Shown in pieces: positions 1 to 64,000 of a DNA stretch of 64,000 nucleotides. The stretch covers positions 124,001 to 188,000 of the forward strand of contig MDYQ01000128.1 in the NCBI GenBank assembly GCA_003024175.1, in the 5' to 3' direction. A model generated the notes under the pieces. The model had not been told where the DNA came from, ran no database searches, and saw only the letters and a program-made list of their open reading frames with translations. Every line of letters begins with the position of its first letter. The first letter of the stretch is position 1. The position numbers and the translations under genes are program-made. The DNA is from Planoprotostelium fungivorum. Taxonomy: Eukaryota; Evosea; Variosea; Cavosteliida; Cavosteliaceae.

Positions 1-117
1 ATAAACGGAAGATACATGTCTCGCTTTTGGAACGTGTTCTGGTAGAAGTTTTCAATTTTGATCACTGATCCAACCACTACTTCATAATTGATCCACTGAA
101 ACGTGGGAAATTTATTC

Positions 118-1273
118 TCAGCAAGATCGAGAGTTCTGAACGGATGTGATCACAATGGCAATTGCACCAACTTCTTCCAGACGATCCAATGTTTCATTCA
201 CATCTGACTTGGCAATCATCACCTGCAGAACATCATCATCATCATCATTGTCTCTATCATCATCATCACCTTGACAGCCAACCACTCCTTATCCTCCAAC
301 GGAGAGATCGTGGGGGACTTCATACCAGGTGTGATCTTACAAGCTTCTTCCAAATTCTTCCTCATGATGTTGTATTCACACATGACGTACTTCTCTGCAA
401 TCAACACTCCTACCATTCTCTTCTTCACTTTCTCGATCATCGCCTGCGCATCTCATCAGATGCATCTCTCATGACATGTCTAAACGTCACCTTGTGCTGA
501 GAGTTTGGATTGGCAACTAGGACGGCCTGTGTCGTCATGATGGTGTGCACTGCCTCTAAACCTGCGGCTTGCATCGTGGCTCCCGATTCGACCAAGTCGA
601 CCACGGCATCGGCGACACCCAGAGGACAAGCCACCTGCACATCTTTCAGATGACATCATCATCATCATCTCCCTCACCTCGACCGAGCCGGACACATACC
701 GAACGGTCGTCTCTTTCGTAGAGTCTAATTCCTGGAAAAACTTCTTCGTGAGGTTGGGAAATGAGGTGACGATCCTCTTTCCGGCCAGCTCGTTGGCGGA
801 CTTGATGTTGCTTCTCTTGGGTGCTTGGATGCAGAGCTTGCAGTGTCCGAAGCCGAGTTGGAGGAGGGTCTGTGAATGTGAGCTCAATGTCGGAGATGAT
901 AACATGGATGATGAACGTGTGTTACGATGAGATGGAGAGATGGGTTTCCAAATTGAGCTGACCTCTAATTGGACTTGAGATTCAGCTACAATGTCCTCTC
1001 CTGTGATGCCAAGATCGACTCTTCCCTCGCTGGTATAGAGAGCGATGTCTGCCGCTGGGAGAAAGACGATGGCCATGTTGAAGTTTGTACAGACGGCGAT
1101 GTCCAATCTATCCACCACAATCAGAATGGAAGTGGATGTCATTTAGTTCACCTCTCTTTACGGTGGAAACGGATATCGATGTGCTTCAGCAGCTGCATGC
1201 ATCTCTCGTACAGTCTTCCCTTCTTTGGAATGGCCAGCATGCATCTTCCTTCTAATCCGTCCACGAGATCCAT
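118..1273 (-). CDS. hisG: ATP phosphoribosyltransferase (histidine biosynthesis step 1), six exons
   Basis: The enzyme condenses ATP with PRPP in the first step of histidine synthesis, in the cytosol. Six exons can be joined in phase. The first (1152-1273) encodes AIPKKGRLYERCMQLL. The next carry AVCTNF, FLPAADIALY and VDLGITGEDIV, then LGFGHCKLCIQAPKR, ACPLGVADAVVDLVESGAT and finally ITPGMKSPTISPLED followed by the C-terminal regulatory region. Introns lie at 1108-1151, 870-962, 635-677, 444-490 and 223-269 and are 43-93 nt with GT..AG ends. The ATG at 1273 is chosen because an in-frame stop lies just upstream. The whole reads as a long-form HisG. An AATAAA immediately after the TGA (110-115, complement) may serve as the poly(A) signal. 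The family assignment is secure. Confidence 0.93.
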
Positions 1274-1410
1274 GATGTCTGATAGAGATGGAGGTCACGA
1301 TGTCAAAGTTTTGCTCGTGGCTAAGTGACCATCGATGAACTCTACCGGAGTAAAAATTCCAAGAAAGTTCGACCGTTGGTTCATCTGATCTCATCTTTGA
1401 ATGTGATAAG

Positions 1411-3555
1411 ATGAAGGACGGTGGGTTCTATTCTAAACGTAACGTCCATTAAATGTGCGATAGGATGGACAACAGAAGAAGTTTTATTACTATTGCATTC
1501 CGTTGAGAAGGTGATTCGTCTCATTTATTGTCCATCTCTCAAGACGTGGTGTCGATTGGACTCTATTCGATCGCATATTACCATTCTTATCGTCCGAACC
1601 AACATATCAACCTTCATTAGCACGGGGAGGATGCATGGTCCACTGTATCCGATGTTATGAAGGCTTACATCGAGAAATGCAACTCTCTGAAGAAAGGAGA
1701 CGAATCGGAACTCATCAGAGACCCTCAGATCTTCACTCAATCGGTGATGTCATCCCAATGAGGATCATCGTCCCCCACTGACGATCTTAAAGAGGTGTAA
1801 TCGAAAGTACAGTGAAGTCATCTCCGAGTTAAAGCCATCTAACGGAGGCAAACTGGGTGTGCATCTCATCATGTCATCAGGCTCGCATCACACGTCATCA
1901 CGAGTCGTTGTAGATGACATCATCGTACAGAGTCTCCATCAAAAGGAAAGAAGAGAGCGGAAGACAAGTACAAGACCGAAAGAATGGACGAACTGAAGAA
2001 GATGATCGAGGAGCAAGAACTGCAGATCAGAAAACTGAGGCTCGAAATCTCAGAGATCAACTCTGGAAGATGGGACGAGAAGGTGAAAAGATTGTGATGA
2101 GGTGATGGTAATGACTCTGATCTAGTTGGGGATCGTCAAAGAGGAACACAGTGGAGATGTGAGTATAGAGAGGATTCTAAGACATTTCACTTTTCTTTCA
2201 TTTCTTCACTTGATACACGAAAATAACGAAAAAAAGATTTGAATTTATCGAAAAAAAGTGAAAAAAAGAATAATCAAAAGGACAGGATGCACCCATTCAC
2301 TCACGCACTCGATCACTATCCAATACAAAGATGAGGTGTGATATCACATGTGACATCTCTGATGAGCTACTAGCCCCGTGAAAGACAACGGTTCGCTGAA
2401 TCGATCGCGAAGCTCGTCCATGAAGAGAAAAACCGATGAAATTCCGTCTGTTCCATCTACACCAGAGATTCCCACACCAGGGTGACCCATATCTCTCAAC
2501 GATATCTCACTATGATATCTCACCTGTGTATCACCTGTACATCTTACAACGATATCTCACCTGCATATCTCTCAACGAAATCTCACCTGTATATCTCACC
2601 CGCACATCTCTCAACGATATCTCATGTGTACATCTCACCACTCGATTGACACACGACAGAGGAGGGAAGAGACTGTTAAAGAAGACACCTTCCAAGAACA
2701 CGCCGACGCTGTCTCCTGATATGACAAAGAAGATGGAGAAGATCATTCAGATGCTGATCGAACACAAACACGGCTATGTCTTTAGATATCCGGTCACGAA
2801 CGAAGAGGCGCCCGATTACGATCGCATCATCAAGAGGAGGATGGACTTGTCCACCATACAGGCGAATCTGGCCGAGGGGGTGGGAGGTCGGGAGTGGCTG
2901 GTTGTAGATTGACGGGGGGCAGAAAATCGGGAGCGTGGTGGAGTTCTGGAGGGATCTGTTGTTGATGTACCAGAATGCGCTCAAGTATAATGCAAAGGGT
3001 GGGAGCCGATGATGCATCACATCATATCACATCACATCGACATCATGTTCCATCGGATACATGATCTCTCGTTTCGATGTTTGAAAGAGGATTGAAGTGG
3101 TCGGCAGGATCCGACATCTGGATCATCGCCAATGACATGAAGAAGATGACGGGAAAAGAGTTGGACCCTCTATTCGGTAGTGAAGGTCTCCTTCGGCCCA
3201 AGTCACTGCGTGAGATGACAAAGCTTAGAGGACAGACGACTGAAGTGAACACAGTGGCTGCAGACAGAGAGGTAGCCATGTTGCAGAGAGACAACGACCA
3301 GAGCGTCGTGGAATTTGAAGACGAACATGTGATGTGATCTTGTGTCCGATGGGTGATTGACGTATTGACAGTCGATGGATTTGGAGGATGAAGACGATGA
3401 GCCTCTCATCCTCCCATCTCCCAAGATCACGAAAGGTAATGGACATCTTTTCCCTCAAACATGGAGAAGCTGATGCATCTTTGACAGATCCAAAGAAAAA
3501 ATCAGAGGGGGGTAAGAAGAAGAAGTCACAGAGCAAGAGGAAGAGGGAAGAATAA
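1411..3555 (+). CDS. SANT/Myb - coiled coil - bromodomain protein (BRD8-like chromatin factor)
   Basis: Splicing 1421-1463 and 1511-1620 gives MKDGWTTEEVLLLLHSVEK followed by HGEDAWSTVSDVMKAY, a SANT domain at the N-terminus. A charged coiled coil follows (1930-2075, with MDELKKMIEEQELQIRKLR). The bromodomain is at about 2710-3180: YRIIKRRMDLST-like (here YDRIIKRRMDLSTI), LLLMYQNALKYNAKG and SDIWIIANDMKKM, with the conserved asparagine in the YNAKGSD stretch. The C-terminus is Lys/Arg-rich, a likely nuclear signal. SANT-coil-bromodomain order is typical of plant and animal BRD8-type NuA4 subunits, so acetyl-lysine reading in the nucleus is inferred. At least two introns (1857-1930, 2880-2922) contain the recurrent TCGTTGTAGA element. 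The region 2170-2370 between coil and linker was not fully resolved. Confidence 0.8.
2485..2640. repeat. Intronic minisatellite, about 24-bp unit
   Basis: The long intron before the bromodomain exon holds five to six diverged copies of a unit like ATCTCTCAACGATATCTCAC. Unit borders vary, with partial copies lacking the CAACGA piece. It lies wholly inside the intron. Confidence 0.75.
2880..2922 (+). repeat. Introner-like intron, sense copy (type A)
   Basis: This 43-nt intron of the bromodomain gene is almost entirely the shared element. Its core GGAGTGGCTGGTTGTAGATT is followed by GACGGG and a CAG acceptor. The same layout is seen in introns 15511-15547 and 38404-38442 of unrelated genes. Confidence 0.8.
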
Positions 3556-3660
3556 AGACATGGAATGTACCTTTCTTTTTATTAACACACCACAACGAGT
3601 GTGGACGGCATCTATATCCATTCAGGATCTGTCAAATCGCATCTCGCTGATGCGAGAAAC

Positions 3661-6530
3661 ATGAGTTCCATGTGGTCCAGCGGGTTCTTAGGAGAGAGTC
3701 CTGAACTCGAAGAGGATCGAGAAGAGATCGATCGTCTTCGAATCGTAATCAGGGATCACATACAAGACATCAGCATCAGGCTCTCTGAGATCAGAGACGA
3801 GCTATCTGCATCTGAAGATCACGACGACAGTTACGTCTATAAACTGAAGACCATCTTTGACGTTCAAGAGGTATGGATGATTACGGGCGTGCATTTTAAT
3901 TGTGACAGATCCTATCGACGGTTCCTGTGAAGAAGGAGGTCTTCAAGAAGAACATATTGCAAATCATCCAAAAGTCGAGCACCTCTGCTTCCCTCCGTCA
4001 GGTGATTTCTTGCCATATCCCAATGCGAATTCATCATCTCAACGAGGGAAGGTCTTCATCTTGAGAGGCATGGAACATTTCCTGTGGATTATCCGATGTA
4101 AATTCATCGTCATAGAGGATTACCTCAGTTCTACCCCCCTCGTGATGAAGTCGGTGCTCAGACTATCTAATGCAGTCGAAAGAGCCAGAGACGTGAGCGT
4201 CGCTCTCTTCTCATCCATCTGATATTCCTCAGAGATTACGCGCCCCGATGGGAGTCGATGGAGGGAACATGGAGCTCACCAATGAGAGACAGGAATTATT
4301 GTCGAAGGTCCAACAGCTGCAGAAGCAATTAGAAGAATCAGAGAGCGCCAAGTTCGAGTTACATCTCGAAGCCGCCACACTCCGAAAGCAGATGGAAAGG
4401 TGATGCCACGTCTTCATCTTCTGATGAGATGGCTCACTGTCTCGTGAAGGTTGCAAGATTCTTTCTACAGCTCATCTGTCGCTGGACCGAACTTTGGAGT
4501 GTCCACACTGCCAGCAAGAGGTCTACCTCTTAGCTCCTCTTATTCTTCATTATCGAATCCCAAAACTTCCGTCCCGCTCACGAGATCCATGGTGAGAGAA
4601 ATGGCGGGAAAACCGAATTGAGACTTTACAGAACCGAGCGGACACGATCGCTCAGATGGAACAAGTGCAATTGTCACCAGAGACGAGGAGGATATCTTAC
4701 TTTTCTGCCGTCAAGGTGCGTGGTAGACTCTTAAGACATCGCGATCATGTGGCGATGATGATGCTGACGAGCGTTGTAGAGAGCGGAATCGATGTTGCCT
4801 CCCAGAAGTGAGATCGTCTCCCCCAAAACGGTGGGAACGGAATTTCTCGGAAATTTCTCACCGACCATCAGGAGCCCATACCCAGACGCAGGAAACCAGA
4901 AATGGATGCGGAAAATTCACAAGAAGTTTCAGAGACGGAAGAGGAAGACATGAGGTCAGACATCATCCATCATCATGTCCGTGTCATCATCATGATGTTC
5001 ATCATCATTGTCTGAATCGAACGACAGGGACGAATTCTTAGACCTCCTCTACGATCTCGCCACCCCACGCCCTCCAAAGAAGAAACCACCCCCCGTCATC
5101 ACATCACCTCCCATCGCATCACCCTCTGCCTCTCCCCCCTCCTCCCCCATTCCAATCTCCCCGAAGAACTATCCCCCTCCACTCTCTTCATCACCTCCAT
5201 CATCATCACCGCCATCATCGTCCATCATCACATCATCGTCATCCGTCATGGGATCCACCTCTTCTTCATGGGAATCGACTTCTCCCAAGATCGACGGTAG
5301 TCCGGTATCTCCCACCATGTCTCCACGGGATAACGGAAATATCTGGCGGACGACAGATCGCACGGGAGTACCAAGATCTGCAGATATTTTCTTGAACCAG
5401 AAAGGCCTCAGGGCACAGACCATGAGTGCTCCAGCGCACTCGTGGGTATCGAGGAGGTCACCCAGTGAGTCCACCATCTACAACGAGACACAGAAAATAG
5501 ACTTTCTGACGAAATTTCGTGGAGATATCGTTGACTTTTCACAGCCATATCTTCAGTACCTGCAGAAGTGTCTGTCATCATCTATTACGGCAGCACTACG
5601 ACGACACAATTGAGAGCCAGAATCAAAGCCAACAACGACAGTACAGTCAGAGAAGTCATCCAAGGCTTCCTCAGCAACAACCGCGCGAACCTCTCGAAAT
5701 TGGAGCAAGATCAAAAGTACTCCCTGTTCGATCCTTCTTCGAGGCTATATTTAGATCCAGAGTCCACCATGGGAAGGTACAACTTTGGGAGAGACGTGAG
5801 AGATTCCGCAGAAATTTCGGGTGATGACGTAATATGATGTAGGTGAGGTTAGATCTGAAGGTCAGCCCGGAAGAAGATGTGACGAGGGAGTTTGTCATAT
5901 TGACAGTCACGGCGCCACAGTTGATCGATGCGACACTGACGGTGAAGATTGAGAGACACAAGACGATACTCGATGTCATACAGAGAGTGAGGGGCTTCTT
6001 TATTTGTATAGATGAGAGCGTCTCCTCATCGTTCGTCATCACATCATCACAACATCACATCATCACAACATCACAACATCACATCATCACAACATCACAT
6101 CATCACATCATCACATCATCACATCATCACATCATCACACATCACATCATCACAACCTCACAACATCACATCATCACAGCATCAACACAACGATGATTGT
6201 GACGATCACTCTCTCGATCATCACAGTGATCACCTGTACATCATCTCGACATCTCACCCGATCGTCCATACATCACCCTCATCATCACCCTCCATCACAC
6301 GTACGTACGTATCAGTGACGGAACGACAGGTTCAGAAGAAAGTGGCGGGAGAAATAGCCGTTGGAAAATGGGGGATCCAATTGGATCGAAAATGGTTAGA
6401 CCCTAGGAGCAGGATCTCCTCGTTCGATTTTGTACACATGGTGGGTCACAATATTTCGTACCCGTCTACAACTGACCCGAAACAGCAACCATTGGTTTTT
6501 TTGAAAAGAGATAGTTTGACTCTGAGATGA
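3661..6530 (+). CDS. Coiled-coil, Ser/Pro-rich protein with C-terminal ubiquitin-fold/RA-like region
   Basis: Not assigned to a named family. The N-terminal exon starts MSSMWSSGFLGESPE and continues into a helical, acidic region. A second coiled coil (4240-4400) has LLSKVQQLQKQLEESE. A long Pro/Ser tract follows (about 5050-5300: PPPVITSP and runs of S and P). From 5540 the chain becomes globular: VSVIIYYGSTTTTQLRARIK, then LFDPSSRLYLDPE, VRLDLKVSPEED, VTERQV-free VQKKVAGEIAVGKWGIQLD and QPLVFLKRDSLTLR before the TGA. Two hydrophobic, basic modules of this kind suggest Ras-association or ubiquitin-like folds. That is inference from pattern only. Introns at 4716-4779 and 6441-6485 carry the TCGTTGTAGA element in sense and antisense. 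A long intron (about 5990-6330) carries a CATCACA repeat. Confidence 0.62.
6030..6190. repeat. CATCACA-type simple repeat in an intron
   Basis: Imperfect runs of CATCACAT and CATCACAA fill about 160 bp of the 340-nt intron between the VIQR and VQKKV exons of the coiled-coil gene. Open frames across it are an artefact of the repeat. Confidence 0.85.
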
Positions 6531-6608
6531 TGTCTTTATGTTTCATCGTCATCATCACGATGATGCATGCGACGGGAGAGATGAAGAGGGATCGTGAGCG
6601 AGGAGAAA

Positions 6609-7831
6609 TCAGCTGCCCCTCTTCTGTTCTAATATCCATCTACAACGGTTGAGAAATAGATGAGATGGCTGATGACTCACTGTCCGACTTGGATGTTGTT
6701 GTACGTGATAGTCCATGCGTCGTGGTGCACTTTCGGGTAAATCGTAAATTTGACGTTTTTTGCGTTCGCGTTCATCAGCGCTTGGTACATCTACAACGAG
6801 TCAGTATGAGTTTTGGCGGGAAATACCAGAAATATCGCAAAAAGATGTGTGAAATTTCGTGGAATCTTACCTCCTGACTGTGTTCGAGAGGTACGATGCG
6901 ATCGGCATCACCGTGGAAGATCCTTTTCAAGTTGAATTTCAAGTTTCAAGTTGAAAAACTCACCACTGAGGAATCTGGGCTGTCCTGTGGATATTCGAAG
7001 CGACTTCTCCGCAGATGGGAACAAGGCTGGCAAATCTATAGACATCAGTCATCGAAGGTGGACATGATGTGACGAAGGTGATGATGTGATGGAGAACATC
7101 ACCTCTCTGAGCAGTAGACTCCGAGCTCCCAGACACCGCAGCCTCCCATGGAGAAACCAGTAATGTGAACTCGATCGAGATCGACTTCGAGGTTAGGTAA
7201 CATCTGGACATCTATCATCTTCTGCGATGGAGGTGATGTGAAAGATCACCTCCTCTAACAGAGCGTTGAGCACATCGGCCTTCCATCCGTAACCGTATTT
7301 CTTATCTAAAGAAGGAGACACCGTGATGAAGTTTTCTGCGTAAAACTTACAGACCTTTGGGGTTTTAGAAGTGTATGAGACGAAGAAAATGAAGTCACCT
7401 CTTCTGGAACGGGAGTGCCTGAAAAGTCGTCACTGGATGGATTCTCTGATTGACAATAAGCAGGGATGTCGATCTTGGGCTCCTGGTATCTGTCACGTGA
7501 CGTAATCGTCTTGGTTGCCACTCACTTGGCCGTCTTTTAGACGATCGTAGCACAAGATGATCTTTGGAATTCCGTGGCGAAGGGTGTATTGTATATCGCC
7601 TTCTCCATTCTGTGACTCCCCAGATCCGTGCAGGAACAGTAACAAAGGCCACCCTCTTTCAGGCTGTATCGATTTCAGACGGGAACTCTATTCGCACCTG
7701 CTGACCTTCTGTCCAGAGGGTGTCGATACAAAGTAATCGTATCCAAATTTTCTCGTTGTCTTCGTCTGCCGATAGAGCTGGAACGATATGTGTTTCGTCT
7801 TGGCTACCTCTGGCAGCTTGATGAGCTTCAT
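6609..7831 (-). CDS. Alpha/beta hydrolase (predicted esterase/peptidase, LpqC-like)
   Basis: Joining exons in phase gives a YFVSTPSGQKPERGWPLLL start of the fold with LFLHGSGE (oxyanion region). The nucleophile elbow is HITGFSMGGCGVWELG (Ser of GFSMGG). An acid strand IFHGDADRIVPLEHSQ and a catalytic histidine in YPKVHHDAWTITYNN follow, and the chain ends WILEQKRGS. This order is characteristic of secreted or cytosolic carboxylesterase-like hydrolases. The substrate cannot be inferred. The start is set at the ATG of MKLIKLPEVAK (7831); upstream codons in the same frame lack an ATG. The last two introns (6640-6680 and 6791-6870) both end in CGTTGTAG, so the recurrent element provides their 3' splice sites. 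Confidence 0.82.
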
Positions 7832-8512
7832 CGATGGATGCGTCTGTTGTCTTGGATCTTTTCCGTGAGAAGAGAAAATACTGTTGAACGGTGAATTTGG
7901 CCTAAATTTCACGGCAAACACGTCTGTACGGGAACCTCTACTACTATAGAGGTCAGTTGGGCGACCTTAGTGTAGGTTCCTCTTCTGTCAGCACATTCTC
8001 AAACGATATTTTCTCAATGCTTCTCAGGTTTGTAACCTAACCGATAGGTGTGCGATCGTTGATGCACAATAGGGCACTATGATTCACTTTGAAGAGTCGT
8101 GCCAGGCGTGATTGAGCAGTTGCTCGATCAGAGAGCATGAGGGCTTTCCATTCCGCCGTTGATCACTCACTATGCACGATCCTAAGCACACCGACATTGT
8201 TCAATCTCAACCATTGGGAATGTCACGTTGACAGCATCAGTCAACCATAAGTAATAAGTAGTCTTTGGACGATAAAATTGTAGACCGACTGTACATACTC
8301 ATTCAATCTCAATTCGCGGTGGTGTGAGCTCTATGCACTCTGGAAACACTTTCACAACACGAAAGAAAGAAGCAGGATAGTTTGATAAAGTTTATCTTCT
8401 GTGGTGGTAGGCAGTGACGCTCGCGTGGGACGGATGATTCTGAAACCAGACGAATGAATAATATGATGAACGCGAAAAAAATGATTTCATCATTGCACGA
8501 TTCACAATCGAA
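7832..8512. other. Intergenic region, nothing recognised
   Basis: This is the spacer between the divergent hydrolase (-) and small membrane protein (+) genes. No coding exon, RNA gene or repeat could be supported. It presumably holds both promoters. Confidence 0.5.
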
Positions 8513-8767
8513 ATGAGCGAATTCCAATCACCGAGTTCCCCCAGGCCCCCTCCCGCTGTAGAACCCTTCAGCATGGTTCAGCGGACACCCATCGCCACTA
8601 TGGTTGGCGGATCATATGGACTATTGGGAGGCCTCCTCAGGTACATCAGTGAGAGACGCTCAGGTATACCGTATGAGCTGGCAAAGAAGGTTCCTTTGAG
8701 ATACACAGCCATCGGCGCTGCCCTAGGATTCGTAGGAGGGGGCATCTTTGGCCTCGGAACGTGGTAA
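8513..8767 (+). CDS. Small Gly-rich membrane protein (84 aa), hypothetical
   Basis: Single-exon frame of 84 residues. A Ser/Pro-rich N-terminus (EFQSPSSPRPPP) is followed by two hydrophobic, glycine-rich segments, around TMVGGSYGLLGGLL and IGAALGFVGGGIFGLGTW, separated by a basic loop (RYISERRSGIPYELAKK). Such paired Gly-zipper helices are common in small mitochondrial inner-membrane or organelle proteins, but no family is recognised. The ATG follows an A-rich stretch, and the frame closes with TAA a few bases before another in-frame stop. The compact size and two-helix design support a real gene. Localisation is a guess. Confidence 0.6.
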   Translation: MSEFQSPSSPRPPPAVEPFSMVQRTPIATMVGGSYGLLGGLLRYISERRSGIPYELAKKVPLRYTAIGAALGFVGGGIFGLGTW

Positions 8768-9132
8768 TAGATCGAAATGGATACTTGCTTCTTCTCTTGC
8801 TCTTCATCGGGGAGGCGTGACCATTAAGAGGTATCATGCGAGATGTTTGCATCCGAAAGAGGTCAGACTCCAACAAGTGTCTCCCAAACAGCCGATGGAG
8901 GTCTTCCTCCAGCTGATTCGTCTTTTTGCATGTGACCGAGGCGGTTGGTGGTTCCAGATTTTCAAAATAAAATCGGCCACATTACATCAACGAGAGCCAC
9001 ACAAAGCACGAGGGGAAGGATAGCTATTGGAAGTCTGTTAATTAAGAAAGGAGGATCTGTCAATAACCAGCAGCATCGAATCGTCTATCATCATACGATT
9101 TCCAACCGACATCGAGGATCATACTGAGCAAC
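8768..9132. other. Intergenic region, nothing recognised
   Basis: Between the small membrane prot gene and the PP2C gene, both (+). Short frames here do not join to any exon. It probably holds the 3' UTR and the next promoter. Confidence 0.5.
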
Positions 9133-11387
9133 ATGAGTGAGGAAACGGAGATAGAGACGACGTATCCTTGTTCAGGTGTAACGGGAGTACAAGGTGAGTC
9201 GAGCAGAGGAGCTCTTTAAAAACCGTTAAGACATCCGACCGCCCGTCATACATCCTCCAACACCATCTTCTATATCCATCTGCGATATCTATTGATTATG
9301 AAGTCACCGACCCCTTTCCACCAGGGCGGCGACCGACCATGGAAGATAGTCACATCGTAATCGATGATGTTAGAAAGGAATTTCCAGATATCACCTTCTC
9401 TGGAGAGGAAAAGATAGCTTATTATGCGGTCTACGATGGACATGGAGGACACAGAGCCGCCGCCATGTGCTCTGCTCACCTTCACAAGTCCATATTAAAT
9501 GATCCCGCTTTCAACGAGGGAGACGTAGAGAAGGCCATCAGAAACGGGTTCGCTTCCACAGACAGGTGATTTCGAAGATTGTCCATTATCGTGAATATCA
9601 TTAAAGTTCGCATCACACGATTGACATAATGGCAGCCTCATCTTGAGCACATCGGTCACAGAGGGATGGAGGGACGGTTCGACCGCCGTGGTTGTCATCT
9701 TGGTCGGTAGCACTCTATACATCGCCAACGCCGGTGATTCAGAGGCTGTCTTGGGAAGAAAAATCACGACCGAAGGTGAAACATCCCTTCCCATTCGATC
9801 ATAATGTGATTCACATCCATCAGATGAAGTGGAAGACAAGAGCTTGGACGACTACACTCAGCCAACAGGTTTCCAAGCCACACTCTTATCCGTCAAACAC
9901 AAGCCATCAGAGCCATCAGAGAAGGAGCGCATCAAGCAGGCCGGAGGTGATGCAACTCTCTCGATTTATTCTGAAGCCTCTCAGGTCACGTGGTGATGGG
10001 GAGAGTGATGGGATCACTCGCTGTGGCAAGATCTCTCGGAGACCGAGATTACAAGCATCCACACAATCAGGCAGAGGGCGACTTTGTGTCAGCTGAGCCT
10101 TATGTTCAGAAGGTGCAGCTGTCAGAGAAGGATCAGTTCATCATCGTGTCCTGCGATGGATTATGGTAGGGATTCGCAGATTCGCGGAATCGCAGATGCT
10201 GAAGGAGAGTAGGGACAGGACGAATTATCAGCAGGCGGTCAACTTTGTCGTCAAACGTAGAGAAGAGAATGGAATGGTGAGTCACGCCTCCATCATCATC
10301 ATGTCCATCACGTCCATCACGTCCATCACGTCCACATCATCGTCATACCACACCGTTGACCTCTTCGATCAGGCAGATAGTACGGCCAGTTCTCTGGTCC
10401 AATTTGCGATAGAGAGGGGCTCCCTGGATAATGTGACAGCCATTGTAGTATTCCTAACGAAACAAGACCCACCAATCACTCCAAGAGCAGAGCCCGTCGT
10501 TCCTCCTATTTCTAACGGTGAGGCGTTGTAGATCGTCGCAATCGATTGAGACCCCGCAGTCCCGGTAGATAAGGTGGCGGGGGTCAGTAACATCAATGTC
10601 TTATCACCGAGAGATTTAGACAGAGTCAGAAAGCACAAACTACCATCGGGAGAGCCCATATTGGAGGGTGAGAGGTGTTTGGCTCGTTGTAGATGGCTGA
10701 CGTCATCAGCCCACTACTGTCAATTGCAAGGAAAGATGCTGCACCAACAGGGGACGATGCTCGTGACCCCCTCGGCCATTCTGTTCTGTTATTCGCAATT
10801 TGGAAAGAAGAAGACGGTGACATAATCAGTTGTAGATGGAAGATTCTGAGATGTTTCTCAGAAAAATATGTGTACGGATCAGATCCAGTCGATTCACTTC
10901 ATCAATTCACTCCCAGGCATCTGGATCAATTACAAAGGAAAAGAGGTGATTTATTGTCCATCTACAACCGGTCAACTCACTCTACTACAGTACAAATTCA
11001 TGTGGAAAGATGGCAGCGCAAATATGAACAGTTTCCCTAAATTGGGAGAGATGAAGGCCAAAATCGATCAGATGGCCAAGGGGGGCAACCAACCCTCAAC
11101 CCCTCCCAAAGACAATCCAGGTGAGCGTCTACAACGAGCCACTCCCGACCCTACCCTGCCTCGAGATTGACACGTCACAGCGGCACCGGAAGGCGAGGCG
11201 GATGTGACAGACGACGAAGACGGAGTGCCCGAGCTGCATGAGGACAGGAAGGTGAGAGATCGCATGAGATACATCACGATCATGTCTGATGGAGTTTAAG
11301 GAGGACGGAAAGACAGAAGAAGGTAACGCACCAGTGACATCAACGTTCTCGAGCGTCATCGGAAATTGGAGCCGGTTCGATGCATAA
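9133..11387 (+). CDS. PP2C-type protein phosphatase with C-terminal GRAM-like domain
   Basis: A metal-dependent Ser/Thr phosphatase. After intron 9194-9324 the chain reads GVTGVQGRRPTMEDSH, then YAVYDGHGGHRAA, DGSTAVVVILVG, LYIANAGDSEAVL, VMGSLAVARSLGDRDYK and FIIVSCDGLWDRTNYQQAV. These are all the core PP2C motifs with their metal-binding aspartates. Downstream exons join in phase to a second module: LSPRDLDRVRKHKLPSGEPI, AHYCQLQGKML, GTMLVTPSAILFCYSQFGKK, then IQSIHFINSLPGIWINYKGK and YKFMWKDG. This matches a GRAM domain (membrane lipid binding). An acidic tail ends RFDA. The GRAM part has no in-frame ATG of its own, which favours a single gene. Five introns after the phosphatase domain carry the TCGTTGTAGA element, in either orientation. 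Confidence 0.82.
10300..10345. repeat. 9-bp tandem repeat (GTCCATCAC) in PP2C intron
   Basis: Three to four tandem copies of GTCCATCAC lie in the intron after the GLWDRTNYQQAV exon. Confidence 0.8.
10668..10709 (+). repeat. Introner-like intron, sense copy
   Basis: This 42-nt intron in the GRAM part contains TTGGCTCGTTGTAGATGG then CTGACG. Its core is nearly the same as introns 2880-2922 and 15511-15547. Exon frames on both sides are held by a TCATCAG acceptor. Confidence 0.75.
11121..11180 (-). repeat. Introner-like intron, antisense copy
   Basis: This 60-nt intron of the (+) gene has the element inverted. TCTACAACGAGCCACTCC follows the donor, and a separate GTCACAG acceptor closes it. Confidence 0.75.
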
Positions 11388-11570
11388 AGAAGATGATTTC
11401 ATGCATTCACCTCTAAGAGGATATCCGTGATCGTCATGAGCTTTGACATCGAATAGAGAGCAAGTGAGGAGGTCGCGGCTGTCACTCCAAATTGTGCGAC
11501 GCAGCAAAAAAAGGTTGTAGTCGCAAGGGCGATTTATGCGAACGGCGGCACAGAGAGCATCGGGACAGAC

Positions 11571-12715
11571 ATGCAGAGTCGGCTCGTCTTCTTTGTAGGT
11601 GTCTGCCTCTTCATGGCCGTTTTCTTCGTGTCACAGGGTCAGATCTGTCTGATAACGGGGAGTTGCAGCACGCGATGCACCAACATTCCAAAGGCGAAAC
11701 TCATACATGTGGGAGTCTTCTCGACGATACCGCGCTTCGATCAGAGGTGGATAATTTCGGTGATCGAATCTCGATTCACACGTATGACAGGGCACTGTTG
11801 CGATCGACGTATCAAAACTTTCCAAGGGATAGAATCACAATCAGTTTCGTCGTGGGTAAACCAAACAACGATACGGAGTGGAAGTCCATCACCCTAGAAA
11901 ATGAGCATCACCAAGACATCATTGTGTTAGATTGTGATGTGAGTCAGCTTTTCATCTAATTCACCTGATCTTATCTGATATCATGCAGGAGAATGTAAAT
12001 AAGGGTAAGACTTACGATTACTTTGCCCGTATGGACAAGATGTTTAGGGTGCTGCATCTCATACGATTCTTCGTCTCACAATCAGACAGGGAAGATACAA
12101 CTACGTCATGAAGACGGACGATGATACTCTGATCCATTTCAATAATCTAATCTCATTTGTGGATGCACAACGACGAAACTTTACATATATTGGAAGAGAA
12201 ATGGGTGAGTTGAAGTCGACGTTCATCATCGATGACAATGAAACAGTGTGGGAACAGAAACATTACATGCAGGGCAGAGGATACCTCCTCTCTTCCGATC
12301 TTGTCGAATGGATAAGAACGAGTTCTTGGGTTGAAAAGCACCAATGGGATAATGCAGAAGACATCCAGACAGGTGCGTCATCCATCATGTTGATCGACAT
12401 CGTGATGAAGGATCTGATCCGACAGGTGTATGGATGAAAGAATATGGAAACATCTTTCCGGGACACGATGTGAGTTACTTACACTCTGCTACCGTCACGA
12501 GATCATCATCCTCCCGCCTGACAATTTCATGCATCTTGACTCATCCAATCCAGGTCAATTGGGTACCCACCAAGTTGTTCTCACAGAAGGGAAAGATGGA
12601 TTACGATTATTCGGAGATTATCAGGTCATCAAAGACGGCGTTGATCCACGGACTGAAAAATCCATTGGATTGGTACGAAGCGATAATAGAGTTGAAGTCC
12701 CTGGAGGGCTCGTGA
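11571..12715 (+). CDS. Galactosyltransferase-like type II membrane protein, GT31 family
   Basis: The N-terminus is a signal-anchor (LVFFVGVCLFMAVFFVS), as in Golgi glycosyltransferases. Spliced exons then give IHVGVFSTIPRFDQR, STYQNFPRDRITISFVVG, DYFARMDKMFRGRYNYVMK and the DxD-type metal site KTDDDTLIHFNN. YIGREMG, GRGYLLSSDLVEW and HQWDNAEDIQTGVWMKEY follow. This order (ISFVVG, KTDDD, GxGYxLS, EDxxxG) is the GT31 beta-1,3-galactosyl/GlcNAc-transferase pattern. The acceptor and linkage are unknown. The C-terminal exon (NWVPTKLFSQK to LKSLEGS) starts after an intron at about 12470-12554. The acceptor sugar cannot be predicted. Golgi localisation is inferred from topology. Confidence 0.85.
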
Positions 12716-13307
12716 TCGACGAGCTTCTTCTCACATGATGATGATGATCGTCATCTTTGTTGGACGATCTCAACGCGACGACGCTTGTCTTCAGGATCGA
12801 AGTGAACGAACGTGATGATGACGTCATACGCGTCGCATGATGTGCAGAATGGGACACCTCAGTCCAGGGAGCACTTTAGATCTAAGCACTAACAGAGCCG
12901 TTATCCTTCCGTCGGTTGCTGCGGACACATAGTCAATCTCATACTTTCAATGAAATCTCACCCTACTACAACATTTCTATCGCTTTCACCCTCAGTAGTA
13001 CTTTACGTTGATCACCGCTCCATCGCGTCACTCACCTGAAGTCATCTCAGTCGTTCACGCGAAATAAATAATCTCCTTACGAGGTCATCCGAACCACATA
13101 AAATCTGCAGATGAATCGATTATCCCCAAATTGATTGAGCTATGTGGGAACACTTCATAAATAGTTGGTTCCACCTCGGTCGCAGTGCCACAGTCACAGG
13201 AGATCATGTCTGGAATAGTGGGAGTTTACTAGGCTAGCTGAGAGAGAGGATAACGACACCCATCGTTGGTATCGGAACGAACCCACAAGTGTATCAACTG
13301 ACTATCC
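12716..13307. other. Intergenic region, nothing recognised
   Basis: About 590 bp between two (+) genes. Short ATG/ATC-rich runs occur near 12737. No gene or RNA could be supported. Confidence 0.5.
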
Positions 13308-14317
13308 ATGGCAACTAGGGTCACAATCGGAGGCCAGCATAACGAGCGAACCAAGAGTGCCGACAACAGGCAGCGACATACATCGAGCATGAAACAGATC
13401 GACAACAGCACACTACAGATCCGAGAGAGAGTTGGAAAAGGTATTACACGTGTGTATGAGGAAACACAAGTGTTGACCGTGACAGGTGGCTATGGGACAG
13501 TTTTTCGGGCCACAGTGGGGGAAACGGATGTCATCTTGAAGACCATGATGAAGACACCATCACGCAGCACGGAAAAGGTGGCTCGCAAGGAATACGACTT
13601 TGGCATGAAGCTGAAGCATCCCAACTTGGTCCGCATGCGTGGCTCTTTCGACACGGAGACCGACCACTGTCTCATCATGGACATCGTGGATGGATGCAAC
13701 CTCTTTGACTTCCTCGAAAAGAACTCGTTCTGTCACTTTGCCGAGAGCCGAGTGAAGAAGATGTTCAAGGGTCTCGCAAGAGGTGATGATGTCACAGAGT
13801 CTCACATTCTAATCCTTCAATAGGCTTGGAACACAGCCACACACAAGGCATCGCCCACTTAGACATCAAGCCAGAGAACATCATGGTAGGCAAAGACGAC
13901 CACCTCACTCTCATCGACTTTGGCCTCGCTGCTCACACTCTCGGCCTGTGTCATCAGTTCAAGGGCTCAGCCGACTACGCTTCGCCAGAAGTGTGGAGGA
14001 ACATGCCATTCGAGCCGGCTAGCTCAGACGTGTGGTCACTTGGTATCGTCTTACACATCCTTCTCACTGGCTGCCTTCCCTTCGATCCGGCCAAGGTGCC
14101 ACACATGAGAGTTCAGCCGGACTTGTACTGGCCAGAAGACATCGAAGTCAGCGACGACGCCAAGGAGCTGGTAGGATGGATGCTCCAGTTGAAGCCGCTG
14201 GCAAGACCGACGATGAAGGAGATACTGAGTCATCGGTGGCTGAAGAGGTCTCTGTCAACGATCATCAAGAGGAGGTGGAGCATTGGGGGCAAGAGCGAAC
14301 TGTCGAATAGGATATGA
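13308..14317 (+). CDS. Serine/threonine protein kinase, non-RD type (HLD)
   Basis: Two introns (about 13441-13485 and 13782-13822) are removed in phase. The Gly loop is VGKGGYGTVFRA, the ATP lysine is in VILKTMMK, and helix C is RKEYDFGMKLKHPNLV. The catalytic loop is GIAHLDIKPENI, where the usual arginine of HRD is leucine. The metal site is LTLIDFGLA, and SADYASPEVW stands for APE. SSDVWSLGIVLHILLTG and LARPTMKEILSHRWLKR finish the large lobe. All residues needed for catalysis are present, so it should be active but not regulated by the usual activation-loop contact. Closest in style to CAMK/AMPK-like kinases. The short N-terminal extension is basic and Thr/Ser-rich. Confidence 0.9.
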
Positions 14318-14394
14318 TACATATGTACTTTATAAAGTGTAAACGAAATCGTGCCCTACATGAAGAAGAACGTTTACAAGCGAAAATCGATCTT

Positions 14395-16736
14395 TCATTC
14401 AGACATTCCCGAGCTCCTCTTCAGTTTCTCTTTGCTGGCCGTTCGGACGAGAGACTTGAATGAATCGGCGAGATTGTCCGTCAGGCTCTTGATGGACCTT
14501 CGTTTCGGTCGAGATGACTCTGCCAGCACTTTCTTATCGATGGCGCTCTTCATCTGTTCCGTGAAGAGGCAAAAGTGTTGCGACCTGATCACGAGTGAGT
14601 TCCATCGTGATGTGATGATCGTGATGATCAGTTCCGTTCACCTCAAGAGTTGATTGACAAAGTCTCGATGCTGTGGAGGAATATTCAACGAGATCTCTTC
14701 TATCTTTGACAGCGAGTCGAGGGAGAGGCTAGAATCACCCGTGGGAAGGGCAGGGATGATCACCTGTGACTGTTCAGTGGAATCTCATCTTAGTACGAGT
14801 ACCTCGTCCAGCAGCCACTCTTGATATTTTCTGAAGGGTGAAAGTAATTCTTCGGCTAGTTTGGCTCTCAGCTTCGATTTTGCAGAGACGGATCCAGGTT
14901 CGTTCAGTTGTGATAGTTTTTTCATCGCCTCCTTGATGGGTTTGATCGTGATACGAATGAAGGAATCTTCCGTCTACAACGTTGTAGATCGAATAAAGGA
15001 TATAATAGTTCTTCCTTGGGTGGCTCGGGTAATCGGAACGGCTGTTCTAATTTACCCGTGTCCAGATCATACACTAGGGCCTCCTTCTTCAACCTATCTA
15101 CCACATCTGGTTGCGATGGCAACCTCACGATGCCGTACAAGAAGGGCACTGTGACGTGTCAGCTGTCAGATTGACACGTTTGACATCACCCGGTGCCTCT
15201 AAACATTCGTAAAGCTCGCTGGGAAGTATGGGAATGAAGGGACCCTGCATGACGTAGGGTCTAAAAATAGGCAGCAGCGACAGGCTGGACGCGTCAGGTC
15301 ACATTCGAATGAGATATTTCACCCCACAGCCGATAACAAACCCATGTCCTCCGACACTAAGACAACCTGGCCCGTCAGTCACTGAATTCCAGCGAAATTT
15401 CACCTGTTTTTCCAATAGAAGTGATCGATATACCGCCAGAATATTCGCCAGGGGCAGACGATGGAAGGTCGTTGCGACTCCCCACAGTGCCAGCTGCTTG
15501 TCCTCGTCGCCTGTCCCGTCAGTCTACAACGAGCCACTCCAACTCACCTGGTGGACATTGAAATTCGATGGATCGAAGTTCACCGGGGATCTGGAAGGAG
15601 AGAGAGGCATCTTCAGAGGGTGGTTCTTTTTCGTAGTAGGAGCGTAAGAGGGAGAGGACTGCTTCTTCTTGTGATTCAATGATGCCGCACGCTGCGTTCA
15701 ATTTCCTCAGACGTTCTCTGGCTGAATGGATTTGTCAATGAGAGGTGATGATGATGATGATGATGATGTGAGATGGAGGTGGTGATGGTGATATGATGAT
15801 GAGGTGATGATGGATGTGGGGAGTAGGTTTGGTGGTGGATGGTTCACCTATGATGCTCTGCAAGACTTCAAAGTGGAGTTGAAAGAAGGGAAATCGAGAC
15901 AAGAGACAGTAACACCTGAAAAGAATTAGTTTAGAATGAATGAGAAGAATGAACGAGTAGAATGAATGAAAAGAATGAACGAACCGAGGAGCAAAATAAT
16001 CCAATGGTGTACGTGTCTCGTAGGGTTGTCCCTCTACGACCAGAATTTCCTGTGAAATCTCAGTGAAATTCCGACACATAACCCCACCGGTAGCAATGGC
16101 TTGGCCTGTACACATCAGATCGAAATGTCATCGAATTTTCTCACCTCCAATGGAGTCATCTCCACGATGCACACACCGTACATCAGATGATCTTGTCCCG
16201 TGATCACAAAGATGTAAGAATTGGCTTCGGCCACGATCTACAACGCTCAGTCTCTACTACATCTCGATAGACATCTCACTTTCGATTGACTCCCGTACAT
16301 CATCTCATTAAAGACAGATGATGACTTTGTTCTCTCGACAGCCACGATGGATACCCCGACTGGAAAGCAGAAATGAGGCAGATATTCGAACGGAACGCTT
16401 CGTTGTAGATCAGCTTTTCCTCAAAAGTTTGGGCGGGAAAACGTCCCCCTCACCTGTCTTGTGCGGGAAACTTTGCGATGATGTGTGGAGGGAGCTCTGA
16501 TCTGGCTTCTATTTCATCCAAACCGTGTTGGTCCATGTTGCTTGGGAGTCCAACAATGACAAAGTGTTCAAAGATCTTACCTGAGGCATGATATCAGATG
16601 GGCAATCGAATGGATGGAGAGACATCATCGAGGACGTATCACCGGTTCGAGGCGGTCTTACGGCATTGGCGACGGAGTAACCGATGGGTGTATGTTCTTC
16701 AGAAACATCTGGGTGATGATCGAGTGTGAGTTCTCC
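14395..16736 (-). CDS. DENN-domain protein (putative Rab GEF), 5' end unresolved
   Basis: At least ten short exons join in phase. uDENN: IFEHFVIVGLPSNMDQHG, FEYLPHFCFPVGVSIV, YIFVITGQDHLMYGVCIVEM and CYCLLSRFPFFQLHFEVLQ. cDENN: LALWGVATTFHRLPLANI, VYRSLLLEKQ and PYVMQGPFIPILPSELYE. dDENN: VPFLYGIVRLPSQPDVV then VYDLDTDSFIRITIKP and EEQ-like C-terminal helices ending LKRSSGMSE. DENN domains act as guanine-nucleotide exchange factors for Rab GTPases. The partner Rab is unknown. The true start lies upstream of SVANAVRPPRTG and was not fixed. Four introns carry the TCGTTGTAGA element: 14967-15055 (palindrome), 15511-15547, 16238-16279 (acceptor) and 16398-16453 (antisense). Confidence 0.83.
14967..15055. 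repeat. Intron with a perfect palindrome of the introner core
   Basis: The core appears in both orientations fused head to head as TCTACAACGTTGTAGA, 16 bp, fully self-complementary. It sits about 6-21 nt from the 3' splice site of a DENN-gene intron. Confidence 0.7.
15511..15547 (-). repeat. Introner-like intron, sense copy (37 nt)
   Basis: This is among the shortest introns in the window. After the donor it is only GGAGTGGCTCGTTGTAGACT, then GACGGG and CAG. It is the clearest case of an intron made of the element alone. Confidence 0.82.
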
Positions 16737-17220
16737 CTAAAGACGTCAGTGATTACAGGGGAACGATCGGATCGCACTTTTAGAGGGACCGCAAATGACG
16801 TTCGTCTCTGCTCGACCTGTGGATTCTCTTTGGCAAATATACTTCTGATACGTCGTGAGTGGATCTACGATATAAACAGTTACTGCAGTGCGGCGGGGAT
16901 AATGGGTGATGATCTTTTTGTCGTCGCGTGTTCAGCTGTTTCATTTTCTACGGAGTTCTTTCTAGACGTATTGTGTACTCCAGGTGTCGGCAGCCACATG
17001 ATGGATAGATGTGCGTGCTCGGGATCTGGCTGGCGACAAAAAGTTGACGTGCTGTAGTCTGTGGGTGTGATATTTCGGTCTGGCACGGACGGTCCAGAGG
17101 GGTTTCGGTTAAACTCAGGAAGGTTGTCAACAGGCCACAAATATCACCTAGATGTTGAGGAACTTGCGTTTTCACAAGATAAAAAAGTATCAGATGGAAC
17201 CTGCGCTGAATGGCAAAAAG
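16737..17220. other. Unresolved region upstream of the DENN gene
   Basis: It probably includes 5' exons or promoter of the DENN gene on the minus strand. Open frames on both strands lack recognisable motifs and none could be joined with confidence. Confidence 0.35.
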
Positions 17221-17304
17221 TCCCAACACCCGGACTCGAACCAGGAACCTATAGATTACAGTGACCGCTACAGTCTACCGCGCTACCAATTGCGCCATGT
17301 CGGG
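17221..17304 (-). tRNA. tRNA-Tyr (anticodon GTA) with 11-nt intron, copy 1
   Basis: The reverse strand folds as a full cloverleaf. The acceptor stem is CCCGACA/TGTTGGG, the D arm GCGC/GCGC, the anticodon stem GTAGA/TCTAT and the T stem CCTGG/CCGGG with loop TTCGAGT. The anticodon GTA is at 17271-17269. An intron of 11 nt (CGGTCACTGTA) lies one base 3' of the anticodon, the standard site for nuclear pre-tRNA introns. Five T residues follow the discriminator A, as for RNA polymerase III termination. An almost identical copy lies at 24225-24308. Confidence 0.96.
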
Positions 17305-17525
17305 TTGATGGTCGATGGGGATCTTTCAAGTGCCAGTTCGCTGATCGAGTTATAAAAACAAACGATCGTGATCCATCGATCGACCAATCCTTTGTTGAGC
17401 ATGTCACTTGCACAATCTGTTATGTGATTCAGTACTGTCTGTAAGTGACATGGGCTATTAACCTATCAGAGAGCCACACCAGTAGAGGGGTCACGTCACA
17501 ACACTCGATGATTTATTTAAGGATC

Positions 17526-18011
17526 TCAAAAGCCTGGACGACCGCTGTAGGATACTACAATCTTGTGGTCACCTTCCCCCAACTTTGATGCACAGGAGAG
17601 AGATGTCTTCGCCCAATATATGCATTTGACTCCACCCCGGGACACATGGCAAGACCTCCTGACCCTCAATTGTCCAGAGCACACGGCCTGCAGGAATGAA
17701 GGCTTCTTACAGAGAAATTCGAATTTTCCATCAGCGTCCACCGCCACATCCTTGGCCTCGCAAAAGATGTTGGGTCCGTCTTCAAGGGCAGCGAAAGAGA
17801 GTGAGCTGAGGGAATCACCCGTGATGTTGTATCTTCTTGGGAAGTGAACGGTGGAGAGAGTCGATTGTCTTTGGAAGACGAAGACCTCAGTGAAGGGACC
17901 TTGGGTGAGAGGATTGCCGTTGAGAAGGGAGAGGAGTTGATCGAATCCGGGATCTTGAGATGCGCTGGCAGCGAGTGCGAAGAGGAGAGTGATTAGGAGA
18001 AACTGCTTCAT
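17526..18011 (-). CDS. Secreted Cys-containing protein (161 aa), hypothetical
   Basis: Single exon. A clear signal peptide (MKQFLLITLLFALAASAS) precedes a mature part of about 143 residues with five cysteines (IFCEAK, EFLCKK, VCSGQL, RRSCHV, KCIYW, SCASK region) and beta-rich stretches such as VFVFQRQSTLSTVHFPRRY. No domain family is recognised. The frame ends SYSGRPGF before the stop. Lack of introns contrasts with most neighbours. Extracellular or vesicular localisation is inferred from the signal peptide only. Confidence 0.68.
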   Translation of the reverse strand: MKQFLLITLLFALAASASQDPGFDQLLSLLNGNPLTQGPFTEVFVFQRQSTLSTVHFPRRYNITGDSLSSLSFAALEDGPNIFCEAKDVAVDADGKFEFLCKKPSFLQAVCSGQLRVRRSCHVSRGGVKCIYWAKTSLSCASKLGEGDHKIVVSYSGRPGF

Positions 18012-18472
18012 GGTACCTTCATCGTCTTAGAATGCACGTCGACGGCTCACGCGCATCACCTGCTGAGATGAGGAGAAGGAGGTGTTTCGGCTGCTGTTTC
18101 TGTTCTGAATGATGAAGCGGTTCTCGTGCAATTCCACAGAGGCTTTCGCGTACTATTGCGAACAGTTGTCAAATCGCTAGCTCAACATCGCGATTCTCGC
18201 TGCCCCGTCTGACATTCATATTTCTATATTGACCTGCACCCATCATTGGTGAGCTCGTTGTAGATGATACCTATCAGGTACGTACACATCAAACGTTGAT
18301 CATTCTCGTGGTGGTTTATGAGTGATGAGTAAAGTGTTTGCATAGAAGAGGAAGAGGGTCATGGTTCGCGTCGCAAGGTGTGATGATGTCATGAGATGAA
18401 TGTGCCCGGATTTTTCAGGAATAAAGAAAACATTCACTATCTTTTTATCGATACTAACAGACCTAGTATCCT
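18012..18472. other. Intergenic region with an intron-like fragment
   Basis: Mostly featureless. At 18249-18277 there is a 29-nt stretch that looks like a minimal intron: a GTGAG start, then CTCGTTGTAGATGATACC, then a CTATCAG end. No coding exon flanks it. Confidence 0.4.
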
Positions 18473-19059
18473 CTTCCTCCTCTGGGAGGTCCTCCTCTAA
18501 CAGCAGCTCCTCTTCCACGGAGTCCCATTGGTGCTCCTCTTCCACCTCTACCTCCAACGGCACCTTCAAATCTTTCATCTTCCCATTCTCATACGAGTGA
18601 TGAATCGAGATATGATTCGGTGAGATTCGATATCATGCGATATCATTCGATATGATATGATTGCGTAGGTGTGGACACCCAAATTTCACCTCCTCTTCCA
18701 CGAACCAGACCGGCACGTCCGAGACCCAAAGCTTTGTTCTTTCCAGTCTTCGGATCTGCTCGTTTGAACATGGCCGCATTTTTGAGCATATCAGGTAAAA
18801 TCATAAACCGAACTTTCGATCCTCTAATGAAAGCATGTTCTAACTCTGTGAGACGTCCGTCTCTGGATGTGTATTGGACGTTTGCGAGCTGGAAAGAAGT
18901 CATGAGAGAGACCTAAGGTCATGTGGACCTCACCTGGCAGTTCATGTTGTCTTCGGCCTCGATGAGAGTTCCTCTGAAGGTCTCTCCCGTCTTCAATTCA
19001 ACTGTGATAGTGCATTTCTCTGCCTCGTGCAGGAGTTTGATGGGAATACCAATAGACAT
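18473..19059 (-). CDS. SmD3: Small nuclear ribonucleoprotein Sm D3
   Basis: One of the seven Sm core proteins that ring spliceosomal snRNAs. The chain starts [17 protein letters not shown] and carries Sm1 ([20 protein letters not shown]). Then come [17 protein letters not shown] and Sm2 with [18 protein letters not shown], which is diagnostic for SmD3. An Arg/Gly tail ends [10 protein letters not shown], a likely target of arginine methylation. Introns are at 18889-18933 and 18564-18689. All signature positions match, so the call is secure. It lies divergent to the SFI1-like gene with about 200 bp between starts. Confidence 0.95.
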
Positions 19060-19258
19060 CGTGTGGGGCTATGATCTGATCCTGATCGACTGTTGTAGAA
19101 TTATCGCGGAAAAGTTTCATCTACAAACATGGTTGCTTAACGTTATTTTTGATCTTTGGCGCCAAGCCAAAAGCTTCAACCTGGGTGAAGCTCATCACTG
19201 AATACACTTATACATGTTTTAAGTCTTTCACGTCTGCCAGCCCACATTCTCATCCATT

Positions 19259-22200
19259 ATGAGCGATCTGAGCGGATGGATCTCCAATCTGAAGAGCCGA
19301 GTTGAAGAGAGAGTGGAGCGGGATTTTCAAGACAAGTATCAGCAGCAACCGAGACCCATTGAGAGAGAGACGAAGACATCGAGATCGATGGCATCGAGTG
19401 ATGTCGATTACACACAGCGATATGGATTTTACTCGCAAGAAGAGAAAGGTGATCGTCATCTCAATGGTTCATCACGTCTGATCTGACAATCACCAGTCGA
19501 TGATTCAAAGCTCTTCGACGCCCCTGTCTTCTCTCGGTCTACCCCACATCGAGACGCGGATTCAGACGACGACGACAACGACGATCGCGTCACACCCATG
19601 ATGAACCTGCTACGAGCAGAGGGTGGGGTTACCTCTCTGAACCGATCGCTCGAGACCGATCATCTAGATGCGAGAGAGAGAGAATTGAGAGATCGTTTGG
19701 CTCGATATGCGAAATTATTGAATCCGAAAGAGGCGAGACGCAATCTTCGATATTTCGTGAGCTGAAGCATACAAGTCCCCTCCGCCGCGCCAGACGATAG
19801 CCGTCACCGGAGAAGCTGTCGTGTCACCTCGTTCCATGAAGTCTCCACGAAAAGATGGAGCGGCAGCACCAACGAGTATCTCTCCTAAGGCAAAGAAGCC
19901 AGAAACGAGGTGAATCACACGGTGGAGGATAGAATGTATTAATAAGCGAAGGGCGGCACGTTCGGTGCCCACTACACCAAGGAAGAGAACGGAGGAGACG
20001 AGGGAGAGCGAGGTAGCCCAAGTCCCAAATTTTGCCGTCCCAAAAATTCCGGTCAAGAAGACCGCCGCAGTGAAGAAGCCTGCCAGCAGTCTCCCCACTA
20101 CCCCTAGGAGGTCTGTTCACCCTCTCTCATCTTATTGACGACACGCCAGACGTGAGGCACCGAGAGAAGACCAACTCCAAGTGTCAGCGGCCGCAGCCAT
20201 ACTCGCAGAGAACGAAGCCATCGCGAAGAAACTTCGCAAAGATTCGCAGCAGAGAGCGGAAGAGGAGAGTAAGAGAATCGAACAGTTGAAGGCCAGGGAG
20301 AGAGCTATCGCGATGGAGAAGGAAAAGTGGGTGACCCGAAGAGAATCGGACTGAAAGAAGCGAATCAGGGCCAGAATGGAAATAGAGATTACGAGAGAGA
20401 GACAGAGGCAAGAAGAAGAGATGAGACGTCACGCAGCATCCGAGGCCATACGGTTGAAGAGGGTGATGTCATGACGATCGGGTGCGATGTCACGCTGACG
20501 GATGCAGGAGGAAGAGACACGATCGAAAGCCCTGCGAGAACAGAAGAGGAGAGAAGTGGAAGAAGCCAAACGACGGGAAGCAGAGACGAGAAGACGGAGA
20601 ATCATCGAAGACGGTCTGGCCTTATTGTACAGCAAGGTCAAACTGCGTCACCTCCGCCGGTGTTTCACGGGTGAAGAGCCTCTCCAACTCATGACATCTG
20701 ATCGACTGATAGGATGGTCTACCGTCGTAGAGAGAACTCACTCGAGCGTGTCGAAATTCATTCACGTGAGAGAATGGCGGAATCGCTCGTCCGTCTTTCA
20801 TCAGTGGAAGATGAGAGCTTCTGCCAAGAGGAGCGATCGAGAATCGAAAGATTACGCACTGAGAGCGCTTCACGTCCAGCAGATGGAGCAGGTGGCCTCT
20901 ACTTTTCACGCTCGGAGGATCATCTCGAAACATTTCAACAAGTGGTTGGGGAGGGCTAGAATGGCATCCGAAGAGGCCGAGGTGAAGCGACAACACCAGT
21001 TGAGGAAGATGAAGATGGACGTCTTCGTTCAGAAGGTGTGGACTTGTGGATGATTCCGGTGATTCACGTTATGTTCAGCAGAATCAACCACAAGCGACCG
21101 TACCACCCACGAATGCACCACCGGAAGGGTTCTGGAGCCCCATGGTCTCTATGAATTATCCTGGAATGATTCCGATGGCCCAAGCTGTACCCGTGATGCT
21201 GCCAAACGGCCAGATGGAGGTACTATCATGACTGATAATCGAACTCATCAAGATCTCAGATGATGCCCATCAATGTGATGATGCCCGGACAGATGCCGAT
21301 GTACTATCCTCAGATGCCCTTCTCCGCTCCCCCGTCACAAGTCAACACGGTGAGCCAAGAGCGTCGAGATCATCACATGACGTTCAAAATAGCCGAGGCC
21401 GAATGCTCCAACGCCACGGCCGAAGGCCGCGGAGAATCTAGATCCAGGTACAGAAGAAACGAGTCGATGGTCTAATGATCCACCACAGAGACGCAGAAAA
21501 TACGCAACGCACAATTAGCTTTAGATGCCAAAGCGGAAGAGAGGAGGGAGAGGAGGAGGATACTGCAAGAGAAGGCGGCTCAATCGAAGGAAGAGGCCAG
21601 AATGAAACAAGAAGAGATGAAAAGGGAAGAGGCAGAGAAGAGGAAGGCCGAAGAGAGAGCCATCATCAAACAGCGGCAGCAAGAGAGAGAAGAGAGAGCA
21701 GCTGCCGCTGAGAAGGTGAAGAACGTGGTCATACGAAGCTGAAGATGTCAGAAACGGATCGAGCTGGAGAAACAAGCCAAATTAGAGGCGGATAATCGAG
21801 AGAAGGCAATCAGGCACGACACAGCAAAGAAGATGCGATGGAGGTGTGATATCACGCAGATGTTCTGTGTTGACTCTGGACAGCTTCACGAGGTGGAAGG
21901 CTCTCGTCGTTTATAGACAGAGGATGTATAGAACGGCTTCGGACATGTTCATGTCTAAACTCTTGATCCGTTGTTTCGATCAATGGATGGACTTCTCCGC
22001 TGCGAGTCGGGAGAGGAAGTTTGAACACGCACGAGATCACTTTCGACGGCAGCTCTTGATCAGATGCGTGAGAGAATGGAGAGGAGTGAGCTGTTTCGAC
22101 GTTCGTGTTCGAGCTGATGACGCCAGTCGATGATGAAGATGGGAGAGGATGTCAGAGAGGCTGAAGGAAGATTCCAATGTAAAATGTACAGAAAGTTCTT

Positions 22201-22619
22201 TGAGTATTGGCGGGCCGTCTATCTACAACGAACCGCAGAGAAGAGGCAGAAGGCTGACATCTATTCGGCAGGGTGAGACACTGAAACTCTTCAATTCCAT
22301 GGCAGCTCATCGCATCAGCTACCAACTTCGCTTCTATTTCAGGAGGTGGAAGGAATACGTGACAGACAGTAGAGAAGACAGGGCCAAGCAAGAGAGACGA
22401 CAGATGCTGAGAGGCAAAGTGTCATCGTGGATCACCGAACACAGAGAGGTGACACAACGGAATATTAAGCCTATCATTCACTCCAACAGCAACAAGGCAG
22501 AGAGAACCTTCTATCTTGAACCTTTCCGTCTGCCGCGGGTGGACACATTTCCGCAGGCATGTGAATGGCAGCATCCCACGCAAACTTTGGAACCAAAAGG
22601 TTACCACACGCCTGTATAA
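19259..22619 (+). CDS. SFI1-like centrin-binding repeat protein, large coiled coil
   Basis: About a dozen exons join in phase. The N-terminus is MSDLSGWISNLKSRVEERVE, followed by an acidic/basic linker. The middle is a highly charged coiled coil (EEETRSKALREQKRREVEEA and RMKQEEMKREEAEKRKAE) with a Met/Pro-rich spacer between (MPINVMMPGQMPMYYPQMP). Scattered W-containing units follow the SFI1 pattern of a hydrophobic run ending F..W: REWRNRSSVFHQWKMR, RRIISKHFNKWLG, LLIRCFDQWMDFS, LLIRCVREWRG, FFEYWRAVYLQR and YQLRFYFRRWKEY. SFI1 repeats form a long helix that binds centrin at the centrosome, basal body or spindle pole. That role is inferred. The final exon runs into a non-repetitive tail ending GYHTPV. 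Confidence 0.75.
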
Positions 22620-22869
22620 CGTCAAGAAATACCTTATAGGAAGCACATAAAGCTACAGGAGAACCTCTTCTCAGCGATTTCCATATAGCGGCGTACTCCT
22701 ACAGCTCATTCTATTCAACTTTGACATTTACTCGCGAAATCTCCGGCCTGAGCCGTATTTTCTGGGTTGTATCCTCCCATCCCGACACCAAGCAAGAGCC
22801 ATGGATGTGAGATGAGGTAGAACAAAAGATAAAGAACACGAACGAGATATAGACACACATACACACGAC

Positions 22870-23935
22870 ATGACGAGTGGTCAACGAATGATAGAGATGC
22901 TGGGAGAGTACAGAGTGGGGAGGACCATTGGACAGGGCAGCTCTTCGAAGGTGAAATTGGGAGTCAATATGGAGACAGGGAAGAAGGTAGCTCTGAAGGT
23001 AGGACGAGTTGAGTTCCACTCGTGATTGGTTCTGATTGACCTTAAAGATCATACCACCTGATGAAAGTAAAAAGAAACGATTGGAAAATGAGATCAATCT
23101 TCACTCACAAATCAACCACCCCAATATAGCGAAGCTCATCGAGTGTCTGGACGTGGATGATGGTTCATCCTGCATCGTTGTGGAGTACGTTCAAGGAATG
23201 GACCTCCTCGATTATTTATACACCCGACCTTTGGCCAAAATGTCGGAGAAGGAGGTGAAGAACGATCTCTGGTCCCATTACTTGTGATTCACAGATACAA
23301 CAGGCTGTCTCCATCTTCTCACAGATCGCTTCCGCCGTTCTACACCTCCACGACAATGGAGTCGTTCACAGGTGATCCTTCCTCTCATCGACAATCACCA
23401 ACTGATCCTCCTCAGAGATGTCAAGTTGGAAAACATCATGATCGACTCGAAGGGTGTCTGCAAGATCATCGACTTCGGTTTGGCGAGTTCGTGGACTCCA
23501 CTGCGTCTCCTCAAGACACCGTGTGGATCACCCAATTATGCAGCTCCAGAGCTCCTCCTTCGACAACCATACGACGGTCCAAAGACAGACGTTTGGTCTT
23601 TAGGAGTGCTTCTATACAGCTTGGTCAGTGGTAGGGTGAGACATCGAGATCACACCATCACGTCCATCTCTGAGACAATGCAGATACCGTGGGAGGGCCG
23701 ACAGACGAAAGAACAACTGAATCACGCGGTTCGTGGAGAATGGTCACCGTTAGACAATGTGTCATCCGATCTGCAAGATCTAATCAGTCTGTGTCTGGTG
23801 GTCGAACCGGACAGCCGAGCCACGATGGACGAAGTAATGGCCCACACGTGGCTGAAAAGAGCAGAAAAGGAAGAGAGAACGAAGAGGAGGCTGAGTGGAA
23901 CCATCAAAGGCATCGTGAAGAAGATAGTCACTTGA
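22870..23935 (+). CDS. Serine/threonine protein kinase, CAMK/SNF1-like
   Basis: Five exons. Gly loop GRTIGQGSSSKVKLG, ATP lysine in KKVALK, helix C NEINLHSQINHPNIAKL, and hinge CIVVEYVQGMDLLDYL. The catalytic loop is VVHRDVKLENIM, the metal site CKIIDFGLAS, and the activation segment ends TPCGSPNYAAPELL, typical of AMPK/MARK/NUAK-group kinases. The large lobe has TDVWSLGVLLYSLVSG and the end RATMDEVMAHTWLKRAEK. It should be active. A 60-bp stretch covering CKIIDFGLASSWTPLRLLK is copied, slightly changed, at 56540-56599. The start at 22870 is the first of two in-frame ATGs. Confidence 0.9.
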
Positions 23936-24224
23936 AAATAAAGGATGAGGAGAATGGGAAATAGATGATGTGTCAAGATGTTAGTGCAAGATACGAGATC
24001 ATTTGAGGAGAACGATTTCATTCAAGTGGCTCAGCCAATGACGGATGAGAAGGTGGTGCGACTGCCAATGGATCGTCCTCGTGATCGAAGCCGAAGATAA
24101 TGAGGAGGTCATCGCACATCATGTCGATGTCGATCCTGACGCCCCTTCAGATCAACACCGAAGTCACTCTCCTCGTCTCTGAACTGTGGCAACTTACATG
24201 GAGCAATGAAAGGAAAGCAAAAAG

Positions 24225-24308
24225 TCCCAACACCCGGACTCGAACCAGGAACCTATAGATTACAGTGACCGCTACAGTCTACCGCGCTACCAATTGCGCC
24301 ATGTCGGG
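24225..24308 (-). tRNA. tRNA-Tyr (anticodon GTA) with 11-nt intron, copy 2
   Basis: Matches the first copy at 17221-17304 base for base through the mature tRNA, intron and T-run. Flanking sequence differs outside about five bases on each side. The same cloverleaf and intron position apply. Confidence 0.96.
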
Positions 24309-24552
24309 TTGACGGGCGTTTTCTGAATCACTAATCGCAAACTGTATATTATCGCATAACTTCCATTGTCCTCTCTATTGATCTTTGGTAAATAAACTTG
24401 GCTGGAGAGCACAGTATATTGCAACAAGTTTTCATACTCAAAATATTGTTCCATGGTTGTTACGGATGGTTTATAAATTGATCGAAATTTAGAAGATTAT
24501 TCTCCTTTTTCGCATCGCAACATCATACATCACTCGCACCCATCAGAAACAC

Positions 24553-24969
24553 ATGTCTTCCACTACGCAACGAATCATCATCTTCACTGCCCTCTTCGGC
24601 CTCGTCTCCGCCATTTGTGAGAACACAAAGAACTGCACGATCTGCGAGCAGGAGTGCAGCAACGCCTGTGAAGGAAGGTACTCTTACAACTGTGATCAAG
24701 AAACATTCAAACAATGGAACTGCTCCTGCGATAAGATCGCTCTGGTCATAGCTTGGCTCACCATCGCTCTGTCTCTCTGTCTCTTCTTCAGCATGGGGTT
24801 ATCTTTCGCCTTGTACCTCTACAGAAGGAAGACGACCAAGTTCGACGTCCCTCCCCCACCAGCGGACCATCCCGATTCTATCAACAAGCAACAAGACATC
24901 CGCAGCTATCGGACGGACTCACAACCCGCATCTGTCGTAGGAGTCAGTCCAAAACCACAACGATTCTAG
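24553..24969 (+). CDS. Single-pass membrane protein with Cys-rich ectodomain (138 aa)
   Basis: Single exon. A signal peptide (RIIIFTALFGLVSA) is followed by a short ectodomain with nine cysteines in pairs (NCTICEQECSNACEG, YNCDQ, WNCSCDK). One transmembrane helix (ALVIAWLTIALSLCLFFSM and on) and a basic stop-transfer (YRRKTTK) lead to a Pro/Ser cytosolic tail. The Cys pattern is EGF-like in density but no family is recognised. Type I surface topology is inferred. The start ATG lies just after a region rich in CAT/CAC. Confidence 0.72.
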   Translation: MSSTTQRIIIFTALFGLVSAICENTKNCTICEQECSNACEGRYSYNCDQETFKQWNCSCDKIALVIAWLTIALSLCLFFSMGLSFALYLYRRKTTKFDVPPPPADHPDSINKQQDIRSYRTDSQPASVVGVSPKPQRF

Positions 24970-25157
24970 ATAAATCAACCGATGACTTTGATTCGTTCCA
25001 TCATCTGATCCATTTGTCTCTCGTTCTCTGTTCAGGATTCCATCTATCAGAACATCACACTCGAACGACAGGAGCATATCTCAGCCGTTAAGGAGGACCC
25101 TATCTCGTTGTTTTTTTAACTATTTAAAGTTCATCCTGTCCGCGGCAAACTCGAACC

Positions 25158-27169
25158 ATGCTGCCCGACGATGTTGTCTTAAATATCTTACGCATCCTCT
25201 TCTCACCTCTGTCTTCACCACTCGCCGATCGAGGCTTAGACATTTATCAGAGGGCAGCCCTGCGCGATTGGCATTCAACACAACTGGTTTGTCACCAGTG
25301 GAAGGAATTATCATGGTCGCTATTAGATCCCAACATGTGGAACGGTTGGCCATTGGGTCGATGCATCAATGGACAATCAGCAATCAAGCTGCTGTCCGAT
25401 CGGAGGACCGATCCAACTTTGAATCAGTCTAGGGCTCTCATCACTGCCGCTAAACAGAATCATACGAAGGTGATCATGGCATTCTTAGAAGATGGTCGCT
25501 GCGATCCTCGACAGGAAGAAAGCATCACTTTCCATCTGGCCATACAGAACGACCAGATCGAGGTGAAGTCCACGTGTACATCGATGGCTGACGTTGATTC
25601 ATCAGATCGTGGAGAAACTGTTGAGCGACGATCGAGTCGATCCTTCAGAGGGAGAAGGAGGTGCTCTCCTTCTAGCTATTCGAGACAATCGACCAGACAT
25701 CGTTCGACTGTTACTCAGACACCCCAAGGTGAGAACATCCAACTCTTCTCATCTTCTCCCATATCTTACGTGATGCATCATCACGATGAGATCATCAAAG
25801 ACGATCGTCATTGTATGACATGAAACAGGTGGATCCTTCCATCAACGATCAAGCCGCTTTTCTCTTCGCCGTCGAACAAGGTCTTTGGCATTGGGAAGCG
25901 AGAATCGATCTACCCCAAGAGGCCACGATAGCCGAAGCCGCTTTCGCCAGCATGATCGGTGAGATCATCTTCCATCGCATCCATCTCATGTGATGACGTC
26001 ACACTACGTCATCATCCATCTACAACCGACCAATTACTTCCAGCCGCTCTGGTCGGTGACCCAAGGGTGGACCCTTCTGCAGGACGCAACCTCGCATTCC
26101 GTCACGCAGTGACCATGAGATCTCTAGAGGCCATGGAGCTGTTGCTCCACGACGATAGGGTAGATCCTTCCATAGATGATAATGCGGCTGTCTTGGAGGC
26201 GGTGCAGAGGGGAGATCCAGAGATGCTGGAGCTGCTGATGAGCACGGGGAGGGTCGACCCTTCGGTTCACGAGAACGTGGCCATTCAAAATGCACTGCTA
26301 TCGGATGGAAGGCAGACCGGGTGGAAAGAGGTGAGAGGAAGAAGAGGATGGGACTGAGAGGAAAAGGTGGTGAATCTGCTGTTGATGGACGAGAGAGTGA
26401 AGGTACCACCGGCGAGGATGGAGCTGTTCATGGGGGCAGTAGAAAAGGGTGTCTATAGGGTGATTTATCTGCATTCATCATCCATTGACCATCACTCATC
26501 ATCGTGATCTTCATGATGATCATCGTCACACATTCATCTACAATTTGATCTGAAGAACCACTCTAGGTCGTCAAAGAGATGTTAGACGGAGGTCAATTGA
26601 ATCTCCAGGCGCCCAACACTTGGGCACACCTTCAGGCCAAGCGAGAGAGCTTCGTCACGCCCACCTTCTTAGATGCCGCCCTGGAGGCAGCCATATGTGG
26701 AAACCATGAAGACGTCTTCACCCTGTTATCCAGTCATCCGTCCGCCGATCCATCAAAGAACTACAACTCTCTCCTCCTCCTCTCCATCGAGAGAGGAACT
26801 CACAAGATCACCAAGATGATATTAGAAGACGACAGGGTCGATCCCTCAGTAGATAAGAACAAGGTGAACGCGATGATGCGTCTTGTGAAGAGTGACGGAT
26901 GATAGGCCATCATCAAGGCGGCATCGAAGGGGCAGACAGGAGTCGTCGAGGTTCTCATGAGAGACGAGAGAGTGAATCCAGGGGACCAACAGAACAAGGC
27001 AGTGAATCGGGCGGTATTCGGAGGACACTTGGACACGGTTAAACTGCTCCTCTACGATAAGAGAGTGACTTTGGACTTGTCGCAGGTCAAGGGAGTGGAT
27101 CAGGCAGAGATGAGGAAGATGATGCGGTCGTATCGGATGTCGAGGAGGGAGAGCTGCACTGTGTCTTGA
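25158..27169 (+). CDS. F-box-like protein with tandem 'RVDPS' ankyrin-type repeats
   Basis: N-terminal F-box-like segment: MLPDDVVLNILRILFSPLSS then STQLVCHQWKELSW. After it, introns are removed in phase to give about ten repeats of roughly 32 residues. Each has a helix pair and a turn of the form DDRVDPSxxxNxAV, e.g. LLSDDRVDPSEG, LVGDPRVDPSAGRNLAF, HDDRVDPSIDDNAAVL, TGRVDPSVHENVAIQ and LEDDRVDPSVDKNK. These resemble degenerate ankyrin repeats that expand in some protists. An SCF ubiquitin-ligase substrate receptor is a reasonable guess. The intron at 25959-26043 contains the inverted TCTACAACC element. A second family member lies at 52562-53470 and a broken piece at 46489-46715. Confidence 0.82.
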
Positions 27170-27539
27170 TTATTTATTGGTGAACATCCGACAGTAAAAG
27201 TGATGAGATGTTGATTCGGTTCTTCTCCAATTGAGGCATCTGTCTCACTGCGAGAACTCTTCAAGCTAGACGATTACCTCTCTTCGCACATGCAATACAG
27301 AGACGACACATTCTTATATCAGACCTGTTTGTGAAGAGAAGAACAAATGATAGGAGAGCAACATGATGGCGTGTTGATTGCCCAAAAATCCAGATTATTT
27401 GCATTTTTCTTCCTTTCTCATTTACGGTTCACCGAAGGCCCAATTTGGTTAGGTGAACCGATGAGGCCAAGAGGGCCAGCAAAAACACTCTCTCACAAAC
27501 ACTCCTTCGAACAAACATCCAACAACAGAATCAGACAAG
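27170..27539. other. Intergenic region / promoter of the E2-fusion gene
   Basis: No exon or RNA could be supported. A GGCCCAATTTGG and a GAGGCCAAGAGGGCC stretch near 27438-27480 are GC-richer than the surroundings and could be promoter elements. Confidence 0.4.
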
Positions 27540-30500
27540 ATGGCTACACGTGCTGTTTTACGCTTGTTGAAGGATGCGAAGGAGCTGTCCGAGAATCCCA
27601 TTCCTAACACTTCCGCCACTCCCTTGGACGAGGACGTGCTAGTATGGCACGCAAACGGTGAGTTGATGTCTCCAAGGTTATACCATCTGATCCGATCGCT
27701 AGTCACCGCGAAGGATGGAGAATTCAAGGGAACGACCTTTCACCTTCACCTACATTTTACGGAGGAGTATCCTTCTGTTCCTCCAAAGGTCGACCTCTGC
27801 ACACCTCTACCACACCCCAACATCTTTCCCAATCAACATGGATGCAGCAACTACATCTGTCTCGACGTCTTGGAGGGAGGAGATTTTGCCTCGATAGAGC
27901 TGAAGGATAGACCCTACACCGGGTGGTCTTCCAGGTGATCATCCTCCCACATCTTCACCATCTCATTTCGAATCAGCTACACAGTCTCTTCTCTTCTGAT
28001 TCAGATCTCTTCTTTCCTCCTGGATGACAAGCTCTCTTTTGCTATCAGCAAAGTCACACCCACTCGCGCCATCTTCCTGGCCAACGACTTCAAGTGCAAG
28101 ACTTGCCCCCACACTGGCCTCAAGCCTTTTCCACCGACGCAGAACAAGGCCGCATCGAAGCCGATTCACGTCATCTCCCTCCCACAGATGATCACAGCCA
28201 ACAAGATCGTCAAGTTGGTGAAGCCTCCCGCCCCGGTACCAAAGACAGCCGCAACGGTGCAGCCTCAGAAGAAGACGCTGTCTGCGGTGGTGAAGAAGGT
28301 GGTGGAACCGGTGGTACAGAAGCAGCCAGAGTGGGAGACGGTCACTTACAAGAAGAACCAGAAGTCCATCTCCTTCGGCACGAAGAAGGCTCGACCATCA
28401 CCAATCAAAGTTGCAGTGGTATCGAATCAGCCTACCGCAGCCTCACAGTCTACCATCGTTCCCCAACGGTCTCTGACCATGGCTGAGGTGAGAGATAATC
28501 ATGTCGATTGTCACCGTACTCATCAAAGTAGAAACTATTGGCCATACAGAAAGCTGAGATCTTGAAGAGCCAGCACGACACGGCACAGGCACGCCAGGCC
28601 GCTCACGCGGCACTCTTAGCACAACACCAGCAGAATTTTCAGAGTTTGTCTGCGTCTCAGCAGAAGAGGAAGCAGAAGCAGAGGCAACTGAAGAAGCAGA
28701 AGAAGAGCAAGGCCACACAGATCCAGGAGCAACAGAAGCCAGTCGAAACAACGTCGACGACCGTGGTGGCTAACACTGAGGCCAAACAACTTGTCGACGA
28801 ATCGGAAGAGCAAGACGGTTTCGAAGAGGTGAAGAAGACCAAGAAGGAAGTAGTAGTGGAGCATCAGTGGGCCTCCAAGCGACACGCCGTGTCCGCTGTC
28901 ACTTACGACCCTTCCGTCATTCCCAGTGGTTCCAAGGGCAACCTGAACGTCCTCCCCTACCAGATGATCATCACCATCTTGGAGCTGCTCCCCGTGTCTT
29001 CCGTCAATGCCATGTCACTCACCTGTCGTTCTCTCCACCAGATCTGTCAGGATGGTGTGTTGTGGCAGGCTTTATTCAAGAGGAACCACCCCCACTCTCA
29101 GCTCAGCCCGCAAAACATGAAGGACTGGAAGAGACTCTTTGCATTGGAGGTCGATCAAGTCGTAGCCTCTCTCGTGTGCTTCCACACGAAAGTCAATTTC
29201 TTAGAAGACGTCCTCGGTCTACCCATCACCTTTACCGTCAACCCCAGGACCCAACAGATCGACTATGTATACAGCTCCATGGACATCCTATCTCGTCAAG
29301 CCTTCTACGAGGATAAAGTGAGCGTCATGCATTCACCGATACATAACTGATGATGTAAGGTGCGAAAGACTGTGTGGAAAGAAAAATTCACGCATTTCTT
29401 GCCCATCTACATCGATGAAGATCACTTCAGAAGAGGGCTACCCATCATCAAGAAGACCATGTCAGACATGTGCGGTGGTGGTGGATTCGATCCTGCGATG
29501 GTTCTGTACATCCTACCCAAGCTGATGAACACCATGATCGTTCTGTTGATGGACAAGGGTGTGTACGCTTCTCAGAAGGCCCTCGATGGTTACTGGATGA
29601 TCCATCGTCTCTTCATCGCCATGGTACAAGAGCACCCACAGCTGAAGCCTTCCATCGATAAGAGGGTGAGACATTCAAACATCACATCATAATCTGAAGA
29701 TGAAACAGTTGAGAGATTTCGCGGGTAAGGAGGAGTGCAGAGTGAAATCAGAGATGCCCTCTCTGGGTGACTTCCTTCCGCTCCTGTCCGTGTCAGACAG
29801 TGTGAAGTGGAGGGACCTCTGCTGGGTGTATCTCAACGAAGTCTTCGACCGTAACGTCCTCTGGATCGGTAAAGAAGATGCCACGCTCGTCACGGGACCC
29901 CTCGACGGCCCTCCGGTCGATCAAAACCGACTGAAGAAGACCTTCGAGGCCGTCAGGGTAAGACATCGACGATCATTTGCCCTTCTCTTTACTCATATAC
30001 CTTCAGGTCAGCCTGCGTCTCACTCTCTTCCACGTTCACTTTCTGAGAATGAAAGGAGAGAAGAACATGGACACGATCGCATCGGAGTACGATCTGTTCT
30101 ACGGGCGTCCCAGCCACACCGCCAGGATCACCTTTCAGAAGGCCGTGGCTGCCATCATCGATTGTCCGGGCTGGGAGAAGTACTTCCCTCTATTAGGTCT
30201 CGTGTGTCCTCCCCCGGGCAAGCTGACCTCCTGGCTTCGTTCATCGGTGAAGAATTCTCTGAAGAAGGGGTACCACACGGCTAGAACCAACTTTGGTGCC
30301 ATACAGAAATCTGGAGTCTCTTCCATACTCAAGAAGGGAGAGACGTACAAGACTTCGAGTCAGCTGAAGAAGGTCAAGATGGAAGAGAGCTGGGGATGGA
30401 CCGGTAGCACGAGATTTTTGGATGCTTCTTGTCTCGCTTACTCTGGTGGAAAGAGGATCGGCCTAGTCGATTACTCTCACACAAGTGACTTGAGCGGCTC

Positions 30501-30909
30501 CATCATTCACTCTGGAGATGTAATGGACCATCAGAAGAACGAAGGAAAGCACACTATCAACGTCTATCTCGGCAAGTTACCAAAGGAGGTGGACAGTCTG
30601 TGGTTCACTATGACGGCCTACACCGGTGACCTCAACGACATCAAGCAGCCTTTCGTTCGATTTACCGACGAAGAATCGGACGAGGAGTTGTGCAGGTGAG
30701 AAGAGGATAAAGAGGATGGTTCTCATTCGATCAGATACAATCTGGAGAGTCAGAAGACTGGAAGTAATACAGCCATCACCATGTGCTCGATGACACGAAT
30801 TGGTGGCGAACAGTGGTCGGTCAAGGCTATCGGGCACATTGGTATGGGTAAGGTACCTATCTATGGTCCCATAGAGAAGGATATTGCAGAGTTGATGAAG
30901 AAAAAGTGA
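27540..30909 (+). CDS. E2 ubiquitin-conjugating enzyme - F-box - TerD-like fusion protein
   Basis: Seven exons with all joints in phase (introns 27935-27976, 28488-28549, 29318-29359, 29666-29708, 29958-30006, 30696-30734) give about 1,020 residues. Residues about 1-175 are a UBC fold: LHLHFTEEYPSVPPKV, HPNIFPNQHG, active-site Cys in NYICLDVLEGG, and the YTVSSLLIQISSFLLDD helix. A CKTCPHTG motif follows. After a Gln/Lys coiled coil comes an F-box at about 425-475 (LPYQMIITILELLPVSSVNA, SLTCRSLHQICQDG). A long globular part follows, then a TerD-like domain at about 865-965: DASCLAYSGGKRIGLVDY, GSIIHSGDV, INVYLGKLPKEVDSLWF and PFVRFTDEES. The last exon ends EKDIAELMKKK. The HPN and Cys are kept, so the E2 is probably active. 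Joining E2 and F-box on one chain with a stress-type domain is unusual. Confidence 0.86.
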
Positions 30910-31108
30910 GGACGCGGTTCTCACGCTGATAAATGATCGACACCACTCATCTATTGCGTCTGTCGTCGCTGTCTTGCGTATGTCACACGACTTCCTCATC
31001 TGTTTACCAGAAACGCGGTGATATTTGTATATGTTCCCTCACACCCAACTGTGCAGACAGCAACAGATATTCCAAAGAGAGAGGAGGCACCCAGGATAGC
31101 TCGATTTA

Positions 31109-34100
31109 TTATAAAGCGATTGATTGGTGACCGTATCCCTCTTGATGATCGGTTGCGCTCTGAACGGCTTGCTCTACGGTATTGTGATAGAAGAGACTCT
31201 CTTCAGGTGCTGCCCCGATGATGACTGCGGATCGAATCAGACAGTCTTCTGATGATGATGGTGACTCACGTGATCCTTCACTGTCCATGGAATTGAGGAT
31301 GGTTCCTCTACCAAATCTACTGGAGTTGGAGCTGGTGCTCCACCGTGATGAAGATTCTCCGAAGCGTGCAAGCGATAACTTCCTCCGGATATCATCCTGA
31401 AGATAATCCATCAGTCTTCAACAACACGACCCAATCGTTCACCCTGACTGCAACCAAGTGTATCTCCATGAAATATCCGTGACTCTTCCACCTTCCCTCT
31501 CCCTTCAATTGCTCGACCACTTCGAACAACTCGTCGAAGTCAATATCGTTCTACATCCCGCCAACCCACCGACATGAGACCCGAAGCATCGACTACGGTG
31601 ACGGCCGACATGTCTAAGACGAGAGAGCGTAGTGGAGGTAGATCCTCCACGACGGACATCACTCTGTGGTGTCGCGTTCTCACCGTAGAAGCTCTGAGTG
31701 TGGGATCTTCTGACCAATTGTCTGCCGTGGTGTTGACGTGGACGGAGCACCATTTGTAGATCTGAATGGTTAGATCAGCAGGGTTCGAAGATAGAGGTGA
31801 TGAAAGAGTACGCATGGATGATGAGACGATCACCTCGTTCATGATGCAGTTTTGAACGTGCTCGCGGGCTGGGAATACTAGAGGTCCTTCTATACGAAGA
31901 ACGATGATGCCGGCCGGCCACCTTCTCCCGTCAGTCTCGCCAGAACTTTCGCGTGATACTCACGTCATACCCTTATCGTTGATCGAAGATTGTACGCACA
32001 CGTGGGGGATGTTCTCCAATTGCCTGATGTGAATGACTTTTGGCCTGGCGATCTGGTAGAATAACACCGATATCGATATCGCAGCCGCTGATAAGATTCC
32101 AATCTATTGTGATTCAACAGAGTGATATCGATGGGGGAGAGGTCACCTCTACTCCCACGAAGAACGTGACTAAGAGGGCAGTCGTCGATGCAACCAAGTC
32201 AAAGACTACGTGATGTGAGTCGTGATCGTGTTTCGATACATGTTGAAAATCTCACAAGAGACTCTCCATAGGTTGATCGTCACTTCGTGCGTGATGACCA
32301 AGTTGATCACCGCGCCGATGATGATGGCCGCCAATGTGGCTGATGTCATCAGCTCACGAAAGGGAGTATGTATCACCTTGTGGTATGAAATGAAAGAGAG
32401 GAGTTAAGAATAACAACGCGGCGATCACGATGAGGCCGGAAAATATTCCGGTCAACGGTGAGTTGACTCCGGCTTGCGACTGTATGGCGGACCTGTCACT
32501 GTTACGTACGTACGTACGGTCACGTGATCACCTGGAGAATCCGCCTGTCATGGGTGTGGCACCAAATATAGAACCGATCATATTGACGAAACCGAGGGCG
32601 AATAATTCTTGGTCAGTAGAGATCCGATAGCCTCCCTTACGAGCTAAATTTAGATGAGTAGGTGTTGAGACGTCATGTGGACTATCTCACCGAGGGCACG
32701 AGCGATGGCGATGTGCTCCAGAACGGTAGCCAGTAGTAACACGATCAGATCGGAAGAATCATCGAAAATTCTCTTGAAGGCTACGGTGGGATTCGTTGGT
32801 GGTTTTAATCCTGTCTGTGATTACTTTCAAGCTCAACTGATGAAGATTCTATTGTGTGATGATACACTCAATATATACGAATTGAATGTGAGAAGAATAT
32901 GTCGTGGATTGATGTGATGAGATCTCCACCTTCAGGTACGACACCGAGGACAGCGATGGGATAAGAAGATTGATGTCTGCATATCAGATAAGATACCAAT
33001 GTCGATACGGACAGTACGACGGCAAACTTGCAATTACACAGCAACTGTGACTCGGTCATCATCATCACCATCAACGACATGATCGTGATCGACCATCACC
33101 TTGACCCAGACTCGATCTCTGTACTTTCTCTTGAGGTATTCCACCGCAGACAAGAGGAACAGAGAGACGATGCCGAAGCCAAAGTCCGCCCAATTGATCT
33201 CTCTCGAATGTTCTGCGAGGCCTTGGAAGATGGAAATCGTGGACTGACGGCTGCTGACCGCATGGATCCCAAGAAATTCGGGTAGCTGAGAAGACAATGA
33301 GTCATCGGTGATGGTGTTTCTGTGAGATGATGTTCTCGATCATCTGATCGTGTGGATGATGAGGGGACAACTTCTCACTTGGGTGACAGCGATACCTAGA
33401 GAGGCTCCGAGGGTATAGCCAGATAGAACTGGTGCCGACATGAAGTCCAAGATGATGCCTGATTGAAGGTGAGCGGAGTGTGTGGAGAGAGGGCTGACCT
33501 AATCTGAAGATGCCCGCTGCGAGTAAGAACATGCCAGAGATGAATGCTGTAGATGTGGCGATCTGTGATGATCAATGGGCAGCATGCCGCGAGACATCAC
33601 GTACGACAGCTGGGCTGAGGCCATCGATGCTATTCAACTGAGTGACGATATTTCCAGTTAAATAACAGACCACTGCTGTTGGTCCCAGACTGACATCGCG
33701 TGATGTACCGACCAACACGTAAAGAAGGCAAGCCAAATAGGCACTATCTCACGTCAACTGTAGGTCCCTTCAATAAATCGCACACCTGTATAGACCAAAC
33801 TCGACGGGCACATTAGCCAACTAAAATCACTCAGGTGAATGAACGATATCAGATTGGATCCTCACTTTTGCATAAGCCAGGCCTTGTGGAACGATCATGA
33901 CACCGACTGTAATACCCGCAATGAGATCNTATCTCACGTCAACTGTAGGTCCCTTCAATAAATCGCACACCTGTATAGACCAAACTCGACGGGCACATTG
34001 GCCAACTAAAATCACTCAGGTGAACGATATCAGATCGGATCCTCACTTTTGCATAAGCCAGGCCTTGTGGAACGATCATGACACCGACTGTAATACCCGC

Positions 34101-34110
34101 AATGAGATCG
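31109..34110 (-). CDS. SulP-family anion (sulfate) transporter with STAS domain, interrupted by an assembly gap
   Basis: Membrane part: LIAGITVGVMIVPQGLAYAK, VPVEFGLYSAYLACLLY, LGPTAVVCYLTGNIV, FMSAPVLSGYTLGASLGI, LGFVNMIGSIFGATPMTGG and FSRSAIQSQAGV. The soluble C-terminus has a STAS domain with LRSLVLDMSAVTVVDASG. Together these are the SLC26/SulP architecture for sulfate or other anions. A Ser-rich tail follows (NSMDSEGSRESPSSSED) and the frame closes at 31109. The 5' end is unresolved: an N at 33929 separates two near-identical 180-bp copies of the same exon region, and the start codon could not be joined in frame. The exon list between 31900 and 33700 was read by motif only. Confidence 0.78.
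33745..34109. repeat. Direct duplication flanking an N (probable assembly artefact)
   Basis: 33745-33928 and 33930-34109 are the same sequence apart from two single-base changes and one 4-bp insertion, separated by the single N at 33929. This looks like two alleles of one locus placed end to end across a gap. Confidence 0.85.
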
Positions 34111-34570
34111 CCCAATAGCCAGCGAGGTTGGTAGCGGCGTCCCCACTTGAATTGTCAGTCATTTTTGAGAGAGAAGGATCACTTTGAGTATCGGAAATGT
34201 GTTCAGGACATGTGTTGGAATCGAAGAGGGTAGATTGTGAAGACATGATGTGGTGTAATTGAATGCATGTTGAAGGACTCGTTTGGTGTCTGTATTTTCG
34301 TAGAATCGAGGTCCAGATCGAAAGAGGAAGGGCTCCTCTTCGGCCTGCATCTTGCGATGATGGGAGTGTGTCAAATAATTGGGCTTGGACGCAAACACCG
34401 AGAATATTCCACATCATGAACAGAGATGAATTGCACTTAAAGAAGAAATATATATCCATCTGTGTCTGACTATCCTCTGAGAGCCTTGAATGGCACCATC
34501 CATCCTCCGCATAATAAAAGATATCGTGGGTAGCGTTTCATCAGATAGAAAGAACGACATAGATTTATCT

Positions 34571-36760
34571 TCAGAAGAGTGCAATCATGACGAAGAGCGC
34601 TAAGACGAGAAGGGAGGCCTTAGTCTGTGAAGTACCGCTGTACGTATCAGTTCGAGTGGCACTGATGTCTTGTGCAGTAGAAGTTGTCGAGTGCCCGCTG
34701 TTATCTGTCGCCGTGTCAGGTCGTCCGGCTTTGATATCTCACCAGACGACAGAGAGTACACGAAGGGGCCGTTACCAGCGACAACCAAGATGTTGCTCGT
34801 CTTAGGGCTGTTGGGACTGACGGCACGATTGTATTGGGCTGGGTAACCTTCGGGTGGATTCAACTGGAAGTGGGAAGAGGGCAGACCAACGAGAGAAGCT
34901 ACGGTCAGGTTGACCACGGTGGGATACTGAAGGACGAGAAGTCCGTCGAGATCTTGCTGCTCTCCGTACACGCCACCCTGCTGCACGCTCACTGCTGAGG
35001 TCAGACACTCGTCTTCCGAACGGCACTTACTGAGGGTGAACTGGAGCGTGAACTGGTTGTGGGTCGCTGATTGGACGATCAATTGATCAACGTCACATGT
35101 CACGGTGTACGTATCAGTGGATGTGGTAGTGTTTCGAGTGGTGGCTGCGTTAGCGTACGGGGAGTCCGGGTAGCCTGATGCTACCAAACAGTAACCGGTG
35201 GGAGGCTCGATGAATAAGACCGTGATGTAAGAGTCGATCAACAGCGTTGTGTTTTGGACAACATTAGAGCAGGCTATATAGAGTGAGGGGCAGAGGAGAA
35301 CGTGAAACATCACCAGCAAAGTACTGCATAGAGAGAGTAGACATCACGTTGGTGGTGGTCGTAGGGCTAGGAACAGTCAGCACGGAGTGTAGAGGCAGTC
35401 TTACCAAGAATCGATCTGAAACTGTCCAAACACTTGAGAGTATGAAGTTCGATACTGAAAGAAGCCGGGGCTGACGGTGTAGTTGACATAGCTGCGATCA
35501 TAGCTCTCTATGTAGTACGAGCGGTTCACAAAGATGTTTTGCGCTGAGTACACACATCAGACTTCTTCGTACATCGGAACTGTCTCACCAGGTCCAGCAG
35601 TCACGGACGCATTGAAGGTCGAGCTGTTGCCACAGTTGTAGATGGTAGAGATGACGCTGGAATCCATCAAGCCCAAGTATTGGTTGGGTGGGCCGGACCA
35701 CTTTCCTATGTTGTCCGTAGAGAAGACATCTAATCCACGGAAATTCACGAGGGCGTAGGTACCGTTAGGGCTTCCATACGACTTACACTGGAGAGTGTAA
35801 TTACCAGTGGTCTTAATTGAAACTGTGGCGGGGGTATCAGCCGGTATCAGATCCATCGCCACATCGACGTATTGAAGAGTAAAATGGTAGCACGAACCAG
35901 CAGAGATGAACTAAAACCTTCAGGTGAAGCGTGGACGAATGGCTCACTATGGGTGGAACGTCGGCACCTCTCTCACGGGCAAAGTAAGTCGTGATGAGAA
36001 GGGCACTCTCCTTCGAACAGACTTGACCCTTGTAAGGTGAGTCGTATGGCGAGTCAGAAAAGTTGGCCACGAAGGATTGCGGAAGAGATTCGGCGTAGTA
36101 CGGGTAAGCTGCAGGGAGTCAGGCGTGGAAGGTAGTGGATACGCACGATAGGTCTTCAAGTTGACGTATTCTCCAGGCTGAGCAACGTATCTCCATGAGT
36201 ACCCCACAAAGCTGTCCGTGCGAGTGTAAAAGGGTGTGGGTGAGTTGTAGACATAGATGACTGGGTTGGCTGGTACGTAGCTCTGGCCAGGAACGATGGT
36301 CATGGGTCCAGCTGCAAGACTGAGTAGGATGCGTGGGTGAAAGGTACTCACCGTATTGAGTTACTGTGAGGACTACACCGAGGGATGCAGACACGGAAGA
36401 CTGTCCAACTGCAAAGAGAACGGCCTGGAAGGTAGAGCAGCTCAGATTCATCGATCGTGAGACGGAGATGACTTCATTGTGATCGATGAATCGTCCGTCA
36501 CAGACGGCAGACACTTCAGTCGTGCGGTTGAAAGAGAGGTCCGGTCCGTATCGACCCACGACAAAGATGGATGGGTCCGATGATTGGAGGATGGGCGTGA
36601 AGAAGCCAGTGGGAGGAACTGAGGTGATATTGTAGGAATATACCTGCGTTACCCGTCAGAGATGGGTGAATGGATGATTTGATGTTCGAAAGATGGAATG
36701 ACAGACCTGAGCGGACACAATACCGAGGATGGATAGCAGAAGGAAGAGACGGAACCTCAT
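34571..36760 (-). CDS. Cell-surface or secreted glycoprotein with signal peptide and hydrophobic C-terminus
   Basis: N-terminus MRFRLFLLLSILGIVSAQ is a signal peptide cut by an intron right after it. Exons then encode a long extracellular chain rich in Ser, Thr and Tyr with many N-x-S/T sites (e.g. SFNRTTEV, SMNLSCST, FVANFSDSP, IFVNRSYYIE, VNLTVAS). Spaced cysteines occur (CDGRFID, CTSxxC type). The last exon has a Ser/Thr-rich stalk (SGHSTTSTAQDISATRTDT) and ends in LLVLALFVMIALF directly before the stop. This is a GPI-attachment-like tail. No domain is recognised. Plasma-membrane or wall/coat exposure is inferred. Confidence 0.65.
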
Positions 36761-37444
36761 CTATGGTCAAGACGACTCGTTGCAGCTGGCAGAAATAACA
36801 GACCGCATTCTTACAGGTCCGAATCTAGTGGCCCTGATGTCTACATTTCGGTGTAGGGGTCCTCATTATGCCAAATCTTTCAATCTCGCGGCGAAAGAAA
36901 TTCTTGATTTGGTTTTTCTGGTTGGTGTCCATGCATTTGGAACCCTAATTTTTTTTGGACAACCGGAAAAACTGAATCGAATGCCCAAACTCACGAGAGC
37001 CCAAATGTTTATTCCACCAAGCAGATTTGTGACTCCTATCTTCTCGTCAGTTGGCGAACTGCCGGCTAGATTCTTCATTTGTTCCCTCTTCCCTCTTCAG
37101 GGTTTCTCTTGTCCTCCTTTCTCTCTCTCCCTCCCTCTCTTCTCTCTCTATAGTGTGTTCTCTCTTTCCCTTCTCTCTTTTCTCTTCCTTCTCTTCTCTC
37201 TTTCCCTTCCTTCCTTTCCCCCCCTTCTCTCACTTCTCTCCTCTCTCTTTCTCTCCTCTCTGCTGCATCTCTCCTCTCCCTTCCTTCCACTCTCGATGCT
37301 ATCTCTCTCAGCTCCATCGTCCTCCCTTCTGCTCACCTTTCGGTCCTCTACCCATCACTTCAGCCGATCCAACCCTCTCATAATCCAACTTGTTCACCAC
37401 GTCTTCATACCTGCACGTCTCAACGACACCTCCATACCATCCTC
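36761..37444. other. Intergenic region with a long polypyrimidine tract
   Basis: Contains the CT-rich block at 37080-37335. No exon was supported. Apparent open frames here on both strands come from the low-complexity block. Confidence 0.55.
37080..37335. repeat. Polypyrimidine (CT-rich) low-complexity tract
   Basis: About 250 bp of almost pure C/T on the + strand, made of irregular CTCTCTTC and CCTTCC units. It is able to form triplex (H-) DNA. Confidence 0.8.
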
Positions 37445-39795
37445 TCACCTTCCTTCGGGGAAGTCTCTCAGTGTCGTGTCGTTGTATACTTTCAATTTTC
37501 GTACCTTCTTTAGAAATTCCTGTGTCGAGTGAGTCCATGAGGTGAATGGTAAGAGACTCACGGTCTTGTCTGTACTCTTCTCTCTTATCTTGTTGACGAC
37601 TAACTCTCTGATTCTGGATTCTGCCATCTTCTGTGCCGTTGCACTGTTGATATCTACTATGACGTCAATCAAGTTCGTATGGACGAGTCATCTCACCTTC
37701 TGCTTCCTCTTCTCCTGGAATACGATCAGCTCGTTGTAGATAAGACATCCTTCATATCCTCACCTGATTTGGGTACGTCGGCCCACGGGCCCGGTACTTT
37801 GAGTACTCGGATCTGATTGTTCATAAAGTCTTCTATCTTCTCCACCAGAGCCTTCTCGTCTAATTCTGTCGTGCGGTTGCCCACAGTCAAGATCTGCGTT
37901 GCCTTTGAAACGAATGTGATGGCCCTGTTCATTTGAGAATCGTCCGAGGCTGACGACAGCCTCACCTTCCCTTCTTTCCCGCGCGACCCGTTCTTCCCAC
38001 ACGGTGGACGTAATCCTCCGCCGTAACGGGCACGTCAAAGTTGATGACGTAAGGCAGAGAGGGTACGTCGATTCCTCTGGCCAAAACTTCCGTCGACACG
38101 ATGAACTGGATCTCGTTCTGTTTGAATCGCTCCATCCTCTTCTCCCTCTCGCTGGGTGAGTGCTCCTTGTGGACTGACGCACTCTTGAATCCAGCAGCTT
38201 CGATGGATTCGGCCTGAAACGATTCAACATCGCGGACGATGAGATGGATGGGAGGGAGCTCACGAGTCGATCGGCTCTCTGTCTCGTCCTGCAGAAGATG
38301 ATGGCCTGTTTGTCACGGAGGGAGACGTTTCCCGTCCTTCGGATCAAGTAGAGTAGAAGGGCTTGCTTCCTCCTCGGTGTCACGTGAAATGCAATGTGCT
38401 CGACTGTTTGACCTCAACGTCAATCTACAACGAACCACTCACCTCCCTCGGCCACACTCTTCGATTCGTTGAGATCGACGATATCAGCTTCTGGTGCCAA
38501 CTTTTTGATCATGTCTTCCACCTTGTCCGTCAGTGTCGCAGAATACATCAGGATCTATCGATGTCACTCCGTTGTAGAGAGCCGTCTCGCCATCACCTGC
38601 TTCTTCTTCGTGTGTCGCGAATATTTGGGCAGCAGCTTCCACACCGAGATGACATCGGGGAGGAGCCCCATGGCCAGCATCTTGTCGCATTCATCTACAA
38701 CGATCATCTTCACTTGAGACAAGGATATGAGTGGTGATTCTGTCGGTATCAGCACAGAGCAGCCATTCTACTCCACCTCTTTCGAGCAGATGTCTCAGCC
38801 GCCCCGGATTAGCCACCGTGATCTCTATCCCTTCCGTCTTCTTCTGCACGAGGTCAGATGTCACGTGAGATATCGTACGTAAGAGGAAATCTCACGTGTA
38901 CGGAATCCGGTATACCACTGTGGACGCAATTGACTTTGGCTCTTCCACCTTGCATGTGTTTGCTCAGAAGGCCCACGTGTTCTTCTACCTGCTTCTCTTC
39001 AATTCGAACGATCGTGAGAGGTACTTCACCTGCTCGGCTAACTCTCTCGTGGGTGTTAGGATGAGGACAGAGGGTGTCAGTAGTTTCTTCACTTCTTCCA
39101 CCGTCTCCTCCGTCTTCTCTTCCGTCTCGACTTCCTTTCGCACGTTGTGAATCAGCTGAAGGGCCGGGATGACGTAAGCTGCCGTTTTACCCGTGCCAGT
39201 TCGATCTGACGCGACCACCTGATCATCCATCGTGAGATCCACGTCTGATCGATGGGATCGAGATGACTCACGTCTGATCCCATGACGGCTCTTGGTATAC
39301 ATTTTCTCTGGACGTTCGTCATGTATTCGTACTGAAGATCCTCCGTGGCCTTGATGATCTCTGGGGCCACCCTCAATCCAGTGAATTTGGCCAGTCTGAA
39401 TCCTTTTCCAGACAAGACGGCTTCTCTGGTTCAGTGTCTCTCTCTCGGTTGATATGGTTCTCACTCTTTTCTTCTCTTCTGGTTAATTCCTCTTCTGCCA
39501 TCTGCTTCGCATCTTCGTCGGTGATCTCGGACGATGTGAAGCTCTCGGTGGGTGGAGTGGATTCAGACGGAGAATGTGTGTCTTCGTTTCCCTCTGGAGA
39601 TGCGGGCTCGACTGGTGTCACTTGTTTTGGAATGGGTGCAGATGGTTGTGATGGTGGTCTGGTCGATTTTTTCTTGGGTATATATTGATTCTTGATGTCA
39701 GATTCTTGAATATCAGACAGATCAACTGTTCCGTATGATGATGTTGATCCGATTCGCTTCACTAGAGATCCATTGACATGAAGTTTAGTAGCCAT
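37445..39795 (-). CDS. DEAD-box family RNA helicase with DECD motif II
   Basis: N-terminal exon MATKLHVNGSLVKRIG with an acidic Ser/Pro linker. Q motif region: FRLAKFTGLRVAPEI. Motif I: ASDRTGTGKTAAYVIP. Ia: LILTPTRELAEQ. Ib: ITVANPGRLRHLLERGG. Motif II: MIVVDECDKML, i.e. DECD rather than DEAD. III: LMYSATLTDKV. IV: KQAIIFCRTRQRADR. V: VSTEVLARGIDVPSLPYV. VI: YVHRVGRTGRAG. The C-terminal exons read LDEKALVEKIEDFMNN, AQKMAESRIRELVVNKI and VYNDTTLRDFPEGR. ATP-dependent RNA unwinding is expected. DECD is known in UAP56/Sub2, but the flanking sequence does not match that family well. Three introns hold the TCGTTGTAGA element (37715-37763, 38404-38442, 38555-38596). Confidence 0.88.
38404..38442 (-). 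repeat. Introner-like intron, sense copy (39 nt)
   Basis: After the GTGAG donor it reads TGGTTCGTTGTAGATTGACG, then a short unrelated 3' end with a CAAACAG acceptor. It matches introns 2880-2922 and 15511-15547 in other genes. Confidence 0.82.
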
Positions 39796-40297
39796 ACATG
39801 CCTTGATGGTACTGTATAGAGGGTCAGAACTGTGATCAGATGATGAGGATCACCGATTGTTCAGTAGACCAACATTCAGAGAAGTATTGAGACGTGGTGT
39901 AATGACAGTGTTTATCGAGAGGCGAGCTCTGCTCCATATAGACATCATCGCACAAGATGTGATCGCAGTGTGGTGATGTGTCGCGGTGTAGACGGAAACC
40001 GTTCAACTCGCCAGGGGGACACCGAGCTTACCGTTCAGACGCAGTGTTTTGATGTGTCTCTATCAGCACCTGTTAACAGATGCTGAGGATTGAGTCTCAC
40101 AACTGGCGATCTGATCGTAGCCATAATTGCCCTCCAAAATTTGGACACAAGCCCTGGTAGAGATTGGAAGAACATCTTGGCTCCAACCCACACACACAAA
40201 GAGAGCGAGTACCTTCATCGGTGCGAAAAATGCTCAAAAATTGATTTATTCTACATTACTGTGACATGATGCGATCAGATCAAATCCTCCACACAAC
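39796..40297. other. Intergenic spacer between divergent helicase and LSm5 genes
   Basis: About 500 bp that presumably hold two promoters. No RNA gene or exon was supported. Confidence 0.5.
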
Positions 40298-40745
40298 ATG
40301 GCTACCGAGGGACAACAATCTAACACCTCACAACGACTTCCATTAGGTGTGCATTGACCGTTATTCATCTTCTAATTCTCTTCAGAACTGATTGCAGAAT
40401 GCACTGGTTCGAAGTTGTGGATCATCATGAAGAACGATAAGGAATTAGTTGGAACCCTCAGAGGATTCGATGACTACGTTAACATGGTTTTGGAAGATGT
40501 GACCGAGTTGTGAGTGGAGTTTTACGTGATGTCCACGGTTCATTAACACATCAACAGCGAGAATACCCCAGAGGGAATCAGAACAAATCAATTAGATCAA
40601 ATTTTATTGAACGGTAACAACATCTGTCTTGTGAGTTCCAATCGAATCATTAGATCTTTCAAAATCCTCAACGTCATTCGAAGCAGGAACTGAACGATAG
40701 TTTCAGTTAATTCCAGGAGGAAGCGGACCACTCGGTGACCAATAA
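40298..40745 (+). CDS. LSM5: U6 snRNA-associated Sm-like protein LSm5
   Basis: Member of the LSm1-7/2-8 rings acting in U6 snRNA function and mRNA decay. Four exons (introns 40347-40385, 40510-40557, 40631-40706) give [20 protein letters not shown]. Then comes the Sm1 motif [39 protein letters not shown] and Sm2 [18 protein letters not shown], ending SGPLGDQ. The [14 protein letters not shown] and NGNNI stretches are diagnostic for LSm5. The stop codon TAA overlaps an AATAAA signal, so the 3' UTR must be very short. Confidence 0.95.
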
Positions 40746-40950
40746 ACATCTTCCGAAATCACGTCCTCATATCACTCGTATGACTCGTCATCTCGTGCAC
40801 ACTTGTATTCATTCACAATCCAATCGATCTATGCAGAGTACACGCGAATGGCTGCGTGCCTCGTGAGAGCTCATGTCACTGAATGCATGTTTCCATCGAA
40901 CACATCTGTATTTCTTGTTTATATTTGATCCCTGTACAAAGTAGGTCCAC

Positions 40951-43900
40951 TCAAAACTGATTGGGAACAGCAGGCTCTTCTCCTATCTCCCCCTCGCTCT
41001 CACTCTCGTATTCTTCTTCCTTCTGTTCGTCCACCATCTCATCTCGAACCACCTGCATCTCTCGTCACCTTTACACCCCAACCGAACTGAATCACCTGCA
41101 ATTTGGCACTGAACGTCTGGAAGGTGATGGGCTTGGTCAGATAATCATCCACGAGGGTTCTAAACAATTGATTCTTCTCATCCATGAGGGCGTTGGCGGT
41201 CAGAGCGGTGACGTGCGTGTGGCCCAACTCTGGCCTCTCAGATTCGATCCTCCTGATCTCAGACGTGGCTTGTGATCCATCCATGACTGGCATCTGACTG
41301 TCCATGCTGCCGATAGAGGTGAGGCGATGGTCGGTGTAGATAGAGGGACTCACAATATGCAATCCCACGGCTCGAACCTCTGGTGGGCTTGCAGGAATTT
41401 CTCGACGCCTTCCTTTCCGTTATCTGCCATCTCGTAGACGACACCTTGGATTCGCTTCAGCATCAATTGGACCACTCTCTGATTCGTCTTATCATCCTGT
41501 TCTACATGTCATCCTCTCTCCATCATCATGATCATCATCATCACCTCCACGATGAGAATGCGTATGTCTCTCTTTCCCTCCGGTTGCGGTGAATTCGGAA
41601 CGATGACTGGCTGTACCGGACTGCTCACGGAAGAAGAACGATGACTGACGTTCGATCGAGGAGAGATCGGTGTCGTCGCATCCTCCGATGGATCCAGTGG
41701 AACGCTCGTCACGTTCAGTCGATTCGGTGAAGGCTTCGTGTTGGTGGCAGGGGCGGTGGTGGTGGGAACCTCTTGAGTGAAACTGGACGATTTACCGAAA
41801 CTGGGGGCAGGGCCAAAGGAAGGAGCTGCACCGAAGGAGGGAGCTTTACCAAAGGAAGGAGCCGTACCGAAGGAAGGAGTTGCACCGAAAGAGGGAGCTG
41901 CACCGAATGTGGGTGGAGCTGCACCGAATGTGGGTGGAGCTGTGAATTGTGGAGCGGCTGTCACGATGGGCACCGTGTTCGCGGGGGTGAGGGTGAGAGT
42001 CGGTGCGATGGATGTGGATGGAACGGAGGTGAAGGTGGGGGGGGCTGTGAAGGTGGGAGGAGCGGCAGCGGTGAAAGTGGGGAAGCTGATGAGAGGTGAT
42101 GTCGGGTGGACGACGTCTACTTTTCTGACGGTCGGTGGATTGTTTTGTATCAGCGAGGGAGGTGCAACGAAACGAACCGTTCCCGGCTGTGAACGTGTGA
42201 GATCGAAATTCTTCTCTTCGTTGTAGAGGAACGGAAACGCACCTTGTTGATGTGTCTGCTGGATCTAGACGTACGAGATGACACAGATGAAGATCTGGAT
42301 CTTCTCATCTGATCGTCTGATGGAGCAGGATAGATCCGGCTGTTGGGTGCCTGAACGCTCCTGGACACGCGTCAGCTTCCATCGAATGAGATCAAAATTT
42401 GAAACTCACCGAATGACATGTGCGATCTTCTGAATGCAGAAGGGCCTTCGAATGAGACCCAATTTAAACTCTCTGTAATCGTCCGGCAGCTGATGGGATC
42501 AGAATGAAGGAGAAGACGTGATAATCTCACCTCTTTTGTCGACCGATTCGAATAGTGAGTGACAAAGAAGATGTGAACCGAGACGCCCTTTGAGCGTAAA
42601 GATTGTAGATAAGACGTGTCGATCGTTGAAGCCTTGTGTAATTCCACGATCAACGTCAGACGGTTGATAGATCCCACACCATTGGGCCTGCGATCGTTCA
42701 GAAATTTCTGTTACATATCTCGTTCGACGCACGAATTGGAGGCGTCTGGTTGTAGTTGATCCATCTTGTCCACGTGTTCGTTCAGTTCTTCCATCTACAA
42801 CGCTCAGTGTGGATCGAAATATCTTCTTCACCTCTTGGAACGACACACAGTCGTAGTTGTATTCTCTCCTGAGTGTCTCGGTCAAGAGAGATCCCACGAT
42901 GGTGTTATCTGTGCAGAGTAATACCAAGTGTTCGGGAGTAGTGTAAGAATCAACGATTTCAGCGGGAGGACTGCTGAATCTTCTCGTGGGAGATCTATTG
43001 TGTGTCAGTTTTTATATGAGGTGATAGAGAATGACAGATAGAGGTTAATGAATAGAGATTGATGTATAATAAAGATGGATGTATAGGAAATCGATGTTTC
43101 CAAGTTGATGTGTACAAGATGTAGCGAGATGGAAGATGACTCACTCGTTGAGTGAACCATTTGGAATGAGGAAAGTGAAAGTGGTGCCCACACCCACTTC
43201 AGAGGATACAGTGATCGATCCTCCCATCAACTCCACCAACTGTTTCGATATACTCAGACCAATACCCGTTCCCGGCTTACGATCGGCCACGTGTCTCTCC
43301 ACCTTCGCGTGTCAGCTCCGTTCACCTTACTTCTCTCACCTGGAAAAATCGCAGGAAGAGATTCTGAAGGTCCTCCTGACTCATACCTGATCCTGAATCG
43401 GCCACTTTGAATTGAACCATCGGCTGCCCCCCGGCCACTTTGATGCTCGACACGGTCAAAACGATCTGTCCCCTCGCAGTGAATTTGACGGCGTTGCTAG
43501 AGTGAGTCAGGTGTGGAGGAAAATAAGATACGGACCTGAGTAAGTTGTAGAGGATCTGACGGACTCGGTTGTCGTCCGTACGGATGGTCTCCGGGCAGTC
43601 ACGTGACACGGCGTAACAGAACTCCAGGTTGCCCTTCTCGTACATGACGTTCATGGAATTGAGAGAATTCTCCATGAAGAGTCGAAGGTTGACGGATCCG
43701 TACGTCAGCTTCATCTTACCCTGCTTCAGTTTCGCAAACTGAAACGAGGTCAATCCAAATGTGTCCGTCTCATGCATCGAAAAAAGGTTCAGATGTGACG
43801 AGATCACCTCGAGTAGATCGTTGATGAGAGCTAAGAGAGAATTAGCGGAAGTCTTGATCATGTTGATCATCTCCGTATCACTCTCGGCTGAAGCTTGGAG

Positions 43901-45734
43901 GAGCAGCAGATCTGTCACACCGACGATACAATTCAGCGGCGTGCGTAGCTCGTGAGACGTATTCGCAACTGATATCGTCAGTTCAACTCCCACCCCAACT
44001 CTCACCGAAATTCTCCTGCATCAAGGCCAACCTACCACACGTCAGCTTGTGTCCACACTCTTCCTATTCGATCTCTCCACACCTCTCCGCGTTGTTCCTC
44101 GCCAGAGTCAGCAACTTCTCCCTCTCTAATTCGTCCGTTATGTCTCTGCCGAGGCAGAGGATGGAAGTGATGTGATCTGAATCGAAGGTGCTGTCCGTGA
44201 CTGACGTGGCCCCGCGGCTGTGAGCGATGCCCAACTCGATGGAGTCCGTGCTGGACCTCTCGGATGAAGATCCAGATTGGAGGGGCATACTGCTCTTCAC
44301 CATCTTGACGGTCCACTCGATCACACGCGTCGCTTCGACTACGGTGGAGGTGGATGTGAAGGTCGTGTACTCTGACGTGTTCTTCTCCTTCACGAGTCCT
44401 CTTATCTTTCGATTGGCGGCGTCCCTCTCTTCCTTTGTGGAGAAATTGATGAAATCAGTGAACATCCCGTTGACGAGGGGAGCTCTCGGGTTGACCTTCA
44501 ATTTGGACATGGCAAACTTGTTGACGTGATTGACGGTACCTTCATCATCCAACAAGAGACAGATGGATGGAACCTGATCGACCTTCACTCCATCATCTCA
44601 TCGTGCGATGCGTCACCTGATCGATGAGCCACGATACGACGAGAGATTGGTTCTGGAGGGCCGTTTGTTTCAGATTGAGACTGTAGTAGAGTGTTTTCAT
44701 CGGGTCTCTCAACACCGACGTTCCTACGGATAAGTAGATGAAGACAAACGAGCCTAATCTGGTAGAGCGTCAGAGAGGGAGACACATGGAGGACATACCG
44801 GGTGACCATCTGTAATACGTCGAGCGAGCCCCTGCTGAAATCGAGGATGCAAGCGTTGAAGATGAGATTCAAGACGCGAAGGAAGAGGGCGAACAACAGG
44901 AAGACGAAGACGTTTCCACTGAAGAATCTGGAAGAGATGAGGAGGGATGGATGATGATGCACACCTCCTCCTATAACACAGACCCAGCATGAGTAGACCG
45001 AACCAGGGAGGCCACAGGGAGGCCACAACAGTTCTGAAGGTCGTGGAACGGCGAGTTCCATCATCGGCGGCTGGCACCAGATTCCATGAGAGGATGGCGG
45101 CCAAGAGAACAGAGATGAAGGTGAACATACCGAGAGAGAATATCCCGAGGAGTTTCCATCCCTTGAAACTGCGATGAGCCAGGAAGAGACCACAGCACCA
45201 TGACGCGAATTCGACGAGACGACACACGAGCTCGACCTGTTCTTGCATCAGAGATGGGACGTTGAGATGTCTTCTCATTGGAATGGACAGACATCGACAT
45301 ACGAACCTGGAGGAATGTGTCCAATCGCGGATTGAAACTCGCTAATGGAACGAGATTGAGATTGATTCCCTGTCAATTCTCAGCGTGCACCAGAGTCGAT
45401 GAGTCTACGCACCTCTGACAGAACCAGAAGAGCTCCGACGAACCCGTAACCGACACCGATGCAAACAAAGAATCCATCGAGGAATGCGCTCTGTGCGAAG
45501 ATGAAAGTAGCGAATATGAGGAAGCAGGTAGATATAGTTGTGATATAAACGACCAGCTGGAAGAAGTCATATGACACCAAGAGAAGGATTGCCACTAGAC
45601 CGCTCAGAAAAAAGGTACCTATGCAGATACATAGAAATTCGATACTGCAGAAGGCTTTCGCGACTTGCTGTGTGATTGTCAATCAACAATCGTACTATTA
45701 TCAATGTCCTCCTCTCAGGAGGAAACTGAGACAT
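40951..45734 (-). CDS. Hybrid histidine kinase: 7TM-like sensor, PAS, HisKA, HATPase, receiver
   Basis: N-terminus (45734) runs through several membrane helices: [39 protein letters not shown] and [23 protein letters not shown]-type region ([19 protein letters not shown] to [11 protein letters not shown]) leads to the H box [16 protein letters not shown]. The ATPase follows: [11 protein letters not shown] with [26 protein letters not shown] and the G2 region [20 protein letters not shown] degenerate receiver-like part ([15 protein letters not shown]) and a Ser/Pro linker with five or six GAAPSFG units (41780-41960) precede the true receiver: RILIVE, then [10 protein letters not shown] (phospho-Asp), TALTA and YLTKPI. 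The tail is acidic. Two introns (42187-42242, 42795-42831) carry the recurrent element. Confidence 0.88.
41780..41960 (-). repeat. Coding tandem repeat GAAPSFG in histidine kinase linker
   Basis: Seven-codon units (TFGAAPSFG-like, variants GTAPSFG, GKAPSFG, GPAPSFG) repeat about eight times between the kinase core and receiver, with high DNA identity. Confidence 0.85.
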
Positions 45735-46488
45735 CACGCACCTGAAAGCAGCTCCTCTGTTCACCCTCAAATAGAGTCTGGGGCGGAAGCATGCCTCATA
45801 AAACGAGCAGATTTTGCGATGATGTCCCGTCGCCCTTTCAACTCATATCTCACAGATGAGTTTTCTTCCGATTTTACGTCAAACAGTCAAGGAACTCTTC
45901 TATTTACGGGCTCTTTATTACCCGATCGCAGACAGTTCCACGAGCCACATGTAGTACCCCCCCCTTCGAATTAGTGTCTACGCTTTGTGGGCATCCAGCC
46001 TATGCAATTACCGATTGACATAGAGTCGAGGCATTCATCAGTAAGAGGTTGACCTTTTTTACGGTCGAAGTGGTCCCGCGGAATCGGAAATGGTACCTAG
46101 GCAACATCTTTATCCAGGGCGGATCTCGAACATCACGGAAGCGATCACCGTGAGAGTGCTCTTGGCTCATCCTCACAAGATGCCTTGTGATGAGAAGGAC
46201 ATCTTCCAAAATCGACTCTATTTGATAAATTTCTCCCGTCAGCGTTCTCAGATTTGATGTCTAAGTGGGCAATGCCTTGTTTGTGGCTGTACTCTCGTAT
46301 GAATGGTGCTACGAGTAAGATCATATGAACGAATCACCTCCGGCTGAGATGACGCACTTCCATCTGGTTTTACTCTCTTTCATTGTTCTACATATGATCG
46401 TCCAAATCATCCTACTCTGTGCTCACAATCTCACATTACCACGTAGATCACACAACTGAACACGAGACAAAGGAGAAGACGAGATCGT
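45735..46488. other. Intergenic region, nothing recognised
   Basis: About 750 bp upstream of the histidine kinase. No gene, RNA or repeat supported. Confidence 0.5.
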
Positions 46489-46715
46489 TCAGCTCATTTC
46501 CCCTACGCCCCTCCCTAACATCACCCACGCTTTGGTAACGTGTCCGTTAACATATGCCTCTCTGACGGCCTCGACGATCACATCTGCTGACGGCTTCGCG
46601 CGTGGATCGTCCAAGAGCAGTCATATGATCTCCTCTCATGATGCCCTTTCAAAGCGTTCCTGAGGGCTTCGTTCAGAACTGAAGGATCGACTCTGAATTC
46701 ATTCAATAGGTTAGT
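46489..46715 (-). pseudogene. Broken fragment of an F-box/VDPS-repeat gene
   Basis: The minus strand encodes LLNEFRVDPSVLNEALRNA in one frame and DDPRAKPSADVIVEAVREAY followed by VNGHVTKAWVMLGRGVG in another, with a stop at 46489. These are two neighbouring units of the repeat seen in the genes at 25158 and 52562. The frame change between them has no GT..AG intron that would repair it, and no F-box start is near. It reads as a decayed copy of that family. Confidence 0.6.
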
Positions 46716-46776
46716 ACTACAGCAGTCTACAGTCAGCGGTGATCATCATGTCATCAGCCAAGTGGGAAATCTTCTT

Positions 46777-48026
46777 TTATCTAAATGACTTTACAATGTA
46801 TTCGCAGAGGGCAAGAAATATCGGACAGTCCACAGTGGAATGTTCTGCGAGTTCAATTCCCTGTGATTCCAGGCCGTCCCTTCTAACCATTCCTATCCAA
46901 ATGAGACTCATACAACTCATTCTCCTCACCAGACCGTGCCGATTGACGGTACGACAACCGTAGACGTTGTGAAAGACTCTCAGATAACAGGCGAATATCA
47001 CCGGATTCTCACCGTTCGTGGTATGTGTGAATAGAGACATGCGTAAAGCCTGTGCTACCGTGAGTAGATCGTCATTTCATTCGATGGATGGACCTGTGGA
47101 GTGTAATCGAACAGAGCCACCGAGTCGGTCAGAGAGAAGGACTCTTCTGTCGTTCCGATCATCCTCTGAAAAGCTGGGTTGGCGTAACATATCTGTGACG
47201 CTTTCAGTCTCGTTCGTTCGCAATTCGATCACCTGATGCATCTCGTTGAATAATATACAGGGAGAGTAGTTGTTCATCAATATCTTCTTCTGTTCCTTCA
47301 CGGTCGATCAGTCTTGACGATGATGGGGTGGCATCACCTCCAATCGACGGTTCTGTTCTTGTCTAAATTGTTCTCTCACGACAGAGTCATGGCTGCCGAA
47401 TAGTTTGACATAAGTGACACCCATGTTCCTCAAGAAAGTGATAGTCTCCCTCTCAGTCATCCACTCCCTGTTCACAGTGAATCACGATGATCGACGGGTG
47501 GATGATACGCACCGTGCGATGAAGATCTTCGCGCAGGCTCTCGCTTGGTAATTGAGGTCCTTCAGTGCTTCGACAAAGTGGCTGCTCTCTTCTAGATGTA
47601 TTCCCATCTCTTGCTCGAGTGTCAACAGATCCTGCACCGTGAATTTCTGTGGGTCCTCTGAATAATACGTTTGTCCGTTCGAGTCTTCTGATGGGAGAGG
47701 AGTGTGATTCACATCTGGTTGTGGGGAGATGTCTGACGATCGATTCAATCCCAATCTCTTGATAATGCACGATACCTGACGATCCTTCTGAGCTATCCAC
47801 TTGTTCTTTCTTCCTTTTCTGTCGCTGAAAGTGTCCGTCTTGACAGGTCTTTCCCAATCTCGCACATCGCCCACAAGGCCTCGCTGAGAACGTGAATGGA
47901 TCACTCAACTCTCAATGCCTCACCATCATCGCAGCATAGATGTGACACCTTGCACTGGTAGCAGGCCTTCGACACGCGTGAACGGAGTGTCGTCCCCTTC
48001 AAATCGTCGCTCGATATCCCACTCAT
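46777..48026 (-). CDS. Zn2Cys6 transcription factor with PAS-like domain
   Basis: The first exon begins MSGISSDDLKGTTLRS. Removing intron 47884-47923 yields KACYQCKVSHLCCDDARP then CGRCARLGKTCQD. The spacing is exactly C-x2-C-x6-C-x5-C-x2-C-x6-C (Cys 22, 25, 32, 38, 41, 48), a fungal-type binuclear zinc cluster. A middle part (VQDLLTLEQEMGIHLEESSH, EALKDLNYQARACAKIF) is followed by a PAS-like segment (ICYANPAFQRMIGTTEES, SLTDSVALFDYTPQ). Zn2Cys6 plus PAS recalls the gluconeogenic regulators Ert1/AcuK of fungi. DNA-binding and nuclear location are inferred. The 3' boundary at 46777 is a best guess. Confidence 0.75.
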
Positions 48027-48283
48027 TGAATGATTACCTGCTTCCGTGAAGAGAGGGATCCGGCAATACCGTCTCAAATGATGACGAGTTGAGATGGATG
48101 TATTTCTCGTCGTGGTGCGATGGTGGTCGTTGTCAGTTCCTGAAATCTGCGAACTTCTTCAGTGTCACGTGACCCGCTGATGTGTCGCATTCTGTCCATA
48201 ATCGAAGGGGATCATCAGGAAAGAAGAAGTTTAGAGTCAGCACTTGTTCAATTACGAATTGATTAGATCGACGGTAGAACCTA

Positions 48284-49499
48284 ATGGAACAGATGAACGC
48301 GGACAATACCCCGCGACGAATGCAGCCAGGTAAGATCATTCCACTCCTTGACTACTTAATCAAACATCAGGATCGAGAAACAACATCTCTAACAGACTGG
48401 AGGGCTTATTAGCGAAAAGTCCATTCAAAGTGTAAGTTTGACCCTCTATACAAACTGACAAAAGCAGAGCGACCCCTCAGAAAGAACTCAAAGTACTCGC
48501 ACCTTCTAACGAGTTTCTTCGTACGCCATCTCCAAGCAGAAAGCGACAGGCCGAAGAGGAGGGCAGCAACTTGAGAACGCCAGCTCTCTTCCATCCAACG
48601 AAATACAGACCTCAATCTGCGAGGCGCATGCAGTATAAGAAGATGAGAGTGGGTACGCCCAGAGAAACCTGCTGCACTCTTCCAGAGTGTCGTAATCAGC
48701 CGGAGGCAACAGTAGAGAAGTTCAAAGTCATCCAGAAACTGATCGAAGCCTCATTCGCCGCCATAGATGATGCACAAGACGTCGTCAACATCCAGTTGAC
48801 TCTCGACTCTTTTTCTTCTTTGACTCCCTCTGAACAAGTGACGACGACCCATCCCTCTCTGATATCGACATCTCAACAGATCCACGCCTTCGCACAGATT
48901 CTAAACTTTGTCATCCCAGACATCATCCAAGTCGAATCACGAAGGAACACCATCCGAACAGTCGAGATCATCAGAGAAGCATCACAAGCACCACGCACCT
49001 TTCACTCCTCCCCCGATTCGATCACCTTCGCTTGCTCTTTCACCTCTCCAGAGCCTCCCACCTTCTATGCCCCCAGAGAAGACGACCATCACGTCGGATC
49101 ACCTCGCATGTCACCCATCCCCGACGTCCGTCTGAGACATCCACCATCTGCATCTTTGCAATCACCATCATCACCATCACCGACGACACCGTCACGCTCA
49201 CCTCTCTCTACAACGCCCTTCGTATCGCCCATCTTCTCTAAATCGAGAAAGTCGCCGGTGTCTCTTCTGTCTATCACCCCCGTCAGATCTCCCTCACCCA
49301 TTAAGAGGTGAGAGGAAGGATGAGATGCCTCTGACTCTGAAACAGACAGAGACAATCACCACCACGTAAGACGGAGGAAGAGCCCCCCGCGATGAAGGAG
49401 AGGGAACGTGAGAGGGAGAGATCGATGACATCGTGTAAGGTCGTCAGCCTTGCTGTGGTTGTGGCTGCGTCGGCTGTCATCTATGGTTGGTGTCTATAA
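48284..49499 (+). CDS. Tail-anchored membrane protein with Ser/Pro-rich cytosolic part
   Basis: Starts MEQMNADNTPRRMQPGSRNN. Four exons (introns about 48332-48371, 48421-48470 and 49309-49347) give an N-terminal region with repeated TP/SP sites (LRTPSPSRKR, LRTPALFHPTKYRPQ). A helical block (VEKFKVIQKLIEASFAAIDD, IHAFAQILNFVIPDII) and a long SP-rich tract (PSPTTPSRSPLSTTP, SPIFSKSRKSPVSLL) follow. The last 19 residues VVSLAVVVAASAVIYGWCL form one C-terminal transmembrane helix, as in tail-anchored proteins. Many SP/TP sites suggest control by proline-directed kinases. The family is not recognised. A nuclear-envelope or ER role would fit but is speculation. Confidence 0.7.
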
Positions 49500-49831
49500 A
49501 GAATCTCATGATCGTTTGGTTCGAGATGTTCGATACCGAATGAAATCGCTTCACGTGAACGACTCGGCTCAAGTATGGAATCGTAGATAAATTGTAGATC
49601 GCATCAAATTCCGTTTTAGATGAAGTGTATTGAATTACATTTATCGACTGGCGAGATCGCTTGTGTCGAATCTAATGTGTACGTGGTCTGACGACCTTCC
49701 ACAGGAGACAATCATTGTTACCATCCGCAACAAAGACCACCGCGGAAGACGCACTCGCAGTTCCACAGCCACGAGTCGTGAGAGCAAGCCCATTGGCTCT
49801 GTTGATGATCTTGTGATAACCTTTCGACTCA

Positions 49832-51056
49832 TCAGCTTAATCGGTTCAATTGATGCTGCACTTCAATCTCACCTTTTCCGTCCGGGAATAAGGAAAACTG
49901 CTGACCGAGTCCACCGTTTCGAGGGTAATATAGGGACGGCGCGTCGTTTGGCTTGGTCATACCCTGGTTATCGATGCAACTCATGGTCTTGTCTCCGCTC
50001 TCGCAGAGGAGATAATAGTTGTAGCTGGCAGGAACCAACTGCCAACCCCCCGTGTTGGTCGAGTTGGTGGTCAATTGCTTTTTCAAATAATTCAGACGTC
50101 CTGTGGAAGAAGTCTTGGGGGTGATGGTCACCTGCATCACCGTCATCATCACGCTGATGAGACACTCTCACCTTCTCTGTCGCATCGAATTCCCTCGAGG
50201 TGTTGTAGGGCATAAAGACGCTGGCGGCTTGTCTCGATTTCGACCAACACTGGAAGGTAGCATTACGTAAGGTCTGCTCGGAGGCTTTGCTGTAGGTGAG
50301 ATACCAATACAAGACGGAAGTTTGAGCCCAGTCTTCCATCTCGTTCGTACGAGCGTAGGTGTCAGGTACACACGTGTCGTTACCGATGGCAGTCAACCAC
50401 GCGCTCTGACTAGAGATACCGTTCGACCTGACGAGGTCAACAAAGTCACATATCACTCTGCCTCGGCTCACCAATCGAAGGAGTGGGCTGACTCGTGGAC
50501 GAATACCTCCGGGTTATATTCTCCCTTGTAGATCGCTGCGTTGGCGAAGGTGACTGCTCCGTTTCCGGTAGGTCTCTGGCTGACACGGTTGACGCTACTT
50601 CTCACAGAAGGAGGAACCTGCCAAATTTAGTGCGACCCTATGATGTCACGGAAGAGAGAGTGTTGATATATAGCTTACGTAGGAAAGAGCTTTCGCCATG
50701 GCGTTCTGATCCATCTTCCAGCCCTTGCAGATGCACAGCTCGATATATGTACCATCGTCAAAGTTGATCATCCAAGTGCTCTCTACGGCCACTCCTTCGT
50801 TCTGAGTCGTATCAGTTTCGCCACGTTCGAATGGATCGATCGCCTTGTAGTAAGGATTGGCGTTCTTGGGATCACAGGCATCCCAATTGGTGCAAGTGGT
50901 CAGGTTGGCTGAGGTGATAGTGTAGGTACTGGGGCGAGGAGTGACGGCAGTTAACGAGATGTGTGCAGATAGTCCATCGCTCCAGATGACTTTCTTGCCG
51001 GAGAGATCGTAGCTGAAGGCCAGAGTGACGAGAGTCAAGAAGAGAAGGCTTCTCAT
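49832..51056 (-). CDS. Secreted putative zinc metalloprotease (HExxH), con-13-like
   Basis: Signal peptide MRSLLFLTLVTLAFS, then an N-terminal part rich in aromatic and Thr residues (IWSDGLSAHISLTAV, ESTWMINFDDGTYIELC). After one intron the chain reads IYKGEYNPEVFVHESAHSFD, whose HESAH is a zinc-binding HExxH motif. It continues SAWLTAIGNDTCVPDTYART and NEMEDWAQTSVLYWYL. The PDTYA and N..EDWAQ spacing after HExxH matches fungal conidiation-specific con-13-type secreted proteins. The last exon carries a Ser/Tyr-rich tail with CESGDKTMSC. Proteolytic activity is inferred from the motif only. The four exons join in phase and the frame ends HQLNRLS. Confidence 0.72.
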
Positions 51057-51666
51057 CGTTGACGAGGAGGTAAGATAATGATCAGCCACCGGCCAAAGTT
51101 GAGTTGGACAAATATTTATGTTCGTATCCTTCACTTATCCCTTTCGTTCGAAATTAAGACATAATTACACACATTTATGCCTTTCACATGTCTATTTTGA
51201 TTTAATTCAGGACACAGAAGTAGATCTTTGGGTGTCGATTTGAACGGAGGACAAAAGCATAGATAATTCTTGTCCGTACGAACTCTTAAAGAAGATCCGA
51301 TGATTCATGTGTCCGCCATATTGGGTGTAGAACTTTGTCACGCATGGAAGCAATTGACGTTGTAGTGGATAGATGTTCAAAGGAAAAGTACATACTCTTG
51401 TGAGTTGATGCGATGATCAGTCGTTTGGTCATGACGGTGATCGGATGTGGTAGAACGCCCCAGTTGACTTAAAAACTCGACGAAAACGATAGGAAGCCGA
51501 ATGATGTTCCGTTTATTCCTCGTCGCAACACTTGGACCCAATGGAAATTTGTCTGTACAGATCGTATCCGGGATACTGGCGAGACTCATCAGCATGAAGG
51601 AGATGTCTCTTCAGCATTCGTTGTCTTTCTTCTCTCGATGTGCACATAGAGGTTAACGAGAGAACC
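51057..51666. other. Intergenic region, nothing recognised
   Basis: About 600 bp between divergent genes. AT-rich parts near 51150-51200. No RNA or exon supported. Confidence 0.5.
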
Positions 51667-52390
51667 ATGATCCCAACTTTTCTACGGCAAAAAAGACAGA
51701 ACGAGAGGGAAATGAACTGCATTACATCAACGGTGAGTCCTTCATGATACTTCATCTTTCTCGCGATTGCAGGAACAATGTCCATCACAGCCAAGAGAGG
51801 CATGTCACGCTCGACATATCGTTGAGACGTTTCTCGAGTTGCAGAACATATCCCTGAGCACTAATGTCATCTGGGTTTCATGTACCAGCTACGATGACAA
51901 GATCGTCTTGTACCCAGAGCTGATCCTTATCTTCATGGCTCAGGGAGCACGAGATCTCATCCTCAACCACGGACAGAATTACGTCATGGTAGACGGGATC
52001 TTTCTGAGTTCTCTCACTGTAAAGGAAGTGAGGCGTTAAATTGATACATAGACTCACCTCTTTCAGTTTCATGAGCCAATGGAGAAAGACGTGGTGACCA
52101 GTGCTGGTAGAAGTGGTGAAACACCAACCTCGTCGCAGTCCTCTCAACAGTCCTCCTCAGCCCTCTGTCCCTGCGGACGTCCCGGCAACAAGGACTGCAG
52201 AAACTTCATCTGCTGCTACCCTCACATGACGGCTCGAAACTCTCACCTGCCTGCCATCATTGACGCCGCCATTGAGGGGATCGACTCTCAAGACCGCCTA
52301 CGACAGCGGTCAGAACAAGAACCGTGGGACCCGAAACATCATTCCACGAGGATGGAGACGAAACGGAAAGGCTTCGTTCGACGCAGATGA
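51667..52390 (+). CDS. Small Cys-containing protein, hypothetical
   Basis: Three exons join in phase (introns about 51721-51772 and 52029-52066). The chain reads MIPTFLRQKRQNEREMNC, EQCPSQPREACHARHIVETF, LSTNVIWVSCTSYDDK, YPELILIFMAQGARDLIL and HGQNYVMVDGIFLSSLTVKE. A hydrophilic tail follows with CPCGRPGNKDCRNFICCYPH and ends KGFVRRR. The CPCG..C..CC cluster might bind a metal. No family recognised. The 5' side of the last intron is placed by phase, and an alternative frame in the last exon is possible. Expressed gene status rests on consistent splicing only. Confidence 0.55.
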
Positions 52391-52561
52391 TCTCACCTTC
52401 TCAATAGAGGCACGACACATATCCAAGATACATTCAAGGTGGCCTGGATTCCCTTGAGGAAGTTCGCCCTCCATGAGACCTCGCCACCTGATCGTGTAGG
52501 GAGCAAATGTATGATCAATACACAAATTTATGGGTTGTAGTTCCGACTTCCGAATGATAGA

Positions 52562-53470
52562 CTACTTTTCGGAATGGGTCAGTCCCTGTTTTTTAAACCC
52601 GGACCACGTCGGACGACTCCTGAAAAAAGTGGGACCCTTCTGCTCGAGAGATGAAAAGCCCAACCCAGATAGGTTCACACGGCAGTCCTTCGAAAGAAGC
52701 TCGACTACGTCTATATCTCCATTCCTTGCCGCTCTGATGACGGCGTAGTTTTCGCTCGCCGATGGATCCACGCGAGCATCGTTTGCGAGGAGCCGAACGA
52801 TCTCGACCGATCGTCCACGAGATGCTATTTGGATGGCTTTGTTGTTCTCCGCTGATGGATCGACTCTGGGGCGGGCCAGCATGAACTTGACCGTCTCCGT
52901 GTGGCCCGCTTCGACGATTTGCATCAGTGATTCTGTCGGATCCACTCGATCGTCTTCCAATAGGATCCCGACCACTTCGATGAGTCCTGCCGAGGAAGCT
53001 TCTCTCATGGCACGATTGTGCTCTCCAGCAGGGTTCACGCGAGGATCGGTCAAGAGAGCTCGTACGAGGTCCACCCCTTCTGGCTTCGATACGACCTTGA
53101 GCTCGAAGGCATCGCAGAGTGGATTCTGCTGTCGAATGTCCGTGAGATGGAGGAGGAGACGAACGGAATGAGGCGATCTTCTCCTCATGGCTTCTACCAG
53201 ATCGCCATAATCGAATAGATCGACAAAACTGTCCACTGTCTCATTGAGTTTCTCGAAGATGATGGAAGGCGAAAGAGATCACTGACTTAGTTCTTTCCAA
53301 CTCCTACAGACACTTCGAAGGCAACAGAACTGTTTCCTTTTGATGCGTTGATACTTCCACTCTACAACATCTTCTTCTCTTCTGAATGCCATCCGCAAGA
53401 TACATCTCGTGATGTCATAACCACCTGCGATTCCGTTGACGAATTCGTAACCTGCGAACATGCCGTCCAT
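52562..53470 (-). CDS. F-box-like protein with tandem 'RVDPS' repeats, second member
   Basis: First exon MDGMFAGYEFVNGIAGG to LRSVCRSWKELS resembles the F-box start of the gene at 25158 (VCHQWKELSW there). After an 77-nt intron the frame encodes about seven repeats: LTDPRVNPAGEHNRAM, LEDDRVDPTESLMQI, LARPRVDPSAENNKAIQIA, ANDARVDPSASENYAVI and KDCRVNLSG. Each has a helix pair and N-x-A turn like degenerate ankyrin repeats. The C-terminus after CRVNLS is unrelated and ends QGLTHSEK. It is shorter than its paralogue but open throughout. Confidence 0.8.
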
Positions 53471-54215
53471 CGTTTGTCTCCTTTTCTTGTTGATAAAAAA
53501 ACTCCGAAGTTGTTCACGATACCATAGAATTCCGACTGGAAGATTCCATGCCGACGATCTACAATCTCATCACGTGACTCGTGAGCTTGATCCTCACGAC
53601 GGCGCGCCTTTTTATCGCCTCGCGGGAGGGCTGATGAGCCAAAACAATTCGGGTTGTTGGTCTCTTCAGGCGTTGGCTTTCTCTGAATCCATCCGCTGGA
53701 CCTTACCTCTCTTCACCCAGATTCGTGGTGGATTTGATTGACGGAGTGAAGTGGTACCTCTGTCGTGATCAGTGGCTTTTAGAATGTCCTGCGGCGATCT
53801 TGGACAGTGCTGTTCGGTCTTGAAGTGGAGGTTTTCCTGGCGTTTGGTCTGAGTGTGATCACGGCTGCACGTTTGACTACAAAGAGGAGCAGAGATCGGA
53901 GGAACGATCGACGCTATCTTCTAAGGATTAAGATAGCTTCTGCAGTTTTGATGTGTCCAAGGAGGAACTGCAGCATCAACCGCGCATCGATTTACGTATT
54001 CACATTTCTGTATACAACGGTCCCATATTTCACGATCATCAAGATGATGTCAAGGTCGATCGTTTGGTGTAAACCGGTTTCATCCCACAGATGCATGTCC
54101 ACCGCACCAGAACAGAGAGTGGCCACCTCTCGTCTGATCACGTGATATGCACATTTCATCCTGATCTAATTCTCTCAGACAATATGGATCTGTCGCTCGT
54201 TCCTTAGGATGGCAA
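53471..54215. other. Mostly intergenic; possible short plus-strand exon
   Basis: A plus-strand segment near 53710-53815 reads RFVVDLIDGVKWYLCRDQWL. It could be a stray exon or fragment but could not be joined to a gene. It may also hold the missing 5' exon of the ATP10 gene. Confidence 0.35.
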
Positions 54216-55018
54216 ATGAATACACTCGTTGATAATGCAAAGTTGAAAAAGTTTGTGCAGTGTGGTCTCGTTCCACGATACAAGGCAGAGGTAAAGCTAT
54301 CCCTTGGACCTCTATTCAACATCACAGTTATTTCCTTCCTTGGATAGAACACCCGTGAAAGACTTGAACGGCAAAACAGTCCAACTCCCAGACTATTTAA
54401 CATCTCACGGCTCACCCTCTCTCGCCATCGTTGTATCAAACCGTTCCGTCACACAGGTGAGCGAAGGCTCATGCATGCTTCCGTTCATCGACGTTCTTCT
54501 ATCCAATTCAATACATTCAATAATTAACCTCGAAAGAAAATCGTGGAGACTTGGTATCCCGTGGCAGAGAAGAACAACCTCCCCCTCTTCGAAGTTGTCG
54601 TCGTCAGTGATCTCCTCTATCGCCTCTTGGGCTTCATCTTTCGTTCCACCGTTCGATCATCCACACCGAAAGAGAGGAGGCACCTCGTCCTACACGCTTA
54701 TCCTTCCAAAGTCTGTCTTCTTTAATCCTCTCCCATTTCTCTCGTCTTCTCTCACTCTTCTGACCCTTTCAGTTATCTCAAGACGAAGAACAATTGTTAG
54801 GCACAGCAAATTATCTCCTGGTAAATGCAGGTGATTCATCATCACAGAGGGATGAGAGTGACATGGAACAGTTCTGCTGGATAAGAACAAGAACATTCGA
54901 TGGAGATCGAGTGAGTGGATGATCGTTGGTTGTGTTGATGATGACAGATGGAATGGCTGATGAAGAAGACAAGCAGAGTCTGGCCGAGGCTGTTGCCAAA
55001 CTGCAATCAGAGAAATGA
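54216..55018 (+). CDS. ATP10: Mitochondrial ATP synthase assembly factor ATP10
   Basis: ATP10 is an inner-membrane chaperone for F1Fo-ATP synthase assembly. Exons read TPVKDLNGKTVQLPDYLTSH, LAIVVSNRSVTQ, then IVETWYPVAEKNNLPLFEVV and VSDLLYRLLGFIFRSTVRSS. LSQDEEQLLGTANYLLVNA, LLDKNKNIRWRSNG and DEEDKQSLAEAVAKLQSEK follow. The G-K-x-V-x-L-P-D start, the E-x-W-x-P block and the RW..G.A..EE.. end are family hallmarks. The start at 54216 is the first in-frame ATG. A mitochondrial presequence may be encoded by an upstream exon that was not found. Confidence 0.85.
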
Positions 55019-55074
55019 AGATTCGTCGTGTTAGTATTATCTATTCTTCGATGAGATGACACAATCCACACAGA

Positions 55075-55265
55075 GGAAGGGCAGGAGAGAAGAGAAGATT
55101 AGAAAGAGGATGAGAGGAGGGAGAGAAAGGAGAGGAGGGAGAGAAGAGAAGATTAGAAAGAGGATGAGAGGAGAGAGAGAAAGGAGAGAAAGGAGAGCAG
55201 GGAGAGAAAGGAGAGGAGGGAGAGAAAGGAGAGGAGGGAGAGAAAGGAGAGGAGGGAGAGAATTA
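55075..55265. repeat. Polypurine tandem repeat (GGAGAGAAAGGAGA type)
   Basis: About 190 bp of almost pure A/G between ATP10 and the lipoyl-like gene. Units such as GGAGAGAAAGGAGAGGAG recur in several registers, partly as a 16-18 bp higher repeat. Confidence 0.85.
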
Positions 55266-55289
55266 CTTGAAGAATTTATGTGTACAAAA

Positions 55290-55960
55290 TTAAGAGTGAG
55301 GACCCAAGTTGGTCGAATATTCTGCGTCTTGGGGAAGGTTTACCTTCTATATGATGAGAGAAAGAAGGGAAAGGATGAGAAGAAGGGAAAGGATGAGAAG
55401 AAGGGAAAGGATGAGAAGAAGGGAAAGAGAGAAAGAAGGAGGAGCAGAGAAGAACAGAATGAATAGAAAGAAAGAGATATACCTCCTCTGTGGAACCGAT
55501 TTGAACCGAGAAGAGATCCTTTCCTGATTCGATTTTCTCTCTTTCAGCCAGAAAAGTCTTCTCCAGCAACCCTCCCACAGGTGTCCTCACTTCTTGTAGA
55601 AGGTTGTCGTTGAATGAGACGGTCACAATCTGTATGAGTTAGAGGGGACGTGATTTTCGAAACACCTTCTCGTCTGGTTTGATGTATTCACCAGCGTCTG
55701 GATGATGTGAGTAGGAGACCTATCGACTGAACTTACGCTTGTGCCAGCTCACGATGGTTCCGTTTGTCTTGTTTTTGGGAGAAGGCATCCAAGGGATATT
55801 TTGAGAGAGGTTTTTGTGCTCTGAATGAGTTGAGCGACATAATGTAGAATATTTCGTCACCAGTGGCATGGAGTGACCTGTGCAGAGTTTGTGGTCTCTG
55901 CTGCATGAGACGTTGGTTGAGTGACTTGAAGGCGTTGACTTGCTTGAAAGAGGCGAGCAT
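55290..55960 (-). CDS. Mitochondrial lipoyl-domain-like protein lacking the lipoyl lysine
   Basis: Short protein of about 138 residues from five exons. The N-terminus MLASFKQVNAFKSLNQRLMQ is basic and amphipathic, as in mitochondrial presequences. It then matches a lipoyl/biotinyl domain: WMPSPKNKTNGTIVSWHKHA, GEYIKPDEKIVTVSF and NDNLLQEVRTPVGGLLEKTF, then IESGKDLFSVQIG. The position of the acceptor lysine (ETDK-type) reads NDNL, so lipoylation looks impossible. No E1-binding or catalytic domain follows; it ends TNLGPHS. The fourth intron (55347-55482) contains a purine/pyrimidine repeat. It may be a subunit-binding or regulatory relative of 2-oxo-acid dehydrogenase E2. Role unknown. Confidence 0.62.
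55355..55445. repeat. 15-bp tandem repeat inside intron of the lipoyl-like gene
   Basis: Four units of AAGGGAAAGGATGAG on the + strand, near perfect, within intron 55347-55482 of the minus-strand gene. Confidence 0.85.
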
Positions 55961-56539
55961 GGTGCGATGTTAGTGAGGGGACGTGTTTGTGATTTGAACG
56001 GCAACAAATTGTACCTGGTCTTAAAATTTGTACGAAATTTCCGCTGGAATAGATGAATATTCAGACACCGTCGTGCTAACCGATAAAGCTTCTATGTCCT
56101 CATTTTCCTTCATAAGCACCTTCCTCGAAAGATGGGATAAGGTCTCGTGATGTTGACCGCCCAAATTGCAGAGGTTCGATGTTGGAGGGGAAGGTACGAT
56201 GACATCGCATCGTTGATCATGACGGTGTATGTAGCCACATACGATTCGTCGAATGTGTATAACAAAGGCGACGAGAGGAGACCCGTTATGAATCTACCCA
56301 ACCGTTGGCCGTTAATTGAGAAATCAAACCTATCCATCTGTTTCGTCACGAACATTTGAGCGTTTCTCAATCATGGAGACTACAGAACTTGAGATGAACA
56401 ATGTCGCATCTTCAAGAGAGTGATAAAAAGAGGAAGATTACAGGCCACGCGTCCACCACAATTAACTCAGGCTATAGAGAATGAACGTCAGTGATGTCAA
56501 CCACTTATCTCGTGCCAGACGAGGAGATGCTTGGTGTCA
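55961..56539. other. Intergenic region, nothing recognised
   Basis: No gene supported. A minus-strand open frame at 56110-56370 has no recognisable motif and was not called. Confidence 0.45.
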
Positions 56540-56599
56540 GATCATCGAATTCGGTTTGGTGAGTTCGTGGACTCCACTGCGTCCCCTCAAGACACCATA
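56540..56599 (+). pseudogene. 60-bp fragment copied from the kinase gene at 22870
   Basis: Reads IIEFGLVSSWTPLRPLK where the kinase has IIDFGLASSWTPLRLLK at about 23465-23524. DNA differs at only about four of sixty positions. Identity stops at both ends, and no other kinase part lies nearby. This is a short, isolated duplication, not a gene. Confidence 0.85.
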
Positions 56600-56912
56600 T
56601 TGCGGGTGCCACGTCATCACTATCAGTGAAGAGGAGAGGTTGAGACGATGTCTGTCCAGGTGTTTATCTTTGTGTGGTCATGAGACAAAGGACTCCACAA
56701 AAAAACAATAATTGTGAGATGGGTGCTATCTAGAAGCTCTTTGATAACCCTTCAGTCGCGTGCCTCACTGTAATCACAAGGTTCATCATGTCTCCTTTTC
56801 ATTCTCTTTTTCTCGGTTCTCAGTCTCCTTCTTGATCCAGTGCAATTTTCTTCTATTGTCCTCTGCTTCATAATACACTCTCGATGCCTTCTCTGTTTGT
56901 AATGTAAATCAA
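56600..56912. other. Intergenic region, nothing recognised
   Basis: About 300 bp between the kinase fragment and the small TIM gene. No gene, RNA or repeat supported. Confidence 0.45.
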
Positions 56913-57185
56913 TCAACATCCGCTGTCTATAATAAATAGCTCACTCGTTGTCATTGAGAACTTGTCCCAACAGTTCAAAAGACACTGACTCTCTTGTCTT
57001 GTGAGGTGATCGTCTTGATATTCCTTCACGCACTTCCAGAAACATCTGTCTGCACCTAACGTCTGCAACTTCCTTCGAAATGCTTCCTCTGCCTCGAAAG
57101 CCGACATCGTGGAGTGCGGTCTATTGAAATCTGTGATGGTGATGTTGCGTTGTTGGCTAGTTGTTTTTGGGACAGATGCATGCAT
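56913..57185 (-). CDS. Small TIM chaperone-like protein (twin CX3C)
   Basis: Mitochondrial intermembrane-space chaperones of this family (Tim8/9/10/13) carry two CX3C motifs. The frame has CFWKC, then 15 residues, then CLLNC, a canonical spacing, in ALGADRCFWKC-like and RQESQCLLNCWDKFS contexts. An AFEAEEAFRRKLQTL helix lies just ahead. Either the ATG at 57185 or the internal ATG of MSAFEAEEAF could be the start. The latter gives the usual length of about 65 residues. No intron. Which member it is cannot be told from this sequence. It is divergent to the dihydrouridine synthase gene. Confidence 0.82.
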   Translation of the reverse strand: MHASVPKTTSQQRNITITDFNRPHSTMSAFEAEEAFRRKLQTLGADRCFWKCVKEYQDDHLTRQESQCLLNCWDKFSMTTSELFIIDSGC

Positions 57186-57211
57186 GTCCCTAAATCATCC
57201 TAAATCTCCTG

Positions 57212-58674
57212 ATGATCTCCAATTCAGATGAAGAACCTCATTCATTGAGAGCAGATAGAAAGACGCCAATTCCATTCATTGACGCATACAACCTTTGTGA
57301 TTATGATCAACCACATCACGATGCAGATGAAGTGAGACCTCTCACACCCCTTCAAATGTTTGAAAAAGGAATATTCATCCATTGTGCCGCACCGATGGTT
57401 CGTTATTCCAAGTGAGACCTAAGCAAATTTTCTTCTGATCGTCTTCAGGTTACCCTTTCGTCTCTTGTGCCTCCGTTGGGGTTGTAATTTGACCTTCTCA
57501 CCGATGGTAACACCGTATCACCATGATGAATGTGATCTGAATCATCCTAGATCGTCGCGAAAGACTTCAACTCCAGTGAATTTGCACGAGACAGCGAATT
57601 CACGACCAACAAGAGTGAGCTCAGTCCACCTCCGTCGAAAGTGACATCCAACAGTGGATGTTCCTCTGGTCGTTCAGTTTGCCGCCAACGATGCATACGA
57701 ACTCTCATCTGCAGCCGAAAAAGTCGTCGGTCACTGCCAAGCCATCGACATCAACTGCGGCTGTCCACAGAGATGGGTGATGTCCGAGGGCTACGGTTCT
57801 GCTCTATTGAAGAAGCCCGATCTCATCTCTGACATGGTTCGCATGACAAAGGAGAGAACCAACCTTCCTGTCTCCATCAAGATCCGAGTCGATGATGATT
57901 TCAGGTGGTTTCATCACCTCGATGAGCTTGCTGACGTATAGAATAGAAAGACAGTCGATATAGTACAGAGAGTGGAGAAGGTGAGGAAACGATGATGTGA
58001 CATCATGAGTGGAGGAATGAAACAAGTAGGTCGGTGTGGATTGGATATCTGTCCACGGGAGGACACCCAAACAAAAATCGACGGCACCGGTCAACGTGGA
58101 GGCCATCAAGTTGTCGAAAGAACATGCACACGTACCTGTCATTGCAAACGGTGACGTCTTCTCTCTCAGAGAGGCGCAGGCCTTCCAGGAGGAAACGAAA
58201 GTTGATGGTGCGTCCACCTTCCTCGTCATCATCGTCACTATCGTACAAGATCACATCGTCAATCTCTTCATCCTCACCATCGCATCTTCTTCACCCTCCC
58301 TTCCCTCACCTGACTCATGCTCTTCACCCAGTAGAGCAATTCAATTGAGAGAGAGCAGGTGTCATGGCAGCCAGGGGCATCCTGCAGAACCCAGCACTTT
58401 ATCAGGGATACGATCAAGTGCCTATGGAATGTGTCAGAGACTTCATCGACATCTCCGTCTCGCTGGGCACACCCTTCCACTCAGTCCATCAGCACCTCAT
58501 GTTCATGCTCTACAACGTACACAATCGCTACGGTGACTCGCTCTTCCCTTCTCCCTCTCATCCTTCTCAGAGAAGAGAGAGTTCAACCGGATACACTCTC
58601 TCCACGGAGTGTACGATTACTTCTCCTCCAGAGACCTCCATTGGACCCAGCCCAGGTCATCCGTGTTCATATAA
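57212..58674 (+). CDS. tRNA-dihydrouridine synthase, DUS4-like
   Basis: FMN enzyme that reduces uridines in the D loop of tRNA, with positions 20a/20b expected for the DUS4 type. Eight exons join in phase: IFIHCAAPMVRYSKLPFRLL, CNLTFSPMIVAKDFN, VPLVVQFAANDAYELSSAAE, IDINCGCPQRWVMSEGYGSA (catalytic Cys in CGCPQ), VSIKIRVDDDFRKTVDIVQR and VGVDWISVHGRTPKQKS. VPVIANGDVFSLREAQAF, DGVMAARGILQNPALYQGY and a C-terminal helical part ending PRSSVFI follow. The CGCPQRW motif and length fit DUS4L best. Its 3' end faces the ADP/ATP carrier gene with under 100 bp between stops. Confidence 0.92.
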
Positions 58675-58764
58675 ACTAGTTCGCTTATTCTCTTCCTCTT
58701 TCAAACTTGTCACAAGTGAAGGGAATAAAATAGAATAAAAATTCGAACCGGGAAATGTATATTC

Positions 58765-59749
58765 TTATCCAGAACCGCCTCCGTAGGCCTTTCCAAAGAC
58801 GAGTAACTGCAGTTTGTCGTAACCGGCAAGGACACCAGCACCAGCTACGGCACGGAGGATGTTAGCACCGGCACCCTTGAAAAGAGATCTGACTCCCTCC
58901 TTGGCAATGATGGAAGAAGCAGCCTGCATGGAGCTGGTGTACTTGACAGCCTCACCGGACGTCATCATCATACGACGTCTGATGGTGTCGATGGGGTATG
59001 AAGCCAGACCGGCTCCGATGGTGATGGCCCAACCCAAAAGGAAGGTGGCCAGGAAGGAAGTTCTGTACTGAGCGGGCAGCAGGGGCTAAAGAGGGTGAGT
59101 CGATGGAAGATGAATTCTAGAGGTAGTTCACCTTGAGGGAATCGTACATTCCAAAGTACAGACCACGGTAGACAACGATACCAACGCAAGAGATGACGAA
59201 ACCTCTGTAGAGACCGACAACTCCGTCGGAGGCGATGGTCTTCTTGTAGACATCGACGAGACCGCTGAACTGTCTCTCACCACCTCCCTTCTTGGCGGAC
59301 TTGTTGTCGTTGGCCAGACGGGTTCTGGCGTAGTCGAGGGAGTAGACGAAGAGGAGAGAGCAGGCACCAGCGGCACCTCCGGAGGCGAGGTTACCAGCGA
59401 ACCATTTCCAGTAACCGTCCTTGGCCTGGGAGAAACCGAACATGCGCTTGAACTGCTCCTTGAAGGCAATGTTGAGGGCCTGGGTGGGGAAGTATCTCAG
59501 CACGTTGGCCAAGTTTCCTCTCCACAGAGAGCCGGTACCCTCCTCCTTGATGACACGGGAGAAGCACTCTCCGATGCCCTTGTAGGGCTCGCTCAGACGG
59601 CCGGTCTTGAGCATCTCGTCTTGGTTCTGGATGAGAAGCTTGACACGCTCGATGGGGGCAGCAGCGGTCTTGGAGACGGCGGCAGAGACTCCTCCCATGA
59701 TGAAGTCAATGGCAAAGTTGGTTAAGCTCTGTTCCTTCTTCACGCTCAT
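58765..59749 (-). CDS. ANT: Mitochondrial ADP/ATP carrier
   Basis: Six-helix inner-membrane antiporter exchanging ADP for ATP. Two exons (intron 59086-59131). Each of three repeats has a P-x-D/E-x-x-K/R signature: [28 protein letters not shown] and [15 protein letters not shown]. The RRRMMM hexapeptide is the diagnostic motif of nucleotide carriers. Length about 313 residues is normal. Codon use is strongly biased and third positions are G/C-rich relative to neighbours, as expected for a highly expressed gene. Confidence 0.96.
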
Positions 59750-60270
59750 CTTGACGATACGCTATATCCCGGGTCAGTTATACTCTCCATAAATAGGGGG
59801 ACGGTTGGATGAAAGTCCTCAGAAGGGAGGGACAGAGGAAGAGCTCACCTTGTGTGTTGTCGAAAGTCGAACAATGATCCGAGAGAGGCACCACTCCGTC
59901 GACAAAAAATAGCGGGAAATCGTTCGTCCCTTCCAACTTGTTTCACAGCTGTCCGCATTCTTTCTCTCTCCGACGCTTCAAGTCGCATATCTGGCCCAGA
60001 CGGGGATAATCTGTAAAACAATGTAGACAAACCTCCTTTCCGCTTGTAGACATGAAATGCCTTTGCGACGCAATGAAGGAAGATGCGGATCGGGAGCTGT
60101 CCTCAGTCTTTGCACCTGCCATGGCATTTCAGATGAGATCGTATTGTATCCACTTATTGATAAAATCCGTCTCGTTGAGAGTATGCATAAGAATCAATCA
60201 CGTTCTAAAACTCTGTGTGCTATTGCGCATCGAGTAACACGATGATACGATTACTTCGCGTTCTATACAT
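59750..60270. other. Intergenic region, nothing recognised
   Basis: Upstream of the ADP/ATP carrier and downstream of the Dbp8-like helicase. No exon or RNA could be supported. Confidence 0.45.
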
Positions 60271-62287
60271 CTATTCATCGTCTGCATCTTCGACATGAAT
60301 CAATTTCCTCTTCAGACCCGCTCCCTTGAATTCCGCCTCCAACTCTTCATTCTTCTTGACAATTTTCTATCGCAGATCAGGTGTGTCGACTCGATGCAGA
60401 TGAAAACGAAATCACCTCTTCTGAAAGAGCTTTGGCCTTGGCCGTCTCTGGCATGTGTCTCAACACTTCTTCTTCGTTCAATTTCAATTCTTCCATCTTG
60501 ATCTTCAGTGTCTCTTCTACTTGTTGCAGCTGCTTGACATCTCTCGTGTTGATGATGGTGACCGCTCTTCCCTTTCTCCCCGCTCTAGCTGTACGACCCA
60601 CCCTGTGAATGTACGTGTCTACCTGAATCATGGTCACTCATCTCTAAACAGACGACATGCATCATTCCAATGATTACGCACACGAGAGGGCATGGTATAA
60701 TTGATGACGAGACCGACCGATGGAATGTCTAAACCTCTGTCATGTATGAGTCGACGAGTGCATGCGTGACATGAGAGACGAGTTCTAAACGATACCTGGC
60801 GGCGATATCAGAAGCGACGAGGACTCTGGCCTCTCCTCCTCTAAACTGCTTCATGGCTGATTTTCTGCTCGTCGGTTCCATTCGACTGTGAAGACGAACA
60901 GAGGGAACACCCAGCGTGTCTAACATGTGATACACTTTCTCCGTGTCTCTGTCTCTATGTCAGCCACCTCATCTGCACGTGAATTCTCACTGGACTGAAC
61001 CACAGAAGATGATGATGGTAGTGAACACTTTCTGTTTCTTCTCTCTCTCCCTCTTTGTCAGCATCATCTCCTGGATGTGTGTCAGTCATCGGACGTTCAT
61101 CATCGCCTTGTCTTCTCACCTTGAAATCGTCCTTCTTGTGTTTCTTGAGAGGTTTGGTGGCCTTTTTCGGTTTCATCATCTCCTCCATGTTGCCTTCTTC
61201 TCCGTTGGCCTCGGCGTCTAACACTTGTTGCAATCGAACGAGATAGACGATGTAACAGTCTTTCACATCGTTCGACAGGAAGAGGTACTTCTGATCTAAC
61301 GTTGTCACTGTGCCCATGCTGTTCGATTCAGAGGAAATAAAATAAATTCAATTGAAAGGCTCACTCTGAACCGACGTGAAATCGTTCGGGAGATGGAGCA
61401 CCGATCTGTTCTAACACCTTCTCTGAGACTTTCATCGTCGCTGAATAGAAGAACGTCTGTCTCTTCGTTGGAAGTGTCTTGATGATCTCATAGATCTATT
61501 TCACGTCACAACCACGTCTCTTCCGTCTCTTCTCACCGTGTTGGTCATCTTGTCACCATTCAGCATGCAGTCAGCTTCATCGAGAATCTAACCACGATTC
61601 AGAATGTGATGAGAGGAAGAGATCTACCAGATAGCGAAGTCTCTTCATCTGAACGAGACCATCTTCCATGTGTTTCAACATTCTGCCCGGAGTAGCTACA
61701 ACGATGTGCGGTTTTCTTTCTAAGGAGACGGACTGTTTTGTGTAATCTGTATGATGATTGAGTCTCGGAGATGGGAAGTACCTCACCATCGCCGCCGATG
61801 ATGGTTGCAACTTTCAATTGCAGGGGTCCACTCAGTGCTTTCAAAGACGTTGTGATCTGTAGGGCCAATTCTCTATTGTCTCATGAGATGACGATGAGAT
61901 AACGGGACAGACCTGGTGGGAGCTAAGATGAGGGCATATATACCGTATGGATCTTGTGAGAGTGTCTGTATGATAGGGAGCGCGAAAGCGGCCGTTTTTC
62001 CACTACCTGATTTTTGTTATCGAGAAGAGATTCATTTGTTCACCTGTTGGAGCTGCACCAATGAGATCACCTGTCCGTTATTACAATCTAGATGCCGATG
62101 ACATCACCTTACCTTTGTGAGCAGAGGGAATGGTCAGTTCTTGAATGGGGGTTGGCTTTGGCATACCAAGGTCTCTGCACGTCTTTGCTAACCATGGCGC
62201 CAGACCCAACTCCTCCCAAGATTTCTTCGTCTTATGCCAGTGTGACACCGACGTAACTCTGGGGTCCTTCTCTTGTTTTTCCGTCAT
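60271..62287 (-). CDS. DEAD-box RNA helicase, DDX49/Dbp8-like (ribosome biogenesis)
   Basis: Starts [19 protein letters not shown] motif: [20 protein letters not shown] and [15 protein letters not shown]. Motif I region [16 protein letters not shown], Ia [14 protein letters not shown], Ib [26 protein letters not shown], and [19 protein letters not shown] long charged insert follows ([19 protein letters not shown]). IV to [34 protein letters not shown] and [18 protein letters not shown]. The C-terminus is [15 protein letters not shown], ending DADDE. The LGLxxWL start and [11 protein letters not shown] fit Dbp8/DDX49, a 40S-subunit biogenesis factor. The Lys-rich insert is specific to this copy. 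Confidence 0.88.
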
Positions 62288-62654
62288 CACTGCACACGAT
62301 CTGCGATCGAGATGAGAAAGACATCTGATGCTGACAAGCCGATATTCTACAACGCAACCACGAAATATTGCGAATAAAATCTTTTGGGACAAGGCTAGCC
62401 GATGCAGAATAACAACGGGACTGAAGATCTATTCCATATATTCACGAGAGTATACTTGAGCCCTCAACATGAGATTCTCCTTTTTAGTTCTCTCCACCTA
62501 AACCAATCAGTAATGACCAAACCAATGCATCCCACCTCGTCTACTAATACTCGAACATCTTCTCCATTGATCATTGAAACGTTATCCCCCTCGAAATCTT
62601 CAAAGTGTTCTCCCATCATCCCGTCGCCCATCGACACTTCTATATGGTTCGTCA

Positions 62655-64000
62655 TCACCACACTCTGTACAACGCTTCACCTTCTTCTCTTCCGTTTCGG
62701 GATGGAGGGCTGAAGTAGTCTTTCTGTGAGCTCCTGTCATCCACCTGACTTGCGGTTGTGTGACTCCGCCCTGATGATGGTCGAGGAGAGGGATAACTCT
62801 TTGGTTCAGCTCTTCTCACAGTCGGTGTCTTTTGAGGTTGAGACTGCACTTCTCTAATCTGGATGTATTTGATTAGATGATATAAGTGCGTTAGAGAAGA
62901 ATGAATCACCTTCTGCAATTCACCCAGTTGGGAAATAAGCTTAGACGTGATGTTCTCCAGGTGTGCTTGTTCTGATTCCAATGGGTTCGTCTTGACACTG
63001 GCTGGCCTTGTTTTGGGCGGCTGTTTGGTCGCGTGAATGTCTCTCTTACTGTTCGCCACCATCTCCTGCAGTCTCAATATTTCCCTCTCTAACAGTGCGA
63101 TCTCCTGCTCTTGAACCAGTATCTCCTCCTTACTATCTCGCTCCAACTGTATCCTTCAACTCTATGCAATGTGATGATTTCACCTGTTCCAAGGCGCCTT
63201 CCAAATCTTGAACTCTTGCTCTCATCTGACGGTTGCTCTCCTCCATTCTACTCAGTTCTTCACGATTTCTGAGATCCCTCGCTTCGATCGTTTCGGAAGA
63301 CCGGCTCAACTCAGCCGCCAGTTCAGCTGCAGCCGTCTGGAATTCCTTAGCCATATCTTCCTCTCGAATCAATGCCTCTTGCTTCGTCTTCTCGTGCTCA
63401 CGCTCCAACTGATTCATCCTCTATTCTTGTTGAGTGAGATATATGGTGATCACTCACCTCTTGCATGTCTCTGTCCTTTCGTTTCATGTCGTGTCTTTCT
63501 TCCTCCAGCAGCCTCTCTGCGTGCTTGATCTGCTCGGTGAGGTCTCGCTCTCTCGAACGAATGATCTCCTGACTGTCCTTATCTTTCTGCGCCTCGTTAA
63601 AGGGGACGACACACTCTCAATGTCCTCACCTGTCCCAACCTCTTCACAAGATCTTCCTTCATGTCGTGCTCCCTTCGGAACAGCTCTTCCCTCAGCTCTT
63701 TCTCTCTCTTTCTGATCTCATCGGCCATCTCTTGAGTGATCTTCTTCAATTCCTCTCGATGTTCAGCCTCCCTCATATTGTACTCTTTCTGACGTCTGAG
63801 CAAAGGTTATCATCGTATGTATGTACGGTTCCACCTGCTGAGCTCTTCTTCGTGTTCTCTGATTCGCTTCCTCAGCTCATCGTCCTTTCCAACGACCTCT
63901 CTCTCCCTTCGGCTAATTTCTATGGATAATCCATTTCGTATGTCCTCCGATGCTCTCTCCTGGTCCTGTATCTTTTTGTCGAGCCTATTGTTCTCCGCTC
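62655..64000 (-). CDS. Long coiled-coil protein, C-terminal part (5' end beyond window)
   Basis: Nearly every exon is heptad-rich: EELKKITQEMADEIRKREKE, EELFRREHDMKEDLVKRLGQ, RSRERDLTEQIKHAERLLEE, MNQLEREHEKTKQEALIREE, RMEESNRQMRARVQDLEGAL and LLEREILRLQEMVANSKRD. A short Ser/Pro-rich tail (YPSPRPSSGRSHTTAS, SPPSRNGREEGEALYRVW) ends the protein. Introns of 50-70 nt separate the exons. Pericentriolar, Golgi or cytoskeletal proteins often look like this, but no specific family can be named from the part seen. The gene runs off the right edge of the window. Confidence 0.75.

Follow-up and report, generated by a model that had tools for sequence, protein, structure and literature searches.

A short word in the predicted introns of Planoprotostelium fungivorum looks more like a binding site arising inside existing introns than an intron-making jumping element

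In the amoeba Planoprotostelium fungivorum (named Protostelium aurantium in PMC10639083) the introns are tiny, and several percent of them contain the same short word, in either direction. The core of the word is far more conserved than the remainder of the host intron, and among non-coding DNA the word is nearly confined to predicted introns. These sequence patterns speak more for a binding site arising within existing introns than for a jumping element that makes introns. The reading that we prefer, with a probability of about one half, is that of a nearly intron-confined, orientation-neutral word under selection, a putative protein-binding site gained in existing introns, with a long-core sub-family that may also have spread by copying. 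The initial annotation of the 64-kb stretch of DNA analysed here (the window) had interpreted the word as the mark of a mobile introner family, an interpretation that is partly supported.

The consensus of the word is approximately CTCGTTGTAGATGG. The core GTTGTAGA is almost invariant, the flanks are graded as expected of a protein-binding site, and conservation around the core fades gradually, without a sharp edge. In the 36.9-Mb genome sequence, where all repeat counts are lower bounds, the 12-mer CTCGTTGTAGAT has at least 2,299 matches, compared to eight for the reversed control. The 20-mer core with up to three mismatches is present at at least 962 places, its reversed control at two. Variants with a substitution at one flank T have at least 925 matches (control 7), those with a substitution at one core T at least 63 (control 6). 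The 18-mer of the long-core sub-family was found at at least 75 places in its exact form, at at least 18 when altered at one outer T, and at none when altered at a core T. The sites are either single or arranged back-to-back as palindromes within very short introns. The perfect palindromic 18-mer occurs at at least 287 places (control 0), a palindrome is internal to the intron in 10 of 939 predicted introns, and one 41-bp intron (locus L089) contains three cores. The left flanks of the word fall into the discrete types GAGTGGCTC, CTGACTC, and CTACAAC, with no grading between them, which suggests some descent by copying and counts against the binding-site reading. A literature search that included CTACAACG together with the term intron, judged by titles and the starts of abstracts, did not find the word in print.

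The 8-mer GTTGTAGA/TCTACAAC occurs 34 times (16 + 18) in the window; the initial annotation had recognized the excess but counted approximately 28 copies. It had listed 21 introns with the word in nine genes. We used a gene finder trained independently on 264 kb of sequence alone (the window and the initial 200 kb of contig C1), and all introns are predictions. The intron content model is based on three-base words, and the gene finder was therefore not taught the 8-mer. It recovered 20 of the 21 introns with identical coordinates, distributed over seven predicted gene models, and called the remaining one, 16398–16453 (reverse strand, word antisense), intergenic. On the forward strand, the word is in the sense orientation in introns 1857–1930, 10518–10559, 10668–10709, and 10817–10861, and antisense in 6441–6485, 10946–10990, and 25959–26043. 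On the reverse strand it is antisense in 37715–37763, 38555–38596, which lies inside a DEAD-box domain, and 42187–42242, and intron 14967–15055 contains the palindrome CTACAACGTTGTAG. The long-core (GAGTGG..) type is in the sense orientation in the 43-bp intron 2880–2922 (forward strand), the 37-bp intron 15511–15547 within a DENN domain, and intron 38404–38442, the junction of which is spanned by a DEAD-box alignment (both reverse strand), and antisense in 11121–11180 (forward strand). The word forms the acceptor of introns 4716–4779 (forward strand; GTTGTAG/A, with the slash at the junction) and 6640–6680, 6791–6870, 16238–16279, and 42795–42831 (reverse strand). Two further introns with the word were predicted, 5465–5544 (forward strand, antisense) and the doubtful 18100–18437 (338 bp). 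In the gene at 6609–7831, the predicted splicing agrees with the deposited protein model at 270 of 272 residues, with no gaps, across both GTTGTAG-ending introns (6640–6680 and 6791–6870). The middle part of the PP2C-domain gene, used as a query in a protein search, gave no match.

In the 264-kb sample, 78 of the 125 copies of the 8-mer are located in predicted introns (1.57/kb), 37 in exons (0.23/kb), and 10 in intergenic DNA (0.19/kb), with similar totals of intronic and intergenic bases (49,611 and 53,246). The bodies of 43 of the 911 introns of up to 130 bp contain the 8-mer, compared to 0.65 expected from 20 dinucleotide-preserving shuffles. Similarly, among 69 of the listed 12-mer matches, 56 are in predicted introns, perhaps one too many since the motif intron of L083 is probably a coding match, 12 are in exons, where inspection by eye suggested coding sequence (such as I-Y-N-E), and one is intergenic. 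These 69 places come from 60 stretches between C1 (beyond 222 kb) and C7, among the first 100 of the 2,299 listed (C1–C8). The sample omits five listed places within this range (one on C1, four on C4), four because the 20-mer sample already covered them, and it also omits C5:99 and everything listed past C7:101860. Copies outside the acceptor class are balanced, with 55 sense and 49 antisense (p = 0.62, palindromes counted on both sides). The claim that unrelated genes have one intronic word in common, in either orientation, is supported.

Fewer motif introns than expected lie in the first fifth of the introns (5 of 72, p = 0.0045). There is no promoter-proximal bias of the kind expected from intron-mediated enhancement, and we rejected first-intron enhancement as an explanation. 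The motif introns are unevenly spread between genes (p = 0.002), and the listed places are uneven across 20-kb bins (variance/mean 2.5, with C8 left out, as well as C6, which has no listed place). The exons flanking motif introns are as long as those flanking other introns (p = 0.47), and nucleosome-sized spacing was rejected on these grounds. GC content is at most weakly correlated with the word (rho 0.21 for third-position GC, p = 0.053) and was rejected as a driver.

According to the binding-site reading, the word would be recognized by a sequence-specific DNA-binding factor, which probably could bind as a dimer and would act in gene bodies, away from first introns. Ordinary mutation, under selection, would create and remove sites in introns that are already there, and coding presumably prevents exons from hosting them freely. 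A word located at the end of a predicted intron doubles as the splice acceptor, with its last bases in the exon. The exon starts with AT, the continuation of the word, at 19 of 22 such acceptors, compared to 160 of 939 introns overall, which favours this reading. Candidate roles of the factor include nucleosome positioning, transcription licensing, and the regulation of particular genes or regions. The long-core sub-family may additionally have spread through copying. The near absence of the word from intergenic DNA, unusual for a transcription-factor site, counts against the binding-site reading, yet the confinement to introns is incomplete, with 10 of the 125 8-mers intergenic. A bolder version, which we put forward tentatively, is that the factor reads introns rather than promoters, and that thousands of near-invariant, often palindromic sites in later introns mark gene bodies and come and go in existing introns. 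Such marks, dense in some regions, could for example phase nucleosomes, protect against silencing, or control whole regions.

Observations on the in-place gain of the word come from two positions of one kinase family. The intron positions 1391/0 and 1457/0 are common to paralogs without the word, and introns at a given position of the kinase differ between paralogs, with the word present, absent, or in different versions. L132 has a long-core-like copy, GATGGCTCGTTGTAGTTTGACG, at an intron position that it has in common with paralogs without the word. Nine kinase stretches were considered, from which L134 was dropped as it has no gene model, and L129, L131, and L135 are less sure because a second predicted intron leaves a 7-base exon right after 1391. 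At 40–60% protein identity, 12 of 36 motif introns and 14 of 65 other introns are shared with paralogs, in directed comparisons that mostly involve one kinase family and include 10 distinct motif introns. Five motif introns are not exactly shared with any compared kinase paralog (positions 1368 and 1426 of c1_g68, and one each in L130, c1_g60, and c1_g8). The 85–100% identity class, in which 30 of 30 motif introns are shared, is uninformative since in most cases one locus had been retrieved two times. In the recent paralog pair L077/L086, two of the three intron differences fall within the word, which counts against the binding-site reading.

A family of introners has been defined (PMC9860276) as at least four introns of unrelated genes whose similarity reaches, at either end, to within approximately 10 intronic bases of the splice site. 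We re-implemented this filter, minus its separate protein-similarity step, and dropped pairs from the same gene and matches that reached the outer end of both exon flanks; a 20-bp core is nearly enough to pass it in 40-bp introns. The 937 unselected introns alone gave two passing pairs and no family of four. After the addition of 327 introns from fetched stretches (95 20-mer, 206 12-mer, and 26 kinase), one cluster of 38 introns, the long-core sub-family, passed, 37 of which contain the core. Twenty-eight of its members originate from stretches selected by the 20-mer, four from 12-mer stretches, and six from the unselected window and C1, and 7 of its 65 links are between opposite orientations. 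Introns 2880, 10668, 15511, and 38404, whose similarity had been pointed out in the initial annotation, are all members. The cluster indicates that copying may explain part of the set. It is consistent with the possibility, which we regard as rather unlikely, that the words are remnants of non-autonomous mobile elements that were inserted into exons in either orientation and became introns, with the core alone still recognizable, or that only the long-core sub-family is so derived. The near restriction of the word to introns fits such an origin, as do near-identical introns of unrelated genes (intron 2880–2922 and an intron on contig C37 agree at 41 of 43 bases) and long-core copies in both orientations with related left arms, as judged by eye. 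However, the whole intron 2880–2922 with up to three mismatches is found at just four places, three of which are copies of one duplicated gene segment. Motif introns do not differ in length from other introns, and flanking 5-mer repeats, detectable only at fixed spacing, reach at best 3 of 57 copies, with a permutation maximum of 3; two sub-types of 28 and 11 copies likewise lack repeats at fixed spacing. Target-site duplications and terminal inverted repeats are absent from some introner families (passages of PMC9860276 and PMC7789003). The flanks also differ around an invariant core, and the long-core-like copy of L132 is at a position where word-less paralogs also have an intron. The claim that a mobile introner recently created these introns, no longer the leading account, is not supported: whole-intron matches are few, no length difference and no repeat at fixed spacing were seen, paralogs have word-less introns at two kinase positions, and motif introns are shared with paralogs no less than other introns. 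An old, evenly decaying element family was rejected because the core hardly varies whereas a neighbouring base does, a later insertion of the word into introns already present because motif introns are not longer, and reverse splicing of intron RNA because it should produce a single orientation.

The copying of short patches, in which templated repair or ectopic conversion would transfer word-bearing fragments from one intron to another without creating new introns, is less likely still. It could account for the linked left-flank types and for the 24-bp intron stretch common to the tandem paralogs L041 and L042, the aligned proteins of which are 43–44% identical, but the gradual decay of conservation around the core speaks against it, and we know of no established process that copies 10–20 bp in either orientation. 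A function of the word in the pre-mRNA, as an acceptor or splicing enhancer, is very improbable. In its favour, 22 of the 50 sense copies of the 8-mer in the 264-kb sample end exactly at a predicted acceptor, and the two word-acceptor introns of the gene at 6609–7831 agree with the deposited protein. Against it, the balance of orientations outside the acceptor class lacks the strand specificity of a splicing signal, and many introns with an internal sense copy also show, by eye, a branch-like TGA stretch as well as an acceptor distinct from the word. Pairing between sense and antisense introns of one transcript was rejected, as in several genes there is a single motif intron, or all copies point the same way (by eye).

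If the binding-site reading is correct, introns of approximately 42 bp, in which splicing signals leave hardly any space, would contain a further DNA code that is strongly selected, distinct from splicing, and seldom found between genes. This would also call for caution in introner surveys, since a conserved binding word in very short introns could mimic an introner family.

The word resembles introners, as described in PMC9860276 and PMC7789003, in that unrelated genes have related intron sequences, in either orientation and in many copies within one compact protist genome, and the long-core sub-family passes the similarity filter re-implemented from PMC9860276, in the main-text passages of which no protostelid or variosean names were found. 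Unlike introners, most motif introns have only the word in common, with an invariant core and free flanks, no fixed-spacing repeat, no length difference, and two sites at shared intron positions. The periodic An/Tn clusters of C. elegans are located in introns. They are long periodic A/T runs in non-coding DNA (PMC7725773). The likeness is limited to an analogy of function, namely non-coding DNA with a presumed action inside genes, whereas the word is 9–14 bp in length and not a long A/T run. Plant intron-mediated enhancement motifs are also enriched in introns but favour promoter-proximal ones, unlike the motif introns here, 5 of 72 of which are in the first fifth. Intronic sites of transcription factors or general regulatory factors have short graded motifs with an invariant core, occur in either orientation, and form palindromic dimers and clusters within genes. 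Such sites usually concentrate in the first fifth of introns, where the word is scarce, and the word differs from them also in its rarity in intergenic DNA.

The assembly comprises 471 contigs (36,859,091 bp), with the window at C65:124001-188000, and is assigned taxonomically to the class Variosea of Amoebozoa. PMC10639083 describes the Planoprotostelium fungivorum record as carrying the wrong label and as belonging to Protostelium aurantium, and gives 265 minor introns for the latter. A gene finder trained solely on 264 kb (the window plus contig C1:1-200000), with an intron content model of three-base words only, predicted 939 introns in 101 genes. The predicted introns have a median length of 42 bp, the donor GTGAG, and a branch-like position ahead of a CAG acceptor. 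Twenty of the 21 introns in which the initial annotation had placed a shared short word were recovered with exact coordinates. A protein deposited under the name Planoprotostelium fungivorum matches the spliced product of gene 6609-7831 at 270 of 272 residues, and several junctions are spanned by Pfam and structure-database alignments: a DENN domain (65-261) contains an intron at residue 147, and a DEAD-box alignment crosses the junctions at residues 361 and 398.

The word, in its 8-mer form, has 34 copies in the window and 91 in the first 200 kb of C1; these 125 copies are located in predicted introns (78), exons (37), and intergenic sequence (10). The 7-mer GTTGTAG or its complement is present in 72 of the 939 introns (7.7%). 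The 12-mer CTCGTTGTAGAT was located at 69 places in 60 stretches, from C1 beyond 222 kb to C7, drawn from the first 100 listed of 2,299 matches; among these, predicted introns account for 56 and intergenic DNA for one; the other 12 fall in exons and by eye resemble ordinary coding sequence. The earliest fifth of introns is poor in the word (5 of 72 motif introns, p = 0.0045). Motif introns are spread unevenly among genes (permutation p = 0.002) and make up a larger fraction of introns where the coding sequence is longer (rho 0.35, p = 0.001), and the word clusters (variance/mean 2.5 in 53 20-kb bins; none of 5,000 simulated values as high). It occurs in 9 of the 48 introns of a C1 gene model (C1:138808-148414) in which stretches resembling telomerase reverse transcriptase by eye are fused to other sequence. 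Another palindromic word, TGACGTCA, likewise favours introns, where 31 of its 40 places in the same 264 kb lie (seven are in exons and two intergenic); it may take in a branch-like TGAC, and its neighbouring bases are more variable than those around the main word.

The word has three recurrent left-hand contexts: GAGTGGCTC, which defines the long core; CTGACTC, which goes with GTTGTAG as the acceptor; and the mirror CTACAAC, which yields a palindrome. Within three mismatches, the 20-mer long core has 962 matches genome-wide, compared with two for its reversed sequence as a control; CTGACTCGTTGTAGAT has 227 and ATCTACAACGTTGTAGAT 287, each against a control of zero. Of the 50 sense copies in the 264 kb, 22 stop precisely at a predicted acceptor. 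In 19 of these 22 the next exon opens with AT and so continues the word, compared with 160 of 939 for all introns, and the conserved unit therefore spans the splice border.

The introns of the 264 kb contain 67 copies of CGTTGTAGA, and one-base changes at its nine positions number, in order, 11, 4, 6, 2, 1, 0, 0, 4, and 3. In trimmed introns, exact places number 45 (0.0 in shuffles) and those with one mismatch 30 (7.3 in shuffles). Genome-wide, the 12-mer is intact at 2,299 places and found at 7,102 with at most one mismatch (control 228); it occurs 63 times with the central T replaced and 925 times with a left-flank T replaced. Among 18-mers of the long-core family, 75 are intact, 18 have one outer T replaced, and none has the core T replaced. 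An evenly decaying family would give similar numbers for the core and the flanking or outer changes. The profiles flanking the core are graded, and the remainder of the intron is mostly unlike between copies.

Several longer repeats were observed in these sequences. Identical 96-bp stretches at window 17213-17308 and 24217-24312 each contain a minus-strand tRNA gene of equal score, and at 33745-34109, where a gene model that is sulfate transporter-like by eye begins, a unit of about 184 bp is duplicated in tandem with 96.7% identity. A 111-bp inverted repeat with 93% identity and a short spacer lies at C1:13897-14247, has a relative at C1:21875-22002, and resembles a small inverted-repeat transposable element; one 8-mer copy is within the spacer. 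An in-gene tandem repeat of about 243 bp at C37:41567-42430 (97% identical, measured in stretch L004 from this place) holds the same long-core intron in each copy, and has a relative at C48:4920-5539. The whole 43-bp long-core intron is found within three mismatches at only four places: window 2880, the two tandem copies on C37, and a C48 copy whose flanks are the same.

The initial annotation proposed a mobile introner family and recent intron gain. Its similarity component was partly supported: with the introner filter re-implemented after PMC9860276, 937 unselected introns alone gave two passing pairs and no family of four, and adding 327 introns from fetched stretches gave 58 more pairs among the fetched and 15 between fetched and unselected introns. 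The resulting cluster contains 38 introns (37 with the core; 65 links, seven in opposite orientation), of which 28 come from stretches fetched with the 20-mer, four from 12-mer stretches, and six from the unselected sample, including the four singled out initially (2880, 10668, 15511, and 38404); in 40-bp introns, a shared 20-bp core almost satisfies the filter. The cluster is the strongest result counting against a protein-binding site. Recent intron gain was not supported. No fixed-spacing repeat flanked the core beyond permutation in 57, 28, and 11 copies, in a test blind to repeats at varying distance, and introns with and without the word do not differ in length distribution (p = 0.85). 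For the C1 gene richest in motif introns, kinase paralogs were compared in nine short stretches, eight of which yielded models. At kinase position 1391, phase 0, the intron carries the word in c1_g68 (palindrome) and L132 (long-core-like), lacks it in L129, L131, L135, and c1_g8, and was not found in L130, L133, and L137; a second predicted intron makes a 7-base exon after 1391 in the L129, L131, and L135 models, and the c1_g8 match is independent of these. At 1457, phase 0, the word is present in c1_g68 (as acceptor) and L132, and absent from the introns of L129, L130, L133, and c1_g8; no intron was found in L135 and L136. Because paralogs keep these introns without the word, the introns at both positions appear to predate it there; c1_g68 and L132 carry unlike versions of the word. 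For five further motif introns in these kinases, none of the compared paralogs has an exactly matching intron. Across all the paralogs compared, sharing at 40-60% identity was seen in 12 of 36 directed comparisons for motif introns and 14 of 65 for other introns; at 20-40%, the figures are 5 of 27 and 12 of 143. In this small, unevenly sampled set, motif introns thus give no indication of being younger than the rest.

A tandem pair (L041 and L042) retains a long-core stretch, with the aligned proteins 43-44% identical. In the recent paralogs at C1:336640-337340 and C1:376550-377250, two of three intron differences fall in the word; in their shared intron, the two copies are altered in opposite halves of the palindrome. 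The discrete left-flank types could be produced either by composite sites or by partial descent through copying. For a protein-binding site, the surprising aspect is the near confinement of the word to introns, and both a factor binding it and a benefit gained are presumed. The word is palindromic, has an invariant core, is neutral in orientation outside the acceptor class (55 versus 49, p = 0.62), and its core occurs three times in a single 41-bp intron; on these grounds, a protein-binding DNA site is a better fit than either a splicing signal or the relic of an element.
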